Assembly (NCBI GenBank): GCA_963693305.1
Contig: OY855915.1
Coordinates: 15,595,784-15,659,783 of the forward strand
DNA: 64,000 nt
Direction: 5' to 3'
Source: Meandrina meandrites
Taxonomy: Eukaryota; Cnidaria; Anthozoa; Scleractinia; Meandrinidae
In this document: positions 1 to 64,000 of the stretch, piece after piece
How the letters are laid out: every line of letters starts with the position of its first letter
Position numbering within the stretch: position 1 is the stretch's first letter
Notes under the pieces: model-generated
Told to the model about the DNA's origin: nothing
Seen by the model: the letters and a program-made list of their open reading frames with translations, nothing else
The model's database searches: none
Position numbers and translations under genes: made by a program

Positions 1-299
1 ATAAAGTTAGCAGCTGCAATAAGTTCAAAAAGAGTTAAAGAAGGAAAGTTTTTAAAAGATACCGCGAGCATTGAAACTCGCAGAGAAGTGAGAAAGTTTT
101 CACTTGAGACACACATGTATAACTAGCCAGCTGTCGAGCCAGTGCTTTCAGCTCTTAGCTGGAACATCATAACATTAAAAAAACTCATGTGGTAGAAATA
201 AATGATAAAAGACTCGATCAGTCTTCAGGCATTTAAGTAAAATTTGTACTGAGACTTGCCAAGAAGGAAAGAGAATTCAAAAGAGTTCTTGAGATAATT

Positions 300-402
300 T
301 AGCCTGCGTAGAAAGCGTTCCCGTTCGAACAAAGCGAAGATTCTAGTCGCGCGCGCGACACATAGCTCTTCGTTCGCACGGGAACGCTTGCTACGCAGGC
401 AA
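300..402. mobile_element. Foldback MITE (hairpin) with 9-bp target duplication
   Basis: The arms begin GCCTGCGTAG at 302 and end with its exact complement at 400, enclosing a CG-rich centre. The flanking sequence GAGATAATT occurs at 291-299 and again at 403-411, which marks a 9-bp target duplication. No coding capacity is present, so this is a non-autonomous DNA-type element. The family is not identified. Confidence 0.75.
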
Positions 403-411
403 GAGATAATT

Positions 412-2095
412 AAAACTCACGACAGGCGTTTACATTGACAGAGGTGAGAAATCTTTTGGCATCCGTTTCGAGCTCAGCTGTCAAGTTGGTCATTATATTG
501 AAACAAAAAATCTGAATACAGCTGATCTCAATTGGTAGTTTTAAAACGTTTGTCTATTACCAAAGTTTATCCTCGCTGAGATCACTCGTTACAGCAAAAA
601 AAGCAAAATGATCTCAATAAGTTGGGGACGCGTTCGTGTAATTAAATTTACGTGATTACTACATAAAATCCTTCAGATTTTTTGCATAATGTTTCTTTGT
701 TTTACTTAGCTACTTGACCTCAACAATTCATACTGAAAGTTTGTTTTAAATGGCACGTCCTCGTCCCATGATCTTGAAAAAGACAAGGCCAGAAACAAGT
801 GATGCTTTGTGAGCAGAACACGAGAAAATTAGTGCTTTCTTCTGAATTATCGCAAGACTGTTCCTAACAAAAAACTGATTTTCAATCAATTAAGAAAATA
901 GAATAGCCAAAATATCAAGCGAAATAATTGACTGTAGTAACGGATACGCTGACAAAAAAGGGATAACAGCGGGGGCAGCTGTAGTGTTAACTATCCCTAG
1001 TATACTGTATACTACATATAATTTCACATGTGGAATTACAAAATTGCCAGAGCAACGTTTCCCATGTCTTAGTGCCAAGATGGCGAACAGGTTTTTAAAA
1101 GATGATCTTAAAGCTTAAACTTTGTACAGTTTCCCTTGAATTTCATCTAGGCCAGTTAGCTTTGGTCCTGTAGTAAACTTTTAGCGATAATTTACATTTC
1201 AAAACGTCAAAACGACTTTAGAACACGAAGCCAGTTACATAAATAGCATCGAGAGGATTTTTGATCGTTTTACACGGGAGCTGTTTGCAGTTCATTAATG
1301 CCGAATTATAGCCAATAACGTAAGGAGTATTCAACAATACTCGATTTTGAAACATCCTAAAAACAGCAAGAGGGATTCTAAAGGATTTTTGTCGACAAAT
1401 TAAACGAGCGTGAAATTATCTTGTTATTTCACTCGTCACCATTTAATTACCCATACTAATTTCTCGAGTAAAAGTAATAATCTGTATATTGTGTACAGTA
1501 CAGTGGAGTCGATAGTTTGCTTTCACTTGGTTACAAAATTTGTTGCAGAGGTGTTGTTTGGATACTTAAACGTCATTGGCCATTGGTCTAGCCATCCCTT
1601 GTTTTCAACTGGCGTTTGATTGGTAAATTTTCTTCCAAGTGGCCATGTTCGAGTAGCCACACTGTAACATAGACTTTAGGGATTTTTTTGCGCTTCATGT
1701 CGTTGACATATGGTATTCTTGTACGTTCCTAACATCTTTTAGACGTAACATCGAAACATGTTCAACGCAAAATGTCTTTCCTTAACAATTCTGCCAATAT
1801 AAGCCTAGTAGGTCTAGTTGTAGATCCTGTCATCGGAAATGGAGAAAAACAATGAATATGTGATAATATATTTGGTTTTTCCTTGAAATTTCCGTGATAA
1901 TCGTCGCTGGTAGAGCTTTAACTATACTTGTTAATGAGGTTGTAAAGAACAAAGCCGCTCTCCCAGTGCTCAAAACGTAATTTGATAATTTCGCCTGTTA
2001 ATGTGGACCTTGTGAACGCCGGCTCAGGACGTTGCTAAGCTGTGTTTCATAAAGTCCTCGTCTGAAACTCGATCGATTAGCCTTAGCAGGTTAAA
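412..2095. other. No gene seen; possible 3' intron of the KH gene
   Basis: I see only short ORFs without recognisable domains on either strand. If gene 1 splices at its donor at 2116, this stretch is intron or contains an exon I could not recognise. No homologue of gene 2's next exon (36308-36567) was found here. Confidence 0.4.
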
Positions 2096-2115
2096 CTAAC
2101 ATTGAGAATTCATAC

Positions 2116-3077
2116 CTGTTCTTCCACGTATGGTGAGTCTGCAATCGAATTCGCAACCAGGAAACAAAATGTCGCTCTGCAGATATTTTCGAGATTTAAG
2201 AACCAGCCAACCCCGACAACGTGACCGTGTTATTTCATCTTCAAATGGAATCTCCTCCAAGACGTTCTTAACATCACTAAAAGGGATTGGTAAGTCCTCT
2301 AACTTTCTTTTGACGCTCTCCTTTGCCACCCATATCTGTTTAGAGTGAAAGCCCGTTTTAGTTTATCTTATGCTATTTACCCTCCTTATAACTGATCTAG
2401 GCTGATTGACTTTTGCCTATTTACTGAGTAGAAGACCTGTTTTACTGGCTTTAACCAGAATTAAAATAATCGTAAAAGAAAAGAAAAGTTAACTAAGGTT
2501 ACCGTTAGTTAACAACCAAAATTATCAACCTTACCTTACACCTAAGGTAATGATAACTAGGCGTCAGATATGTTAAGTCATATCTAGCAATGAATAAATT
2601 ATCCTCAGACGTCTTTTCGTAAAAATTCCGTTTGAATATATCCTCACGAAGATCCACTCGTTCTCTAAATGTTACTTTCCAGTAATTTTCACCCTCAGGC
2701 GATTGCAACTCTTCTGTTGCTTCATCAATGCTCCACGTTTCGTCGTCAACGTCCTCTATGAGGGGAAAACATGAAGAGTTACTTTATTTCTGATTGACGC
2801 GAGATGAATGCCTAAACTTTTCCGAAACAAACAGAACAGAAAAATTTGACACTGAACAACAACATCTCCCCAAGATGAGGAGAGAACAAGTTAAATTTGA
2901 ATTAAAATTACCTTCATCGGGTCCTCGAACAATGGAAGTTCCTAAATGACACCAAATGTCGGCCTTAGGGTTTTCCGTATTCTTCGTTTCATATTTAATC
3001 TTACGTAGCGAGTCCAGAGCGTCATTCACAAGATTTGACTGGTACTTGGAGTGATTCCACTTACTATTATAAGAGTC
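2116..3077 (-). CDS. Gene 1 exons 4-6: conserved module shared with gene 2
   Basis: Exons 3077-2912 (166 nt), 2755-2535 (221 nt) and 2335-2116 (220 nt) encode about 202 residues. Landmarks are ADIWCHLGT near the end of the first, NYWKVTF and RYDLTYLTPS in the second, and IPFSDVKNVLEEI, RSRCRGWLVL and FPGCEFDCRLTIRG in the third. The gene 2 counterparts are 163, 224 and 220 nt with the same phases. I do not recognise the domain; the aromatic and cysteine-rich conserved blocks suggest a folded globular unit. Confidence 0.75.
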
Positions 3078-6000
3078 CTGCCCAGAAATAAAATATTTAG
3101 TGTTAAAATTAATTAATTGTAGTCAACTGTCAGTTTGGCATACTTACATACTGAACTTAGCGAGTTTGCGCCTGGATTCTTCGAGTTTCTGTAATCCTTC
3201 TCTATCTAGCTGAAAATCTGCTTCCTCGTTGGGTTTTGTCGTTACAAAGCTCAAAAACATTTGCAGATCTGGAAGCTCCTCGACTCAAACGGAGCTTGAA
3301 GTGTTGTCAGCCAGCAGGAAAATGCGCAAACATTTGAATGGTTTCTAGTTCTGATTGGCTGGCTTCGTTACGTATTTTTGTTTGTGATATTTTAGCTCAC
3401 TGAATTCTCCAATTTAGCCTGCAAAATACATCATCCGATGAAACTATTAAAATTCGGATCTCCCTGCCTTTAAGGAGTTCAAGTTATGTATTTCAAGTGC
3501 AGGCTTATTTGCGGTCTCTTTGTGTAGGATTTCAATGGATTAGCCCATTACTGTGGAGACTTACGCCTCTTAACTCCGAAACGTTCTGGGCCGGTTCTTC
3601 GATTTGGTATTTGGTTTATTTAAAAACTGCTGTCTCACGACACGTTGGACTTCGAAATTCAGTAGAAAAGGCTGCCAATAGAAGAATACTTGCATACGCG
3701 AGGAAGAAAGACATAATTGCATAGTCCATGAAACTGTTGTAGGTTGTAGGAAAAGAGTAAAGAGTTTCCAGAAAAGCATCGCACTTCCCTAAATAAAAGT
3801 TATTTTCTTGATTAAACTTGTTCTTTTAGATCCGTCTCTTATTCGGGTCCTGGCAACAGGTAGCAAAAGCATGATATTTGCAGAATGGCAGCCTTTATTC
3901 AAAAAAATTGTATGGGTTTTTAAACGGGGAACTTTTGAGCAATAAATAAAAGCAAAATTTCTAAATTTAGTCGACGAAACATAACATGGTGTTGTTTGCT
4001 TATGTTACAACGTATTTGCAAGCAATTTGGAGTTTTCGGGTACATCGAATACATCGCTTTGTAGCTTAATTTGGGCCGGTTTAAGCTGCTGTGTTCAAGC
4101 ATTTTTTTCTTTTCAAGCTAATTATATAAGGTGACTTTCTTACTGTTACATCTATAATAGACGACCATATCCCTATAAAAAGGGGATTTTGCTGCGTAGC
4201 ACTCAAATAAGTAACGTTAACTAGTAAATAGTGTTTCTGGAGTGCTTGAAATACTGTTAAAACAGACGTTTCGGGGATAACCCCTTCATCAGTGTTGAGG
4301 TGACTCGATCGAAATAAATGACGCGCTGTATGCCTGTCTGAAAGCTCTAATAGCTTCTCCATTTCTGACTCGATTTCCCTGAAACTTTCGCATTTTATAC
4401 GAAATTTATCGTGGAATAATATGTATGTCAATATGTTGATCTAATATTCGTTAGTTTTGCGCGATGTTACATTTATTGAACACTACTTTTGGGATAAAAT
4501 TGCTATTTACAGATAACTGAGCGCTAAGATTTCGTTTAAACTTCTGCAGTTAGCTCGTAATAATATCTTGCCATGACTGTTCAAGTTTCCGCAAAATCGT
4601 CGGAACAGAAACCCCTGTACAATTTGGACATCAAAATATTAACTCCGGGCGAACTTCGAAGTTTGGAACGCTCCAGCGCTTCCAAATCTCACCTAAACGT
4701 ACAACAACCGTAGAAAAAGAAGGTTCAATGTATCAGTTTTATTAGCTCCAAATCACATTCGGCTATTTGCAACGATGACAAAGTTTGAGCTAATGTTAGA
4801 AACTCACCTTTTTCGTTAAAATGTAGCGAAGTAGCCAAATTACGTTTTCCTGAATTATATGAAAACTAACCGGACGAATCGAATAAAACTACTGGAACAT
4901 AAAAATGAATATCTTACACACACTTTGCGCTATTTTACGTTGCTGGAGCGGCCTTGATTTGGATGAATATGTATTTTTAAAGTGGAGCACTGCTGCAACT
5001 CTGTTGTGAACACGGCCATGTTGTTATTTGAATTCTACAGCTGACGCTATGTAAATTTTTTGGATTTCATGAGAATTTGAGAAATTTGCACATTTAACTT
5101 AACCCTGATGAAGGGGTTATCCCCGAAACGCTATTTTAAAAGTATTTCAAGCACTCCAGAAATACTATTTACTAGTTAACGACGATATCCCTATCCCTAG
5201 CCTAAGTGGCGGATCAATGTGGTAGCGTAGTGGTGAGAGAGTGATGCTAGCTAGCATGCAAGAGGTTCCAGGTACGATTCTGGGTGGTGACGTCCAATTT
5301 TCATTTTTCTTTTTAGTAGAGAAAAATTTCGATGATTGTGAAAAATTTCTAAGCGAAACGGACACGTCCTTCGCCGCGAACAGTCACCGAAAAATAAAAC
5401 GAAAAAAAAAACCCTTTAGCACCCAGGGTAGGCCGTTTTACTATTATTTCATCAGAATTTCATCGCCATCGAAATATCATGCAAATAGCAACTTTATTCT
5501 TATGTATTCTGATGTTATTTATGTTATATGCTTCATAAAAATTGATTTATTCAACAACATTTGGCATATATTAAAATATTTAAATCAGATCTACGGACCT
5601 TTGTTCCATTTTCCTCGACTGGTATCAGTCGATACTGCTGCGTATGCGGTCCTGGAAGCGACATACGATCTTCTTCTGGCAGCTTCTCAAGCTTAAGTTT
5701 ACAGTTCTCAGGAAGATAACTGCCATCAATGTAGCAACGAGCTTTGGAAAATTCGTTTTCTGCCCCTTTTAGCCTTGCTGTAGCCTGTAATGAATAACAA
5801 ATACCGAGTTAAAGAAATGATTTCACGGTTCGGCGCAAATTGAGGACATTGTTATTAAATAAACAAATATGTAAAAAGAACAGAAACTGGCAGGAGGCTG
5901 GCCATTTGGCTATCTAGTGGTGTTGGCAAAGCAAAGTACGCTATCCACTGTAATGTTTCGTGATAAAGTTGTTATCCGATGGATAGCTTTACCACCCTTT

Positions 6001-7863
6001 GAAAAACCGGAACCAGGTGTATAAATGCGTTCCGAGAAATGAAATCCTGGGTAATAACCCTACAACGGACTAGTGCATATCTCACCAGTGGAGTGGGGGG
6101 AGAGAATTACTTCTCGTCATTTCATGCTAAGTACACCGGAGAAAAGTGCCGTCCTAATGACTTCAACGTACAGATTTTTTACATTACTAACGATTGTCTA
6201 ACATCGATAAAAAGAAGAGAGAATACAGTCATGCAGAAATGTCCGATAAGTGGTAAAGCATAAAGTTCTGCAAAAAACAAAACAAACAGACAAAAAACAA
6301 CGATAATTATTTAAAATAGAGAGACACAAGGAAGCATTCAACTGCCTGCCTTGTATATTGTTTAAACCAAATTGATTGCAAGGCTGGCACTACGGCAAAC
6401 TACCGGCGTGCAGTACGTATTGTCCGCCTTTCAATTAGCCTTGCCTCTCCGCTTATGTGTCTTTGTAGTATATTTATAAGGTAAAAGACTTTCATCATTT
6501 TCCGCGATAAAGTATCGGCACATTTTGAGTCAAAATTTTCGGCTCAAATTTCCCATCCAAATTGGCCAGGGTTTTGGTAAATATCTTTTCTCTCGGCTGC
6601 CAAAGTTTGTAAACTAACCAAATTCTTGGCAAGATCATTTCTTCCAAACTGCTTGGACGATGAAATGCCTTTGTTCTTAAACCATCGACATCCTTTCGAG
6701 ACTTGCTAAAACAGTTTAAAGCTGTGCAAGCTGATATTTGTGATCCGTGAATACAAACAAAACAGCAGTAGAGATCAAATCTCACAGAGATTCCCGCCAA
6801 ATCGGTTGGACGGAATGACGTCACAAATATGCTGCCAGGTTGCTGAGCAATATTTAAAATGGCGGCCACCAATATCGAATTTTGCGACATTTGGAGGCAA
6901 AATTTCTCAGGTTACAAGGCACTTTGGAACTTGAAACTTTGGTGAGTACCTAATTTGTATATGTACGTTTAAATTGTGGCGAGAAAAAAATATTTGCTTT
7001 TTGGAGTAGCCTTCTCTTTTAAGCTATTTTATGGGTACCAGTGAAGTGAAATGCGAACATTTACTGTATGTGCATTGAAAAGAAATAACTTATACACACC
7101 ACTATTTCTCCAATGTTCACTCTTGCATGCTGCCTTTGGTTTTCTTTACCATATGTTATGTACACTTCTCCTCCTTTGCGAGTTAAGCCTGCTTTTGTCT
7201 GTTTGCTTATTTCATTGAGTTTAACTCCCATCTTTCCAATTACTCTTCCTTTATATTCAGGTGGAATCTCTACTAGTTCCCACTTACTTATCTTTGCCTC
7301 TTCCTGTAGAGAAAACAAAAGGACAAAGTCAACGTACACTTTATATGCATGAAGCTAAAATTGAATGATTTTATTACATACAAAATTGATTGCCCATCTT
7401 TTCAGCGACTCATAATGAGACCAACCAGACTATGACAAAATGCATTCAACAATGCAAAGAAAGCTAAGGCCGCCTTCCTGCAAGTTGCACGGAAAGATGA
7501 CGTTATAGTTTGAGGGATTAATTTAGAAGCGTAATATGCGCTGGACAGAAAAAAATTGGCGGACTCGCACGATGGTCATTTGGGGTAAATTAAAACCTTA
7601 AAAATATTGATCATAGAAATAGATTAGAATGATGGCAGTCTATTAATGATAATTAACAATTAACTTACCACTGTGTTTAATATTAAAGTCTTCGCGGATT
7701 TTATCTGTTCTGCACTACCACTGACTGTGAACCCTTCTTCTTCTCTGCTATGTGAGTATATTTGTGCTCCAGATTGCTGCATTATTTCATTTATCTTACG
7801 TCCTTCCCTTCCGATAACACAGCCTTTCCAGTCTTTGGGAACCGGTACGAACACACTCTCCAT
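2116..7863 (-). CDS. Gene 1: two-KH-domain protein with a conserved module shared with the ROCO gene (3' end open)
   Basis: Six exons on the minus strand chain in frame: 7863-7669, 7303-7100, 5784-5599, 3077-2912, 2755-2535 and 2335-2116. Every junction has an AG acceptor and GT donor, and the phases are 0,0,0,1,0, ending open in phase 1. The product so far is about 397 residues. Residues 1-65 and 66-133 are KH domains with GREG and GKMG loops, a known single-stranded RNA/DNA-binding fold. Residues 134-195 are a linker. The rest matches gene 2 exons 2-4 closely, for example the tryptophan-cysteine-histidine motif WCHLGT and the block RSRCRGWLVL. ATG 7863 is chosen because an in-frame stop lies just upstream behind a TTTCAG acceptor, so upstream sequence would be 5' UTR. 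If the last donor is not used, the frame stops at 2096. Function is not known; RNA binding is inferred from the KH domains. Confidence 0.75.
4268..4292 (-). ncRNA. Hammerhead ribozyme core (left arm)
   Basis: On the minus strand the core reads CTGATGA, then AGGGG-TTAT-CCCC as a closed helix II, then GAAAC. This matches the conserved CUGANGA...GAAA core. Helices I and III and the cleavage site were not verified. Confidence 0.6.
5105..5129 (+). ncRNA. Hammerhead ribozyme core (right arm)
   Basis: On the plus strand CTGATGA, an AGGGG/CCCC helix II with a TTAT loop, and GAAAC follow in order. It is the inverted partner of the core at 4268-4292 with an identical helix II. Helices I and III were not verified. 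Confidence 0.6.
5209..5295 (+). repeat. tRNA-derived SINE head
   Basis: The sequence TGGTAGCGTAGTGG resembles a Pol III A box, and about 30 bases later GGTACGATTCT resembles a B box. The spacing is that of a tRNA-derived SINE promoter. The tail is not clearly defined. It lies just outside the hammerhead-bearing element in the intron between exons 3 and 4 of gene 1. Confidence 0.5.
5599..5784 (-). CDS. Gene 1 exon 3: linker
   Basis: This 186-nt exon was found by its TTACAG acceptor and AAAG|GTCCGT donor. It encodes 62 charged residues including KARCYIDGSYLPENC, with no recognised domain. It joins KH2 to the shared module in phase 0 on both sides. The plus-strand ORF overlapping it is a shadow. 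Confidence 0.65.
6816..6868. promoter_or_regulatory. CRE palindrome and YY1-like site inside a gene 1 intron
   Basis: A full cAMP-response-element palindrome TGACGTCA lies at 6816-6823 and an AAAATGGCGGCC (YY1-like) site at about 6857-6868, with a CpG-containing neighbourhood. Such pairs mark many animal core promoters. Here it sits in the intron between exons 2 and 3, so an internal or antisense promoter is possible but unproven. Confidence 0.3.
7100..7303 (-). CDS. Gene 1 exon 2: KH domain 2
   Basis: This 204-nt exon follows a CTACAG acceptor and ends at a GTG|GTGTGT donor, both in phase 0. It encodes VIGKMGVKLNEI with a GKMG loop and the usual helix-strand order of a second KH domain. Tandem KH domains usually act together to extend the bound nucleic-acid footprint; that is family knowledge. 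Confidence 0.8.
7669..7863 (-). CDS. Gene 1 exon 1: KH domain 1
   Basis: This 195-nt exon encodes 65 residues starting MESVFVPVPK. The KH signature is visible as hydrophobic strand, CVIGREGRKINEI with the GxxG loop, then a variable strand and a closing helix. The donor reads GTG|GTAAGT in phase 0. It is the presumed start exon of gene 1. Confidence 0.8.
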
Positions 7864-7903
7864 TGCCTCTTTTCGTTTCTTCTTGGTATTTGATCAAATT
7901 AAA

Positions 7904-9820
7904 CTGAAAGAGATTGTAAAGCTCATTGTCAAACCACTTATTTCCCCTGCCATTTAATTCAGTTGACAACACTGCGTCACTCGTCGTTATCGTCCTTTCC
8001 CAGGAACCAGAAAAGCCAAGGAACGTAAATAAATTGGCTTAATGAAAAGAATTTGACTCCAGAGAAAGATATAGATATCGCTCGTGTTGCCAAAGGCACT
8101 GATGTTCAAATGAAGGTGGTCTACCGAGTCTGGCTGATGCCAAGATTAAAGACCACGACAGACGCAACTGTCCCGTATTTGGTCAAAAATCTGTGCGGAT
8201 TTATTGTTCAGCCAAAAGGAAAGTATCTACAGTTCAAGAGAGGTTCTGTTTAGGCACGTTATGCTCTGAAAGCCATATACAGGCCGTGAGCTGGTGACCC
8301 TCGCCCTATTCTCCTGTTCTACATCTCAATAACTCCATTGTTTCGGAGTGGACGTGGGCGAAAGTCAGACTTAATCTGGAGTTGCGAGAGAGAACGAAAA
8401 AAAGTCAGAGTTCTCTTTCAGTAAATGTTTCACTTTTGTTATACTTTGTGCTGACCAGTCCTTGAGAAATGTAGGTTTCTTTCCAATAGTAATGAGTGAG
8501 TTGAATCATAATGGTAGTTGAAAAAGCTGCTCAATAGAATTTATCTCATGTTCTAAATTAACCTCAGCCCGAATTGGTAAACTTGTCCGAGTCTTTGAAT
8601 TTTGTCCGTGTCTTTTATATTAAGGTTTCCGGCAAAGAATAGTTCTCTTACGTTGTTACCTCATTCTATATCTAAGTCAAAGAAAATGTTTCATTTTCCC
8701 TTGTTCGAGGTGTCAAGGTATTAATTCAAGTGACCTTGAGAGATTTGTTGAAAGGGACTAATAAGTCATTCATCTGAAGGCCACCCTTTAAAAAATCGTT
8801 TATCATTACTTTTCGCAAATCTTGTCTCCTATGTTATTCCAAAGAAACCGGTAATAAAAAATCATTCATTTCATTTATAATTTTGTAGTTTGAAGGAAGA
8901 TGTGATAATGCATAAATATGTCAACTCAGATTCAACTAAGGATTTTAGTAACGTAATCTTTCCCATCAGTGTTAATCTGCGATATTTTCAAAGTGGATTT
9001 GGTGCAGTTTTTGTTACAAGAAGAACGCTCAGTACCAAATAGCTCTCTTGTGATCACCCATTCAAACTGAGCAAAGCTATGCTCAAATTGAAAACAAAAA
9101 CTCTTTGAAAACTCTTCGCTATAGTCTGTGCATGTGCGAACTTCGATCAGTACATTCTCGGACGAATGTGTCGTTGTTCAGCCAGACTATAAACCATTGT
9201 AAACCATATTATAAAATCCTATCCACACCTCTCCAAAGCGCCTTCAACACGTGGCTACGTTTGGAAAACAATGAAATCCAACAAAATACAGGCAAGAAGC
9301 CACAAGGAACCACGAGCCAGAAAATATAAGACCAAGACATGCCGTCTCCTCGGTCCGTAAAAGGACTACTTGCCCTTGAGTTAGAGCGGAACAGACATGC
9401 TGAAGACCTAGGTTTCTCCCCAAATCCTTTGGAGGTGCTCCGTTAAAGGGGCACTGTCACGGGGATTTTTATGTTTTGGGGTAAAAATGTGCTAAAGATG
9501 AAATGAAATTATTTTTCACGTATACAGAATAATCCCAGAAAGAACAAACCATAGTCAGTAACGGGCGATTTTTCCAAGAAAAAAAGGAAAAGAAATCAGC
9601 CTGATGTTTTCAAGTTGCAGCCATTCGCATCCTGGCGATCCGCAGCCAAAAACACTAAATTATAGGTTCAGAGAGCTGGTTGGGTAGTTTTAAGCGAAGC
9701 TGAACCAGTATTTTGGGGTCTCCTGAGTTTAGAATGTTTTTTGGCTTTTCAAACTTATCCTTAACATTAGTGACAGTGTCTCTTAAAGACACAGCAAACG
9801 ATGAAGAATTGCAGATTCTA
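7904..9820. other. No gene seen upstream of gene 1
   Basis: Only short ORFs without domains occur here. The stretch should contain the gene 1 promoter or a 5' UTR exon, because a splice acceptor (TTTCAG) lies just upstream of the start codon, but no exon or promoter could be placed with confidence. Confidence 0.4.
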
Positions 9821-10520
9821 TCCGGGTGTCTGGAAAACCCGAACAGTGAACAGTACGAATAGTCGCGAATAGTGACGATCGCGAATATGACAAGTACTTG
9901 TTGGAATGAGGTTGAAGTCCCATCCTGAATGAATGCGGAATGTCTAAAAGTCTTCACCGTTGAATGGAAGTACATTCAAAAGCCCACTAACAACTTTCAC
10001 CATGTTGCCATGCCTGAAAAACCACGTCTTGAAAACTATAATGGTGTCGCTGCGAGTGCTTGTAGTGACACTCCCATCCTGTACCTCAAAATAACTCGAG
10101 TATCATGAATAACTGCCTTTCCAGCACGGATAGGTCAACTCCAGTTTCCTCCCAAGGTAAAACAAGACACTTACAGCGCTCTTTACATTGTTCAGGCCGA
10201 TAACGGTTGCAAAAAACATACTTTGACAAGTAATAAACAATGTCACGGGCTCGACGCAAAGTCCCCTCAATGCCAATATATGATATTCCGACTCTCCACA
10301 ACATCAGGGAGTTGTTTAAAAGGCATCACTAGACAATGGCCTATGTATACATATCCGTCTTCTGTGGTCGGCTAATCCCTGTCATTCTAGGAATCTCAAG
10401 GTCCATCTCATTTACGTGCTTGAGCAAGGGTCTTTGGCCCACCTTTACCGATGATTATGCCGGATAGAATCAGGTGTCTGGAAAACCCGAATAGCGGATA
10501 GTCGCCAATAGTGACGAATA
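9821..10520. repeat. Dispersed repeat pair sharing GTGTCTGGAAAACCCGAA
   Basis: The string GTGTCTGGAAAACCCGAA followed by AATAGTCGC(G/C)AATAGTGACGA-like sequence occurs near 9826 and near 10474 in the same orientation, about 650 bp apart. The bases before it, GATTCTATCCGG at the first site and CCGGATAGAATC at the second, are reverse complements. It looks like the ends of an unidentified mobile element. Confidence 0.45.
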
Positions 10521-10714
10521 GTAAAGTTTTAAGGCCCATAGGGTGGTTTCGACTGGGTAGGTTCCCTTCCTCTTAAACTCAACCAGAAAGTTGCAATTCG
10601 CTCAGGGTGCAGAGGATTACAAAGAAGAGGCTGCATTCAAAGTTACCAAAACCAACTGAAACCCATTTTTTGTCCGTGGTCAGTATATGGTGAACAGTAT
10701 AAATAGATCAGTCG

Positions 10715-11720
10715 CATGGAAAATTATTCCAGACCACCTCTCAAGAATACATGGCAACCTTGCTTTTTTAACAAATTGTAGTTACGAAATTAAGATGCTG
10801 AAGCTCAATAACCTCCCGGACTTTTATCGGTCAATACTAGAATACTGGCAGTATTTTAAAACATTAGACTCTAACGAAACAGACTTCAAAGACGAAATTC
10901 TATGGAACAACCGTAATATTCTAATTGACAAGAAGCCAGTTTCTTATAGAAATCGGTTCAATCAAAGCATTGTTCATGTGCATCATTTATTGAACGAACA
11001 CGGTAATTTCTACGAACTTGCAGAATTCAAAAATCAAATTTAACCTGAATGTCCCGTTTACTGCCTTCTACGATCTCATCGACGCCATTCCTAACGCATG
11101 GAAAAATAAAATAAAGCAGCCCTTCCAAATCGACAATAATAACACAGCAAACTGTAACACAACTCTGTCCACAAGTTCAATTTATTCTACTATCTTGACA
11201 CGCTACTTTGTACCACCAACCTCTCAAAGCTGCGCCACGGCTTTACCGAAAACAATGTTCAGAAAGTTTACTTACTACCTTTTAAGATTACAAAAGAAGT
11301 TAAAATCATCAAGTTTCAATTCAAAATTATACATAATATACTACCTTCTCAAATGAGCTTATACCGAGACGGTTTGTCAGAAAACGATAGATGTCCTCTT
11401 TGCAAAAAACAAATACAAACCTTGAACCATCTATTAGCTACCTGCATCAAAACGACTTCCTTTTGGAAAAGTTTCAAAATTAGTGGTACGAGAAAACACA
11501 CGAAAATATACGCTTAAATCAAAGTAAAATATTGTACGGCTTTTTAGAAAAAACAACTCACTGGCAGGCCCTAAATTACTTAATTCTACTGGCGAAATAT
11601 CACATTTTCTGTACAAATGGTCAACAAGATGAACTTTGTTTCCAGAGCTTCCTATTACGGGTAAAAGACAAATTGCAAATACTTAGGGAGATCGCAATTG
11701 CAAAAAATTCATAAGAAAAT
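10715..11720 (+). pseudogene. LINE ORF2 C-terminal remnant
   Basis: Three short frames (10687-11043, 11018-11356 and about 11354-11714) together cover the C-terminal third of an L1-like ORF2 protein beyond the reverse transcriptase core. The end holds a CxxC...H...C zinc-binding motif. It has no start codon of its own and several frame breaks. It is a dead-on-arrival copy. Confidence 0.7.
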
Positions 11721-11887
11721 TTCAGCTAACATTGACCTTCGTGCGGTGATTGTACGTAAATTTTAGATTTCTTGGAAACAAATAATATAAAACGCGTGTA
11801 AGTCATAGTTGTAAGTAAGTAGCGTAGTATTATGTAAGTAAGTAAGACGGAATCCGCCAGGACTTCGAGTAGTTGTTGGACAAAATT

Positions 11888-12330
11888 ATGTACCAAAATT
11901 ATTTGCACCTTATTGCAAGCTTTTGTGTTACTGCTTCAAATATCTTATCAAAAGAAATCTTTTCTAAAAACACCAAACATCGAAAACCAATCTCGAAGTT
12001 CCGCTGAATTCCACTAAATCGCTTAAAAGACGCGAGCTTTTGCCTATAGCTTGTGAACATTAAATTTCATTTTCTCAGGCTCTGATAAGAAATTGTTGTA
12101 CCAAAATTATTTACACCTTATTGCAAACTTTTGTGTTACTGCTTCAAATATCTTATCAAAAGAAATCTTTTAATTCTAACAACACCAAACACCGAAAACA
12201 AATTTTGAAATTTCACTGAATTCCACTGAATCGCTTAAAGGCGATTTTACAAAATGGCTGCACGTGAGAATTTCCCTATAGCTTGTGAACTTTGAAATTC
12301 ATTTTCTAAGACTCTGATAAGAAATTGTTG
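11888..12330. repeat. Imperfect tandem duplication (about 207-bp unit) in the LINE 3' UTR
   Basis: The block starting GTACCAAAATTATTTGCACC at about 11889 recurs with a few substitutions at about 12095, and the similarity continues through GCCTATAGCTTGTGAAC-like sequence in both copies. It lies between the ORF2 remnant and the LINE poly(A), so it belongs to the 3' UTR of the insertion. Confidence 0.7.
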
Positions 12331-12668
12331 TTGGTGTTATCAATGATAATTACTTATATCTTTACCTTTTATTTAGGGTAGAAAATAAGGCAATAGGATT
12401 TAAATTATTCTGGTACTCGACTCGACTTCCTGGTGGATTCCGTCTTAAAACGTTTTGTATGTAGCGATTATAACTAAGTAAGTACGTATGGGGTAACTGC
12501 AATATTGTGATTGATGTAATGTATCGTATTCTGTAAGTGACGTAAGTAATAGTGTATCATAAATATTCTTCTGTAAGTAATGTACGGTAATTAATGTAAG
12601 AAATATTTTTTGTAAGATATTTTTGTGTGTGTACATTATTGTTATCAATAAAAAAAATAGATCAGTCG

Positions 12669-14689
12669 AAGACATTGACTTCGATCAGTAATAGAGAGCA
12701 TTCTGGTCTCAAATCGCCACTATTATATTCGCCATTATCAGTGATTGCACGACGAAGGAGTTTTGATCTTTATTTTGAAGATAACTTATGTACTTAAGAA
12801 TTCGTTTATTTATATCAAAGGTTAAAGGGAATCGACCCAAAATAGAGTATACTCACCAGCCAGTCGTTGAACAAGGAAACCGAACGATGTAATTGAATCA
12901 AGAACAACAAAAACGTTTGAATTTCGATGAGAACAAATTAATTAACTTAGCTGAGTCAATGAGAACAAAATCACGTAATTAGTCTTTTTCTTGCGTGACC
13001 GCTAGACGACTGTTGATAATTTACATATGGCTCGATGTCGATAACTATCCTGTTTGGTTTTGAAATTCAATAATAAGTCACAGAAGCAACTTTATAGAAT
13101 ATCCCAAATACTGCTTCTATTAAGAGATCTACTCTCATTTTAAATCGTTACATCTAAATCGTTCAAGACTCCGAACAATCAAGTTGTTAGCAATTCCTGA
13201 TGTGGATCGCTGACAAACTTTTCACGTATTGAGAACAACTTTAAGCACACGGCAATGTACACCTTCCTTAAATAAGCCTAAATAACATAACAGGTATATT
13301 GATATCAGGTTTATCGCTCTCTTGTGGAGATAAAAAAAGTGTATGATAAGACAAGAGAAACCCGAATTTAACATTTGTGTGCAAACTACATCACATGCAT
13401 GTCTTACCTCTCTGCCCAATGATTGCAGAAACAACCGCCATATTTACTGTATATACAGAAACGTTTGACACAAGATGCGCCTCAGTTGTATTGTATAACT
13501 TGTTTAAACTAATTCAGATGAGTAGAGATCGATTTCGAGCGAAAATGTGCGAGAAGAACCAGCAGTAAGCAACTAGAAGTACTTCCGGGATGATCGAGAG
13601 CTCAGATCAAGCCGATACTACCGTATCGCAAAGCATTATGGAACTTGTTTGTGCTCACGTCCATCAAAATGGCCGTGACCGCTGGTATTATAGAACTTCA
13701 GTTTACTTGTAGACCTACCAGGGTGCTTACCATTTAGCCAAAAAATCCGGAAGTCTCGGTTGAATGTCAAATGGAACAGTAATTTTCCGGGAAATCCGTT
13801 CGAAAATTGTGGACTACCTCTAGAGGTAGTCCTCTTTTTCCGTTCGGAACGGAATGTGGGTAATTTCCTTACCAATTGCACGATTTCCAAGTTCCAGTCT
13901 CTCATCAACGGAAAACAATAACAGAAAACTAAATTTCAAATGGTAAGCGCCATCTCGTTCGGTTGGTTTGCTGATTTTTGAAAATCTCTTAATATTTAAT
14001 ATTCAATGTTCATTCCAACCGGTTCCTTCCGACAAATGGTAAGCACCGTTAGTAGTTGGAAGAGTGCCTTGATATAAATCATGGCGAAGAGAATCATGAT
14101 CAGTGCCTAGTATCATGGTAATATAAGTATTCGAAACACTTATCAATGGACTTTTCGCGGCAAAAACCGCCATTTTGAAAATACTGTAGTCGTGTCGCAA
14201 ATACAAAGTTTGTATTGGAATATCAGAGATTTCAATTTTAAATAACTTTCACAAAAAAGTCTCATTATTTATGAATCGAAACCCAGGCCACATCCCTCTT
14301 GTTTCTTATAATGAGAAACTGACTTTACTTATTTAATGGCTGCATGCACCCTTATGAAAAAGAAACTCACCTCTTCCCATACGAAAGAGTGTGGGAATGT
14401 ACGAGTTGCATTGTCATTCCAGGTCATCATCTTTTTGTTATTCTTACGTTGAACTCGATCACCACAGCAGAATGAAAATTACCAGTTCACCAGTTCGGAT
14501 AGCTAAAAACTCGTTTGTTTACATCATAGATCAATCCACTCTGTCAAGATGACAGTTGCTGATTCACAAAATGAGAGATTACATTTTTGGAAGGGAATCC
14601 TGGCGGGAATTTTTGGGATATCTTAGTAGCAATCCAGCCAGAAATCGTTTTTTGCGGAAGTTATTATTGCGCACTTCTTATTTCCTTTT
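12669..14689. other. No gene seen
   Basis: No ORF with a recognisable domain is present. A short palindrome GACTACCTCTAGAGGTAGTC occurs at about 13813-13832. Nothing else stands out. Confidence 0.4.
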
Positions 14690-14996
14690 ACTTCCCCTGT
14701 CAAGGTTAACTCTGCATCCAGCCAAGTGGCTCATACCGCCGGAGCTTATCCTGGTTTCCGTAGCATTAAGCGACTACGAGTATTTCTACTCCCTTCTGGA
14801 TGGGATGCTAGTCCATCGCAGGGTTACCCCAAGCATTATTTCGCCGGTACCCATTTATACACCTGGGTGGAGAGAGGCACTATGAGAGTAAAGTGTCTTG
14901 CTTGAGAACACAACGCAGTGACCCCGGCCAGGGCTCGAACACGGACCGTTCGATCCGGAGTCCAGCGAACCCATCATTAGGCCACCGCGTCTCCCA
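14690..14996 (-). repeat. tRNA-derived SINE with conserved body
   Basis: Reading the minus strand from 14996, GGGAGACGCGGTGGCCTAATG provides an A-box-like start, and GTGTTCGAGCCC about 40 bases further provides a B box. The body that follows (GATGGACTAGCATCCCATCC and GGAAACCAGGATAAGC) resembles conserved SINE core domains found in several marine invertebrates. The 3' boundary near 14690 is approximate. The plus-strand ORF across it is spurious. Confidence 0.7.
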
Positions 14997-15204
14997 CTAC
15001 CCCTGTTAGACGACGTTATTTCAAGTCTGTCTTGTATCTTCCAATCCTATTAATTTTTTTTGTCATACACTGTCTCCTTCTTCCCTCAGTTCTTCAGTTT
15101 CCTTTGGCCACTCTAGGAAAACTTTCGCTTTGCTCACGATCATTTTATCTTATCTGGCTCGTTGACTGATTACCTTTTCGTGTTTATAATGCATGGTCAC
15201 GATC

Positions 15205-15250
15205 GATGGACATTAAAATTGTATTTACATTTACATTTACATTTACATCG
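15205..15250. repeat. Short TTTACA microsatellite
   Basis: The hexamer ATTTAC is repeated about five times around 15218-15247. No other feature is visible between the SINE and the hAT-like fragment at 15590. Confidence 0.6.
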
Positions 15251-15589
15251 ATACTAGCTATGGGTTTACCTAAGCTAGTATCTCTTTCCAAACAATTTAT
15301 ATTGTCATATTTAGAATAAATTACTGCCTCCTCCCTTATAAGATATTTGTTATGCTTAATCAATACTGTCTGGAACTCCTTGAAATTCCCTCTTGCCGTT
15401 TCCTCTCCCCTCAAGCTGAATTGGTGGTAGACGTCGTAAGGTACCCAGGCGCGTACCTGCCTTTAAGCAAATAAGCACGGGCATACAAGTCGTTCGGACG
15501 GTATAATAATTCAATATGGAATCCTGGCATTTGCCAAATTTAAGCGTCCAGATTGCACCAGATTGCATCTCAGAGTACTTAAATTTTCA

Positions 15590-15739
15590 AAATTTTCCGG
15601 GGGAGGGGCATGCCCCCGGACCCCCTAGTAAGTCGCGACTTCCTCGCTCCAAATGGGCGCTCTCGCGCCCATATTGCCAATATTCTGAATTATGCCACGC
15701 CATGGCTTACAAACAAAAAAAGGCTAGGAACGCCCCTGG
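15590..15739. mobile_element. Possible hAT-like transposon end
   Basis: GC-rich sequence with GGGGCATGCCCCCGG and CGCGCCC blocks ends with CTAGGAACGCCCCTG at 15739. Its complement CAGGGGCGTTCCTAG resembles hAT-type termini. No matching opposite end was found nearby, so this would be a truncated copy. Confidence 0.35.
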
Positions 15740-17400
15740 TACCCTTAACCCCTTGAGGGTCACACCCACGACGAACGCAGATCTTGCCTCGTCTTTGAAC
15801 TAGTTTATAGAGCCAATAAACGGAAGACATTCAAACAGCACCAGTGATATTAACATTTACAGTTATGAGGTGGAAAGGTGAAAAAGCGTAACCTTCAGTC
15901 AACAAGTTTGAGCCGAAAAATGTCAAACCTGAAACATTATAACGGTCACTTACATTTTGTGCGTTGTTTGTATAATAATAATTTACTTCTGGCGCATTAC
16001 TTTAAAAAAAATGCTCTTACAGAATAAAAATTTACAAGTAAATAAAAATAAGAAAAACGATAACGAAACAATATAGGGAAAAAGTATACAAGTCATATCC
16101 CCCACTTTTCAAAATTTGCGTTTGCACATTATTGTGCAACCTAAAGACTATTATTAGATTTAGCTAAGCCTAAAAGCGGAGTTCGCCGGTTATTTATTTT
16201 CATAATTTCTGTTTGACTCTGAATTCACGCGATGACTCAACTTTATGCTTCATAAACTGTTTAACAGGAATCGAGGGGGTGGGAATGGAGTGAATTTGAG
16301 GTCGCCTGCTAAACTGGATTAAGTGACTTCGTTAATGATTTTTATACACTACATTCCTTTTATGATCACATTGAAAATAGTTTTATAGAAAAGAACTGAA
16401 ATTTTTATAGTATATACTAGTAGTATATATAATTTTTGTTTTAGTGCTCAGGGCTCCTGTTGATAGCAGGTTGCTTTTAAGCCCCTGAAATGACTACTCT
16501 GAAAATTAAATAAAGGTGTCCTCCTCTTTTTCACCATGAGCTAAAAACGCTACCTGATTTCGCCGCTTCGTCTCTGAAACCATGTTAAACATGACAAGTT
16601 GCAAGCAAGGAGTGACGGCCCCAAGATAAAAAAATCTTCTTAATGAACGTGATGAAATGATATGACAAAGTAGTAAAAATTCTTACGGGGAGAGAGCGAT
16701 CGCTGTGACGAATTGTGGCTCACTTTCCACTTTTCAGGGTTCAGTCCAATCTAATCCAATCCTGATTTTTAGTTGCCGCCCCAGTCTCACCCGGCAAGCT
16801 CGATCGCTATCTTCTGTATACAATGTCAAAACCTGAAAAGGTTAGTGCAGACTTGACTTTTTCCTGGAAGAACTGTTCACGAAATTCTGCATTGGGCTAA
16901 TTGTCATCAAGTTATTATTAAATTCTATTATTAACCATAGTGTGGTATTTTGGAGCGGCTCAATGGTGGTGAAGTTATCGTTGGAGATGGAGGAATGGCA
17001 CATGCAATGGAAAAGCGAAGATACGTGAAAGCAGGGCCTTCGCTTACATATAGACGCTATTCCTGCTTATAAATGAAGAGATTTCTGACAAATTATGGGA
17101 GTCAGCACTCGCAGACCCTTTTCAATCTACTATCTACTCCAGACAAAAGGCATCTTTATCACAATATGGTGCAAGAGAGGATGCATCGTATTATAAAGCT
17201 ATGTACATTTGCTGACCTTAGAAGGCCGATCAATCTGACGGATTTGCTCTTTTTAAAGTTTATTTCCTTTCATATTTAAGCACTGAAGCACTACCTTTTT
17301 TATCTTGGACATCATTGAACAGCATAGGGTCTTTCTCTCCTTGTCATTCTCATTTATGAAGAGAAGCTTGGCGTGTTTTCCTCTTATCAGAAGCAAAAGC
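15740..17400. other. No gene seen
   Basis: AT-rich sequence without convincing ORFs or splice-bounded exons on either strand. Confidence 0.4.
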
Positions 17401-17405
17401 AAATC

Positions 17406-17482
17406 TGCCACCCACACCTGTGACGTAGCATCACGTGACGTACCAAAATCCGAACGTTTTCAAAATGGCCGCCAAATTGGCG
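17406..17482. promoter_or_regulatory. Clustered CRE half-sites, E-box and YY1-like motif
   Basis: GTGACGTAG and CACGTGACGTACC occur within 30 bp, followed by CAAAATGGCCGCC at about 17460. The cluster of bZIP, E-box and YY1-like sites resembles an animal promoter, but no convincing coding exon follows on either strand. Confidence 0.25.
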
Positions 17483-17862
17483 TAAAAGAAAATTCGTAGT
17501 AAATTCATTTTGGCCGATATCTTTAAAATTTTACCTTCTAAAGATTCCTGTTGTTATAAACAACTTATAGAATGTGGTGATATTCGGCCGGGATGGGAGC
17601 TGAAAACAGGAGCGGTAAGCGGGAATTTCAAGAAAGAGCCGGAGCGGGATTTTGTGATTTTATGCAGTCGCGATGCGAGAATCTTTACGGAAAGTTTTTT
17701 CGTAACTGCATAAAATGTAATTAAAAAAATTTGACTGGAACAAATTTATTGCTTGATCTGTGTAGCGGTGTAGGGTTTCAAGTACGGTATAGGTTAATAG
17801 TGTAGTGTGTCAAATTTATAAACATGGTAAAAGGGCTCTTTACCTCGGGAAACTCACAATTA

Positions 17863-19060
17863 GAGAGGACGTTTTTTTGGTAAATACCATATATAATATG
17901 TGCTTTGTAATTTTGTTTTCCCGGGTGTTTTGTCATTTTCATGGCCTGTTCGCCATTGTTATTTCCCGCTTATGAAAAAAAAAAGACTAAAAATTGTCTC
18001 AGCAAAATGTTCCCCCAATGTAAATTTATGGCGGTGTGAAAAAGACCAAAAGAATCGCCCATGAAAGTTACCGAGGCAAATAGGTAGGTTTCCAAGTACG
18101 CCAAGATAAAATGACCAATCGCAAGGCAAACCTCAAAGATAAGCAAATAAAATAAACAGAGAAATTTGAAATTAAATATGATGGCGTGAGGTTTAGATTT
18201 TCTGAGGTCAACTTTGCGTGTTCAAGGCAGCAGAAACGTGGTCTTTCTTAGAATCATGGCTTGATGGCTTGCTGATTTGTAAGTAAATGCTATTTTTTTT
18301 TGGAAATTTGGCGTTTAAATGCAACACTAGTCAAGGAAGATCTATAGTGCGTTTTGTTATATTATATGTATTTCGATTTCATCATAAGGTCTAGAAAAAT
18401 CCAACGAAGAGATTTATATAAACGGAGTCTTCGCCTTCTATTTCTTCGCTGTCTGAAATACTGACATAACAAAGCAGTAGAGGACTGTCGAAAGAGTATA
18501 AATAATAAAAGCGAGATGATGCTAAGCAAGCACCCTCGAAATACCCATTTTCGCATTTCGCGCCGAAAACAGTATGAAAAATTGACCTTGGTAAAGTGCT
18601 AAGTGTGTGACCGCAAACGCCTCGGTAACGTATTCCCGCGGTGAGTTTACCTTGGTGTTATTTACCTTGGGGTTGCTATTTGCCTGGGTATGTGTAAAAC
18701 GTTCGTTACAAACATATCGGCATTTCTATTTTCAGCGTTTTCGTCACAAGAAACATGTTTGAAATACTCTATTTTCTGATATTGTTTTAAAAATCGTTAA
18801 AAACGGGCAATAAATAACAAAAGGAATGGAAAACAGCGCAAAACGTCGACACAAGGAGGTGAAGTGGGGGACGAGTGCTTCGAGTAACGCTCAATTCCTC
18901 TTGCGTTCAGTTTGCGTCGGAAATAGAGAGGACGAACGTTTTTTTGGTAAAAATCATAAATAATATGTGTTCTGTCATTTTGTTTTCCCGCCTGTTCGCC
19001 ATTTTTATTTCCCGCGTATGGAAAAAGAAGACTAAATATTATCCCAGCAAAATGTTCCTC
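17863..19060. repeat. Direct duplication pair of about 140-150 bp
   Basis: The block at 17863-18015 (GAGAGGACG, TTTTTTTGGTAAA, TTTTGTTTTCCCG, CAGCAAAATGTTCC) recurs at 18926-19060 in the same order and orientation with small indels. The copies are about 1.06 kb apart. The sequence between them has no recognisable gene. Confidence 0.6.
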
Positions 19061-19597
19061 GTCTCTGCTTTCCCTATCCCCGGATATGGTAAATTTTCTA
19101 AGAACACCTATTTTTTTTAGTGGCGCGAAAGTCTAAAATGAACTCCCTGTAAATATTGCAAGCGTAAATAACATACAAGCTTTTTTGCGGCCTAGCAAAA
19201 CATTTACTTTTATAATAACTATTTAGTAAAGTATATTTTAATCTCTTTTTGACTGACACGAGACAGCCCAAAGGGCCTTTGATTTTTTAAACCGGGGCTA
19301 AACGTCTCATAATTGTTATGTAACATTTGATGATTCAACAATGTTAAAGCGTTTAGCATCCGTGTTTGTTTAATCCGTTTAATTTAGAATTAATTAAGAG
19401 AGACGGATCCGATAAGAATTCATCCGTTTCTCACCAAAGACTGTAATAATAGAAGTTGATGTGAAAAGTACGATTTATTACGATAATTGAGTGATCTAGG
19501 AATACAGAAATTAAGCATTTAGGTCATTAACTATTTCTTTCTGCGTTTGTTGGAGTTAACGATTTAATTGAAAATAAATTGAGAATAAATTAAGAGA

Positions 19598-20043
19598 GTA
19601 GTAATATCGGAGTCTATCAAATACCGTTTTGGGTTGAGAGGTGCGTTCGCAATTTTTAAACACCCCACCCCCAAAATACCCAGCTCCAAAAGTCGCAGGG
19701 TATTTTGGTGGCGGAGGGGATTAAAGCACGCGAACGCACTCTCAACTCAAAAGCGGATATTTGATAGACTCCGATATTACTACTGGTAAGGTGGGTCAAT
19801 TGAAACAACCGCAACCAAGGTTATATAAATAAAAATGGTGCGCGGAAAAAACAACTGCGGGTGGTTAATGTTAAGTCGGAAAGAAAACTGCGGAAAGAGA
19901 TGTGTCGGGGAGTTATGCGCGAAGCACAACTATCAACTAAAGACAGTAAAAAAAAGGCCAGTCCCATGTCGCAGTTGCGGGGCAGGCGTAGTGTGTGACT
20001 ATCATCTGTGTCTGGCATGCGGAGGAAGTAACCTAAAGCACCG
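19598..20043. repeat. Polinton left terminal inverted repeat
   Basis: Matches 24317-24757 in inverted orientation with few differences. Its outer 186 bp (19598-19783) is itself a palindrome, starting GTAGTAATATCGGAG and ending with the complement at 19783. The repeat includes the first two thirds of the small zinc-protein ORF. Confidence 0.8.
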
Positions 20044-20125
20044 GCTAATCCGCAAACACAGAAAAGCGAAGAAAAACTTCGAGCGGGTCTTGGTGGAGCT
20101 CAAGCACAAGCAATTAGAGAATTGA
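19835..20125 (+). CDS. Small cysteine-rich protein encoded across the Polinton terminal repeat
   Basis: An intact 96-codon ORF starts in the terminal repeat and finishes just inside it. It has paired cysteine motifs CRSCGAGVVCDYHLCLACGG, so a small zinc-binding fold is likely, followed by a basic helix ending KHKQLEN. The homologous frame in the right terminal repeat (24522 down to about 24320, minus) is broken by an extra A in a poly-A run and then runs into the integrase remnant. I do not recognise the family; a DNA-binding role at the element ends is a guess from the cysteine and basic content. Confidence 0.55.
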   Translation: MVRGKNNCGWLMLSRKENCGKRCVGELCAKHNYQLKTVKKRPVPCRSCGAGVVCDYHLCLACGGSNLKHRLIRKHRKAKKNFERVLVELKHKQLEN

Positions 20126-20221
20126 CACCTCGCATTATATAAAAAAGTTTTCTCAATTAGAGAATAAATACCTTAGATTATATAATTAAATTTCAAAAAA
20201 TATTTTTTTCTATTATATGCA

Positions 20222-23200
20222 ATGGACGACATCGACTTTGAATCTTTGGAAGAAGAACTTGCGAAAATCGACCCAGCAGAGTTGCGCAATTTATTGCAAT
20301 TACTGTCTGAAAACGTGTCTGTGGTTGAAAAGATTATTCAGAATGTGCTAGAAGAGCCAATTTCAGAGGAAACACAGAAGCGTTTACAACCTCGTTTACG
20401 TCCTAAACCTTTCCAACCAATAGCACCACCACGAATAAGTAACAAAAGGCAAGAACTTCGTAGACGATTTGATCCCTTTCCACCCCAGAACATCAGAAAT
20501 TTGACAGACTACCAGAATGAGATTCTGAATCTGTACAATGTCGCAAGATTTGAGGGTGAAGAGAGCAAACTTCGGCGTTATATTCGGTGGCGCTTCACCC
20601 AAAATCTTAATGAAGACCACACACCAAAATTTATGGAAAAAATAAGACAGAACGTGCGGACGTTATTTTACGTCAGGCACGTTTACGCATATCGGTTGCA
20701 ACACATTGAAGACGGAACGATCATTATATTCTACACTAACCAAGGCTCTCCTTGGATAAATACAATTGCAAAAGCGGAGAAGTGGTTGAAAGAGCGGGAG
20801 GCTGAACGCCTTGATCCAGACAATACCAGTAGACCAAATTCAAAGTGGGTGTTCTTAGACCACTTCAGTCTTGATTTGAAGGTTGTGCTTGATGGGTACA
20901 GGACCCTTACCAGACTGGCTGCGCAACCTTGCACACGCAGCGCGAGGGCAAGCAATGGTGGCGCTGGATACCTATCAAGATAACTTGTGTTTATGGCGTT
21001 GCATTGTTGTCCACAGAGGGTCTAGGCCAGATCGAAGCACAAGAGAAGCCCGAGGTCTCGCAAAGAGTTTCTTCAAGCTCAAGACTATGCCGACCGACTG
21101 TCCAAAAACATCACTGGATGAATTAGACAAGGTGGAAATGCATCTGAATAAGGGCACCGCTTTCTCTGATTGGCTCGGCATCAGGGTTTATATCCCCGAG
21201 TAGGGAGATGCCGAAGCGGTATGGCATCTCACAAACCCTGCGGCACAGTTGAAGAATATTATGACAATTGGTGTTTTTGGGGGGCACGCGTTCTTAATAA
21301 AAGACATTGCAAAGTTGGCGAAAACTTATGCATGCGTACATTGCAACGCTAGATTCACAAAGGCTTGCAACCTTCAACGCCATGCCGAAAGGTGTGCCCA
21401 AGGGAAAACGGTAATCGATTGCCCAGGCGAAAAGGTCGACGCCCCGCAGACATCTTTCGAGAAAGCATTTTACCCAAGTCATCAAGCTTCCAAAGAATCG
21501 CTTCGGTGGCTTGAGCAAGAAGCCAAGCGGTGGAAAATCTGCATTCACCAAGCAATGTCCGGGCATGGAGGCGAGCGTTAGATAGAGCGCGCGTCAGTTG
21601 ACGGATACAACCCTGAGACAAAGACCGTGTTTCAATATCGCGGCTGCTACTGGCACGGATGTAGAAAATGTTTTCCATATGATCGTGAAAGAATCATTGA
21701 CCATAAAGACAAGACGCGCGAAGACCTTTTCAAAGCCACAAATAGACGCACAGGTTATCTCCGAAAGGCCGGCTACCGCGTGGTTGAGGCATGGGCATGC
21801 GAAGTTGGGGAAATCTTTGATGACCTACCGCGAACCCAAACAAAAAGCTACCCTCACGCGATCTTGTACGATTTTGAGGCGTACGGTGACAATAATCAGC
21901 GGAAGGAGCCGACGCCCACGCTCACGATCGAGAACGCGCACGTTCCAATCTCGGTGAGCATCGGTGACACCCTTGAAAGAGAGCCTACCCACATCTGTGA
22001 TAAAGATCCTGCAGAGCTGATCCGCAAGTTTATGGAAGAGCTGGAGAGGCGTGGGAAAAACATCCGGGCACAAGTAAGAGCGGAGTTCATGCCAACAGAC
22101 GCCAACCTGCTCCCAAAAGCCCAGAGGCAAAAAATAGAAGAATGGTGCAACCAGGTCCCAATCGTCGGGTTCAACTCTGGCACTTACGATCTGAATCTGA
22201 TCAAAAAGCACTTCGCTGAACACCTTGCTGACACAACCGGCAAAGTAAGAGTGGCAAAGAAGGAAACAAAATCATGTTCTTGCTCACTTGGGGCTTCCGT
22301 TTCCTTGACATCATCAACTACCTTGCGCCAGGGACCAGCTACGAGAAATGGGTGAAAGCATACGAATGCAAGACAGTGAAATCATGGTTTCCATACGAGT
22401 AGTTTGACAGATCCGAAAAGCTGGATTACCCAGGGCTCCCGGAATATGAGGAGTGGTATACGAAGCTTAAGGGTGAGTACGTTCTAACACGAGAAGAATG
22501 GGAGGGGTGTCAGAGCCTGTTCAAAGAAAACGGCATGCAAACCTTCGCAGACTGGCTGCGTTACTACAATAATCTCGATGTGGCTCCCGGCATTGAGGCT
22601 CTGGAAAAGATGAGAAAGTTCTACACTGAGAAGGGAATAGACATCCTGAAAGATGCTGTTAGTGTCCCAGGCGTGAGTTTACATTACTTACTCCGGGGAG
22701 CTGTTGAGCGGAACGCGGAGCTTTACAGCCCAGGCAAAGAAGCTTATGATATGCTGAAAGAAGCTGTTGTCGGGGGGCCTAGCCTTGTTTTTACAAAGTA
22801 CCACGAAGTTGGTGTTACAGGGATAAGGTCTCATCAAATAGCGGAACCCCGTCTCTGCAAAAACATTTTCGGTTACGACGCCAACTCCCTTTATCTTTCA
22901 ACCATGCTCAGAGAAATGCCTTGCGGAAAGGAAAGGGTCGTTCACTACGAAGACGAATACCAAACAGAGGCGGCTCCAGTACTAGCGCACAGGCTCAAAG
23001 AAGGAAACTGGTTCTGATTTGCAGAAGTAGATATAGAGATTCCGAAGCCCTTGCACCCAAAGTTCGAGGAAATGTGCCCGTTCTTCTACTACAAAGTGGT
23101 GCCGGTTGAAGCTGTCCCGGAACATATGCTCAAATACTTGCGGGATACAGGCAGAAATCAGACGCCCATTTCACAATCAGACGCCCATTTCAGGTTGGAA

Positions 23201-23718
23201 TCTCTGTCTATCAGCTGGCGAAGCTGCGGATGTTGGAATTTTATTACGACTTCCTTGACAGGTATTTTGACAGAAGAGATTTTGAGCTGATCCAGATGGA
23301 CACGGACAGCAACTACATAGCCATCTGTGGTGAGCGACTCGAGGACATTGTTCGTCCGGAGCTGAAAACAGAATTCGAGGCGCAAAAAAAGCAGTGGCTG
23401 GCCTGGGACAAGTGGAGCGGTGAGGGCAGCCGGATGATTGCGCTCTGCTCAAAATGCTATTTCATTGATGACCAGGGCGAAAAAAAGAAGTTTAGCACAA
23501 AGGGGATGTCGAAGAAGCAAAACGAGATAACCTGGCAGCGTTTCAAGGCAACGTTGGTGCAAGGAAAAAAGGATATGGAAACAAACAGAGGCTTCAGAAT
23601 GCGGGATGGAAAAATGGTCACTTGCTAGCAGCAGAAGCTGGGGTTGAGCGCTTATTATGACAAACGATGGGTGCTGCCCGACGGGATACACACCGAACCA
23701 ATCGAATTTCACATTTAG
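20222..23718 (+). pseudogene. Protein-primed family B DNA polymerase (Polinton pPolB), decayed
   Basis: The first 220 codons (from ATG 20222) are an acidic N-terminal region. After frame breaks near 20900 and 21201 come a zinc finger (CVHCNARFTKACNLQRHAERC region, 21336-21395) and the exonuclease and polymerase domains. Visible motifs are LYDFEAY (Exo I), VGFNSGTYDLN (Exo II), YNNLDV (Exo III), GYDANSLYL (Pol A) and MDTDSNY (Pol C). Pol motif B is missing; the sequence jumps from YLRDTGR to QVGISVYQLAKL at about 23150-23195. Premature stops lie at 21579, about 22400, about 23016 and 23626, with a frameshift near 22260. The C-terminus ends at the stop near 23716. Intact relatives replicate the element from a protein primer. 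This copy cannot make active enzyme. Confidence 0.8.
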
Positions 23719-24265
23719 TTCACGTTAGCCGGAGGAAGAGTGGTGTTTGGAGGCACAACCAGCAGTTCTTCACGCACGAAGCCGCGCTTGGGCCCGTCGT
23801 GCAAATAGTAGAGAACGGGCTGATTCGGTTTGGTAAAAGATCGTTCAATGTTGAAAACTTTCAAAGACCAGATTGGATCAGTGGCTCTTTTCACACCACC
23901 CTCAAGCTCACCAGGTTGGTAGAGGTAGCGCACATTAACGAGGGATGGGAGGTTTTTTTCGTTTAACAGGTATCAAATATTTTGTTGACGGCTTGGAAGT
24001 CACAGCCTTTTCTTTGATTGCGGCAGCAGGTTTCATGCCAATCAGCCGCATGACTTCGTTGTTTAGAGAAGAAACAACTTTGGGAAGCCTTTCTACCTAC
24101 GCCGTGGACCGCTGTTCCTCAGGCAGGTGCATTTCAACGGCGTCCTGGTACCCGAACAAGCGCTCAGCCAAGGTGCGGTTGAAACGTTCAACGATAGCTT
24201 GGTCTCTGTGAATTTCAGCGCGCCCTCGCCGAATGTACGTTTTGTGCTTTTCCATCTCTTTGGTA
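23715..24265 (-). pseudogene. Retroviral-type (RVE) integrase remnant of the Polinton
   Basis: Reading the minus strand from about 24265, the frame carries HRDQAIVERFNRTLAERLFG, which holds the catalytic glutamate region of a DDE integrase. SLNNEVMRLIG and a C-terminal domain with RYLYQPGE and VLYYLHDGP follow. A stop interrupts it near 24106 and a frame break occurs near 23940. The N-terminal zinc finger and the first two catalytic aspartates are deleted; the frame abuts the right terminal repeat at about 24317. It is convergent with the polymerase gene, ending at nearly the same point. Confidence 0.7.
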
Positions 24266-24316
24266 ACAGCGCCCATAGATCCGCGCCCAAAAAGCCGGTG
24301 GCCAAAAGCTGGTGCT

Positions 24317-24757
24317 TTAGGTTACTTCCTCCGCATGCCAGACACAGACGATAGTCACACACTACGCCTGCCTCACAACTGCGACATGGGCCTGGCATTT
24401 TTTTTTACTGTCTTTAGTTGATAGTTGTGCTTCGCGCATAACTCCCCGACACACCTCTTTCCGCAGTTTTCTTTCCGACTTAACATTAACCACCCGCAGT
24501 TGTTTTTTCCGCGCACCATTTTTATTTATATAACCTTGGTTGCGGTTGTTTTCAATTGACCCACCTTGCCAGTAGTAATATCGGAGTCTATCAAATATCC
24601 GCTTTTGGGTTGAGAGTGCGTTCGCGTGCTTTAATCCCCTCCGCCACCAAAATACCCTGCGACTTTTGGAGCTGGGTATTTTGGGGGTGGGGTGTTTAAA
24701 AATTGCGAACGCACCTCTCAACCCAAAACGGTATTTGATAGACTCCGATATTACTAC
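24317..24757. repeat. Polinton right terminal inverted repeat
   Basis: Inverted copy of 19598-20043. The outermost palindrome is 24572-24757. The copy of the small zinc-protein ORF here is frameshifted by an extra A at about 24400-24409. Confidence 0.8.
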
Positions 24758-24764
24758 TAAGAGA

Positions 24765-24870
24765 GAAAAATCCACCTTTTATAAATCCGTCTTTTGCAAA
24801 TCCACCTTTTACAAATTCACCTTTTACAAATCAGTGTTTTACAAATCCACCTTTTACAAGTCCAGTCCAT
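24765..24870. repeat. Minisatellite, unit about ACAAATCCACCTTTT
   Basis: About seven imperfect copies of a 15-bp unit lie directly beside the Polinton target duplication. The same array, with the same order of variants, recurs at 27451-27560. Confidence 0.8.
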
Positions 24871-24876
24871 GTTTTG

Positions 24877-25278
24877 CACTCCTTGTCCAAATTACGTTCC
24901 GAGAAGCACTGCACAACTCGGATTCAGGCCAGAAATGGAGACATTCTTCTTCCTTGCAACCTTCTGCACGATGTTTATCACGGAACTCGACGGCACTTCC
25001 TTGAAAGCAAACTGGGCAAATCACACTCATTTTATAACTCATATGTTTCAGCCAACAGAACTGATTACGCATGCACTCAAGAATCAAGCTTAACTGCCTA
25101 CAAATAGCACGGGTGCAAGTAAAACTAGCGGTATTACAGTCAAAATCCGTCGACAGCGTGATGTTTGGTTGTGAATCTGCCATCGACTCAACATTGCAAT
25201 TCCCTCTGTGATAAACAACCTCAACGGAAGACGAATGGCATAGGAGAATCACAGAACAGTCTTCATCCCCAGATATAT
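24877..25278 (-). pseudogene. Duplicated ROCO gene fragment, 3' part
   Basis: This segment is a near copy of gene 2 at about 31708-32109, covering the cysteine-rich tail (SVICPVC, GCKEEECLHFW). Scattered substitutions distinguish it from the parent. It starts abruptly beside the minisatellite and ends at CAGATATAT, where a LINE has inserted. The other half continues at 26835. It lacks promoter, GTPase and death domain, so it is a pseudogene. Confidence 0.85.
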
Positions 25279-26832
25279 AATAATAATAATAATAACGAAT
25301 TTTTAAACAGGATGGCCCTTCAGTACATGCGTACTGTTATCAAAGGGGTCCTGTAAAAAGAAAAATATATATAACAATATAAAAATAAAAATACATCATA
25401 TAAAAGGATAAAAGGTAAAAAGTTAAAAATCTATTAAATTATGCTTACTTAACCTATAAAAATAATTCGTTTAAAGACTGCCTAAATAAAACCCTACTGC
25501 TAGTTTGTCTAGTTTTTAAAGGTAAAGAATTAAAAATATTTGCACCAGAGAAATAAAAACTTTTTCGTGCAAATTCAAGTTTCACTTTAGGTAGAACAAC
25601 AGTGGCTCTACAGTTCCTCGTATCACGATTATGCATTAAAAAATTAAAATAGTTTTTAAAAGGGGTGCAAACGTTGCCTTGTAGGCAGTCAAAAACAAAA
25701 TTACAGGCTTTTCTCATTAGAGTGTTCTCGACTGTGGGTAGGCGGAGTACACAAGTAAGACTTGTAGGATTTGGCAGAATGGTCCTGTGACTTCGTTGTT
25801 CCAGGTCTCTGATTTTGCGCTTGCGTGTTTCTGACCAACCAAGCGTACTTTGACCACAGTAAGTGAAAATGGGCATGATCATTGTCCTGTAGATGCGTTC
25901 AGCGCTAAAGACATCAATGTTAGAACGGATTCGTCGTAATAAATTTACTCTCCCAGCTGCTTTTTTGTACGTTTTTAAAAAGTGCGTGTCAAGATTTAGT
26001 GTGGGATCTAAATGAACGCCGAGGTATTTGTAGGTTGTTGTCGTGTTTATGCGGCATCCGTTTACCGTCAAGTTTAATTCTTTGCCATCGAAACAATTTA
26101 ATCTTTTCGCTGTTCCAAACAACATAACTTCAGTTTTTCCTTTTTTTAAGATTGATGACAAGTTCATTGTCTCTAAACCAGTCAGCGAGACTTTTGATGT
26201 CTTCACCGAGATTGTGTTGTATAGCATCCAAGTCTTTCGAGGAGGTGAAAATAACTGTGTCGTCTGCGTAGGTGATAATTTTGGAGTAACGAAGCGGCTG
26301 ATGAACGTCATTAAAGTGAATCAAGAACAATAGCGGACCTAGAATACTTCCTTGGGGAACACCTGTGAAAACAGGATTAGGTTCAGACAGCACTCCTTTA
26401 AATTGGACGAGCTGCTTCCGGAGAAACAGATAATCCGTAAACCAGTTCAGTTCATTGTCCTGTATGCCATAACAAGACAGTTTTTCTAATAAAACTGAGT
26501 GGCTGATGGTGTCAAACGCCTTTGTTAAGTCAATGAACACAGCTCCTGTAGCTTTCCCGCCATCTGCTTCTTTCCGGATTAAGTCTGTAAACAGAGTCAC
26601 CGCCAATTCAGTTGAGCGATTAGATCTAAAACCAAACTGGTGTTCGGAAATAAGGCCGTTGCGATCGAGATGTGTCACTACTTGCTTATAAACAGCTCTC
26701 TCCAAAATCTTTGACAGAGTAGGGAGAATTGAAATTGGTCTGTAGTTGTCTATTTCTGCCGTAGAACCAGACTTGAACAGAGGAATCACCTTGGCCACTT
26801 TCCAATCAGTTGGAACAACTCCAGTTGCGAGG
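25279..26832 (-). mobile_element. 5'-truncated CR1/L2-type LINE inserted in the ROCO fragment
   Basis: The minus strand encodes a reverse transcriptase with NYRPISILP, FDTISHSVLL, GVPQGSILGPLLF and the catalytic YADDTVIF. The thumb and C-terminal region follow in a second frame, with FIYCGQSTLGW-like and FNSLPLKTRQ blocks. A single frameshift near 26130-26150, in a run of A, separates the two. The 3' tail is an (ATT)n repeat. No endonuclease domain remains. The reverse-transcriptase type fits the Jockey superfamily (CR1/L2 group). The insertion interrupts the ROCO homology exactly, with an unclear short target duplication. Confidence 0.8.
26130..26798 (-). pseudogene. LINE reverse transcriptase core
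   Basis: About 215 codons of reverse transcriptase fingers and palm, from NYRPISILPTLSKILER to ADWFRDNELVINLKK. The catalytic YADD is intact. The frame breaks at an A-rich run, after which 25454-26150 continues the protein. The upstream endonuclease region is absent, so the copy is incomplete at its 5' end. Confidence 0.8.
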
Positions 26833-26834
26833 GA

Positions 26835-27176
26835 TAAGAAAACCTAGCAAGGCCGCGGTACAGCTTTGGGCTCTCTGGCCGCCAAAATTCTTTTCTCCCC
26901 CATACATGGAACTGAAGCATCAGTCGGGGAAACAGGCCTGGAGGAATTTGACCAGATTCAAATTTGAAAAAGAGAGAGGGAGTTTGTGCAGATGCTACTA
27001 ACTTCGTGATGGCCTCAGGTGGATGTGACTTCAACATGGATGGCACTAGGTATTGCTTGGTGCAAGATACATCTGGCAAGGGCAAAGGACACAGCAAGCT
27101 GAATTTCTCCATGATTGCAATGAAGCTTTCAGATGTTTCTTTGTTGCGAATCAAAGGTTCCCAAACATGTTCTAAA
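26835..27176 (-). pseudogene. Duplicated ROCO gene fragment, 5' part
   Basis: Near copy of gene 2 at about 32109-32450, including KETSESFIAIMEKFSLLCPL and WGRKEFWRPESPKLYRG. On its right it stops at TTCTAAA (27176) and joins Polinton-end sequence through a two-base AA overlap. Together with 24877-25278 it represents about 740 bp of the Roc-COR exon. Confidence 0.85.
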
Positions 27177-27443
27177 CCACCCGCAGTTGTTTTTTCCGCG
27201 CACCATTTTTATTTATATAACCTTGGTTGCGGTTGTTTTCAATTGACCCACCTTGCCAGTAGTAATATCGGAGTCTATCAAATATCCGCTTTTGGGTTGA
27301 GAGTGCGTTCGCTGCTTTAATCCCCTCCGCCACCAAAATACCCTGCGACTTTTGGAGCTGGGTATTTTGGGGGTGGGGTGTTTAAAAATTGCGAACGCAC
27401 CTCTCAACCCAAAACGGTATTTGATAGACTCCGATATTACTAC
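27177..27443. repeat. Extra Polinton end (solo inner TIR plus terminal palindrome)
   Basis: Matches 24490-24757 and is followed by TAAGAGA (27444-27450) and the same minisatellite. It is a second copy of the Polinton right end together with its flank, so it cannot be an independent insertion at a new target. Confidence 0.85.
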
Positions 27444-27450
27444 TAAGAGA

Positions 27451-27560
27451 GAAAAATCCACCTTTTACAAATCCGTCTTTTGCAAATCCACCTTTTACAA
27501 ATTCACCTTTTACAAATCAGTGTTTTACAAATCCACCTTTTACAAGTCCAGTCCATGTTT
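27451..27560. repeat. Second copy of the minisatellite flank
   Basis: Same 15-bp-unit array as 24765-24870 with the same internal variants. After GTCCAGTCCATGTTTT the two copies diverge: the first enters ROCO sequence and this one continues into unrelated flank with CCACTCCACTCC repeats. Confidence 0.8.
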
Positions 27561-27599
27561 TACAAATCCACTCCACTCCACTCCAGTCCTTGTTTTACA

Positions 27600-28855
27600 A
27601 TATGCCCTCTTGACAAATCTTTTAATCTTTTAAAGGGATAGTTGCATTTCAAGAACTTCTTATAAATAGAATCCCAAAATCAAAACTGCTAAGATTCTGT
27701 AGACGCTTTTCAGTATTAAATCAACCCAATCAAGCAATGACGGCACAGATTTCAGTCTTGCATGCAAATTGTCATTCGATGTCATGTTTACGCAAAACTC
27801 AATTCCCTAGCGAAAAAATGAATAGTAAACAAAACCAAAACGGACACTGAAGGAATATGTGGAGACAGAATTTTAATATATTCAAGTAAACATTACATTT
27901 GCCGTTAGCAGCAAAAAACTTTCAATTTTCTTGCGTGTATGACATGCAATAATTTTAGTGAGTGTCGCTTGGTATTGATTCCTTTGAGCGAAAATATAAA
28001 TGTTATTTGATTTGGGATGAAATCATCGGTTAAACAATTGCTATAAACAAAAGCAACACTTAAAGGTAGCATTTACCCGACCGTGGCATTCTCGTAAGTC
28101 AAGAAAACTCCATTTGAAGTCAGTAGTTCGCTTTTGATTTTCCTGTCTATCTTCAGAAATCAAAGGACTCCAAAGCCGAAAGATTATCTCATCGCTTTGA
28201 AGACCTTGATGTTCATTTTTTTGCGGTCGAGTATTCTGTAGGGTATTCTCTTTCCATTTACAGTTCCATAAAGGTGTATTTATCGTAAAAGGAGTGAATG
28301 AGCACATTGAAAATTTTAACAGCGAGCCGTGTGGATGCCATTTTGGCCATTTGCTCTCTAGCAAGGAGAGAGAGACTGGGGACCAGTTTGGAAGAAGAAC
28401 AATACAACCCAAATATGGAGTGTTTACTTACACCCAAATATGGTTAAAAAAAGTCCCTCACGCTGAAGTTGAGATTTTTTCTGGTATCTGTGGTATACGC
28501 GCAGCTCTATGATTCTGCCGCCTCGTCAGCCTCGCCTCTTGGCTCGGCTGCCTCGTTGGCAATCATACATTTTAATACCACTGAATTTCGTCAGTGAAAA
28601 AAAAAATATAAGAAACGACGAATGAAAACGTGTGTCAGATATGTGCGAGACCCTGTTGTATAATAATGTAATGTACGTGAAAGTAACAGTAAAATCATGT
28701 GAAATGCTACATCTGTGATCTTTTTTATAAGGAACTTTGTAATTTTAAAGAATAAACTAAAATCAGTCGATATGTAAAAGTACACACAGTGAGATTTGGT
28801 GTCTAGCTACTGCACTTTTTTCTGATACTTTTCTTAATGTTTTCTTACAGGTAGT
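27600..28855. other. No gene seen; 3' flank of gene 2
   Basis: The ORFs here (for example 28041-28412, minus) show no domain and no supporting splice structure. The stretch lies between the duplicated Polinton end and the presumed polyadenylation site of gene 2. Confidence 0.4.
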
Positions 28856-28861
28856 TTTATT
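28856..28861 (-). terminator. Candidate poly(A) signal of the ROCO gene
   Basis: AATAAA on the minus strand about 220 bases after the stop codon at 29079. It is the first canonical hexamer I see downstream of the death-domain exon. Confidence 0.45.
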
Positions 28862-29078
28862 TGAGCTCGCTTGTTTGTAATGCATAGATATCTTAAACTC
28901 ATTACGTGAGTGTCGTTTTTATGACATTCTAAAACAGCGTAAATATAATAGTTTTTTTACCAAATAATATAAAAATACAGTTCCATGGAGCTTGTGTCTA
29001 CTGGTAACAGGATGTCTCACAAAAAACTGACATCACATCGTAAAGGTTTACTTATTGCTAAACAATGGTTGAGCGTTT

Positions 29079-29608
29079 TCATAGATGATCGGCTATAACA
29101 GGTAGGCCACATTCAACATTTAACAATTCATAAAGCTGTCCAACAGTTATGTTATACCGACTTGCAATATAACCCAACATAGCATCTGCTGGGTTCAGAG
29201 TGCGTTTGTCAAGGAAACGAATCTCCTCTGGAGTCAAGCCAAATTTCTCAGCAACCAGCTGCCACTCATCTCCGCCTATATGAACCAAAATACGATTAAT
29301 AAAGTTACAATAAAATACAGTTCATAGTACGAGTAATAAATCAACGTAAACTGGGATGTCGCGTCTAAAGAGCCATTGTGAGGCCACCGAACTCCATAAA
29401 AGTTACGCATTCCAGTGAGAAAGAAAAGCCATGCCAAACTACCAAAGAGACGGCTGTGGTCAACCAAGGAAACGAATTTGAAATTTTACGTTGTGAAACT
29501 ACAAAAAAATTAACATCTTAATAATCTTACCACTTAAAGAGATGGTTAGCTTTCTTCTCTGTTCAAAAGGGATTTTTAGAACATCAAGACTTTCGGATAA
29601 CAATGGAC
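29079..29608 (-). CDS. Gene 2 exons 10-11: death domain
   Basis: Exon 29608-29531 (78 nt) and exon 29275-29079 (197 nt including stop) encode about 90 residues. The pattern PFEQRRKLTISLSG then GGDEWQLVAEKFGLTPEEI and LLNVECGLPVIADHL fits the six-helix death domain: the W after D/E, LAEK/VAEKFG, and a final helix ending in Leu/Ile residues. Death domains self-associate and recruit adaptors or caspases. The split at a Gly codon in phase 1 is supported by consensus splice sites on both sides. Confidence 0.8.
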
Positions 29609-32600
29609 CTGGAAAGGAAAGAAATTTGAGTATTGTTAAAAAGAAACAGAACAGAGTATTCTTGTCACAACTGCGACGCTGAAACGTGCCGTGTTCTCCC
29701 AAGTGTTATTACTTATGGACACCAATACACTTCGGCAACCTTTTCCAATAGTAATCATAGGCAGCGCTGTAAGTTAAGGTGTCCAAAAACAGTGACACGA
29801 ATACACGTAAAGTTAACGTTTGCGGTTTGTATGATTCACAGCCACAATTCGTTTTACTCTGAATTGCTGGGGCACTCCCACCACCTCCCCCCTTCACTGA
29901 TGACATAACACAAAGTGTTTTACTAGGCACCGAAGAGGAAGAGGAAGATGCAAGTATGGATGACACGAAGCGAAGTGTCCCGTCTAATTGCAGCTGCAGT
30001 GGGGCAAAAATCTTTCTAATAACGTTTAAGTTCGTGCTTTCTTTGACACTACTTACTTTCTTTTCAACTCCTGTAAAAGAAATTCATTGCACAAATACCT
30101 GCAAATGGAATAGATTTTTATAGTTTCCTGGGCAAAGCTATTTCAGAAGTAGCGTGTTTGTTGCACGCAATTTGATCCATGAGGCGATTGCTCACTTGAT
30201 TACAGCCAAGCATAATCATTCACTTTATTCACAACGTAAAAATTGCCAAAGAGTGTATCATCAGGAGTTCCTGTTCAATATTTATTATAGTCTCAATTGC
30301 CACCATGCCCGGCCATTAATAAGAGTCGGGCAGCAAAAGCTTTTTCCGAGAACAACAGACTGGCTGGCTCTTCTTGAACTGAAACTCTGTTGACGAGAAT
30401 GCTCCGTTACTAGACACCATACTAGTTCTTCTCTTAGTGGCTTGGCCGACTTGCCGGCCGAGTGGTAGCACAGGATTAACCACCGAGAAATCAAATTTCT
30501 GCAGGGTGATTTACGAACTGGGCTCGCCCTACGTCTGTAATAAACTCACCAGTAGTCCCAGCCGGAACAATGCCTCTCAAATGTTTGACCACATCAAGCC
30601 TTTCTAAAGATTTAGCCCTCCTTGCCAAGCAACGAACCAAGACCTTGGTTTGGACATCAGGCTCTTTCAAAGTGGCTTTGTCATGGTGAAGAGTCTTTTC
30701 CAGCTGACATACCACCTCCCTGCAATCACTTGCCTCTGATAAAAGCAATTCTTGGACCACACCAGGGAGAGCGAGCGTGTTTTCATCACTTGCTGTAAAG
30801 GAAAAAAATAATACTCTCTATTTTTTAAGGTTCTAGTTGGCTAGCTTGCACTAAGATCTTTAGCCTTTGCGTTTCAGAGTGGAGTGGATGTCGCCTATTT
30901 TAGCACAAAGTGACTAGACTACTGTTTCGCATATGTTCAGGGACAATTATTTACTTTCATTTTTTTACGCTGATGGAAACATTGAGGACAAAAAGTGAGA
31001 GGACCTGTTAAGGTATTCTGTGGCATAGTAACGCTTCACAGCTGAGTATTTATTTTTTGCAGTTAGTAAGGGCTGTAATATCAAGACTGGTGTAGTGCCT
31101 AATTAGACTGTCTTTTTGGAAATTTACAGTGGTTACAGAAATAGACAATTTGACTAAGGAAAGACACTTACCTTCTTCCAAAGACGAAAGTCTCCCAACG
31201 TGTTTACCAAGTCTTAACTATCACATATAAACAGGAATAATATTAAAAAATTGTGCAGTTCTACATTTTTAAACCTGACACTACTCACAACGAGACTTAC
31301 TGCAACAATGGATATAAAATTTCTGCGCATGATGAATCATGTAATTGCTATCATCAGACCATGTCTAATATATGCTTTTGCCCGTTGCAAACTCTCGGAT
31401 CGTAGGAAAACCGACAACAAGGAAGTGTTATTCTTTTTGTCTTGCCTAAAGTTATTTTGCTTCTTTAAGAAAGTCCAAGAACCTAACTCAGGCTATACAA
31501 AATCATTATTAAGCATTAGATTCATTATTGACTTTTTATATTCATTAAAATAACGAGGAATACTTTTATAATTCGTTCAACAACAACACTTTTAAGTGAA
31601 GCAGCGCTTTCTCAAATATACATAAAAATACATTTACCTGTTCACCCCGAAATGTAAACCAGGCGGTCCAGTACTTAGCAGGAACCCTTATATTCTGGGC
31701 AGAAACACTCCTTGTGCAAATTACGTTCTGAGAAGCACTGCACAACTCGGATTCAGACCAGAAATGGAGACATTCTTCTTCCTTGCAACCTTTTGCACCA
31801 TGTTTATCACAGAACTCAACGGCACCTCCTTGACAGCAAACTGGGCAAATGACACTCATTTTATATCTCATATGTTTCAGCCAACAGAACTGATTACGCA
31901 TGCACTCAAGAATCAAGCTTAACTGCCTACAAACAGCACGGGTGCAAGTAAAACTAGCAGTGTTACAGTCAAAATCCGTCGACAGCGTCATATTTGGCTG
32001 TGAATCTGCCATCGACTCAACATTGCAATTCCCTCTGTGATAAACAACCTCAACGGAAGACGAACGGCATACAAGAATCACAGAGCAGTCTTCATTCCCA
32101 GATATATGAAACCTAGCAAGGCCGCGGTACAGCTTTGGGCTCTCTGGCCGCCAAAATTCTTTCCTCCCCCATTCATGGAACTGAAGCACCAGTCGGGGAA
32201 ACAGGCCTGGAGGAACTTGACCAGTGTCAAATTTGAAAAAGAGAGAGGGAGTTTGTGCAGATGCTACTAACTTCGTGATGGCCTCAGGTGGATGTGACTT
32301 CAACATGGATGGCACTAGGTATTGCTTGGTGCAAGATACATCTGGCAAGGGCAAAGGACACAGCAAGCTGAATTTCTCCATGATTGCAATGAAGCTTTCA
32401 GATGTTTCTTTGTTACGAATCAAAGGTTCCCAAACATGTTCTAAAAGCTTTTCCTCCAAGATTCCTTCTCTCTCAAGCTTACACCATAGGTTCAAAAACT
32501 CTTTCTCTTTACAGTCGTAGGGCCTGACTGTAATCACCTTCTTGAACACATCAATCAGCCATTGAGGATCCAAGACCACCACATTATTGAGCTCTGGAGT

Positions 32601-35600
32601 GTCATTAAAATGGATCAAAATTCGAAGATCATGCAAGAAGTTTAACAATGTTAGGATCTCATTATCTTTGTTAATGCTGCACACTTCGGATGCAATGTGC
32701 CTAGCTTGTGCAAGAGAAAGACATTTATGCCCTCCTTTCTTTGCTATTTGAAGAGCCTTCTCATATCTTAACCACTTGACTGGGATAACTTCATTGATGT
32801 GCGGTAGCTCCTTGGCAACATCAAGTACTGCTTCTCGCAGACGCATGACTTCTCTGCATTCGAATTCACTGCCCGACTTGGTGTTATCGACAACAAACAC
32901 GTCAGACAATCGAGGACCGTATGGCTTGTTTTTTAGGGAACCAAATATCTCGATAGCTAGTTCCCAAGGATCGCGACCATCGTGAGGTTCGTCAGCATGA
33001 GTGCACACTAAGAATACTGACGGAAGTCTATTTGCCAACGCTCCAGTTTCACGGACTACATCAGTGCTTTCATCCTGTCTGGCTAAGGAAGCCACAGAAG
33101 ACATCCAAAAATCTAAATAATCCAAATTCTTTTTCAGATTGAAGCTGTCTTCAAATTTCTTGTATACTCCTTGCTTCACCAATGGTTTGGCGTTGTCATA
33201 TGGATTTTGGCTCAGGTCATAAACCAGACAGTAGATGGCTCTTGCTGTGAGAAAGAGTGGATGTGTTACATAGTAGACCGATTGACCCGCAAAATCCCAC
33301 AAAATTGAATAAATGGCATTCTCGTTTTCTAAGACATCATCTTGGAGTAACTTTTCAGTTATTTCAGCTATATCTTCAAAATCTGGCACTTTTGTGGTGA
33401 TAAGAGCATCGCTTTCTTGACTCAATTTGTTTGTATCAGGTTCCTCTCCTGCTTGTAAATGAGTCTCATCTATGATGTCGATGGGTGTTGGATCTTCTGG
33501 CGTGTCAGTCAGACCTGGACCTGGGCCTCCTGATGACTCACTGAGTCTTGCTGCCATTAGCATATCGGTGATTTCATAATCAAAGCTTCTTGTACTATCA
33601 ACAGCTGCTCTTTTGCGCTCAGTAACGCTTTCTTCTTCCTTCAATCTTTCCGCCACCAATCGTGCTGCATTATGCTCAAATGAAATGCCTGCTGTAACAG
33701 ACTTTTCTTCTTCATTCTTCTTTCCCGTCATCCAAACCTCGGTGGTCACTTTAAAATCGTAACGATCCACATCGATGCCCACAGTGCTGTCTTCCTCTGG
33801 ATTAAACCGTATCCCTTTCAACGACTTCTTTAAGCTGGTCTTTCCGGACCGGGCTTGCCCAATCAACATCAATGGTACCCTCTTGACACACGTTTTACCT
33901 TCAGCCAGGGCATTGTTATAGGCTTCCAATGCTAAAGGACCCCGTGCAAGAATCTCTGGAGGAACTGTGACAAATTAACAAATAACAACAGCGACGCTTA
34001 CACAAACAATATGCTATAAATCTCAAACATTGTCTATATCTAGGAAGAGAGGTAAATAACGATACTACTTAAATCCCGTGTGAGGCTACAGAACACAGCA
34101 TGCATTTACATAATTGTTTTAAAATAAAAGTTTTTCTTTGCTCACTTTTTCTTGTCGTTTCATTTCTCTTCATTTCATGAACAACCAAGCCTTGAACTTC
34201 TTTTACAAACCGGAGAAACTCAGGTAGTTTCGCAAGTATGACCTGTGGTTCCCAGTGTCCGCTACTCAGTAGTTTGTCCCACTCTTTGCAATGTAAATGG
34301 AGGTCAGTCTGCAATAAAAAGAAGAGAAGCCAGTGCAGAGCTTTTCATCTTGGCACAAGCGTAAATAATGTTAGACATAAGCAATCATTAACAAAAACAC
34401 GACACTTTTTAGTTTCGGCAGATGCATCTGTCATTTTCAGTGCGATTTGAACAAGGTGAAGAAAAAAGTATAAATAGTAAGAAAATTATAATAATAATAG
34501 TTATAATTAGGGAAGTAAAAATAGTGCCAAAAATTCAAACAGAAAGTTTTCAATTAACATGATGGACTTGTGCATTACGTGTTGGTTTCTCCCGACGGAT
34601 ATGAAGCGCTTCTTTGATTTTGCGTGCATACAAGGTCTCAAAGAAGCGCTTTGGGAGAAACCAACACTTAATGCATAAAGTCCATCACGTTAATTGAAAA
34701 CTTTCTGTTCAAATTTTTGTCACTATTGTTACTGTTCTAATTATTACTATTATTATTGTAATTTTCTTACTATTTATACTTTTTTCTTCACCTTGTTCAA
34801 ATCGCACTGAAGATGGCAGATGCATCTGCCGAAACATGTTCGCGAAACTAAAAAGTGTCGTGTTTTTTCTTACAATTTGTTTCTTCGCTGCTCTTATCTA
34901 GACATAAGCAATCATGTCAAGGACCGCCAATGAATGAACCGATGTAGAGATCAGTACCGACCAGGAAGGCCATATTTTTTCACGATAGATAAGAGAGGCT
35001 CTTAACATTGGGTGACATCACTCTTCCATTAACCGTAAAAAAATAGAACTATTTATCCTTGTGTGACATGTGACTTTTTCTGGGGAGTTTTTCCTTACGT
35101 ATGTACTCAGGTTACGCGAAAATCAAGGCCGCAGCTGGTTGTAACAGCCGCATCAGAGCACTTGCCTCAGTCGGTAAAAGTCTTGAAATAATCATTTTTT
35201 TCCCGTTCCTGTGAGAAGCTATCCATTACAAGTAAGTTAGTAAGCAAAAGAAAGAAGTGGGTTTTTTCTGATATTGCCTAAAAATAGCATTTTGGGGTTT
35301 GTACATTTTGAACTTTGACCCGCTAGCAGCTAACGTCTTCGGCGCTTCGCAAATGCCTCGGTTATCAGAAAAGTCTGGCTGCGCTGGACATGACTAAACT
35401 TTAAGAGCTTTGCGTGATCAGAAATGGGTCAACAAAACACCAAGCTAAAAAAGCCTACTTTAGCCTCTATACCCCCTTCGAATGACATATATATGGCCTA
35501 GGATAAGTTTTGAAAGTTTCAATTTAACTTTACTGGTGACAAGGATGCTTATTTCTTATAACTTCCCGCCAAAACTATCTTTACGCTACAATATTCCGCG

Positions 35601-38600
35601 GTCACTGCTTGCCTCGGTTTCGGGTATAGTAATTGTCAAGAATCACATAGTTCTGATGCATATGTTACTATCTCCATACAGTGGAACTTCTTTATAACCA
35701 ACTCCCAGTTAACGAAAGTATTCTTCAGCCCGACTAAACTTACTACTAACAGAAAAATCTTTTGAAGAGAACGCTGGTATATATCACGAACACATTTCCC
35801 AAGTGCATTGGCATTTTAAAATATTCCTGTTCTCACTGTGATACTCTACATAGAACCATTCACGCTATTTCCTGGCACTGTTTTTATTGAGAGGTAAAAT
35901 AACTTTTTATGGATTGTGATTAAGCCATTTTCAAAGTTTAATACCCTAGAATTTGTCACGTGTCACGAGAAAGTAACCCGGCCAACGGAGAGAACGTAAC
36001 GAACGTTGGTTATATACAGGTATTCTGTTCTAATATGTGTCACTGGCAGAGCTAAGGAATATCGTTCGTTATAGGTAGTTCGGTGTTTGCACTGTATACT
36101 GAACCCCTTTATAAAAAATTTTCCCCGTATAACGAGCGATCTTCTTCAGTCTGACCATAGTTGGGGCCTTGCGGCTTTGTCATATCCTCTGCATCGGGGC
36201 ATAACTGTATTTTTGGGTTGATATGTTGTCGGAAAGTAAATTATGCCTGTAAGAGCTATATTGTCTTGGGCCAATGCTCTATATTAAGACAATTGTCTAA
36301 CTATTACCGATTCTCTGGTTCTTTCCTCTGCTACAACACTGCGCCACGAACTCTCCTTCGATAAAATGACACTGAACCCTGGCTTAGTGGTGTACACAGT
36401 TCGTCTGGAGGACCGCTTATGGATCAAGTGAAATCCTTCAGGTATCTCCTTCTCCGGAAGACGTAGTCCAAAAGCGTCATCATTCGTCAAAGTCAGTCCA
36501 GATAGATACTGTGACAAAACGCGCCTTACGTCTTCTTTGGGTACATAATCACTAGCCTCGGCACTTTCTGTGACAAAGCAAATATTACATGGCATTATAT
36601 TAAGATAAAACAATGAAATGATGCTTGTCATAGTTAGTTGGTAGTTTAGTGATCAAACGCAAAGAACATGTCCACTAGAACACGTCGCTCATGCAAAGAT
36701 AAAAAAAACCTCCCTTAGTAACTTGCACAATACAAGCTATTCACTCACTATTTGAGGGGTCATGTGAGGTAGTGATGTGTGTCCTGGTGTTACCTAATTA
36801 AATCCGTTTTCCATCCCTTTCTGTTGCCATAAAACCAAACATTATGTCTAGACATAATTATTATTATTCAGATGGGCAAGCAAAGCAATAAGTTAAATAT
36901 GCGTACTCAAGTCTGGCATATGAATTGCATGTAATGTGCTTATCTGTAAACAGAAATGATCAAAATGTAACGAAGATAATGCAACGAAGGTAGCTGTTTC
37001 GCTCGCGCAATTTTAAACATGGAACATGATAAAATCACTGACGCATATTAGCTTATTTTTTGAATCGGGTATACTGCTCATTTATGAAGGAATAAAGTAT
37101 AAAAAAGAAAGCGACAAATGGACGGTAAAAGCGAAATGGCCGTCACCAACCCAAAATATTTGGCAACAAAATACAGGAGCCGTACAACAATTCAGAAAAT
37201 CGGCTGACATGGCTGGCAAACCCAAGGATTGAGATGGCGCCAAGCGCATGCATGAGACGCCAAAATTAATAACTAACACAAGCGGTCCTGTATAAAACAA
37301 TCCCTCACTGAACTGAAGCGCAAACATAAACGCCTGGTAGATCCATACCGGCAACAACAAGAAAATGATTGATGAAGATTTTAAAAGGTAAAAGGTATTG
37401 CACGTATTGCGAAAATACACAGGATAAAACAAGCATAGCATGAAAATATGGGTACCCTAGTTCGAATTTGATCGTAAATTGCTGAGTCTTTAAAATGAAG
37501 AATAATTACAATAAAATTATATTAAATTCTACACGGCGACCTTTCAACTGCTCATGGTACCTGGCACCGACTGTAACACGAGCACTGTGATGTTAGCCAT
37601 CCCTCCGATACCCTGCGAGCAGAGTCTTCTTCGATCTTCCTAGATTAGTCGGAAAGACTAATCTAGGAAGATCGAAGAAGACTCTGCTCGCAGGGTATCC
37701 CTCCGAAGGTGCACAGGTATAAAGTTCAACGTAAGCTTCTGGTTGGCCAACAACACGAAGGAAGAAAAGAAACATGTTTAGCTAGGTAGGAAAAACCAAA
37801 ATGCAAACGAACAAGCGGATCGCCATTTCGATCGCTCGAGTTAGTTAAAACAATAAATCCTTAAATAACTTAGCTCATTTCGCCGACTGGATGTGAACAA
37901 AACGTGTACGATCATGCACACTGCTTATATATCTTCCTAAAATGACACCGTATTACTAGGAAACAGAACAATACTCTTGTACTTATCTTTTATACTGAAG
38001 GGTAACATCTGAACATCTCGCTCAAAGGAGGTCGCAAAATATTTTCTTGAGCTCTCGACACTTGAATGGCGAGGAATAGAAGGACGAATTAAGCGATTGT
38101 TCCTGCTTTTGTACAGCAGACTCCGCCCTAAAATCTAATTGGTTTAACTTTGTACCTGGTAGGAAACCTCCCAACGGGTATTCAAAAGAACATGCCTCGA
38201 CATAAATGAAGATAAATTCTCATAATTACCATTAGGTACCGTATTGTCAATCAGGAAATTGATTTTTTCGCTCCACTGTTCCATTTGCAGTTTCCTATCT
38301 TGAGACGCTCTTTTCTTATTTGCAAAGTTGATTATATGACGGACGATGTATTGACCTGTACTAAAATTGTACGCACGTACCGATTGAAAAATTACTTCAA
38401 CACATTCACTAGATAATAATCACGTCACAGGCATACCATCCTATGTGTGTGTTTGTTTCTGAAGTCACAGCTTGCCAATATCAATATTTAAACTTCTCCA
38501 CTAATTGCTATTGTAAATATTTAAGCTTCCTAAGATCGGCTTTTACGAATGTCTATTTGTAATAACATGAAATAGAAATATTTTCGCAATGTCTAAGTTT

Positions 38601-41600
38601 GTTTTTATGCATTTTTTGGCGATTTGATGCGCGCGAGAACAGTTCTGTGAGTTTAAGTTTTCGACTTGTTTACGGCAGAATATTATTTACACAAACAAAC
38701 ACACACGTTGGATGATAAGCTTATGATAACGTCAAACGTCACCTGTTTGTCCACGAATGGTAAGTCTGCAATCAAATTCGCAGCCAGGAAATAAAATGTT
38801 GGCCTGCAAATATCTTCGCGAGGGAAGAACAAGCCAACCTCGGCATCGTGACCGTGTTAGTTCATCTTCAAAGTGAATCTCTTCCAGTATGTTTTTGACG
38901 TCACTAAACGGGATTGGTATGCCCTCCAACTTTTTCTTGGCGTTCTCCTTTGCTACCCACACCTTTAAGTTAAGATGATAAATTTACGTTTTCCGCCACA
39001 TCGCCCTCAAAATTTTCCCGTCTTGTGTATGATTTGAATTTAAAGGCGATTATTTTTAGCAAACAAATTCAACAGCACATGCAAGTTCCTTTCAGTTGAA
39101 AGGCGCTTTATGACCCAAACTGGCTTGAGTATTTAAGCCTTAAACTGGAAGCACCAAAATTCAAACTAACTACAGACACTACAACTTTCAAGACTGCACA
39201 GCAAAACTTTTTAACTCCTTACCACATGGAATAAGACCCGAATCTGATATCTTAAATTTATAGGCATGACGAAACAATTTCTCTCATCCGTGTGCTACTA
39301 TCTCGCGCGGTCTTGTTAATTGTTTTTATAAATAGGATTAGCATTACTGTTATTACTACTTCATGTATATAGTTGTTAATAGCTAGGATTAGTCGGAATT
39401 AGTAATTAATTAGTAACAAGTTCTACTATAATTTAGTTAGAATTAGTAGGTGAAGAGCCACCAAGTGGAAATACTACTAATTAAGTCGTTATTGTCATTC
39501 ATGAACTGCCTATGTCTCAGTGTTATATATTTTTCTAAAAATAGTCCCTTAAAAGCGCTTCCAAGGGAACACAGAAATGCATCTTATTGAAAGCAAATCA
39601 AAATAGCTAAAACTTTGTGAAAGCTTGTTAATAAAACCGGGCCCAACTGCAGATCAGCTTACCTTACACCTTAATTCATAATTACATGGAGATAGATATG
39701 TTAAGTCATATCTAGTGGCATATTCAGTATATTCCTCTGGTGTCTCTTCGCAATGATGTCCTTTAAATATATCCTCGACGAAATCAACTCCTTCTTTGAA
39801 TGCAACTTTCCAGTGATTTCCTTCCGCCGATGGCTGAAACTTTGCGGTTGCCTCTTCGATGCTCCACTCTCCCTTAGCAGCTTCCTCTGTGAGAGATAAC
39901 AGAACTTTATTAACTCAGCTATCATGACAACTCTCCGTTCTAGTCTAATGTTGAAGTTGATTACCTCCTAAGAAGATCATTTCTGATTTGGTGTTCAGTT
40001 TCCCGAAAATGGCGAACCCATACAGTCAAAACATAAATTTTTTATTTTTATTTTTTATTCTTAACCAGACACTAAAAAAACACTATAAAATATATCCGGT
40101 TAAATTAATTAGTTAATTAATTAATTAATTAATTATTCTTGTGAAGGGGGTAAAGGGTGGGAAGTACCTGACTGTGTGCACTAGGTAAAAGGTAGAGTGT
40201 ATCTACGTTACTTTAGTATGAAGAGCACAAAGGCTATATATTTGATTCTGGAAACTCTTTGCTTTCATTGTGGTACTGTTCTTCCTCGCGGAAACTTTGC
40301 CCTATGCGCAGAAATAAAACTACGTTACATACTTGAGCTCACGAACGTCTCATGCTTTCCTCTGCGGTAGACTATCGTTAACAAGGAATCAGGGGGTGGG
40401 GAATCTTTAAAATGGGGAATCTTTAAAAGCGAGAATCTTTAAAATGAAGAATCTTTATAGGCGGGCATCAGCCGCGGTAGAACACAGACAACCAGCATCT
40501 TTTAGTAAGATGAACGAGCAATTTCTGAGAGAACGGTACCTTACCTTTGTATGTGTAAACAAGGGAAGCCAAATAGATGTTTGTAAAGATGGGCGAGATT
40601 GTAGAGCAAGTTGTCAACAAAAACTAATATGGACTGTTTATTTAAATCAAATTTACAGCTGCCACATGGCTTGGGTATTGACAACGTGCGGGCCAACAAG
40701 TCATGAGACTTGTTAATCTGAATAGCACACTGATTAGCCTTAATAGCTCTCTGGTTAGCCTAAACAGTACTCCAGTAAGCCTGAGTATAGGTAGCTTATG
40801 TGGCTTGAGGTTAGGCTATATATTTATTGGGTTAGGAATTTCTGGCTTGTATGGCACTTATGTGTCATGAAACATGCGAGCCATGCGAGCCATTCCAGTT
40901 AAGGTGATTCCTCGGTATTGCATTGCGCATTCCTTCTGCGCAGAATTTTACGCGTGATTAGCGCGCACATGAACAAAATAGCGGCTTTTTTCTATACGGC
41001 TTGGCTCGTGAAAGAGATATATCGTCGTTTTCTCGTAAACAAGCATGGTGACCTATATTTTTGATTGCAGAATTTTGATGTGTAAATTGTCCTCTTTGAG
41101 ATGGATAATTTAAAAAAAAATTCATCGGGAAAAAAAAAAGATATAGCTGAATGCGTGAACAAAATCGTTACTCGAGGACGCAAATTATGACCTTGAAAAC
41201 AACGAACCGAGGAACGTTTTGATGTGATGTGGTTTCGATTTGTTTGAATTTTTTCATAAGATGTATATAGCATTGTTCCTTATGCTTGGGACTTTCTACC
41301 TATCGAGTTTTTTCCTGAGTATTACTGTAATAAACTTTACTTCCTGCTACCGTAAAATGTAATGTTGACCGATGAAATAACGCGCGCGATTAGTACCAGA
41401 ATAAATAAGGTAGGTCTGGCCCATTATATCTCTCTTGCGAGCATGGTGACCTATCCTTTTTAATGTATTTTTCGAAACAGTGCTTGTTAGGGAAAATGCT
41501 GCGAAAGTTTCAAAAAAATCGATCGGGCAGTTTTATGTCTGAGGAATCACCTTAACCTACAGAAGATTTCAGTTAGCCTAAAATAGCACTCCAGTTAGCC

Positions 41601-44600
41601 TTAAAAGCACTTTGCCTGTTGCCAAACAGTCAACTCACAGCCGATCAAGTTTACTGGAGTGAAGGATAAACCACTGTTAAAGGCTACACCGAAGGAAAGA
41701 AAGAAATTGATCTTTGCTGATAATTTATATAATTTATTGGCGGTGTTGGAGTAACGCTTACAACGAAACTGCCGTGTTTCGTCTCCGATATTGAGGCCTC
41801 CCGATATTATTGAGATGTGTTATATAATAGGTATTGTTAGGACTGTGCATGTGCAGTTACACGTGTTGCTCGATGGCTCAGATTAAAGAAGTGAGTTGTG
41901 TTTCAGACTCTGTGGACTGTCCGGTTACAACAAGGTGGTTTGAAAGCTTTCCCTGCAGAATTTTCAAGCCTTCTCCAAACGTGAGGTAATAAACCTAAAT
42001 GTATGCACTAAACAAAGTCTAGCTATTTTATTGTGAGAATCTGTTGATACTTCAGTTATGAACGAATTTTAAATTGTGTCGGTTTTCAGATCTTCCCGTA
42101 AATATTTTTAATGCAATTATAAATGCTGCTTTCAAATCTGGTGTTGGAGTAAGACGTACAAGGAGTAGCGTTTTCGTTTCCGATATTATTGTGCTGGTTT
42201 GAAATTTTTGCCCTGCAGAATTTACAAGCCTTCTCCAAACTTGAGGTAACAAACGTAAATGTATATATGCACTAAGCATAAGTTTGATTTTATTGTGAGA
42301 ATCTGTTTATACTATATTTCATTTATGAACGAATTTGAAGTAGTGTCGGTTTTCAGATCTTCCCGTAAATTTTATGCTGCTTACAAACCTGTTCATGTTT
42401 GTACATTTTATACGGGCATCGTTTATTAAATATTTCGTTTAGACTAATTGTTTTGTGTTTTAGTTAGTGGAGTTAGCTGTGATGTTCATTATTATATTTT
42501 GAAAACAATCAAAATCACGATTTCGCTTTGTAATTTGCAAACTACACGTACGTACAGAAAAATCCTGCAAATAAAAACGAGTAAAACTACTCAGCGATAA
42601 TGCACACCAAAATATCATGATTTAAGCGATCTATTATCAAACCGCTATTTTTTATACTCGCTTGCATCTGTTTTGTTTCTCTTATCAGTGAGTGTGTTGA
42701 AATCTTGTATGCGTGATTTTAGATGCGTAAACCAATATTTCGCCGATTTCGTTGTGACTTAATACCTGTGCTTGGCTGAGTGAGTTCAGACTTTACTTTC
42801 CGCATATTTGCTTACCAGAAATGAAGAAAATTGAATCAGTTCTCTGCATAATAAATAATTCTCTAAAGAATTGAGCAACGCGTACGATAAAACAGAATCA
42901 AGTTAATCATGCAACCAAACCACAACGAAAAGAATACGGTTCAAAACAACATTGTAAGCTTATTCTAAGTTACACAAAATCTGCTTTAAAATGACTCACA
43001 TAACCGGCACCATCATTACAGAGTTTGTTTTGCCGCCGTGATTTTCTTACTTTGCCGTGGCGTGAGTTCATTTTGTTTACTGTGTTGACAAGTGAGTTCA
43101 CTTTGTTTTTCTGTATTTTGTTTTTGCCTTGAGTTGATTTTTTGCCCTAACTGTTTTGAAGTGAATAAAAACAAGGTCAAGGCCCTTTTTACATTGAATA
43201 ACTCATAGAGGCGTGTTGATGAGTGTAGAGTAAACGTTCTAAAACGTTTAACTAGGATTTGTTGTGTGCACCTATGTGCGTACGTGAGAAACCCAATAAA
43301 GTGCACTCGTCCATTTCAATTTTAGAACTCAAGCAATAAAAGTCAGAAGGGTTAACCTCGAAATGGGCCACTGTATAAGCTTGGAAATAGTGCGGCTACT
43401 TATTTGGTAACACTGTGATTAACTCGAGCAAAAAAATAAATAAATAAATAAATGGGAGCTTCACTTTTAGGCCTGCCTAAATCTATATATTATTACAATG
43501 GCCAAGCGCAAAGAGTGTGTGGGGCTAGCAACAAGCCGCATGTTCCATTTCTAAATTACTGGCAAGAAAATGTTGTTCGCATTGTTTTACTTGAATGTAA
43601 AGCAGTAAAACTAATGTTACCTTCACCAGGTCCCCGGAAAATGGCCGTTCCGAAATGACACCACATATCGGCTTCCAGATAATCGTTTTCTTCCCTTTCA
43701 CTTTTGAGCTTGTGGAGCGATTCCAAAGCCGCACGCTCGAGTTCTACTAAATAGCTTGGGTCATTGTCAAAGATAAAAGATTCCTAAGAAAAACCAAATT
43801 CACATCGTTTGATTAGCGCATTAGGTTTTATTCCCTCTGAAAGTCACTGGAGACCTCGGGAAGCACGTTAAAGCAAATCCAGGAATAGCGTGAATTTTTA
43901 ATTTGTTAATTTCTAACTTTTTATTGAGGGTTTCTGTTAATATTTTATGTCTTGCATGTAGATTTGGCGTCGACTAAGTTCAAACTCGACAAAATATCAA
44001 AAACGAAAAACGCTGTTTAATGGAGAAAGAAAGACGGTTAAGAGTCATTGTCTGAGAAAGTGTTCCAGATGTTGGAAATCGGGGTCAACCGGTTTTGCTG
44101 AAAAGTGCTGCAGAAGATGGCCTTGATGAGATATTCCAAAAGCCATTTCGGTTTTGTTTTCTGACTTCTACTTTAAAAGTTCCAGGGGGGGGGGGGGGGG
44201 GGGTCCTATATCGAGCCTCCGGGTCATGGAAAATCCTGTATTTGATGGGGTAACTTTGGCCTAGTATAACAATAAACACTAAACCTATTGACTAATGACT
44301 TGCATCTTGTGTTTCTTCTATAAAGCCTCTTTCATCTCTTTTGTGCAGAGTTGGCATAGAACGTTCTGGCTGTGTGGGGCCTGGCCGAAGTTTTGGTCAA
44401 ATTTGACCAAAATTGCACTACCCAAAATTGCCAAATTTTAGAAGTTCATATTTTTTAACTGCCTAACTGGCTAAAATTGATACTTATATCAGGAGTTACC
44501 CCAATGTTAGTAGAATAAAAATCAGTTGAGAAAAAATTGGCCCATGTATTTATAAGTTGCATTAAAGACCCATTTTGAAGCACACCATCACCAAATTTGC

Positions 44601-45159
44601 ATATTGTCAAAAGCAATAGTTTAATGAACATGCTAGCTTTATTTTTATTTTAACACTTCTATTTGCCTTGGCGAGGCTAAATGTCTTTAAGCAATCTGTA
44701 ATTAGCGGCAATTTGATGTATTAACACTTTCTTAGACTCTTAAATTGCCCTAGAATTAGAAAATCAATACTGACAACACAACATTTTGTTTCACTAAAAC
44801 GTAAATATGCATACACTGTAGCCCGCAAGGACTTAAATTGTATTTGAATGGTGTACTATATCAATACATACACCTCTTCCGAACATCTCCATGCTTACTT
44901 AAACTTACCGAGTGTATAAAAGGGTCTTTAGAGGTTAAAAGGTTAAAGGTTCGTCTGAGAGAAAATGTCCATATTTCTGAAAATCTTGTGAGGAGAACCG
45001 TCGTACGGCCAAATCATATTGCTTGGTGATCTGGTCATTCTGCATTTGTTTAGTAGAGTTTACAATAGACCGATATGGTGGAGAAAGGTTCTGAAGCCGC
45101 TCAGCTCTTTGCCCTCCTTGCCATTTTGGCGTACTCGTGCCTGTTTGTTTATCCGCCAT
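29079..45159 (-). CDS. Gene 2: ROCO (Roc-COR) GTPase with C-terminal death domain
   Basis: Eleven exons join in one frame: 45159-45064, 43783-43621, 39886-39663, 38962-38743, 36567-36308, 34308-34146, 33964-31638, 31217-31172, 30792-30550, 29608-29531 and 29275-29079. They give about 1338 residues and a stop. Order: short N-terminus, the module shared with gene 1 (about 33-235), a further conserved block (about 236-375), Roc GTPase, COR dimerisation region, a cysteine-rich segment, a helical linker and a death domain (about 1248-1338). ROCO proteins are GTP-regulated dimers, and death domains recruit partners in apoptosis or innate immune signalling, so a cytosolic signalling scaffold is likely. 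No kinase domain is seen. Introns host a hammerhead element, a hairpin and a MITE. Exon 1 is the least certain. The specific partner is unknown. Confidence 0.8.
30550..31217 (-). CDS. Gene 2 exons 8-9: helical linker
   Basis: A 46-nt exon (31217-31172, LGKHVGRLSSLEE) with a GATAG acceptor and AAG|GTAAGT donor restores the phase needed by the next exon (30792-30550). The latter encodes a mostly helical stretch with VVQELLLSEASDCREVV and VQTKVLVRCLARRAKSLERL, ending ACTG|GTGAGT. It connects the COR/cysteine-rich region to the death domain. No named domain is recognised. Confidence 0.7.
31638..33964 (-). CDS. Gene 2 exon 7: Roc GTPase, COR and cysteine-rich region
   Basis: This 2327-nt exon begins PPEILARGPLALEAYNNAL, a lead-in seen before many Roc domains. 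The P-loop is GQARSGKTS (about residue 411), switch I has DSTVGID, G3 is WDFAGQ (about 598) and G4 is CTHAD (about 696). About 150 acidic, low-complexity residues separate switch I and G3, much longer than the usual few tens. COR follows (LTLLNFLHDLRILIHF, VVLDPQWLIDVFKKV). The C-terminal part is rich in Cys and His (SVICPVCCQGG, GCKEEECLHFW), suggesting zinc binding. A 740-bp piece of this exon is duplicated at 24877-27176. An open frame continues past the donor to 31566 but the CAG|GTAAAT donor and downstream phases favour splicing. Confidence 0.9.
34146..34308 (-). CDS. Gene 2 exon 6
   Basis: This 163-nt exon follows TTTTTATTGCAG and ends AAAA|GTGAGC (phase 0 to phase 1). It encodes a helical stretch with HCKEWDKLLSSGHWEP and ends in a basic segment. 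It leads directly into the region preceding the Roc domain. Confidence 0.7.
34389..34898. mobile_element. Inverted-repeat element with hammerhead motif and 17-bp target duplication
   Basis: Two arms of roughly 210 bp (from about 34399 and up to about 34861) are inverted copies. TAGACATAAGCAATCAT occurs at 34372-34388 and again at 34899-34915, a perfect 17-bp target duplication. A hammerhead-like core lies in the right arm and a degenerate version in the left. Such a long duplication is unlike cut-and-paste MITEs and fits target-primed retrotransposition, as in Penelope-like elements. It lies in the intron between gene 2 exons 5 and 6. Confidence 0.7.
34807..34835 (+). ncRNA. Hammerhead ribozyme core in the 34.4-kb element
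   Basis: CTGAAGA, then a helix II formed by GGCAGA-TGCA-TCTGCC, then GAAAC. This satisfies the CUGANGA...GAAA core. The left-arm copy (34412-34440, minus) reads CTGAAAA and has one helix mismatch, so it is probably inactive. Helices I and III were not verified. Confidence 0.55.
36308..43783 (-). CDS. Gene 2 exons 2-5: shared module plus conserved block
   Basis: Exons 43783-43621 (163 nt), 39886-39663 (224 nt) and 38962-38743 (220 nt) are the counterparts of gene 1 exons 4-6. Conserved strings are MWCHFGT, RYDLTYLSP, YELRCK, WVAKENAKKKLEGIPIPFSD and RSRCRGWLVLPSR. Exon 36567-36308 (260 nt) adds DYVPKEDVRRVLSQYL and GFHLIHKRSSRRTVY and ends at TCG|GTAATA. All phases agree (0,1,0,1,0). Function is not recognised. 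The position directly before a Roc domain is where other ROCO proteins carry LRR or ankyrin repeats, so this may be the sensing or adaptor part. Confidence 0.75.
37607..37699. repeat. 93-bp perfect hairpin
   Basis: Two 44-base arms starting GATACCCTGCGAGCAGAGTC are exact complements around a GGAAA loop. CCTCC occurs immediately on both sides, a possible 5-bp target duplication. It sits in the intron between gene 2 exons 4 and 5. The perfect identity indicates a young or conserved foldback MITE. Confidence 0.8.
40696..41612. repeat. Minisatellite (AGTACTCCAGTTAGCCT-like) split by a MITE
   Basis: Units of about 20-25 bp with (C)AGTTAGCCTAAA and GCACTCCAGT occur at 40696-40790 and again at 41561-41612. 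The MITE at 40903-41551 lies between the two parts. Unit divergence is considerable. Confidence 0.5.
40903..41551. mobile_element. TTAA-flanked MITE
   Basis: The ends GGTGATTCCTC (40903) and GAGGAATCACC (ending 41551) are exact inverted repeats, and TTAA lies on both sides (40899-40902 and 41552-41555). TTAA target choice is typical of piggyBac-type transposases. There is no coding capacity. It sits in the intron between gene 2 exons 2 and 3. Confidence 0.7.
41955..42395. repeat. Tandem duplication, about 260-bp period
   Basis: A block containing CAAGCCTTCTCCAAAC, TTATTGTGAGAATCTGTT and GTCGGTTTTCAGATCTTCCC occurs twice in the same orientation, about 260 bp apart, with small indels. It lies in the long intron of gene 2. 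No coding potential. Confidence 0.65.
44185..44203 (+). repeat. Uninterrupted 19-base G tract
   Basis: Poly-G of 19 bases in the first intron of gene 2. It has G-quadruplex potential on the plus strand and C-rich i-motif potential on the other. Confidence 0.85.
45064..45159 (-). CDS. Gene 2 putative exon 1
   Basis: ATG at 45159 sits in CCAAAATGGCGG, a good translation-start context. The 32 codons (MADKQTGTSTPKWQGG onward) end at ATT|GTAAAC in phase 0, matching the phase-0 acceptor of the next exon at 43783. No KH exon like those of gene 1 was found upstream. An unspliced continuation to 44935 is the alternative. Confidence 0.45.
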
Positions 45160-46990
45160 TTTGGAGTTGGTCGCAGGAGAGTGGAGTCGAGAGTGGCCTG
45201 ACTAAAAACGTGTGAACGCAATGTCTGGCAACTTGTAGTTGTTTTTCCAATTCAGAAAGCCATATTAGCAACCAGAAGGTTCTTACAAATAACTGTAGAT
45301 ACCTGTGACATGTTGGAAAATAAATTTTGTTTTAAAATTAGCCTGACATTTTGCTGTTTTTGCCTCAAACTGAAAGACCAACATTGCGAGACCCTTGAAC
45401 ATATGGGTCACAAAATTTTTCATTAGACCAAACTGGTGACGGAATTAATACATAATGCGATTCAGCCAGCTGGCTAAGCAAAATTATTCATACTGAAATA
45501 ATAATCATGTTAATAATGAAAAAATAATAATAATAGCAGACTAATTATATTTTATTGCGAGACATGCTTTAGAATTTATGAAATCGAGAGCGCTTTGGAG
45601 TTGCACTAGTTTGCCGAAGAGAAAAGGTTGAGACAAAGAACATCCGCCACGACTTGAACAACTAAAGTCAAGATAAATGAAAAGCAGAAGATAGTCAGCA
45701 GTCAGCATGTTGGCGACTTGGGGAGGAGGTGCGAAAAAATTTCTAGTTTACGCCAAGAAGTAATGGCGATAGTAGAAAGGGCCGCATAAGACAGAGAAAA
45801 GGCTTTTATTCGGACCTAGGACACGTACCGACTTTTAATTGGTCATAGAACTACAAACCGGGGAATGTCGAGGAGCGTTATAGGAAATGAATACTTCCTA
45901 ATGAGATTGACATTATGATTGCATGTATTCAACATAATGTTTATTATGGTGTGGAGTTCAAGCACCATCATCCCTCTGATCTTGAAGTAAAGATGTTTTA
46001 GCTTGTCGAGGAAAATGATCAGTGTTGTGAATGACTGGGCTATGAAGGTGCTACTACCAATGAGGTGCAGAGTATTCCTGAAACGTGGCATGGGTTGGCA
46101 TCAGTCAGGTCACCCTGACTGCCAAGCTTAACGAAATGGCGTGCACACAGTTTACACGTATGTTGTTGTACGTTTTAACCCCAGGCAGGACTAAATGTAC
46201 TATAACAAATAAATAAATGGGCCCCAAATCCTCGTTAGCATAAAGGAAGGGCACCTAACTGTGTAAAGCGCTGTGTTATGCAATGATAACGGGGTCGGTA
46301 CAAATGTGGACCCCCTATCTGGACCCCAAAAGTAAACAGCAGAAAACGTAAAAAAATGGACGGAAATTTGTGGCACCAGGTATAATGTAGGCACTCAAGT
46401 AGCAATCTTAAATGTCAGCAGCTGTAAGAAAAAAAATAAGATTCCACGTATTACTAAATATAATAACTTATAAATGAATCTCTTGGCAAAGATGGTATAC
46501 GAGTCTGACAGGCATATGACGATGGCGAGGAGATGACGATTAAAGACTTCCAAGGTAAACAGGATGTTTGCTGGGCTGACGAGAGTAGGCGAGTGGAGCC
46601 ATGTGGTTACCGCACTGGAGACAAAGCGGAAAAAAGGCACAGCAAAGTCCAGAGCTTGTAATAGTGATCTCACAAGAACATATTCGTGTCATTTGTCATT
46701 TTACCTTTAATGCACTTGAATATGCTGATGAGCGTATGTATACTGTCTATACTGGACGCTACGTCATCAGTGCTACTCATAAATGGATCTGTGTATGACA
46801 ACGCTGGAAGACGGACTTGGCATGGGCCCCCTACAACAACTTCTGTCGAGGGAAACAGTCAGAAGATTGGTGACAGTCTTCTTGGTTTTCATGTTACGTC
46901 ATAAAATTCTGAAATTAAAATTCAATAGGCCTGCTAAACTTTCGATGTCACTAGATGTAAGATAAACTGATCTGTTTGCAAATTTCCAGC
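45160..46990. other. No gene seen upstream of gene 2
   Basis: Short ORFs without domains. If exon 1 is right, the gene 2 promoter should be just above 45160; no TATA box is obvious. No KH exons comparable to those of gene 1 were found. Confidence 0.4.
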
Positions 46991-46997
46991 TTTTGTT

Positions 46998-47130
46998 GGG
47001 GGGGGGGGGGGGGGGGGGGGGGGCGTATGAGCGCCTCCGGCGCGAAATGTCGAGAGCCGCAGGCGCGAGCCCGTAGGGGGGTCTGGGGGTATTTTCCCCC
47101 AGGAAATTCTGAAAAAAATGGGTTATCTGA
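46998..47130. repeat. 26-base G tract with GC-rich mobile-element-like tail
   Basis: A 26-base poly-G (46998-47023) runs into GGCGCGAAATGTCGAGAGCCGC, then GGGGGGTCTGGGGG and TTTTCCCCCAGG. The composition resembles GC-rich ends of the hAT-like fragment at 15590-15739. Family unknown. Confidence 0.5.
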
Positions 47131-47816
47131 GGCCACGTTTCGTGCGTTTTGAAGACAGTTTGTTAGGAAACAAGCCATATAAAGGTGAAGGTAGCAAGCA
47201 GTCCGGGACATTACCAATTCTGGAAATATCATGACGTCATAATTTTTTTCAAAATGGCGCCTACTCCAAGGACACGAGACTGGGTCAGTTTTTAGGTCCT
47301 TTCTACGCGGTGAAGTGCCCCTGTCCCACAGTACTTTGGGGACTTTGCCTTCGGACAATGATTTAACAAACGAGTATAAAAACATGGCGTCTTTTCACGC
47401 GTAGGTTCGATTTCAGAGTGAAAAAGATGGATTTTTGGAGCATTCCTGCGCACAAAGCTGCTTGACCAAGCATCAAACATCTAAAGAAAGAAGGTGCGCA
47501 GCAATTTTTTTCATGTTTCGAAAAATTATTTTCGAAATCTGCATAAAATTTGCTTTGATTTGGTGGTATTTTCGTCTTAGCGCAATCACAGGCGGACCAC
47601 CCTATGTGTTCGTGGTTAATAATTGTTAACATAAAGTTCGGATAAGTAGAGCTTGTGGGTATATTTTCAACACAAAAATAAGCGAAATTAACAAACAACG
47701 TTTCGACATCATCAAGATGTCATTGTCAAGTTATATAAATTAGTTAGTTCATGCGTTATATAGATATGCGATGTGCAAATTATGTTGAAAAGGTGTAACA
47801 AGTGAAAAGTAACGTG

Positions 47817-49103
47817 TTAATTGCAAAATAGTTTTGCTCGAATCGAGTCTGATTGGGTGTTAAGATTTTGTTTGAGATCTCTGATATAGAGCATTTCGTA
47901 TATCAGGCAGTCAAGTTTCGTCTTGCATTTCCTTAGGATGGTAAACCTGTCCTCAAGATTCCTAGGTTCGATATTGTGTTCGGTCTTTAGATGTTTCCCG
48001 ATAGTTGAGCTCTGGTGTTCATCAGCCACGCGTTGATATAAGTGTCGGCGTGTGAAGCCGACATAGCTTGCATCGCACAAGCCACATTTGAATCGATAAA
48101 CAACGCTTTGTTGGTTGATTAATGGAGGCTTTTTCTCTTGGATCTTAACATCATTCTCAATTTTTCTACTAATGAAGACCGGTTGAAGGGTTTTCCCAAT
48201 TTTAATGCTCAAGTCTCTTAGCTGTCTTCTGACGATGTCAGCTGATTTTTGATCTTTGAAAGGTAGTACGATTCGGGTGAAAACACTTTCATCATGGCTA
48301 ATGGTGTGGCTTGTTCTCTCAGTTGTAGTTTTCACTGACGTCAAAAACTTAGAAATGGTGTTATCTACAAGATGGGCAGGGTATTGTAGTTTGCTGAAGA
48401 GGTCTTTTAAGCGCACGCATTCTTTGGAGAAGTACTCCCAAGAGGATGACAGTTGATAGGCTCGGTTCAGCATTGTTTTTATAAGTGCTCTTTTGTACCG
48501 GAAGTCGACATGGCTTTGGTAATGCAGAAGAAGGCCTGAGTTCGTTGGTTTAACGTAGACTTTTGTTTCGATCTGAGAACCATTTTTCAATAATTCCATA
48601 CCAAGAAAAGGCAGGGCGTTGTTTGTAGACGTTTCCATGGTAAATTGAATGGACGGGTGTCTGGTGTTGAGGGTTTCCAAGAAGGTGTTGGCCGAGGTTT
48701 CATCCGGCGTGCTTGTTAGTGTGTCATCAACGTATCGTTTATAAAAGGGTGGCATTTGCCCTATACGTTGTATATTATCTTCGATAGAACACATAAAGAC
48801 ATTTGCCAATAGGGGTCCAAGGGGGGACCCCATGGCAACCCCGTCAATCTGCTCATAAAGGAGACCATTAAACTGAAATAATTGATCTTTCGTGGCGACA
48901 TTGAGTAGTTGGACCAGATCAGTTTTGCTGATGTTAAGATTGTGCGTTCTATTAAACCAGTTATCTTCAAACGCTCGGTCTGCCAGGATTCTGATTGTTT
49001 CATCAAGGGGGACATTCGTGAAGAGTGAGGAGACGTCATAAGAGACAAGTTGATCTTCTTCTCTAAACTCTGTTGCGCGAATTTCATCAGCAAACTGGAA
49101 CAC
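47817..49103 (-). CDS. Penelope-like reverse transcriptase with GIY-YIG endonuclease (5'-truncated)
   Basis: This 428-codon open frame lacks the N-terminal part of a full Penelope protein. Reverse transcriptase motifs are SYDVSSLFTNVPL, GVAMGSPLGPLLANVF and the catalytic YKRYVDDTL. The C-terminus has CGLCDASYVGFTRRHLYQRV, a GIY-YIG-type nuclease segment preceded by the CxxC typical of Penelope elements. Full elements reverse-transcribe and cut their target with this nuclease. The frame is intact to the stop at 47817 but the 5' end is missing, so it is probably inactive. Confidence 0.85.
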   Translation of the reverse strand: MFQFADEIRATEFREEDQLVSYDVSSLFTNVPLDETIRILADRAFEDNWFNRTHNLNISKTDLVQLLNVATKDQLFQFNGLLYEQIDGVAMGSPLGPLLANVFMCSIEDNIQRIGQMPPFYKRYVDDTLTSTPDETSANTFLETLNTRHPSIQFTMETSTNNALPFLGMELLKNGSQIETKVYVKPTNSGLLLHYQSHVDFRYKRALIKTMLNRAYQLSSSWEYFSKECVRLKDLFSKLQYPAHLVDNTISKFLTSVKTTTERTSHTISHDESVFTRIVLPFKDQKSADIVRRQLRDLSIKIGKTLQPVFISRKIENDVKIQEKKPPLINQQSVVYRFKCGLCDASYVGFTRRHLYQRVADEHQSSTIGKHLKTEHNIEPRNLEDRFTILRKCKTKLDCLIYEMLYIRDLKQNLNTQSDSIRAKLFCN

Positions 49104-49119
49104 ATCTGTTATAAAAACA

Positions 49120-49773
49120 ATGCTGAACCGAGCCTATCAACTGTCATCCTCTTGGGAGTACTTCTCCAAAGAATGCGTGCGCTTAAAAGACCTCTTCAGC
49201 AAACTACAATACCCTGCCCATCTTGTAGATAACACCATTTCTAAGTTTTTGACGTCAGTGAAAACTACAACTGAGAGAACAAGCCACACCATTAGCCATG
49301 ATGAAAGTGTTTTCACCCGAATCGTACTACCTTTCAAAGATCAAAAATCAGCTGACATCGTCAGAAGACAGCTAAGAGACTTGAGCATTAAAATTGGGAA
49401 AACCCTTCAACCGGTCTTCATTAGTAGAAAAATTGAGAATGATGTTAAGATCCAAGAGAAAAAGCCTCCATTAATCAACCAACAAAGCGTTGTTTATCGA
49501 TTCAAATGTGGCTTGTGCGATGCAAGCTATGTCGGCTTCACACGCCGACACTTATATCAACGCGTGGCTGAACACCAGAGCTCAACTATCGGGAAACATC
49601 TAAAGACCGAACACAATATCGAACCTAGGAATCTTGAGGACAGGTTTACCATCCTAAGGAAATGCTAGACGAAACTTGACTGCCTGATATACGAAATGCT
49701 CTATATCAGAGATCTCAAACCAAATCTCAACACCCAATCAGACTCGATTCGAGCAAAACTATTTTGCAATTAA
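49120..49773 (+). pseudogene. Second, shorter Penelope copy (C-terminal half)
   Basis: Covers from LNRAYQLSSSWEYF to the end of the GIY-YIG nuclease. A TAG stop at 49666-49668 replaces the lysine codon found in the minus-strand copy, and three bases are missing in YQRVAEHQ relative to it. No reverse transcriptase catalytic motif is present. It is the plus arm of the inverted pair. Confidence 0.85.
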
Positions 49774-50074
49774 CACGTTACTTTTCACTTGTTACACCTT
49801 TTCAACATAATTTGCACATCGCATATCTATATAACGCATGAACTAACTAATTTATATAACTTGACAATGACATCTTGATGATGTCGAAACGTTGTTTGTT
49901 AATTTCGCTTATTTTTGTGTTGAAAATGACATAAAGTTATGTCGAAATCAATGGCGCGTATAGAGAAATATTACGTCGGTTTCGATTTACTGCAAAATAT
50001 AAAAATTACTCTAAATGATTCAATAAAAATTAAGATGAAATGTTGATTGAGTCTTGTGTCATGTTTATTCGCCG

Positions 50075-50550
50075 CCCCGAGCCCTTTAAAGCGTTATTTT
50101 GCGAGATCAAAGGAATGTTAGGAACGCGAGCCCATTCCAATCAACCAATCAACGCGTCGCGACCGTTGCCAGTTCAAATGCCCAAGCCCGCGCCAACGGT
50201 CGCGACGCGTTGATTGGTTGATTCGAATGGGCTCGCGTTCCTAACATTCCTTTGGTTCAGAATTTTGCACTGATCATATGGAGAAAGCTACTTTTGAGAC
50301 TTCGGGATCGCTTTTCTCGGAAAATATTGGAAGGAGGAAGCTCTAATTTGGCACAGGGACAGAGAAATATCTAGTTGTTCGGATGCCCGTGTTTTCGAGG
50401 CGAGAATTTTGATGGTTTAGCGTCAGTTCTAGCTTGAATAGGACAAGGTCGCGACCGCCGGCGGTAAAGCTGCCTGCCTTGTTCTCTCTTCTCTCTGTTT
50501 ATACCGGTCGCTAAATGATCTCGCAAAATAACGTTTTAAAGGGCTCGGGG
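50075..50550. repeat. Nested palindromes: outer inverted repeat with an inner hairpin
   Basis: The outer arms CCCCGAGCCCTTTAAAGCG (50075) and its near-complement ending at 50550 are about 30 bp. Inside, a second inverted repeat (50108-50254) has arms of about 65 bp starting CAAAGGAATGTTAGGAACGC, with a CGCGTCGCGACCGTTG core. The inner hairpin lies directly next to the left outer arm. This looks like one foldback MITE inside another. Confidence 0.7.
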
Positions 50551-50757
50551 CTTGTTTAATCACTCTCCAGTTTTGCCTTCTTTATGGGTCTTGACATTCT
50601 GGTTAGACTATAGCATATTTCTATTGTTGTTTTGGTCCTCTTTTATGAATGAGTCACAAGTCAATGAGTCAAGATGTTTTTTACACAAAGTATAGCTCAT
50701 TGTCTATTGAACAATGGTTTGCCTGTATGCTTGTGAGCTTAGAAACGTTCTACTTGT

Positions 50758-50985
50758 GGTTAGTTTCACTCTGGTTTGCTTGCAATCATTTCCCCTCCTT
50801 TAATTTTTGCTTGCAGTCAGTTCCACTCTGGTGTTGCTTGCAGATAGTTTCACTCCTGTTTGCTTACAGTAAGCTAATAAGTTCCACTCTTGTTCGCTCG
50901 CAAAGCCTTGCTTGCAGGTTGTTCCACTCTGATTTGCTGTTGGTTAGTTTCACTCTTGTTTGCTTGTGGTTAGCTTCTGTTTCTT
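50758..50985. repeat. Minisatellite, unit about TAGTTTCACTCTGGTTTGCTTGC
   Basis: At least seven diverged units of 25-35 bp with TTCCACTCT or TTTCACTC followed by (G)TTTGCTTGC. The plus-strand ORF 50649-50987 is produced by this repeat and has no domain. Confidence 0.65.
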
Positions 50986-51208
50986 AATGAGGGTAGCACT
51001 ATTATCGAACTAATCAAGCTTAACTGCTTGACTCTTGAATAAGTATATGAGTCAACAAGTCAAGGTGATTTTTACAATTTGCCTGTATTTTCTGCTCTAT
51101 TTTGCTTCCATTTCTACTCCAGTTTGCATGGGGTTAGTTCTGACTGGGTTGCTTGGGATAGTGTCACTCCAGTTTAGCAATGGCTGCACTATTTTCATAA
51201 ATAATATA

Positions 51209-51650
51209 TAAATAACTGCAGTTTAAAATTTAAATCAAAGCTGCTCTTGACTCATTGACTCATAAAAGCTTTGATTTCATTTCTAGTGTTTTTGTAGGGT
51301 TTACTTAATTATTTTTTTCTATTTTTTTCTTGTTTGTTTATATTAATAACTGCAATTTAAAATTTGAATCATAAATGTTGGCTCATTCAGACCCATCGAG
51401 TCATTTGACTCGTAAAACCTCTGATTTTATTTCTAGTTTTTTTTTTGTAGATTTATTACTAAAAATTGCTTATGGACTTTTCTGGTTTGTAATTATTAAT
51501 AACTGCAATTTAAAGTTTAAGTCACGCATGTAGGCTCGTGACTGATCATTGACTCATTTGACTCACAACTTTGATTATCAATTCTAATATTAATTTAGGG
51601 TTTACTAAATTGCTTATGGAAGTTTCTTGTTTGTTTAGTCAAGGGTGATT
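51209..51650. repeat. Three tandem units of about 140-155 bp
   Basis: The block AATAACTGCAATTTAAAATTT...GACTCATTTGACTCAnAA...TTTCTAG...TTTACT...TTGTTTGTTTA starts near 51212, 51346 and 51501. The copies are diverged by point changes and small indels. No coding capacity. Confidence 0.65.
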
Positions 51651-53410
51651 GAATTTTACTTGTAAAAAAATATAAGAATTTCAAACTTCATCCTCCCCCT
51701 GCATCTTTTCTCTTAAGTACATGTATGCTCACATGATAAAGCATTATGCAAAAATTATTCTTAATTTAACAAATGGGGCTGTGGCTTTTCTATTCAAACA
51801 TGGCCTTCGTATCCAGAAGTTTCAGTAGCTGGGAGAAAGGGGGAAGAGAATGATATTAATTAGGTGGAGTCTTGATGCAGTTGAAATCCACAGCCACAGA
51901 TTTCACTTCTGATGGCTATATATATGCTAAAGGAAAGGAGTACATGCACCTTTATCAGTTAAGGTGCTCTCACTCTCTTAGTAATACGATTTGCTTACTT
52001 GATAAATATTTTGTTCTTGCAGGTTATGACAAGAAAAGCAATAAAAGGGGAAAAGGAAATTGTGATATGACAAAAAAAAATCCCAATAAAATTACTGTTG
52101 AATGAGTGATGTTGAATACTTCTTGCTTGCACCCAAAATACAAACGTTGGAAAATGCTTAGTGTAAATATTAGGAGAGGGATCGAAGTGTCTGAGGCAGC
52201 AGCAAAGAAAGTTACCTAAAAGGCCTAAAATAGTAGTTAAAATCTTAGTCACCACAAGTTTATGGAACTAAAAGCTGAAGTGACAGACCAATATTTCGAA
52301 CTGAATAATGGTGAAAATTTACTTTCGTAACCAGAATTTTTCCAATATGCAAAGGAATTCGTGTTTCCAAGATCATCCTGAACAAAATATGACAACTTTT
52401 GCTGAAGCACCATCCTCGGAAACCCAGGGCTTCGCTCTGGGTTTCCGAGGATGTGAAGCACAAACTTCTCATATTAATTCACGAAGAGTAGTCACTCCCC
52501 CAGCACATAAAACAGGATGAAGATTCAGAAATATTCAGAAATACTTCAACTGTTATTATAGCCTGATGAAGGAATTGTAGTGTGCTAAATCAGTATTTCC
52601 GCTTGAATACTTTCAGATTATTGTAGCAGCAAACAGCCACGCTATAAGTGTTATCAGCGCAGTCAAGGCCGAAGAGTCTGTTGATGCATGGAACAAGACC
52701 GTGCAAAAAATAGTAAACACTTTATTAGAGCAGTGCTGGAGCTTATTGATTTGTCGAATTCGAGTGGCTGGGGAAACAAAAATCGGTTCGAAAATCGGGA
52801 TTAAAGTTGAAGCCTTTAGATAAGTAAAGTAAATCCAAGGAAAACAACCACTGCTTTAAGTTATCCTTAGGTTCTAGAAATCGTGGATTTGATAAATCAG
52901 GATACTACTGCATTACTATTCGTGCTTGTTATACACTCGAAATGGCCGACGACATATTTCTTTTCGCTCGCCCACCGTTCCACTGGAACTTAGTCCTTTC
53001 TCGGTGTAAGCAATGTTTTGGCTCGCTTCTCAGCCAATCAAATTACTGGAAATTATATTTCCAGAATTGGTAATGTCCCGGATTGGCAAGGACAATAATT
53101 CTGGTACCTTTTTAAATTCAAAACGTAGTTTTTGAAACAGAACCTTGTAAGCATAATTTACAATTTATTTAACTAACAATGACGGCAGTTCTTTTAACGG
53201 AAGACTGGAAAAAGATAGATATCTTTATTTCGTTGTCAAATGGTAATTACATAAATCAGCCAGAGTCGGTTTGCTGACTATGAATGGCATTAGTTAGAAT
53301 GTATCGTTAAAATTAACCTAGAATCACACAATATGGTCAAAAATATGCCACACTAATCTTCAAATGGTGGATCCATTAAATGTAAATAGACGAAGTACAG
53401 AAATACCATT
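51651..53410. other. No gene seen apart from a micro-hairpin
   Basis: Only short ORFs without domains. The hairpin at 52411-52453 is annotated separately. Confidence 0.4.
52411..52453. mobile_element. 43-bp perfect hairpin with 8-bp target duplication
   Basis: CATCCTCGGAAACCCAG, a nine-base loop GGCTTCGCT, then the exact complement. TGAAGCAC occurs directly before (52403-52410) and directly after (52454-52461). An 8-bp duplication is typical of hAT transposition, so this may be an extremely small MITE. Confidence 0.75.
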
Positions 53411-53415
53411 TCCCT

Positions 53416-53474
<59 letters not shown>

Positions 53475-53477
53475 TTA
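53411..53477. repeat. (TTTA)n microsatellite
   Basis: About sixteen uninterrupted TTTA units immediately upstream of the L1-like element. Confidence 0.95.
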
Positions 53478-53580
53478 TACTTTTTTCACAAGGAGCCTGG
53501 TAACGGCCATACGATGTAGACGTGCCGCTCATGGCTCCGTTTCTCGGGTCAAATATCAAATATTATTAACCGTAACGCCT

Positions 53581-54089
53581 ATGGAAGCATTTCTTTCGTC
53601 TGTGAAAAGGAAAATTAGATATTCTGACTCTTCGGGAAGCTCACAGGAGATTTCGCCGGCGGAAAAACGGCTGAAGGAATTTTCTTTTGACCACGCGGAC
53701 GAGGACGAAGTAATGGCCGCGGAACTTGCAGGTAAAATAGACTTAATACTGTCTAAGTTTGAGAAACTGGACACTCTTGAAAAGAAATTGGAAGAAGTAT
53801 GCTCTACGATGAATATTGAATTTCAACGCGTTCACAGACTAGGGAATCAGCCTAGAAGCGATGGAAGTGGCAGGATGATAATCGCACGATTCCTGAGGTA
53901 CTCAGACCGGGAAAAAGTTATCAGATGCGCGTATAAATTGAAAGGCACCGATTTCAAAAGGAACTGCACGACCTTCGCAAACCTCAAATGAAGAAGTTAA
54001 AAGATGCCAGAAAGGAAGGAAAGAAAGCGTATTTTAGTAGGTCCGAGCCAGACAAACTTTTTATTGACGGAAAATATGTTAAATCGTAA
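53581..54089 (+). pseudogene. L1-like ORF1 (nucleic-acid chaperone)
   Basis: The first 136 codons hold an acidic N-terminus, a short coiled coil (LILSKFEKLDTLEKKLEEV) and the RNA-binding core with FQRVHRLG and MIIARFLRYSDREKV, as in the L1 ORF1 (Transposase_22-like) family. A one-base shift near 53985 moves the remaining 35 codons (KDARKEGKKAYFSR to the stop at 54089) into another frame. ORF1 proteins coat LINE RNA. This copy would be truncated. Confidence 0.7.
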
Positions 54090-54907
54090 AATCAATATTT
54101 GCGAACAATCCAAAATTCTTGTTTATAAGTTTAAGCTGACTTTCGCTACTTTTGAATACTAATTACTCTAATATAGGTGTTACACACGCTTTATCTCCAA
54201 CAAAGGATACCCGTGAACGTACCATCTAGTTTTTGTTCTCCATCACAAAACGCTAGACCGGAAGCGTCGATTGCTCAACAGTTAGTTTCTGGAGCGTAAG
54301 GTAAGGGTCAATCACGGAGCTTTTATTATCTCGCTCCTTAATTATTGTCATTGTTTTTTTGTTTTGTATTTGTTTTTTTAGTGCGTTTTCAGGGCTCGAC
54401 ACTAACACTTTCCCGATTTCCACTGGAAAGTAAATTTACTACTTGGAAAGTAAAAAAACGAAAATGAACCAAAATACTTACCTGATCTGGAAAGTAAATT
54501 TTTGGCTTCAATGGAAAGCAAATTTTATGCATAAAAGGCTTAAGTGAAAAAAAAGTGCGTAAAAATTTAAGAAAATGATACAAAAAACCATATGACAATG
54601 GCTACTCGTCTTAAAAAGATAAATTTACAATATTCTCGCATTCTCCGCCATATTGGATCAAGAGAACTCCTGAGGAGGTCTGGGTACTATAAACACACGT
54701 GGTATGATGCAATATTGAATACGTATAACGCCATTTTGGATTCCTCTTCGGACACATATGTGATATCGATACAAACAAGTGTACTGGAAATGAGTCTATT
54801 TCAGTTCAGTTTTTCTCTACGTAGTGGCGATGTTGGAGAAAAAGAGGTTGAAAAGAAGTTGACGAGTATTAGATTGCCTCATGAGGATTCGTATTGAAGG
54901 GTCTACC

Positions 54908-55008
54908 TGTTATGTATGGCATACCGCTGGCCATCATGTATGATTGTTCACATTAAAACCATGCGGTTTTAAGATCCAACATGGCGTTCATGTTGAGCAT
55001 ATGTAACA
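54908..55008 (+). repeat. Gypsy 5' LTR
   Basis: Begins TGTTATGTATGGCATACC and ends GCATATGTAACA. At 101 bp it is unusually short for an LTR. It holds no obvious TATA box. Confidence 0.9.
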
Positions 55009-55026
55009 TGGTGTCAGAATAGTGGG
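55009..55026 (+). promoter_or_regulatory. Gypsy primer-binding site
   Basis: TGGTGTCAGAATAGTGGG begins directly after the LTR, the normal place for tRNA priming of minus-strand synthesis. TGGTGTCAGAA-type sites occur in many gypsy elements; the tRNA was not matched here. Confidence 0.65.
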
Positions 55027-55063
55027 ATTTCGAGCCTCACCAACTAGAACAGAGCCTTACGAA

Positions 55064-56029
55064 ATGGCAGAAGGTTACACAAACTCGTCGTTTAACTGGC
55101 CAAGAATGAACTGGGAAGCTTCGGACCTGAGTAAAGAATGGGAAAGGTTTTACCAACACTGCGAATTCACGTTCGGAGGACCGCTCAGCAAATGCACTGA
55201 AAAGGAGAAAATATGCAACCTGATGAGCTTTGTCGGCGACAAAGGCCGGGAAATCTACCTCACCTTCCAGTGGGAAACTGTGAAAGTTGGATCCGGAGAA
55301 TCCGCTCAAGATGTAAGTGAAAAAGACATACTCGTAAGAGTCGTCGGAAAGTTCAAAGCTCACCTCGAAGCCAAGAAGAACCCTATTATGGCGGCAGTTA
55401 AATTTGATCGAAGACGCCAATTGCAAGGAGAAACATTCGACTCTTTTGTCACTGATCTGAAACTGCTGGCCCGAGGCTTGGATATGACAGAAACGAATAA
55501 ATTAATTCGGAACGCCATCGCGTGCAAATCACTAGACGAACGAGTACGGCAACGGTGCTTGGAAAAAAGTAAAAACCTTACCCTGGAAATGGCAATTGAC
55601 ATCGGTCGGATGTTCGAGGCGACCAAAGATGGAATGCAAGTGATGTCTGGCGAAGACCCGAAAGTGGAGGTCAATAAACTTGCATGGAGGGACAGCTCGG
55701 CTAAGAAGTCCAAAATGCGCGGGAAACAGAAGACACCGAAAGAGAGCAATGAACAAGTTCAAAAGTGCGGTAGGTGTGGATACAATGTTCATAAGCCACA
55801 AGACAAATGTCCAGCTAAAAATGAATCATGCAAGAAGTGCAAGAAAATTGGACATTTTGCCCAAGTGTGCCGAAGTAAGACAAGAAATGTCAACCTGTTG
55901 AATGAAATGCACTATCCAAGCGAAGATTATTCTAGTGATGAAGAAGGTCCTGACAGTGATGTGCAATTGTTACATGTAGCAAGCCTAAAGATGAATAGTA
56001 GGCAACAGTTCCCTGCACTGTCAGCTTGA
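55064..56029 (+). CDS. Gypsy gag polyprotein
   Basis: About 321 codons from ATG 55064. The N-terminal two thirds are a helical capsid-like region with WERFYQHCEFTFGG and FDSFVTDLKLLARG. The C-terminal part has two zinc knuckles, CGRCGYNVHKPQDKC and CKKCKKIGHFAQVC, that bind RNA. The frame ends TGA at 56027-56029, overlapping the protease DTG in the +1 frame, so either a programmed shift or a small indel separates gag and pol. It would assemble the virus-like particle. Confidence 0.85.
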   Translation: MAEGYTNSSFNWPRMNWEASDLSKEWERFYQHCEFTFGGPLSKCTEKEKICNLMSFVGDKGREIYLTFQWETVKVGSGESAQDVSEKDILVRVVGKFKAHLEAKKNPIMAAVKFDRRRQLQGETFDSFVTDLKLLARGLDMTETNKLIRNAIACKSLDERVRQRCLEKSKNLTLEMAIDIGRMFEATKDGMQVMSGEDPKVEVNKLAWRDSSAKKSKMRGKQKTPKESNEQVQKCGRCGYNVHKPQDKCPAKNESCKKCKKIGHFAQVCRSKTRNVNLLNEMHYPSEDYSSDEEGPDSDVQLLHVASLKMNSRQQFPALSA

Positions 56030-57911
56030 CACCGGTGCCTATGCGAGTGTAATTAACACAGCTCAGCTCAAGCATGTAGCACCGGATGCCCAGATCAAGC
56101 AAACAAAGAAGACCCTGTTGTCATACAGCCAACACCGAATCAGACCAAAAGGCTACGTCACACTTCCCGTAAGATTCAAGGACAAGGAGTTAAATGTGGA
56201 CTTCTATGTCATAGAGAGTAAGCAGAAACCAATATTGTCAGGCAAAGTTTGTCAAGCCCTCAACTTGGTCCATCGAGTGCACGAGGTACATGTAGATCCA
56301 AACCTTAAGGAACTGCTTGACCAACATCCGGATCTTCAAAGTGCATCTGGAGCTATGCCTGGAACCTACTCTATCAAAATTGACCCCACAGCAACACCCG
56401 TAGTACATGGTCCTCGCAGACAACCGGCAGCACTCCTTCCAAAGATTGTAGCCAAGCTCAAGGAAATGGAACAAGAAGGACATCTAGCCAAAGTTACACA
56501 GCCCACTGACTGGGTTAACTCCATGGTAGTTTCAACTCGAGGTGAGAAGATCAGGATCTGCCTGGACCCGGGTGACCTCAACAAAGCAGTAAAACGGGAA
56601 CACTATCCAATCCCCACTGTAGAGGAAATTGCAGCCAAGATACCTGACGCAAAAGTGTTTACAGTTCTTGATGCTAAGAGTGGCTATCTCCAAATGAAGC
56701 TTGACTATGAGTCTAGTTTGCTGACAACCATGAACACTCCAGTAGGCAGGTATAGATGGTTAAAACTGCCTTTTGGAATCAAATCAGCTCCAGAAATGTA
56801 CCAAAGAGCAATGGATGAAATGCTGGAGGGCATTGATCATGCATACGCCATCATGGATGACATACTGATCGCAGGACGCGACATCCCCCACCATGATTCA
56901 GTCCTGGAGGCAGTGCTCCAGCGTGCCAAAAGCTACAACCTCAAACTAAACTTTGAGAAAGTCAGAGTGCGAAAGCAACAAGTCCAATATGTCGGCCACG
57001 TCATCACAGCAGCAGGGCTCAAACCAGACCCAGAAAAAGTCAGAGCGATGAGGGACATGCCAGCTCCTGAAACAAAAGAGGATGTGCGTCGTTTTCTGGG
57101 ATCTATTCAGTATCTAGCCAAGTTCCTTCCGATGCTAGCAGAGGTTGAAACACCACTGAGGGAGCTCACCAGAAAGAATGTACTCTTCCACTGGGACAAG
57201 CCCCAAGCAACTGCCTTCCAGAAGCTTAAGGATATGTGCTGTGAAGCTCCAGTGTTAAAGTACTATGATGTGAGAAAGGAGGTCACAGTACAATGTGATG
57301 CCAGTAAGAGTGCTGTGGGTGCGGTCCTACTACAAGAGGGAAGGCCAATAGCCTATGCGTCCCGTAAACTCCGACAATCAGAGCTTTCCTGGGCACCAAT
57401 AGAGAAGGAAATGCTGGCAATCGTGTTCAGTACACAGAAATTCCGAGAGTACATTCTGGGGAAGACAACTTTGGTCCAGACCGACCACAAGCCCCTAGAG
57501 ACAATACTCCGAAAGCCTATGGCAACAGCGCCATTAAGATTGCAGGCAATGATGCTGAAAGTGAGTGGCTACGACCTTAAAGTGGAGTATCTTCCAGGCA
57601 AGAAGCAAGTCCTTGCGGACACTCTCAGCCGAGCAAGTCTAAATGAAGTGCCACCAGAAGAAGAGGAAATACAAGTGAACATGCTGGAAAGAATCTCAAT
57701 CTCAGAACCAAAGTACGCAGAACTCCAGCAAAACACAGCTAATGAGCTCAATGAGCTGTACACTATTATTCAAGCTGGGTGGCCAGAAACAAAGCAGCAA
57801 GTGCCGCATAGCATCAGGCAGTACTGGGATACACGTGATGAGCTGGCAGTACTTGATGGCGTGATCTATCGAGGAATGAGGATTGTGGTACCCCCATCCA
57901 GCCATGCTTGA
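56021..57911 (+). pseudogene. Gypsy pol: protease, reverse transcriptase, RNase H
   Basis: The frame opens with LDTGAYASVIN, an aspartic protease active site at 56028. Reverse transcriptase follows with FTVLDAKSGYLQM, LPFGIKSAPEMYQ and the catalytic IMDDIL. RNase H follows with VTVQCDASKSAVGAVL and TDHKPLETIL. The region ends at a stop at 57909, where a CCCCC run has shifted the frame relative to the integrase. The polyprotein is therefore broken here, hence pseudogene. Confidence 0.85.
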
Positions 57912-59121
57912 GCTAATACATGGAACACACCTTGGAATCGTAAAGTGTAAACAAAGAGCCAGGGAAGCACTTTACTGGCCTGGGATGAGCGCACAAATTG
58001 AAGAAAAAGTCAAGGATTGCACCCTGTGCCATAATTATGCCTCTGCACAGCCAAAGGAGCCACTGATTCTAAGTCCTGTCCCAGATCTGCCTTGGGCCAT
58101 GGCTGCACCAGACATTTTCACCTTTGAAGGTGGAAATTACCTGGTACTGGTTGATTACTTTTCCAAATACATTGAGGTGACCAAACTAAAAGACCTCACA
58201 TCCCAGGAGACCATTGAAGCCCTGAAAGAGCATTTCAGTCGACATGGCATTCCAGCTAAACTAGTCACTGACTGCGGCGCCCAGTACACAAGCAAAGAGT
58301 TTGAGACATTTGCTCAAAGCTATAGCTTTGAACATGTCCTAGTGAGTCCAAAGCACCCCCGTGCAAATGGAGAAGCAGAAGCGGCAGTGAAGACGGTTAA
58401 GTCGCTGTGGAGAAAAAACAGAGACAAGAATAAAGCGCTCCTGGAGTACAGAGCCACTCCAATTCCTGGGATTGACCTATCTCCATCTCAGCTATCCATG
58501 GGACGCCGGCTAAGAACAACACTACCAATAGCGCGTGGTCTACTGGAGCCGGAAACATACAACATCAAAGAGGTAAAGGCAAGAATGAAACATGGCAAAG
58601 AACAGCAAAAGTTCTTCTATGACCGCCAGGGCACTAAAGACCTCCCCCCGCTGAAACCTGGTGATCCTGTAAGAGTGAAACCTGAGCCGGGGTCAAAAGA
58701 GTGGAGAGCAGCGACAGTAGTGCAGAGACATGCCTTGCCTAGGTCATATGTGGTGGATGTAGGTGGTAGAAGAATCAGACGAAACAGAGTGGCCCTGAGA
58801 ATTGACTCAGCAAAGTCTCATGCAGAATATCAAAAATGTCATCCAAACTCTGTCCAGCAGCCGGAACCTCGCTTAGGCAATCCGTGCACAGTACCCACAT
58901 CCCAAGCAGATACACAAATGGAGCAACCAGCACAAGATCACAACCCAGATCCCACACCAGCTCCATCTCCACTTGCCACGGCTCCTGCACCTCCATCCGA
59001 CACAGCACAAGCCAAGGACTCAGCCCCGTACACAACCCAAAGTGGCAGACGAGTCAAGAAACCAAGCAGACTAAACTTGCAAGAAAGTTGCCTTGAGGCT
59101 GTGGACAGTTGTTCAAACTGA
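57883..59121 (+). CDS. Gypsy integrase part of pol
   Basis: The frame is +1 relative to RNase H. The zinc-binding domain has the H...H and CTLCHNY pair. The catalytic core has APDIF, LVTDCGAQYTS and HPRANGEAEAAVK with the D,D,E residues. The C-terminus has a basic domain (LKPGDPVRVKPEPG) and a proline-rich tail. Intact integrase would insert the cDNA copy. In this element it can only be expressed if the upstream shift is bypassed. Confidence 0.85.
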   Translation: MWYPHPAMLELIHGTHLGIVKCKQRAREALYWPGMSAQIEEKVKDCTLCHNYASAQPKEPLILSPVPDLPWAMAAPDIFTFEGGNYLVLVDYFSKYIEVTKLKDLTSQETIEALKEHFSRHGIPAKLVTDCGAQYTSKEFETFAQSYSFEHVLVSPKHPRANGEAEAAVKTVKSLWRKNRDKNKALLEYRATPIPGIDLSPSQLSMGRRLRTTLPIARGLLEPETYNIKEVKARMKHGKEQQKFFYDRQGTKDLPPLKPGDPVRVKPEPGSKEWRAATVVQRHALPRSYVVDVGGRRIRRNRVALRIDSAKSHAEYQKCHPNSVQQPEPRLGNPCTVPTSQADTQMEQPAQDHNPDPTPAPSPLATAPAPPSDTAQAKDSAPYTTQSGRRVKKPSRLNLQESCLEAVDSCSN

Positions 59122-59200
59122 ACAATAATAGACACTGTTTGATTAACATTAAGAAATTTCTTTTACTTTGATTTTCTGTTTATTTCATTGTTATTGTAAT

Positions 59201-59212
59201 GGAAAGGGGGGA
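59201..59212 (+). promoter_or_regulatory. Gypsy polypurine tract
   Basis: GGAAAGGGGGGA immediately before the 3' LTR, the usual plus-strand primer. Confidence 0.85.
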
Positions 59213-59313
59213 TGTTATGTATGGCATACCGCTGGCCATCATGTATGATTGTTCACATTAAAACCATGCGGTTTTAAGATCCAACATGGCGTTCATGGTG
59301 AGCATATGTAACA
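59213..59313 (+). repeat. Gypsy 3' LTR
   Basis: Same 101 bp as the 5' LTR except GTTCATGGTGAGC for GTTCATGTTGAGC. Confidence 0.9.
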
Positions 59314-59742
59314 CTACCATTGCGGAGTTTGATCCTCAATGTCCTCAACCTGGACTGAATTTTTGGTGGTCAAGTGGATCTAGGATGAGGCGTCCCCTTT
59401 TTAACGACTAAAGTAAAGCAATGCTGAGACACGCAGTGAGATTTTTCATTATTAATTAAACATGGTTAGCAACTATGAAACTAATCCATTTTGGATAGTA
59501 AAATTTTGAGATGGAAAGTAAAATTTGAAGTCTACTTTCCAAAGTGGAAAGTGGTTCAAAAAGTTAGCGTCGAGCCCTGCAGTTTTCTTTTTTCTTAGTA
59601 TATAAATGCGGGAACCAACAATCCACTAAGTATTGTAAAACTAAAAGATTATCAAAATATTTTGGTTACATAATCAAACAGTCAAATGTGATGTTCGAAC
59701 AACAACAGGGGAACTTCTTTCCACAGACGCTAATGATCTTAC

Positions 59743-62700
59743 GTGTTGATCATAGGTGAAGCTCAAATTGCTAACGTCAACTTTAAACTAACATCACTGA
59801 ATGCTCGGGGAATCCGGGACTTTCAAAAGCGTAAAGCTATTTTCTCGTGGATAAAAAAACAAAACGCTGATATCGCCTTCTTGCAGGAGACCTATAGCAC
59901 CCCTGAGATAGTAGATGAGTGGAAGTTTCAGTGGCATGGAAAACTTTACTATTCCCATGGAACAAATCATAGCAGAGGAGTTCTAATTTTGGTCAGTGAT
60001 AAATTACAATTCGAATTGAAGTCTGTTAGTCAAGACAGTGATGTTCGATATGTTTTGATAGATGCATTAATCCAAGAGTCGCCCTTCTTACTTCTAAATA
60101 TATATTCTCCAAACAAAACATCGGAACAATGCATGTTCCTTGCAAATATTTTATCAGTATTGGATAAGAGCGATCTTAATTCAAGTAGTCAGTTAATTAT
60201 CGGAGGTGATTTTAATGTCCATTTGGATGCTGAGATGGACAATGGAGGTGGTCGGGTGGAGAAAAAAGACTCCGTGAAAAATATTTTTGACAAAAAATCT
60301 GCATATGATCTAGTAGATATTTGGCGAATTAGAAATCCTGACAAGAGACAATATACTTGGCGGCAAAAAGACCTCTGGTCCAGAGACGCCTTGATTACTG
60401 GCTAATTAGCGACTGTATGCAAGATTTTATCGAAAACACTGATATCATACCTTCAATTTAAATCTGATCACTCCGCCATTACCCTACAAATTAATAGTAT
60501 AGAAGACAAAGTTCGTGGCCCTTCACATTGGATGTTTAATTCCAGTCTTTTAGAAGACGATACTTACATTGAACTCATCAGTTCTAGTTTTGAAATTTGG
60601 CTGAAAGAGTTTGATGATATCCATGACAAACAGCTTCTTTGGGATCTAGTAAAATATAGAATAAGACAAACTACGATCTCGTACAGTAAAAGAAAGGCTA
60701 AAGTAAGACGAAACAAACTTGTCGAGTTAGAAAGCAAACTAAAAGAGAGTGAACTGCTGTGCGCTTCTCACCCCTCGGAGAAAAACTTGGAAGACTTAGA
60801 GAAGTATAAGATTGAATACGACTCAATATATGATTATATTACTCAGGGAGACATTATCCGATCAAAAGCCGCATGGTATGAGAAAAACCCAGAAAAGCCA
60901 AAAATTGTATACGAAAATTACTTAACAAAGAGGGACAAGAAATAATTAAAAGTAAGGCTATCATGTCTGAATTAAAGGATTTCTATGAAGATCTCTACGA
61001 TAATAAGGACTCGGATACAGACGTTGACGAACTGCACAATTTTACTAAAAACCTTACCATACCAAAATTGTCAAATTACCAGCAGCTCCTTTGCGAAGGT
61101 CAGTTAACCAATACTGAATGCTACAACGTTTTAGATCAACTAAAGAACAACAAATCTCCAGGTAATGATGGCTTAACAGCCGAATTTTACAAACATTTCT
61201 GGCCTGTACTAGGCAACCTCCTAGTAGACTCCTTAAATGCTGCCCATGTAACTGGGAAACTATCAAACTCACAACGACAAGCAGTTATTCGACTTATTGA
61301 AAAAAGACAAAGATAAACGGTACATTGAAAATTGGAGACCCATATCTCTGCTAAATGTAGATTACAAGATCGGATCCAAAGCTCTAGCAACCAGATTGGA
61401 AAAAGTGCTTCCGGACATTATAAACCAAAATCAATGCGCATATGTGAAAGGCAGAACTATTTTTGACGCAATTAGGTCAATTAATGATGTAATGGAATAT
61501 ACCAAACTTAACAATATTCCCGGCTTTAATGACTTCTTTTGATTTTAAAAAGGCCTTTGATTCATTAAATTGGCAATATCTTGTCAATACACTAGAAGCC
61601 TTCAATTTTGGTGAATCGTTTACTCGATGGGTCAAAGTCTTTTATTCCGGCATCTCAAGCTGTGTGATGAACAATGGGTTTGCATCACAACTCTTTGAAA
61701 TCAAACGTGGAGTGCGTCAAGGTGACCCATTGTCGCCTTACCTTTTCATTATCGCCCTTGAAATTCTTAATATTTCAATACGTGAAAATAGAGAAATTAT
61801 AGGTATCAAAGTAGGCAATGAAGAGATAAAACTTAATGTTTTCGCCGATGATCTTACCACTTTCGTTAAAAATACGAGATCCTTTTTTTCTCTAAAACAG
61901 GTTATTAATAATTTTGGATATATTTCGGGATTAAAACTAAACGAAGAAAAAACAGAGGTATATTGGCTTGGCAGCTTACACAATTCTCCTGAAGATCTTG
62001 GAATAGACAACGTTAACAAGCCAATGAAAATTTTAGGTATATTTTTTACTTACGACTGGCGAAAATTCCAAGAACTTAATTTTGAAAAAAATTATTACTT
62101 CTATAAAAAAATCCTTAAATACATGGCAATGGAGAAACTTAACTTTACTTGGCAGAATTCAGATCATCAAAACCTTCGCTATTCCTAGGTTTATGTTCCG
62201 AGTCTCTCAAATCCCTCTCACAAAAGAAATTATCAAGGAGATAAACTCGGTACTTTTTAAATTTGTATGGAAATCTAGAAAAGACAAAATAAAGCGAAAA
62301 ACTCTTATCAGTGATTATAAAAATGGAGGATTAAGAATGCCTCACTTAGAAACGCTTATAAAAACCCAAAGAATCATGTGCATGAAAAAATATTTCGATA
62401 GCTATAATAGCACATGGAAGGTGTTCCTCGATAACTACCTTTCAGAATTTGGAGGTTCGTTTCTATTGAAATGCAATTACGATATAAAATTCCTCCCCAA
62501 GACTCTTCCGAGGTTCTATAAAGAATGTCTTAATGAGTGGGCAAGTTACAAAGAAACGCACATTCATACTCCATCGAACATGTTAAATGAAATTATCTGG
62601 AATAATAAGTTCATTTGTATAGGTGCAAAACCGCTGTTTAGAAATAGAATAGCCAAGAAAGGCATAATCAAATTATGTGACCTATTGGATGACACAGGTA

Positions 62701-63482
62701 AACTAAAGACCTGGGACGTATTACAGAGCAAAAATATTACGATGGCTGAGTATTTTCTTCTTATGAGTGTTTTTGACACAATCCCATTAGAATGGAAAAA
62801 TATTTTGAAACAACAATTACAAATGGCACAAGGTGATGGCAACAATTCTAATGACATTGTTTTCCCTACTACTTCGAGGGTGCTATGTTGGGATCTTGTT
62901 AAGAAATTCGAGACTAACCCAACATCAAAATACAAATATGAAGAGTTGTTTCCAACAACCGATCTGCCATGGCAAGAAATTTATCTTATTCCTAGAAACG
63001 TAACTGTCGACACCAAAACTAGAGAATTCCAGTTTAAATATTTACATAGAATTGTTTTTACTAATAAAGCCCTTTTTAAAATGGGCATAGTTTCTTCATC
63101 TCTATGCACGTTCTGTAGGAAGTTTGAGGAATCCCTCGAGCATTTATTTATTCATTGTGAAATTTCCTCCAGCTTCTGGCTTTCAGTAATGGAATGGCTA
63201 AAAATTTATTTTACCAACCTTCAAAATTTAAACGCTTCTAATATAACATTTGGGTTTTTTAGAAAAGATTTCCTTTTACTAAATCATATTGTTATCCTTT
63301 CCAAGCAAGTAATCTTTCAATGTCGAAATCTTAATATAAAACCATCCGTTTCATTACTGAAAGCCAGGATGAAAACAACCTACGAATTGGAGCTCTCCAT
63401 AGCTAAACAGAATCAAACGTTAGAGATTCACAACAAAAAATGGAAAGAACTGCTCCCTGTTGTTTCAGGAGGACTAGTTTAA
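59743..63482 (+). pseudogene. L1/Tx1-like ORF2: endonuclease and reverse transcriptase, frameshifted
   Basis: 59743-60405 holds the APE endonuclease (LNARGIRDFQKRK, FLQETY, IIGGDFNVHLD). After a frame break near 60360 a spacer region follows (60532-60945). Reverse transcriptase is spread over 60963-61316, 61297-61542 and 61529-62188, with NNKSPGNDGLTAEFYK, NWRPISLLNVDYK, FDFKKAFDSLNW, GVRQGDPLSPYLF and catalytic FADDL. The C-terminal region (62082-63482) ends in a CCHC motif, LCTFCRKFEESLEHLFIHC. At least four frameshifts separate these pieces, so no full-length protein is made. The family fits L1/Tx1 rather than CR1. Confidence 0.85.
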
Positions 63483-63579
63483 ACAGAAATAGTTCTTGCT
63501 TTTTTTTTACAATTAACTTAATATAGTGAAATACTACCTCGCATTTAATCGTGTGATCGATGTTTTTTTTCTTTGTAAT

Positions 63580-64000
63580 TAGGGACCGGTCATTATTTAT
63601 CGCCTGGGGGGGAGCGGAGGATTTTTGGGGGGATCACATGGTTTTCTGAAGAACGAAGGGGGGGGGATCAGCCGTAATTGGCAGGCATTAAGGGGGGACC
63701 AGAAAAAAAAAATGAGAATTTCAGGTGGCGACGGGATCGCTGTAAATAACATAACAGTGTCCTGATTGATCGCCTCCTTTTGACGAAAATATGCTATTTT
63801 ATGTTTGGCTTCCTCTCTTATTCAGGCACGATCTTATAAAAAATAATCATTGGTTGTGCAATGGCTTGAAATTGGTAAAGTTCTATACATATTTCAAATG
63901 TTGAAGTTCCATGTTTCAAATTCTCTAAAGAGTCATTTTAATAAGAGTCTATCATGTCTTTGAAAGCGTTCGTTCACCGAACGGTGCGGTATTATTAAAA
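63580..64000. other. Possible start of another mobile element; no gene seen
   Basis: AGGGACCGGTCATTATTTATCGCC is followed by several G tracts (GGGGGGGAGC, GGGGGG, GGGGGGGGG). The pattern looks like the terminus of a repeated DNA element that runs off the window, but no matching opposite end is available. Confidence 0.3.

What the first reader, a model, noticed from the sequence alone, without database searches (positions are those of the whole stretch)
2116..45159. A three-exon module shared between a KH-domain gene and a ROCO-death-domain gene
Gene 1 exons of 166, 221 and 220 nt and gene 2 exons of 163, 224 and 220 nt encode closely similar protein with the same splice phases (0,1,0,1). In gene 1 they follow two KH domains. 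In gene 2 they precede Roc-COR and a death domain. Gene 1 is open in phase 1 at the window edge, exactly the phase gene 2 uses to continue towards Roc. Gene 1 may therefore be a KH-Roc-COR protein, linking nucleic-acid binding to a GTPase signalling scaffold.
Basis: partly seen in the sequence, partly recalled or inferred. Interest (0 to 1): 0.8.

Follow-up and report, generated by a model that had tools for sequence, protein, structure and literature searches.

The report
Coral RNA-sensor-like ROCO death proteins
Two neighbouring coral genes belong to one unusual family in which RNA-binding KH domains and a tunnel-shaped domain resembling known readers of RNA 5'-triphosphate ends are fused to a GTPase switch and a death domain, so they look like candidate sensors of viral RNA.

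The parts
7669..7863 (-). gene 1 exon: start Met and KH domain 1 (GXXG loop G-R-E-G)
   Evidence: translation; Pfam KH_1; aligns with residues 1-65 of P0027 at 74%
7100..7303 (-). gene 1 exon: KH domain 2 (GXXG loop G-K-M-G)
   Evidence: 74% to P0027
5599..5784 (-). gene 1 exon: linker strands between KH2 and the barrel domain (YIDGSYLPENCKLKLE region)
   Evidence: 70% to P0027
2912..3077 (-). gene 1 exon, module part 1 (first barrel strand, KADIWCHLG)
2535..2755 (-). gene 1 exon, module part 2 (RYDLTY and RCKIWV strands)
2116..2335 (-). gene 1 exon, module part 3 (DCRLTIR strand); last exon seen, donor GTATGA, exits in phase 1
43621..43783 (-). gene 2 exon, module part 1
39663..39886 (-). gene 2 exon, module part 2
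38743..38962 (-). gene 2 exon, module part 3
   Evidence: 84% to P0023; the matching part of relatives lies within the modelled fold
34146..34308 (-). gene 2 exon, module part 5 (last barrel strand, TDLHLHC, and C-terminal helices)
31638..33964 (-). gene 2 large exon: Roc GTPase (P-loop GQARSGKTS, WDFAGQ, CTHAD), COR-A, and a conserved Cys/His cluster CPVC...C..H...C...C.H
   Evidence: Pfam Roc 7e-15, COR-A 4.3e-21; LRRK2 and bacterial Roco PDB matches
31172..31217 (-). gene 2 short exon (46 nt) keeping the frame
   Evidence: phase 0 in, phase 1 out; LRLGKHVGRLSSLEE resembles LRLGTHDGRLSTLEE of P0023
30550..30792 (-). gene 2 exon, helical region before the death domain
   Evidence: 69% to P0023
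29924..30070 (-). gene 2 exon, tentative; no match to relatives in this stretch
   Evidence: phase fits with a weak donor GTAAAA; no hit here
29531..29608 (-). gene 2 exon, start of the death-domain region
29079..29275 (-). gene 2 last exon: Death domain and stop
   Evidence: Pfam Death 23.1 bits, cut-off 22.6; 65% to P0027

Best explanation
Genes 1 and 2 are paralogues of one stony-coral gene family whose full layout is KH-KH-[tunnel domain]-Roc-COR-Death. The 'three-exon module' is the N-terminal part of a roughly 330-residue domain encoded by five exons, with the fold of the tunnel (TTM / Cet1-like) RNA 5'-triphosphatases and of RESC1/RESC2. Proposed mechanism: (1) KH domains hold single-stranded RNA [KH domains and GXXG loops shown by sequence; binding inferred]. 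(2) The tunnel domain receives the RNA's 5'-triphosphate and reads rather than removes it, because conserved basic residues are kept while the catalytic metal ligands of Cet1 are replaced [fold shown by prediction on relatives; residue register and binding inferred]. (3) Ligand binding switches the Roc-COR GTPase [Roc/COR shown by sequence; switching inferred]. (4) The C-terminal Death domain, or in two relatives a GT4-conflict glycosyltransferase, carries out a cell-death or defence response [domains shown; output inferred]. It would thus work like RIG-I, telling foreign uncapped RNA from self, with unrelated parts.
Against: No sequence-level link to Cet1 or RESC: the module profile finds neither among PDB sequences at E up to 10, and Pfam is silent. 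Foldseek TM-scores are moderate (0.51-0.59 by the target's length for 8cdp). The residue register is my inference from motif order and spacing; no coordinates were at hand. The two models share one set of sequences, so they are not independent. Several members have lost some of the tunnel residues (P0006, P0019, P0020, P0030, P0035, P0037). Free-standing KH-tunnel proteins exist (12 of the 22 hits have KH and run to the end of the module without reaching Roc), so the domain need not act through Roc. KH exons are not found for gene 2, nor Roc exons for gene 1, inside the window. No expression or infection data were examined.
Confidence: 0.55

Rival explanations
1. Active enzyme: the tunnel domain is a working RNA 5'-triphosphatase (or inorganic polyphosphatase) with an altered metal site, in which D269, H273, D518, H520 and H522 replace the glutamates, and it disarms foreign RNA or makes a signal instead of merely binding.
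For: Tunnel fold; the substituted positions are Asp/His, which can bind metals, and are well conserved (D269 31/33, H273 30/33, D518 26/31, H520 27/32, H522 25/30).
Against: A near-invariant Trp (32/34) stands where, by inferred register, Cet1 has E307; point changes at any of the three Cet1 metal residues inactivate the enzyme (PMC10201420).
Confidence: 0.15
2. Generic RNA-binding scaffold: the KH-tunnel part binds cellular RNA or another protein for housekeeping regulation and the ROCO/death fusion has no immune role.
For: Free-standing KH-tunnel proteins form separate branches; KH domains are common in ordinary RNA regulators (general knowledge).
Confidence: 0.25
3. Gene 1 itself is a truncated or free-standing KH-module gene (ends near 2096 or after the fifth module exon) and only relatives carry Roc-COR.
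For: 12 of 22 hits have KH and the module to its end without Roc (that search admits only about 218-695 aa and so cannot return full ROCO proteins); no further exon is visible in 1-2115; in gene 1's own clade P0006 ends after the module, and the clade lies weakly supported among free-standing lineages.
Against: Closest relative found is full length at 76% identity; three of six clade mates reach Roc; a stop at 2096 would leave part of a barrel. In gene 2 the matching intron is 2,175 bases long, so the next exon may simply lie outside the window.
Confidence: 0.2
4. The long KH-ROCO relatives are gene-model artefacts that fuse neighbouring genes of a tandem array.
For: They are predicted proteins; paralogues seem to lie close together in several contigs.
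Against: The fusion recurs in Oculina, Stylophora, Acropora, Montipora and Porites models; in all nine the join has the form (I/V)P..I.ARG; gene 2 shows module and Roc joined in phase in raw DNA. P0037, a 955-aa open frame on a 3,207-base contig, spans what are four exons and three introns here and so may come from a transcript.
Confidence: 0.07

Closest known systems
ROCO proteins with Death domain (LRRK/DAPK superfamily; 'AP-GTPase' of Burroughs and Aravind)
   Same: Roc-COR tandem with P-loop, DxxG and THAD motifs; C-terminal Death domain
   Different: N-terminal sensor is KH-KH plus a tunnel domain instead of the leucine-rich, ankyrin or kinase parts I recall for known ROCO proteins; the one KH domain mentioned in PMC8195603 is in a different protein, NCOA6 (passages)
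RESC1-RESC2, trypanosome guide-RNA 5'-end binders (PDB 8cdp, 8fn4, 8fn6)
   Same: Best structural match; RESC2 binds 5'-triphosphate RNA in a tunnel judged non-catalytic (PMC10201420)
   Different: No sequence similarity detected; kinetoplastid mitochondrial editing factors without KH-Roc-Death fusion that I know of
Cet1/Pct1 tunnel RNA 5'-triphosphatases and giant-virus capping triphosphatases
   Different: ExE metal motif replaced by D-x-W; [quoted passage not shown]
RIG-I-like receptors
   Same: Proposed logic: RNA 5'-triphosphate recognition joined to a death-fold signalling domain
   Different: No helicase or CARD domain among the families found in 37 members; unrelated parts. Hexacorallian RLRs group with MDA5/LGP2 and Nematostella did not respond to 5'-ppp (PMC8476169)
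GT4-conflict proteins of corals (Burroughs and Aravind 2021)
   Same: Two relatives (P0028 Porites, P0032 Stylophora) carry PF20706 at the C-terminal end
   Different: P0028 joins it to KH-tunnel-Roc-COR, P0032 (whose model starts inside the module) to tunnel-Roc-COR; this window's gene 2 has Death

Membership tests
ROCO | Roc domain directly followed by COR | tested here: met
   Pfam Roc 55.8 bits (cut-off 27) and COR-A 75.8 bits (35.3) in gene 2 exon 33964-31638
ROCO | Roc/COR in gene 1 | not testable with these tools
   gene 1 runs off the window; inferred from P0027
KH type I | KH domain with GXXG loop | tested here: met
   gene 1: KH_1 3.5e-22, two stretches; loops GREG and GKMG
Death domain | Pfam Death above cut-off | tested here: met
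   23.1 versus 22.6 bits on the last 64 residues of gene 2 scanned alone; 6 of 37 family members at E 0.01; P0027 and P0030 fall just below the cut-off (21.0, 19.8 bits)
tunnel (TTM/Cet1-like) fold | tunnel-forming beta barrel of the Cet1/RESC kind | tested here: met
Cet1-like RNA triphosphatase (enzyme) | three metal-binding acidic residues (E305, E307, E496 in Cet1) | tested here: not met
   D269, W271 and H522 at the corresponding places by inferred register; no ExE in the first barrel strand of the consensus
Cet1-like RNA triphosphatase (enzyme) | phosphate release from 5'-ppp RNA | not testable with these tools
   needs protein
RESC1/RESC2 | sequence homology within the kinetoplastid family | tested here: not met
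   module profile against PDB sequences finds no RESC chain at E up to 10
RESC2-like 5'-ppp binder | four basic residues near the gamma-phosphate | tested here: inconclusive
   five well conserved basic strand residues, but their place in the tunnel is inferred
RIG-I-like receptor | DExD/H helicase domain | tested here: not met
   no helicase-core family among those matched by genes 1-2 or by 37 members at E 0.01

The most novel reading that the evidence does not exclude
Stony corals evolved a class of cytosolic RNA receptor unrelated to RIG-I: KH domains plus a catalytically dead RNA-triphosphatase tunnel capture 5'-triphosphate RNA and fire a Roc-COR GTPase switch ending in a Death domain or a glycosyltransferase effector. 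This would be a capping enzyme fold turned into an immune sensor, filling the 5'-ppp gap suggested by cnidarian RLRs.
Probability: 0.35. Interest if true: 0.92.

Novelty: new variant of a known kind. Interest (0 to 1): 0.74.

Why it matters
How cnidarians recognise uncapped viral RNA is open: hexacorallian RIG-I-like receptors group with MDA5/LGP2 and Nematostella did not react to 5'-triphosphate RNA (PMC8476169, passages read). A coral receptor family that combines an RNA 5'-triphosphate-binding fold with a GTPase/death chassis would answer it with parts that I have not seen described together. It would also put a tunnel RNA-triphosphatase fold into an animal receptor, and show convergence with trypanosome RESC2 on a dead tunnel used as a reader. 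All steps can be tested with purified protein and labelled RNA.

Tried and rejected
Rejected: gene 2 exon 1 at 45159 (frame stops before the donor tried; KH sequence in its place in P0023). A possible extra gene 1 exon near 3324-3151 (open frame, but its exit phase does not fit the phase-0 exon at 3077; sequence, phase argued by eye). First guess for a 41-nt exon (stop in frame), replaced by the 46-nt exon 31217-31172. Module as a known Pfam family: none above cut-off; as a PDB family by sequence: two chance-level hits only.

Looked for and not found: KH exons of gene 2 in 43784-64000 (best E 0.11) and later exons of gene 1 in 1-2115 (best E 0.17); the module in viral contigs (none of 19 pattern matches); in bacterial/archaeal contigs one 24-residue match among 9 pattern matches, in a Clostridia bin, taken as chance and not followed. 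None of the 109 further proteins listed carries the module, but this says little: only 9 of the 109 have 250 or more residues before the P-loop, 93 are 760-880 aa long and look like the single Roc-COR exon, and 8 of the 128 hits were not listed. PADLOC: no match for four family members. All species named are Scleractinia; the module was not seen in sea anemones or other animals, but the searches need shared 5-residue words and each admits one range of lengths, so absence is not shown.

Literature: ten searches, of which I saw the listed rows only (at most 20 of 156, 258 and 1,563; 8 of 11). No listed title or abstract start names a KH-ROCO or KH-tunnel protein; 'triphosphate tunnel' with 'death domain' gave 0 papers, 'GT4-conflict' with 'coral' 0. 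Searches were poorly aimed: none of their listed papers holds the tunnel terms. The library is open-access only, so this is not proof that nothing is in print. Papers seen: PMC8195603 passages; PMC10201420 outline, abstract, passages and section 19; PMC8476169 passages. The rest: listings.
Full report
What is in the window. The window is animal DNA with introns and transposable elements. The named database hits to both genes are all from stony corals (17 of 22 and 14 of 15 carry a name, and the ten species are Scleractinia; the other 5 and 1 carry no name), so the window is very probably from a stony coral. Gene 1 lies on the minus strand with exons 7863-7669, 7303-7100, 5784-5599, 3077-2912, 2755-2535 and 2335-2116; gene 2 lies on the minus strand from 43783 to 29079. 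Pfam finds two KH domains in gene 1, and Roc, COR-A and Death in gene 2.

The two genes are one kind. A search with gene 1's module region, which admits proteins of about 218-695 aa, gave 22 proteins; 12 of them have KH and run to the end of the module without reaching Roc. A search with gene 2, which admits longer proteins, gave 15. Nine of these 15 carry KH, Roc and COR together by precomputed Pfam (P0023, P0025, P0026, P0027, P0028, P0030, P0031, P0033, P0036); a tenth, P0035, has ankyrin repeats, KH and COR; the other five (P0024, P0029, P0032, P0034, P0037) show no KH by Pfam, four of them because the model begins inside the module, while P0029 begins with a KH-like stretch. Gene 1 matches P0027 of Oculina patagonica from the start methionine at 76% over 395 residues, against 58% for the next best. 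P0027 goes on through Roc and COR to a death domain (its Death match, 21.0 bits, is just under Pfam's 22.6 cut-off). Gene 2 matches P0023 of the same species at 80% over 1,224 residues, and P0023 begins with two KH domains. In a tree of the module (36 rows; P0021, P0032 and P0037 dropped as too short) gene 1 falls in a 100/100 clade with P0027, P0036, P0034 (all reaching Roc) and P0006, P0008, P0022 (not reaching it), gene 2 with P0023 and P0007 (support 80/71). Eleven KH-module proteins without Roc (P0001-P0005, P0009, P0010, P0012-P0014, P0016) lie on other branches of the larger group that holds gene 1; that group and its inner order are weakly supported (80/83, 85/84). I therefore read the KH versus ROCO difference as an effect of the window: gene 1 is cut off on its 3' side, and gene 2's KH exons are either lost or lie beyond 64000, behind a stretch rich in transposable elements. 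Neither was seen: no KH match in 43784-64000 and no later exon in 1-2115.

Reader or enzyme. PMC10201420 (passages, section 19) reports that Cet1 holds its metal with E305, E307 and E496 and the gamma-phosphate with R393, K409, K456 and R458, and that RESC2 has lost two of three metal residues yet binds 5'-triphosphate RNA, with K311 and R402 indispensable among four basic residues. In the coral family (37 rows, gaps left out) the strand residues R340 (34/35), K356 (30/35), R422 (35/35), R481 (32/34) and R485 (33/34) are well conserved. R340 and K356 are 16 apart, as are Cet1 R393 and K409; H479 and R481 are 2 apart, as are K456 and R458. On the first barrel strand, D269 (31/33) and W271 (32/34) stand where the two glutamates should be, and on the last strand D518-L-H520-L-H522 stands where E496 should be. 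The register is inferred from motif order and spacing, not from superposed coordinates. The pattern, phosphate side kept and metal side changed, is that of RESC2. Several members have lost some of these residues (P0006, P0019, P0020, P0030, P0035, P0037), so not every paralogue need bind triphosphate. Gene 2 has every residue named here; gene 1 has all those that its visible exons cover.

What it probably does. Roc keeps its P-loop, DxxG and THAD motifs in gene 2 and in nearly all of ten long relatives looked at (P0035 lacks the P-loop pattern). The Death domain passes Pfam's cut-off in gene 2. In two relatives, P0028 (Porites) and P0032 (Stylophora), the C-terminal end is a GT4-conflict glycosyltransferase, a domain that Burroughs and Aravind describe as a predicted effector of conflict systems and as expanded in Acropora (PMC8195603 passages). 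The most economical reading is a receptor: KH domains and a dead triphosphatase tunnel for uncapped RNA, a GTPase switch, a death or glycosyltransferase output. Nematostella did not react to 5'-triphosphate and hexacorallian RIG-I-like receptors group with MDA5/LGP2 (PMC8476169 passages), so there is room for another sensor. That corals use this family for it is my inference. My rough weights: shared family and layout 0.9, tunnel fold 0.9, gene 1 itself reaching Roc-COR 0.8, 5'-triphosphate reading 0.5, immune role given that 0.7.

What is weak. The long relatives are gene models. Open frames on short contigs from unnamed sources (for example P0037, 955 residues on a 3,207-base contig, spanning four exons and three introns of gene 2) suggest transcripts but were not proved to be. 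Taxonomic limits are unknown, because the protein search needs shared short words. The window's own genome could not be reached.

Noticed in passing
window 27175-26840 and 25276-24875, minus strand: A second, partial copy of gene 2's COR region (83% and 77% to P0023), split by a reverse-transcriptase element (RVT_1 ORF 26843-26133): a duplicated gene fragment broken by a retroelement.
   Followed up: partly
window 24579-25004 and 27301-27633, plus strand: Nearly identical open frames with a short repeated STFYKSVFYK-type stretch flank the broken COR copy, as if a larger segment had been duplicated around it.
   Followed up: no
window 47820-49133, minus strand, and 49054-49668, plus strand: Retroelement ORF with RVT_1 plus GIY-YIG, Penelope-like from recall, next to an inverted partial copy of itself.
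   Followed up: partly
window 55007-59121 and 59737-63482, plus strand: An LTR-type retroelement (RT, RNase H, integrase) and a LINE-like element (endonuclease, zf-RVT) fill much of the region upstream of gene 2.
   Followed up: partly
window 20186-23628, plus strand, GC about 0.46-0.48: A run of open frames in a GC-richer island that look to me, from recall, like a large DNA transposon with a type-B DNA polymerase; Pfam gave no match for the three tested.
   Followed up: no
gene 2 exon 33964-31638, near its 3' end: A conserved CPVC...C..H...C...C.H cluster after COR, present with small changes in all 11 long relatives aligned, possibly a zinc site not described by Pfam.
   Followed up: partly
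P0038, P0039, P0049, P0055, P0063: Some coral ROCO proteins carry kinase or TPR families beside Roc-COR in their precomputed Pfam lists, so partner shuffling seems general in the superfamily.
   Followed up: no
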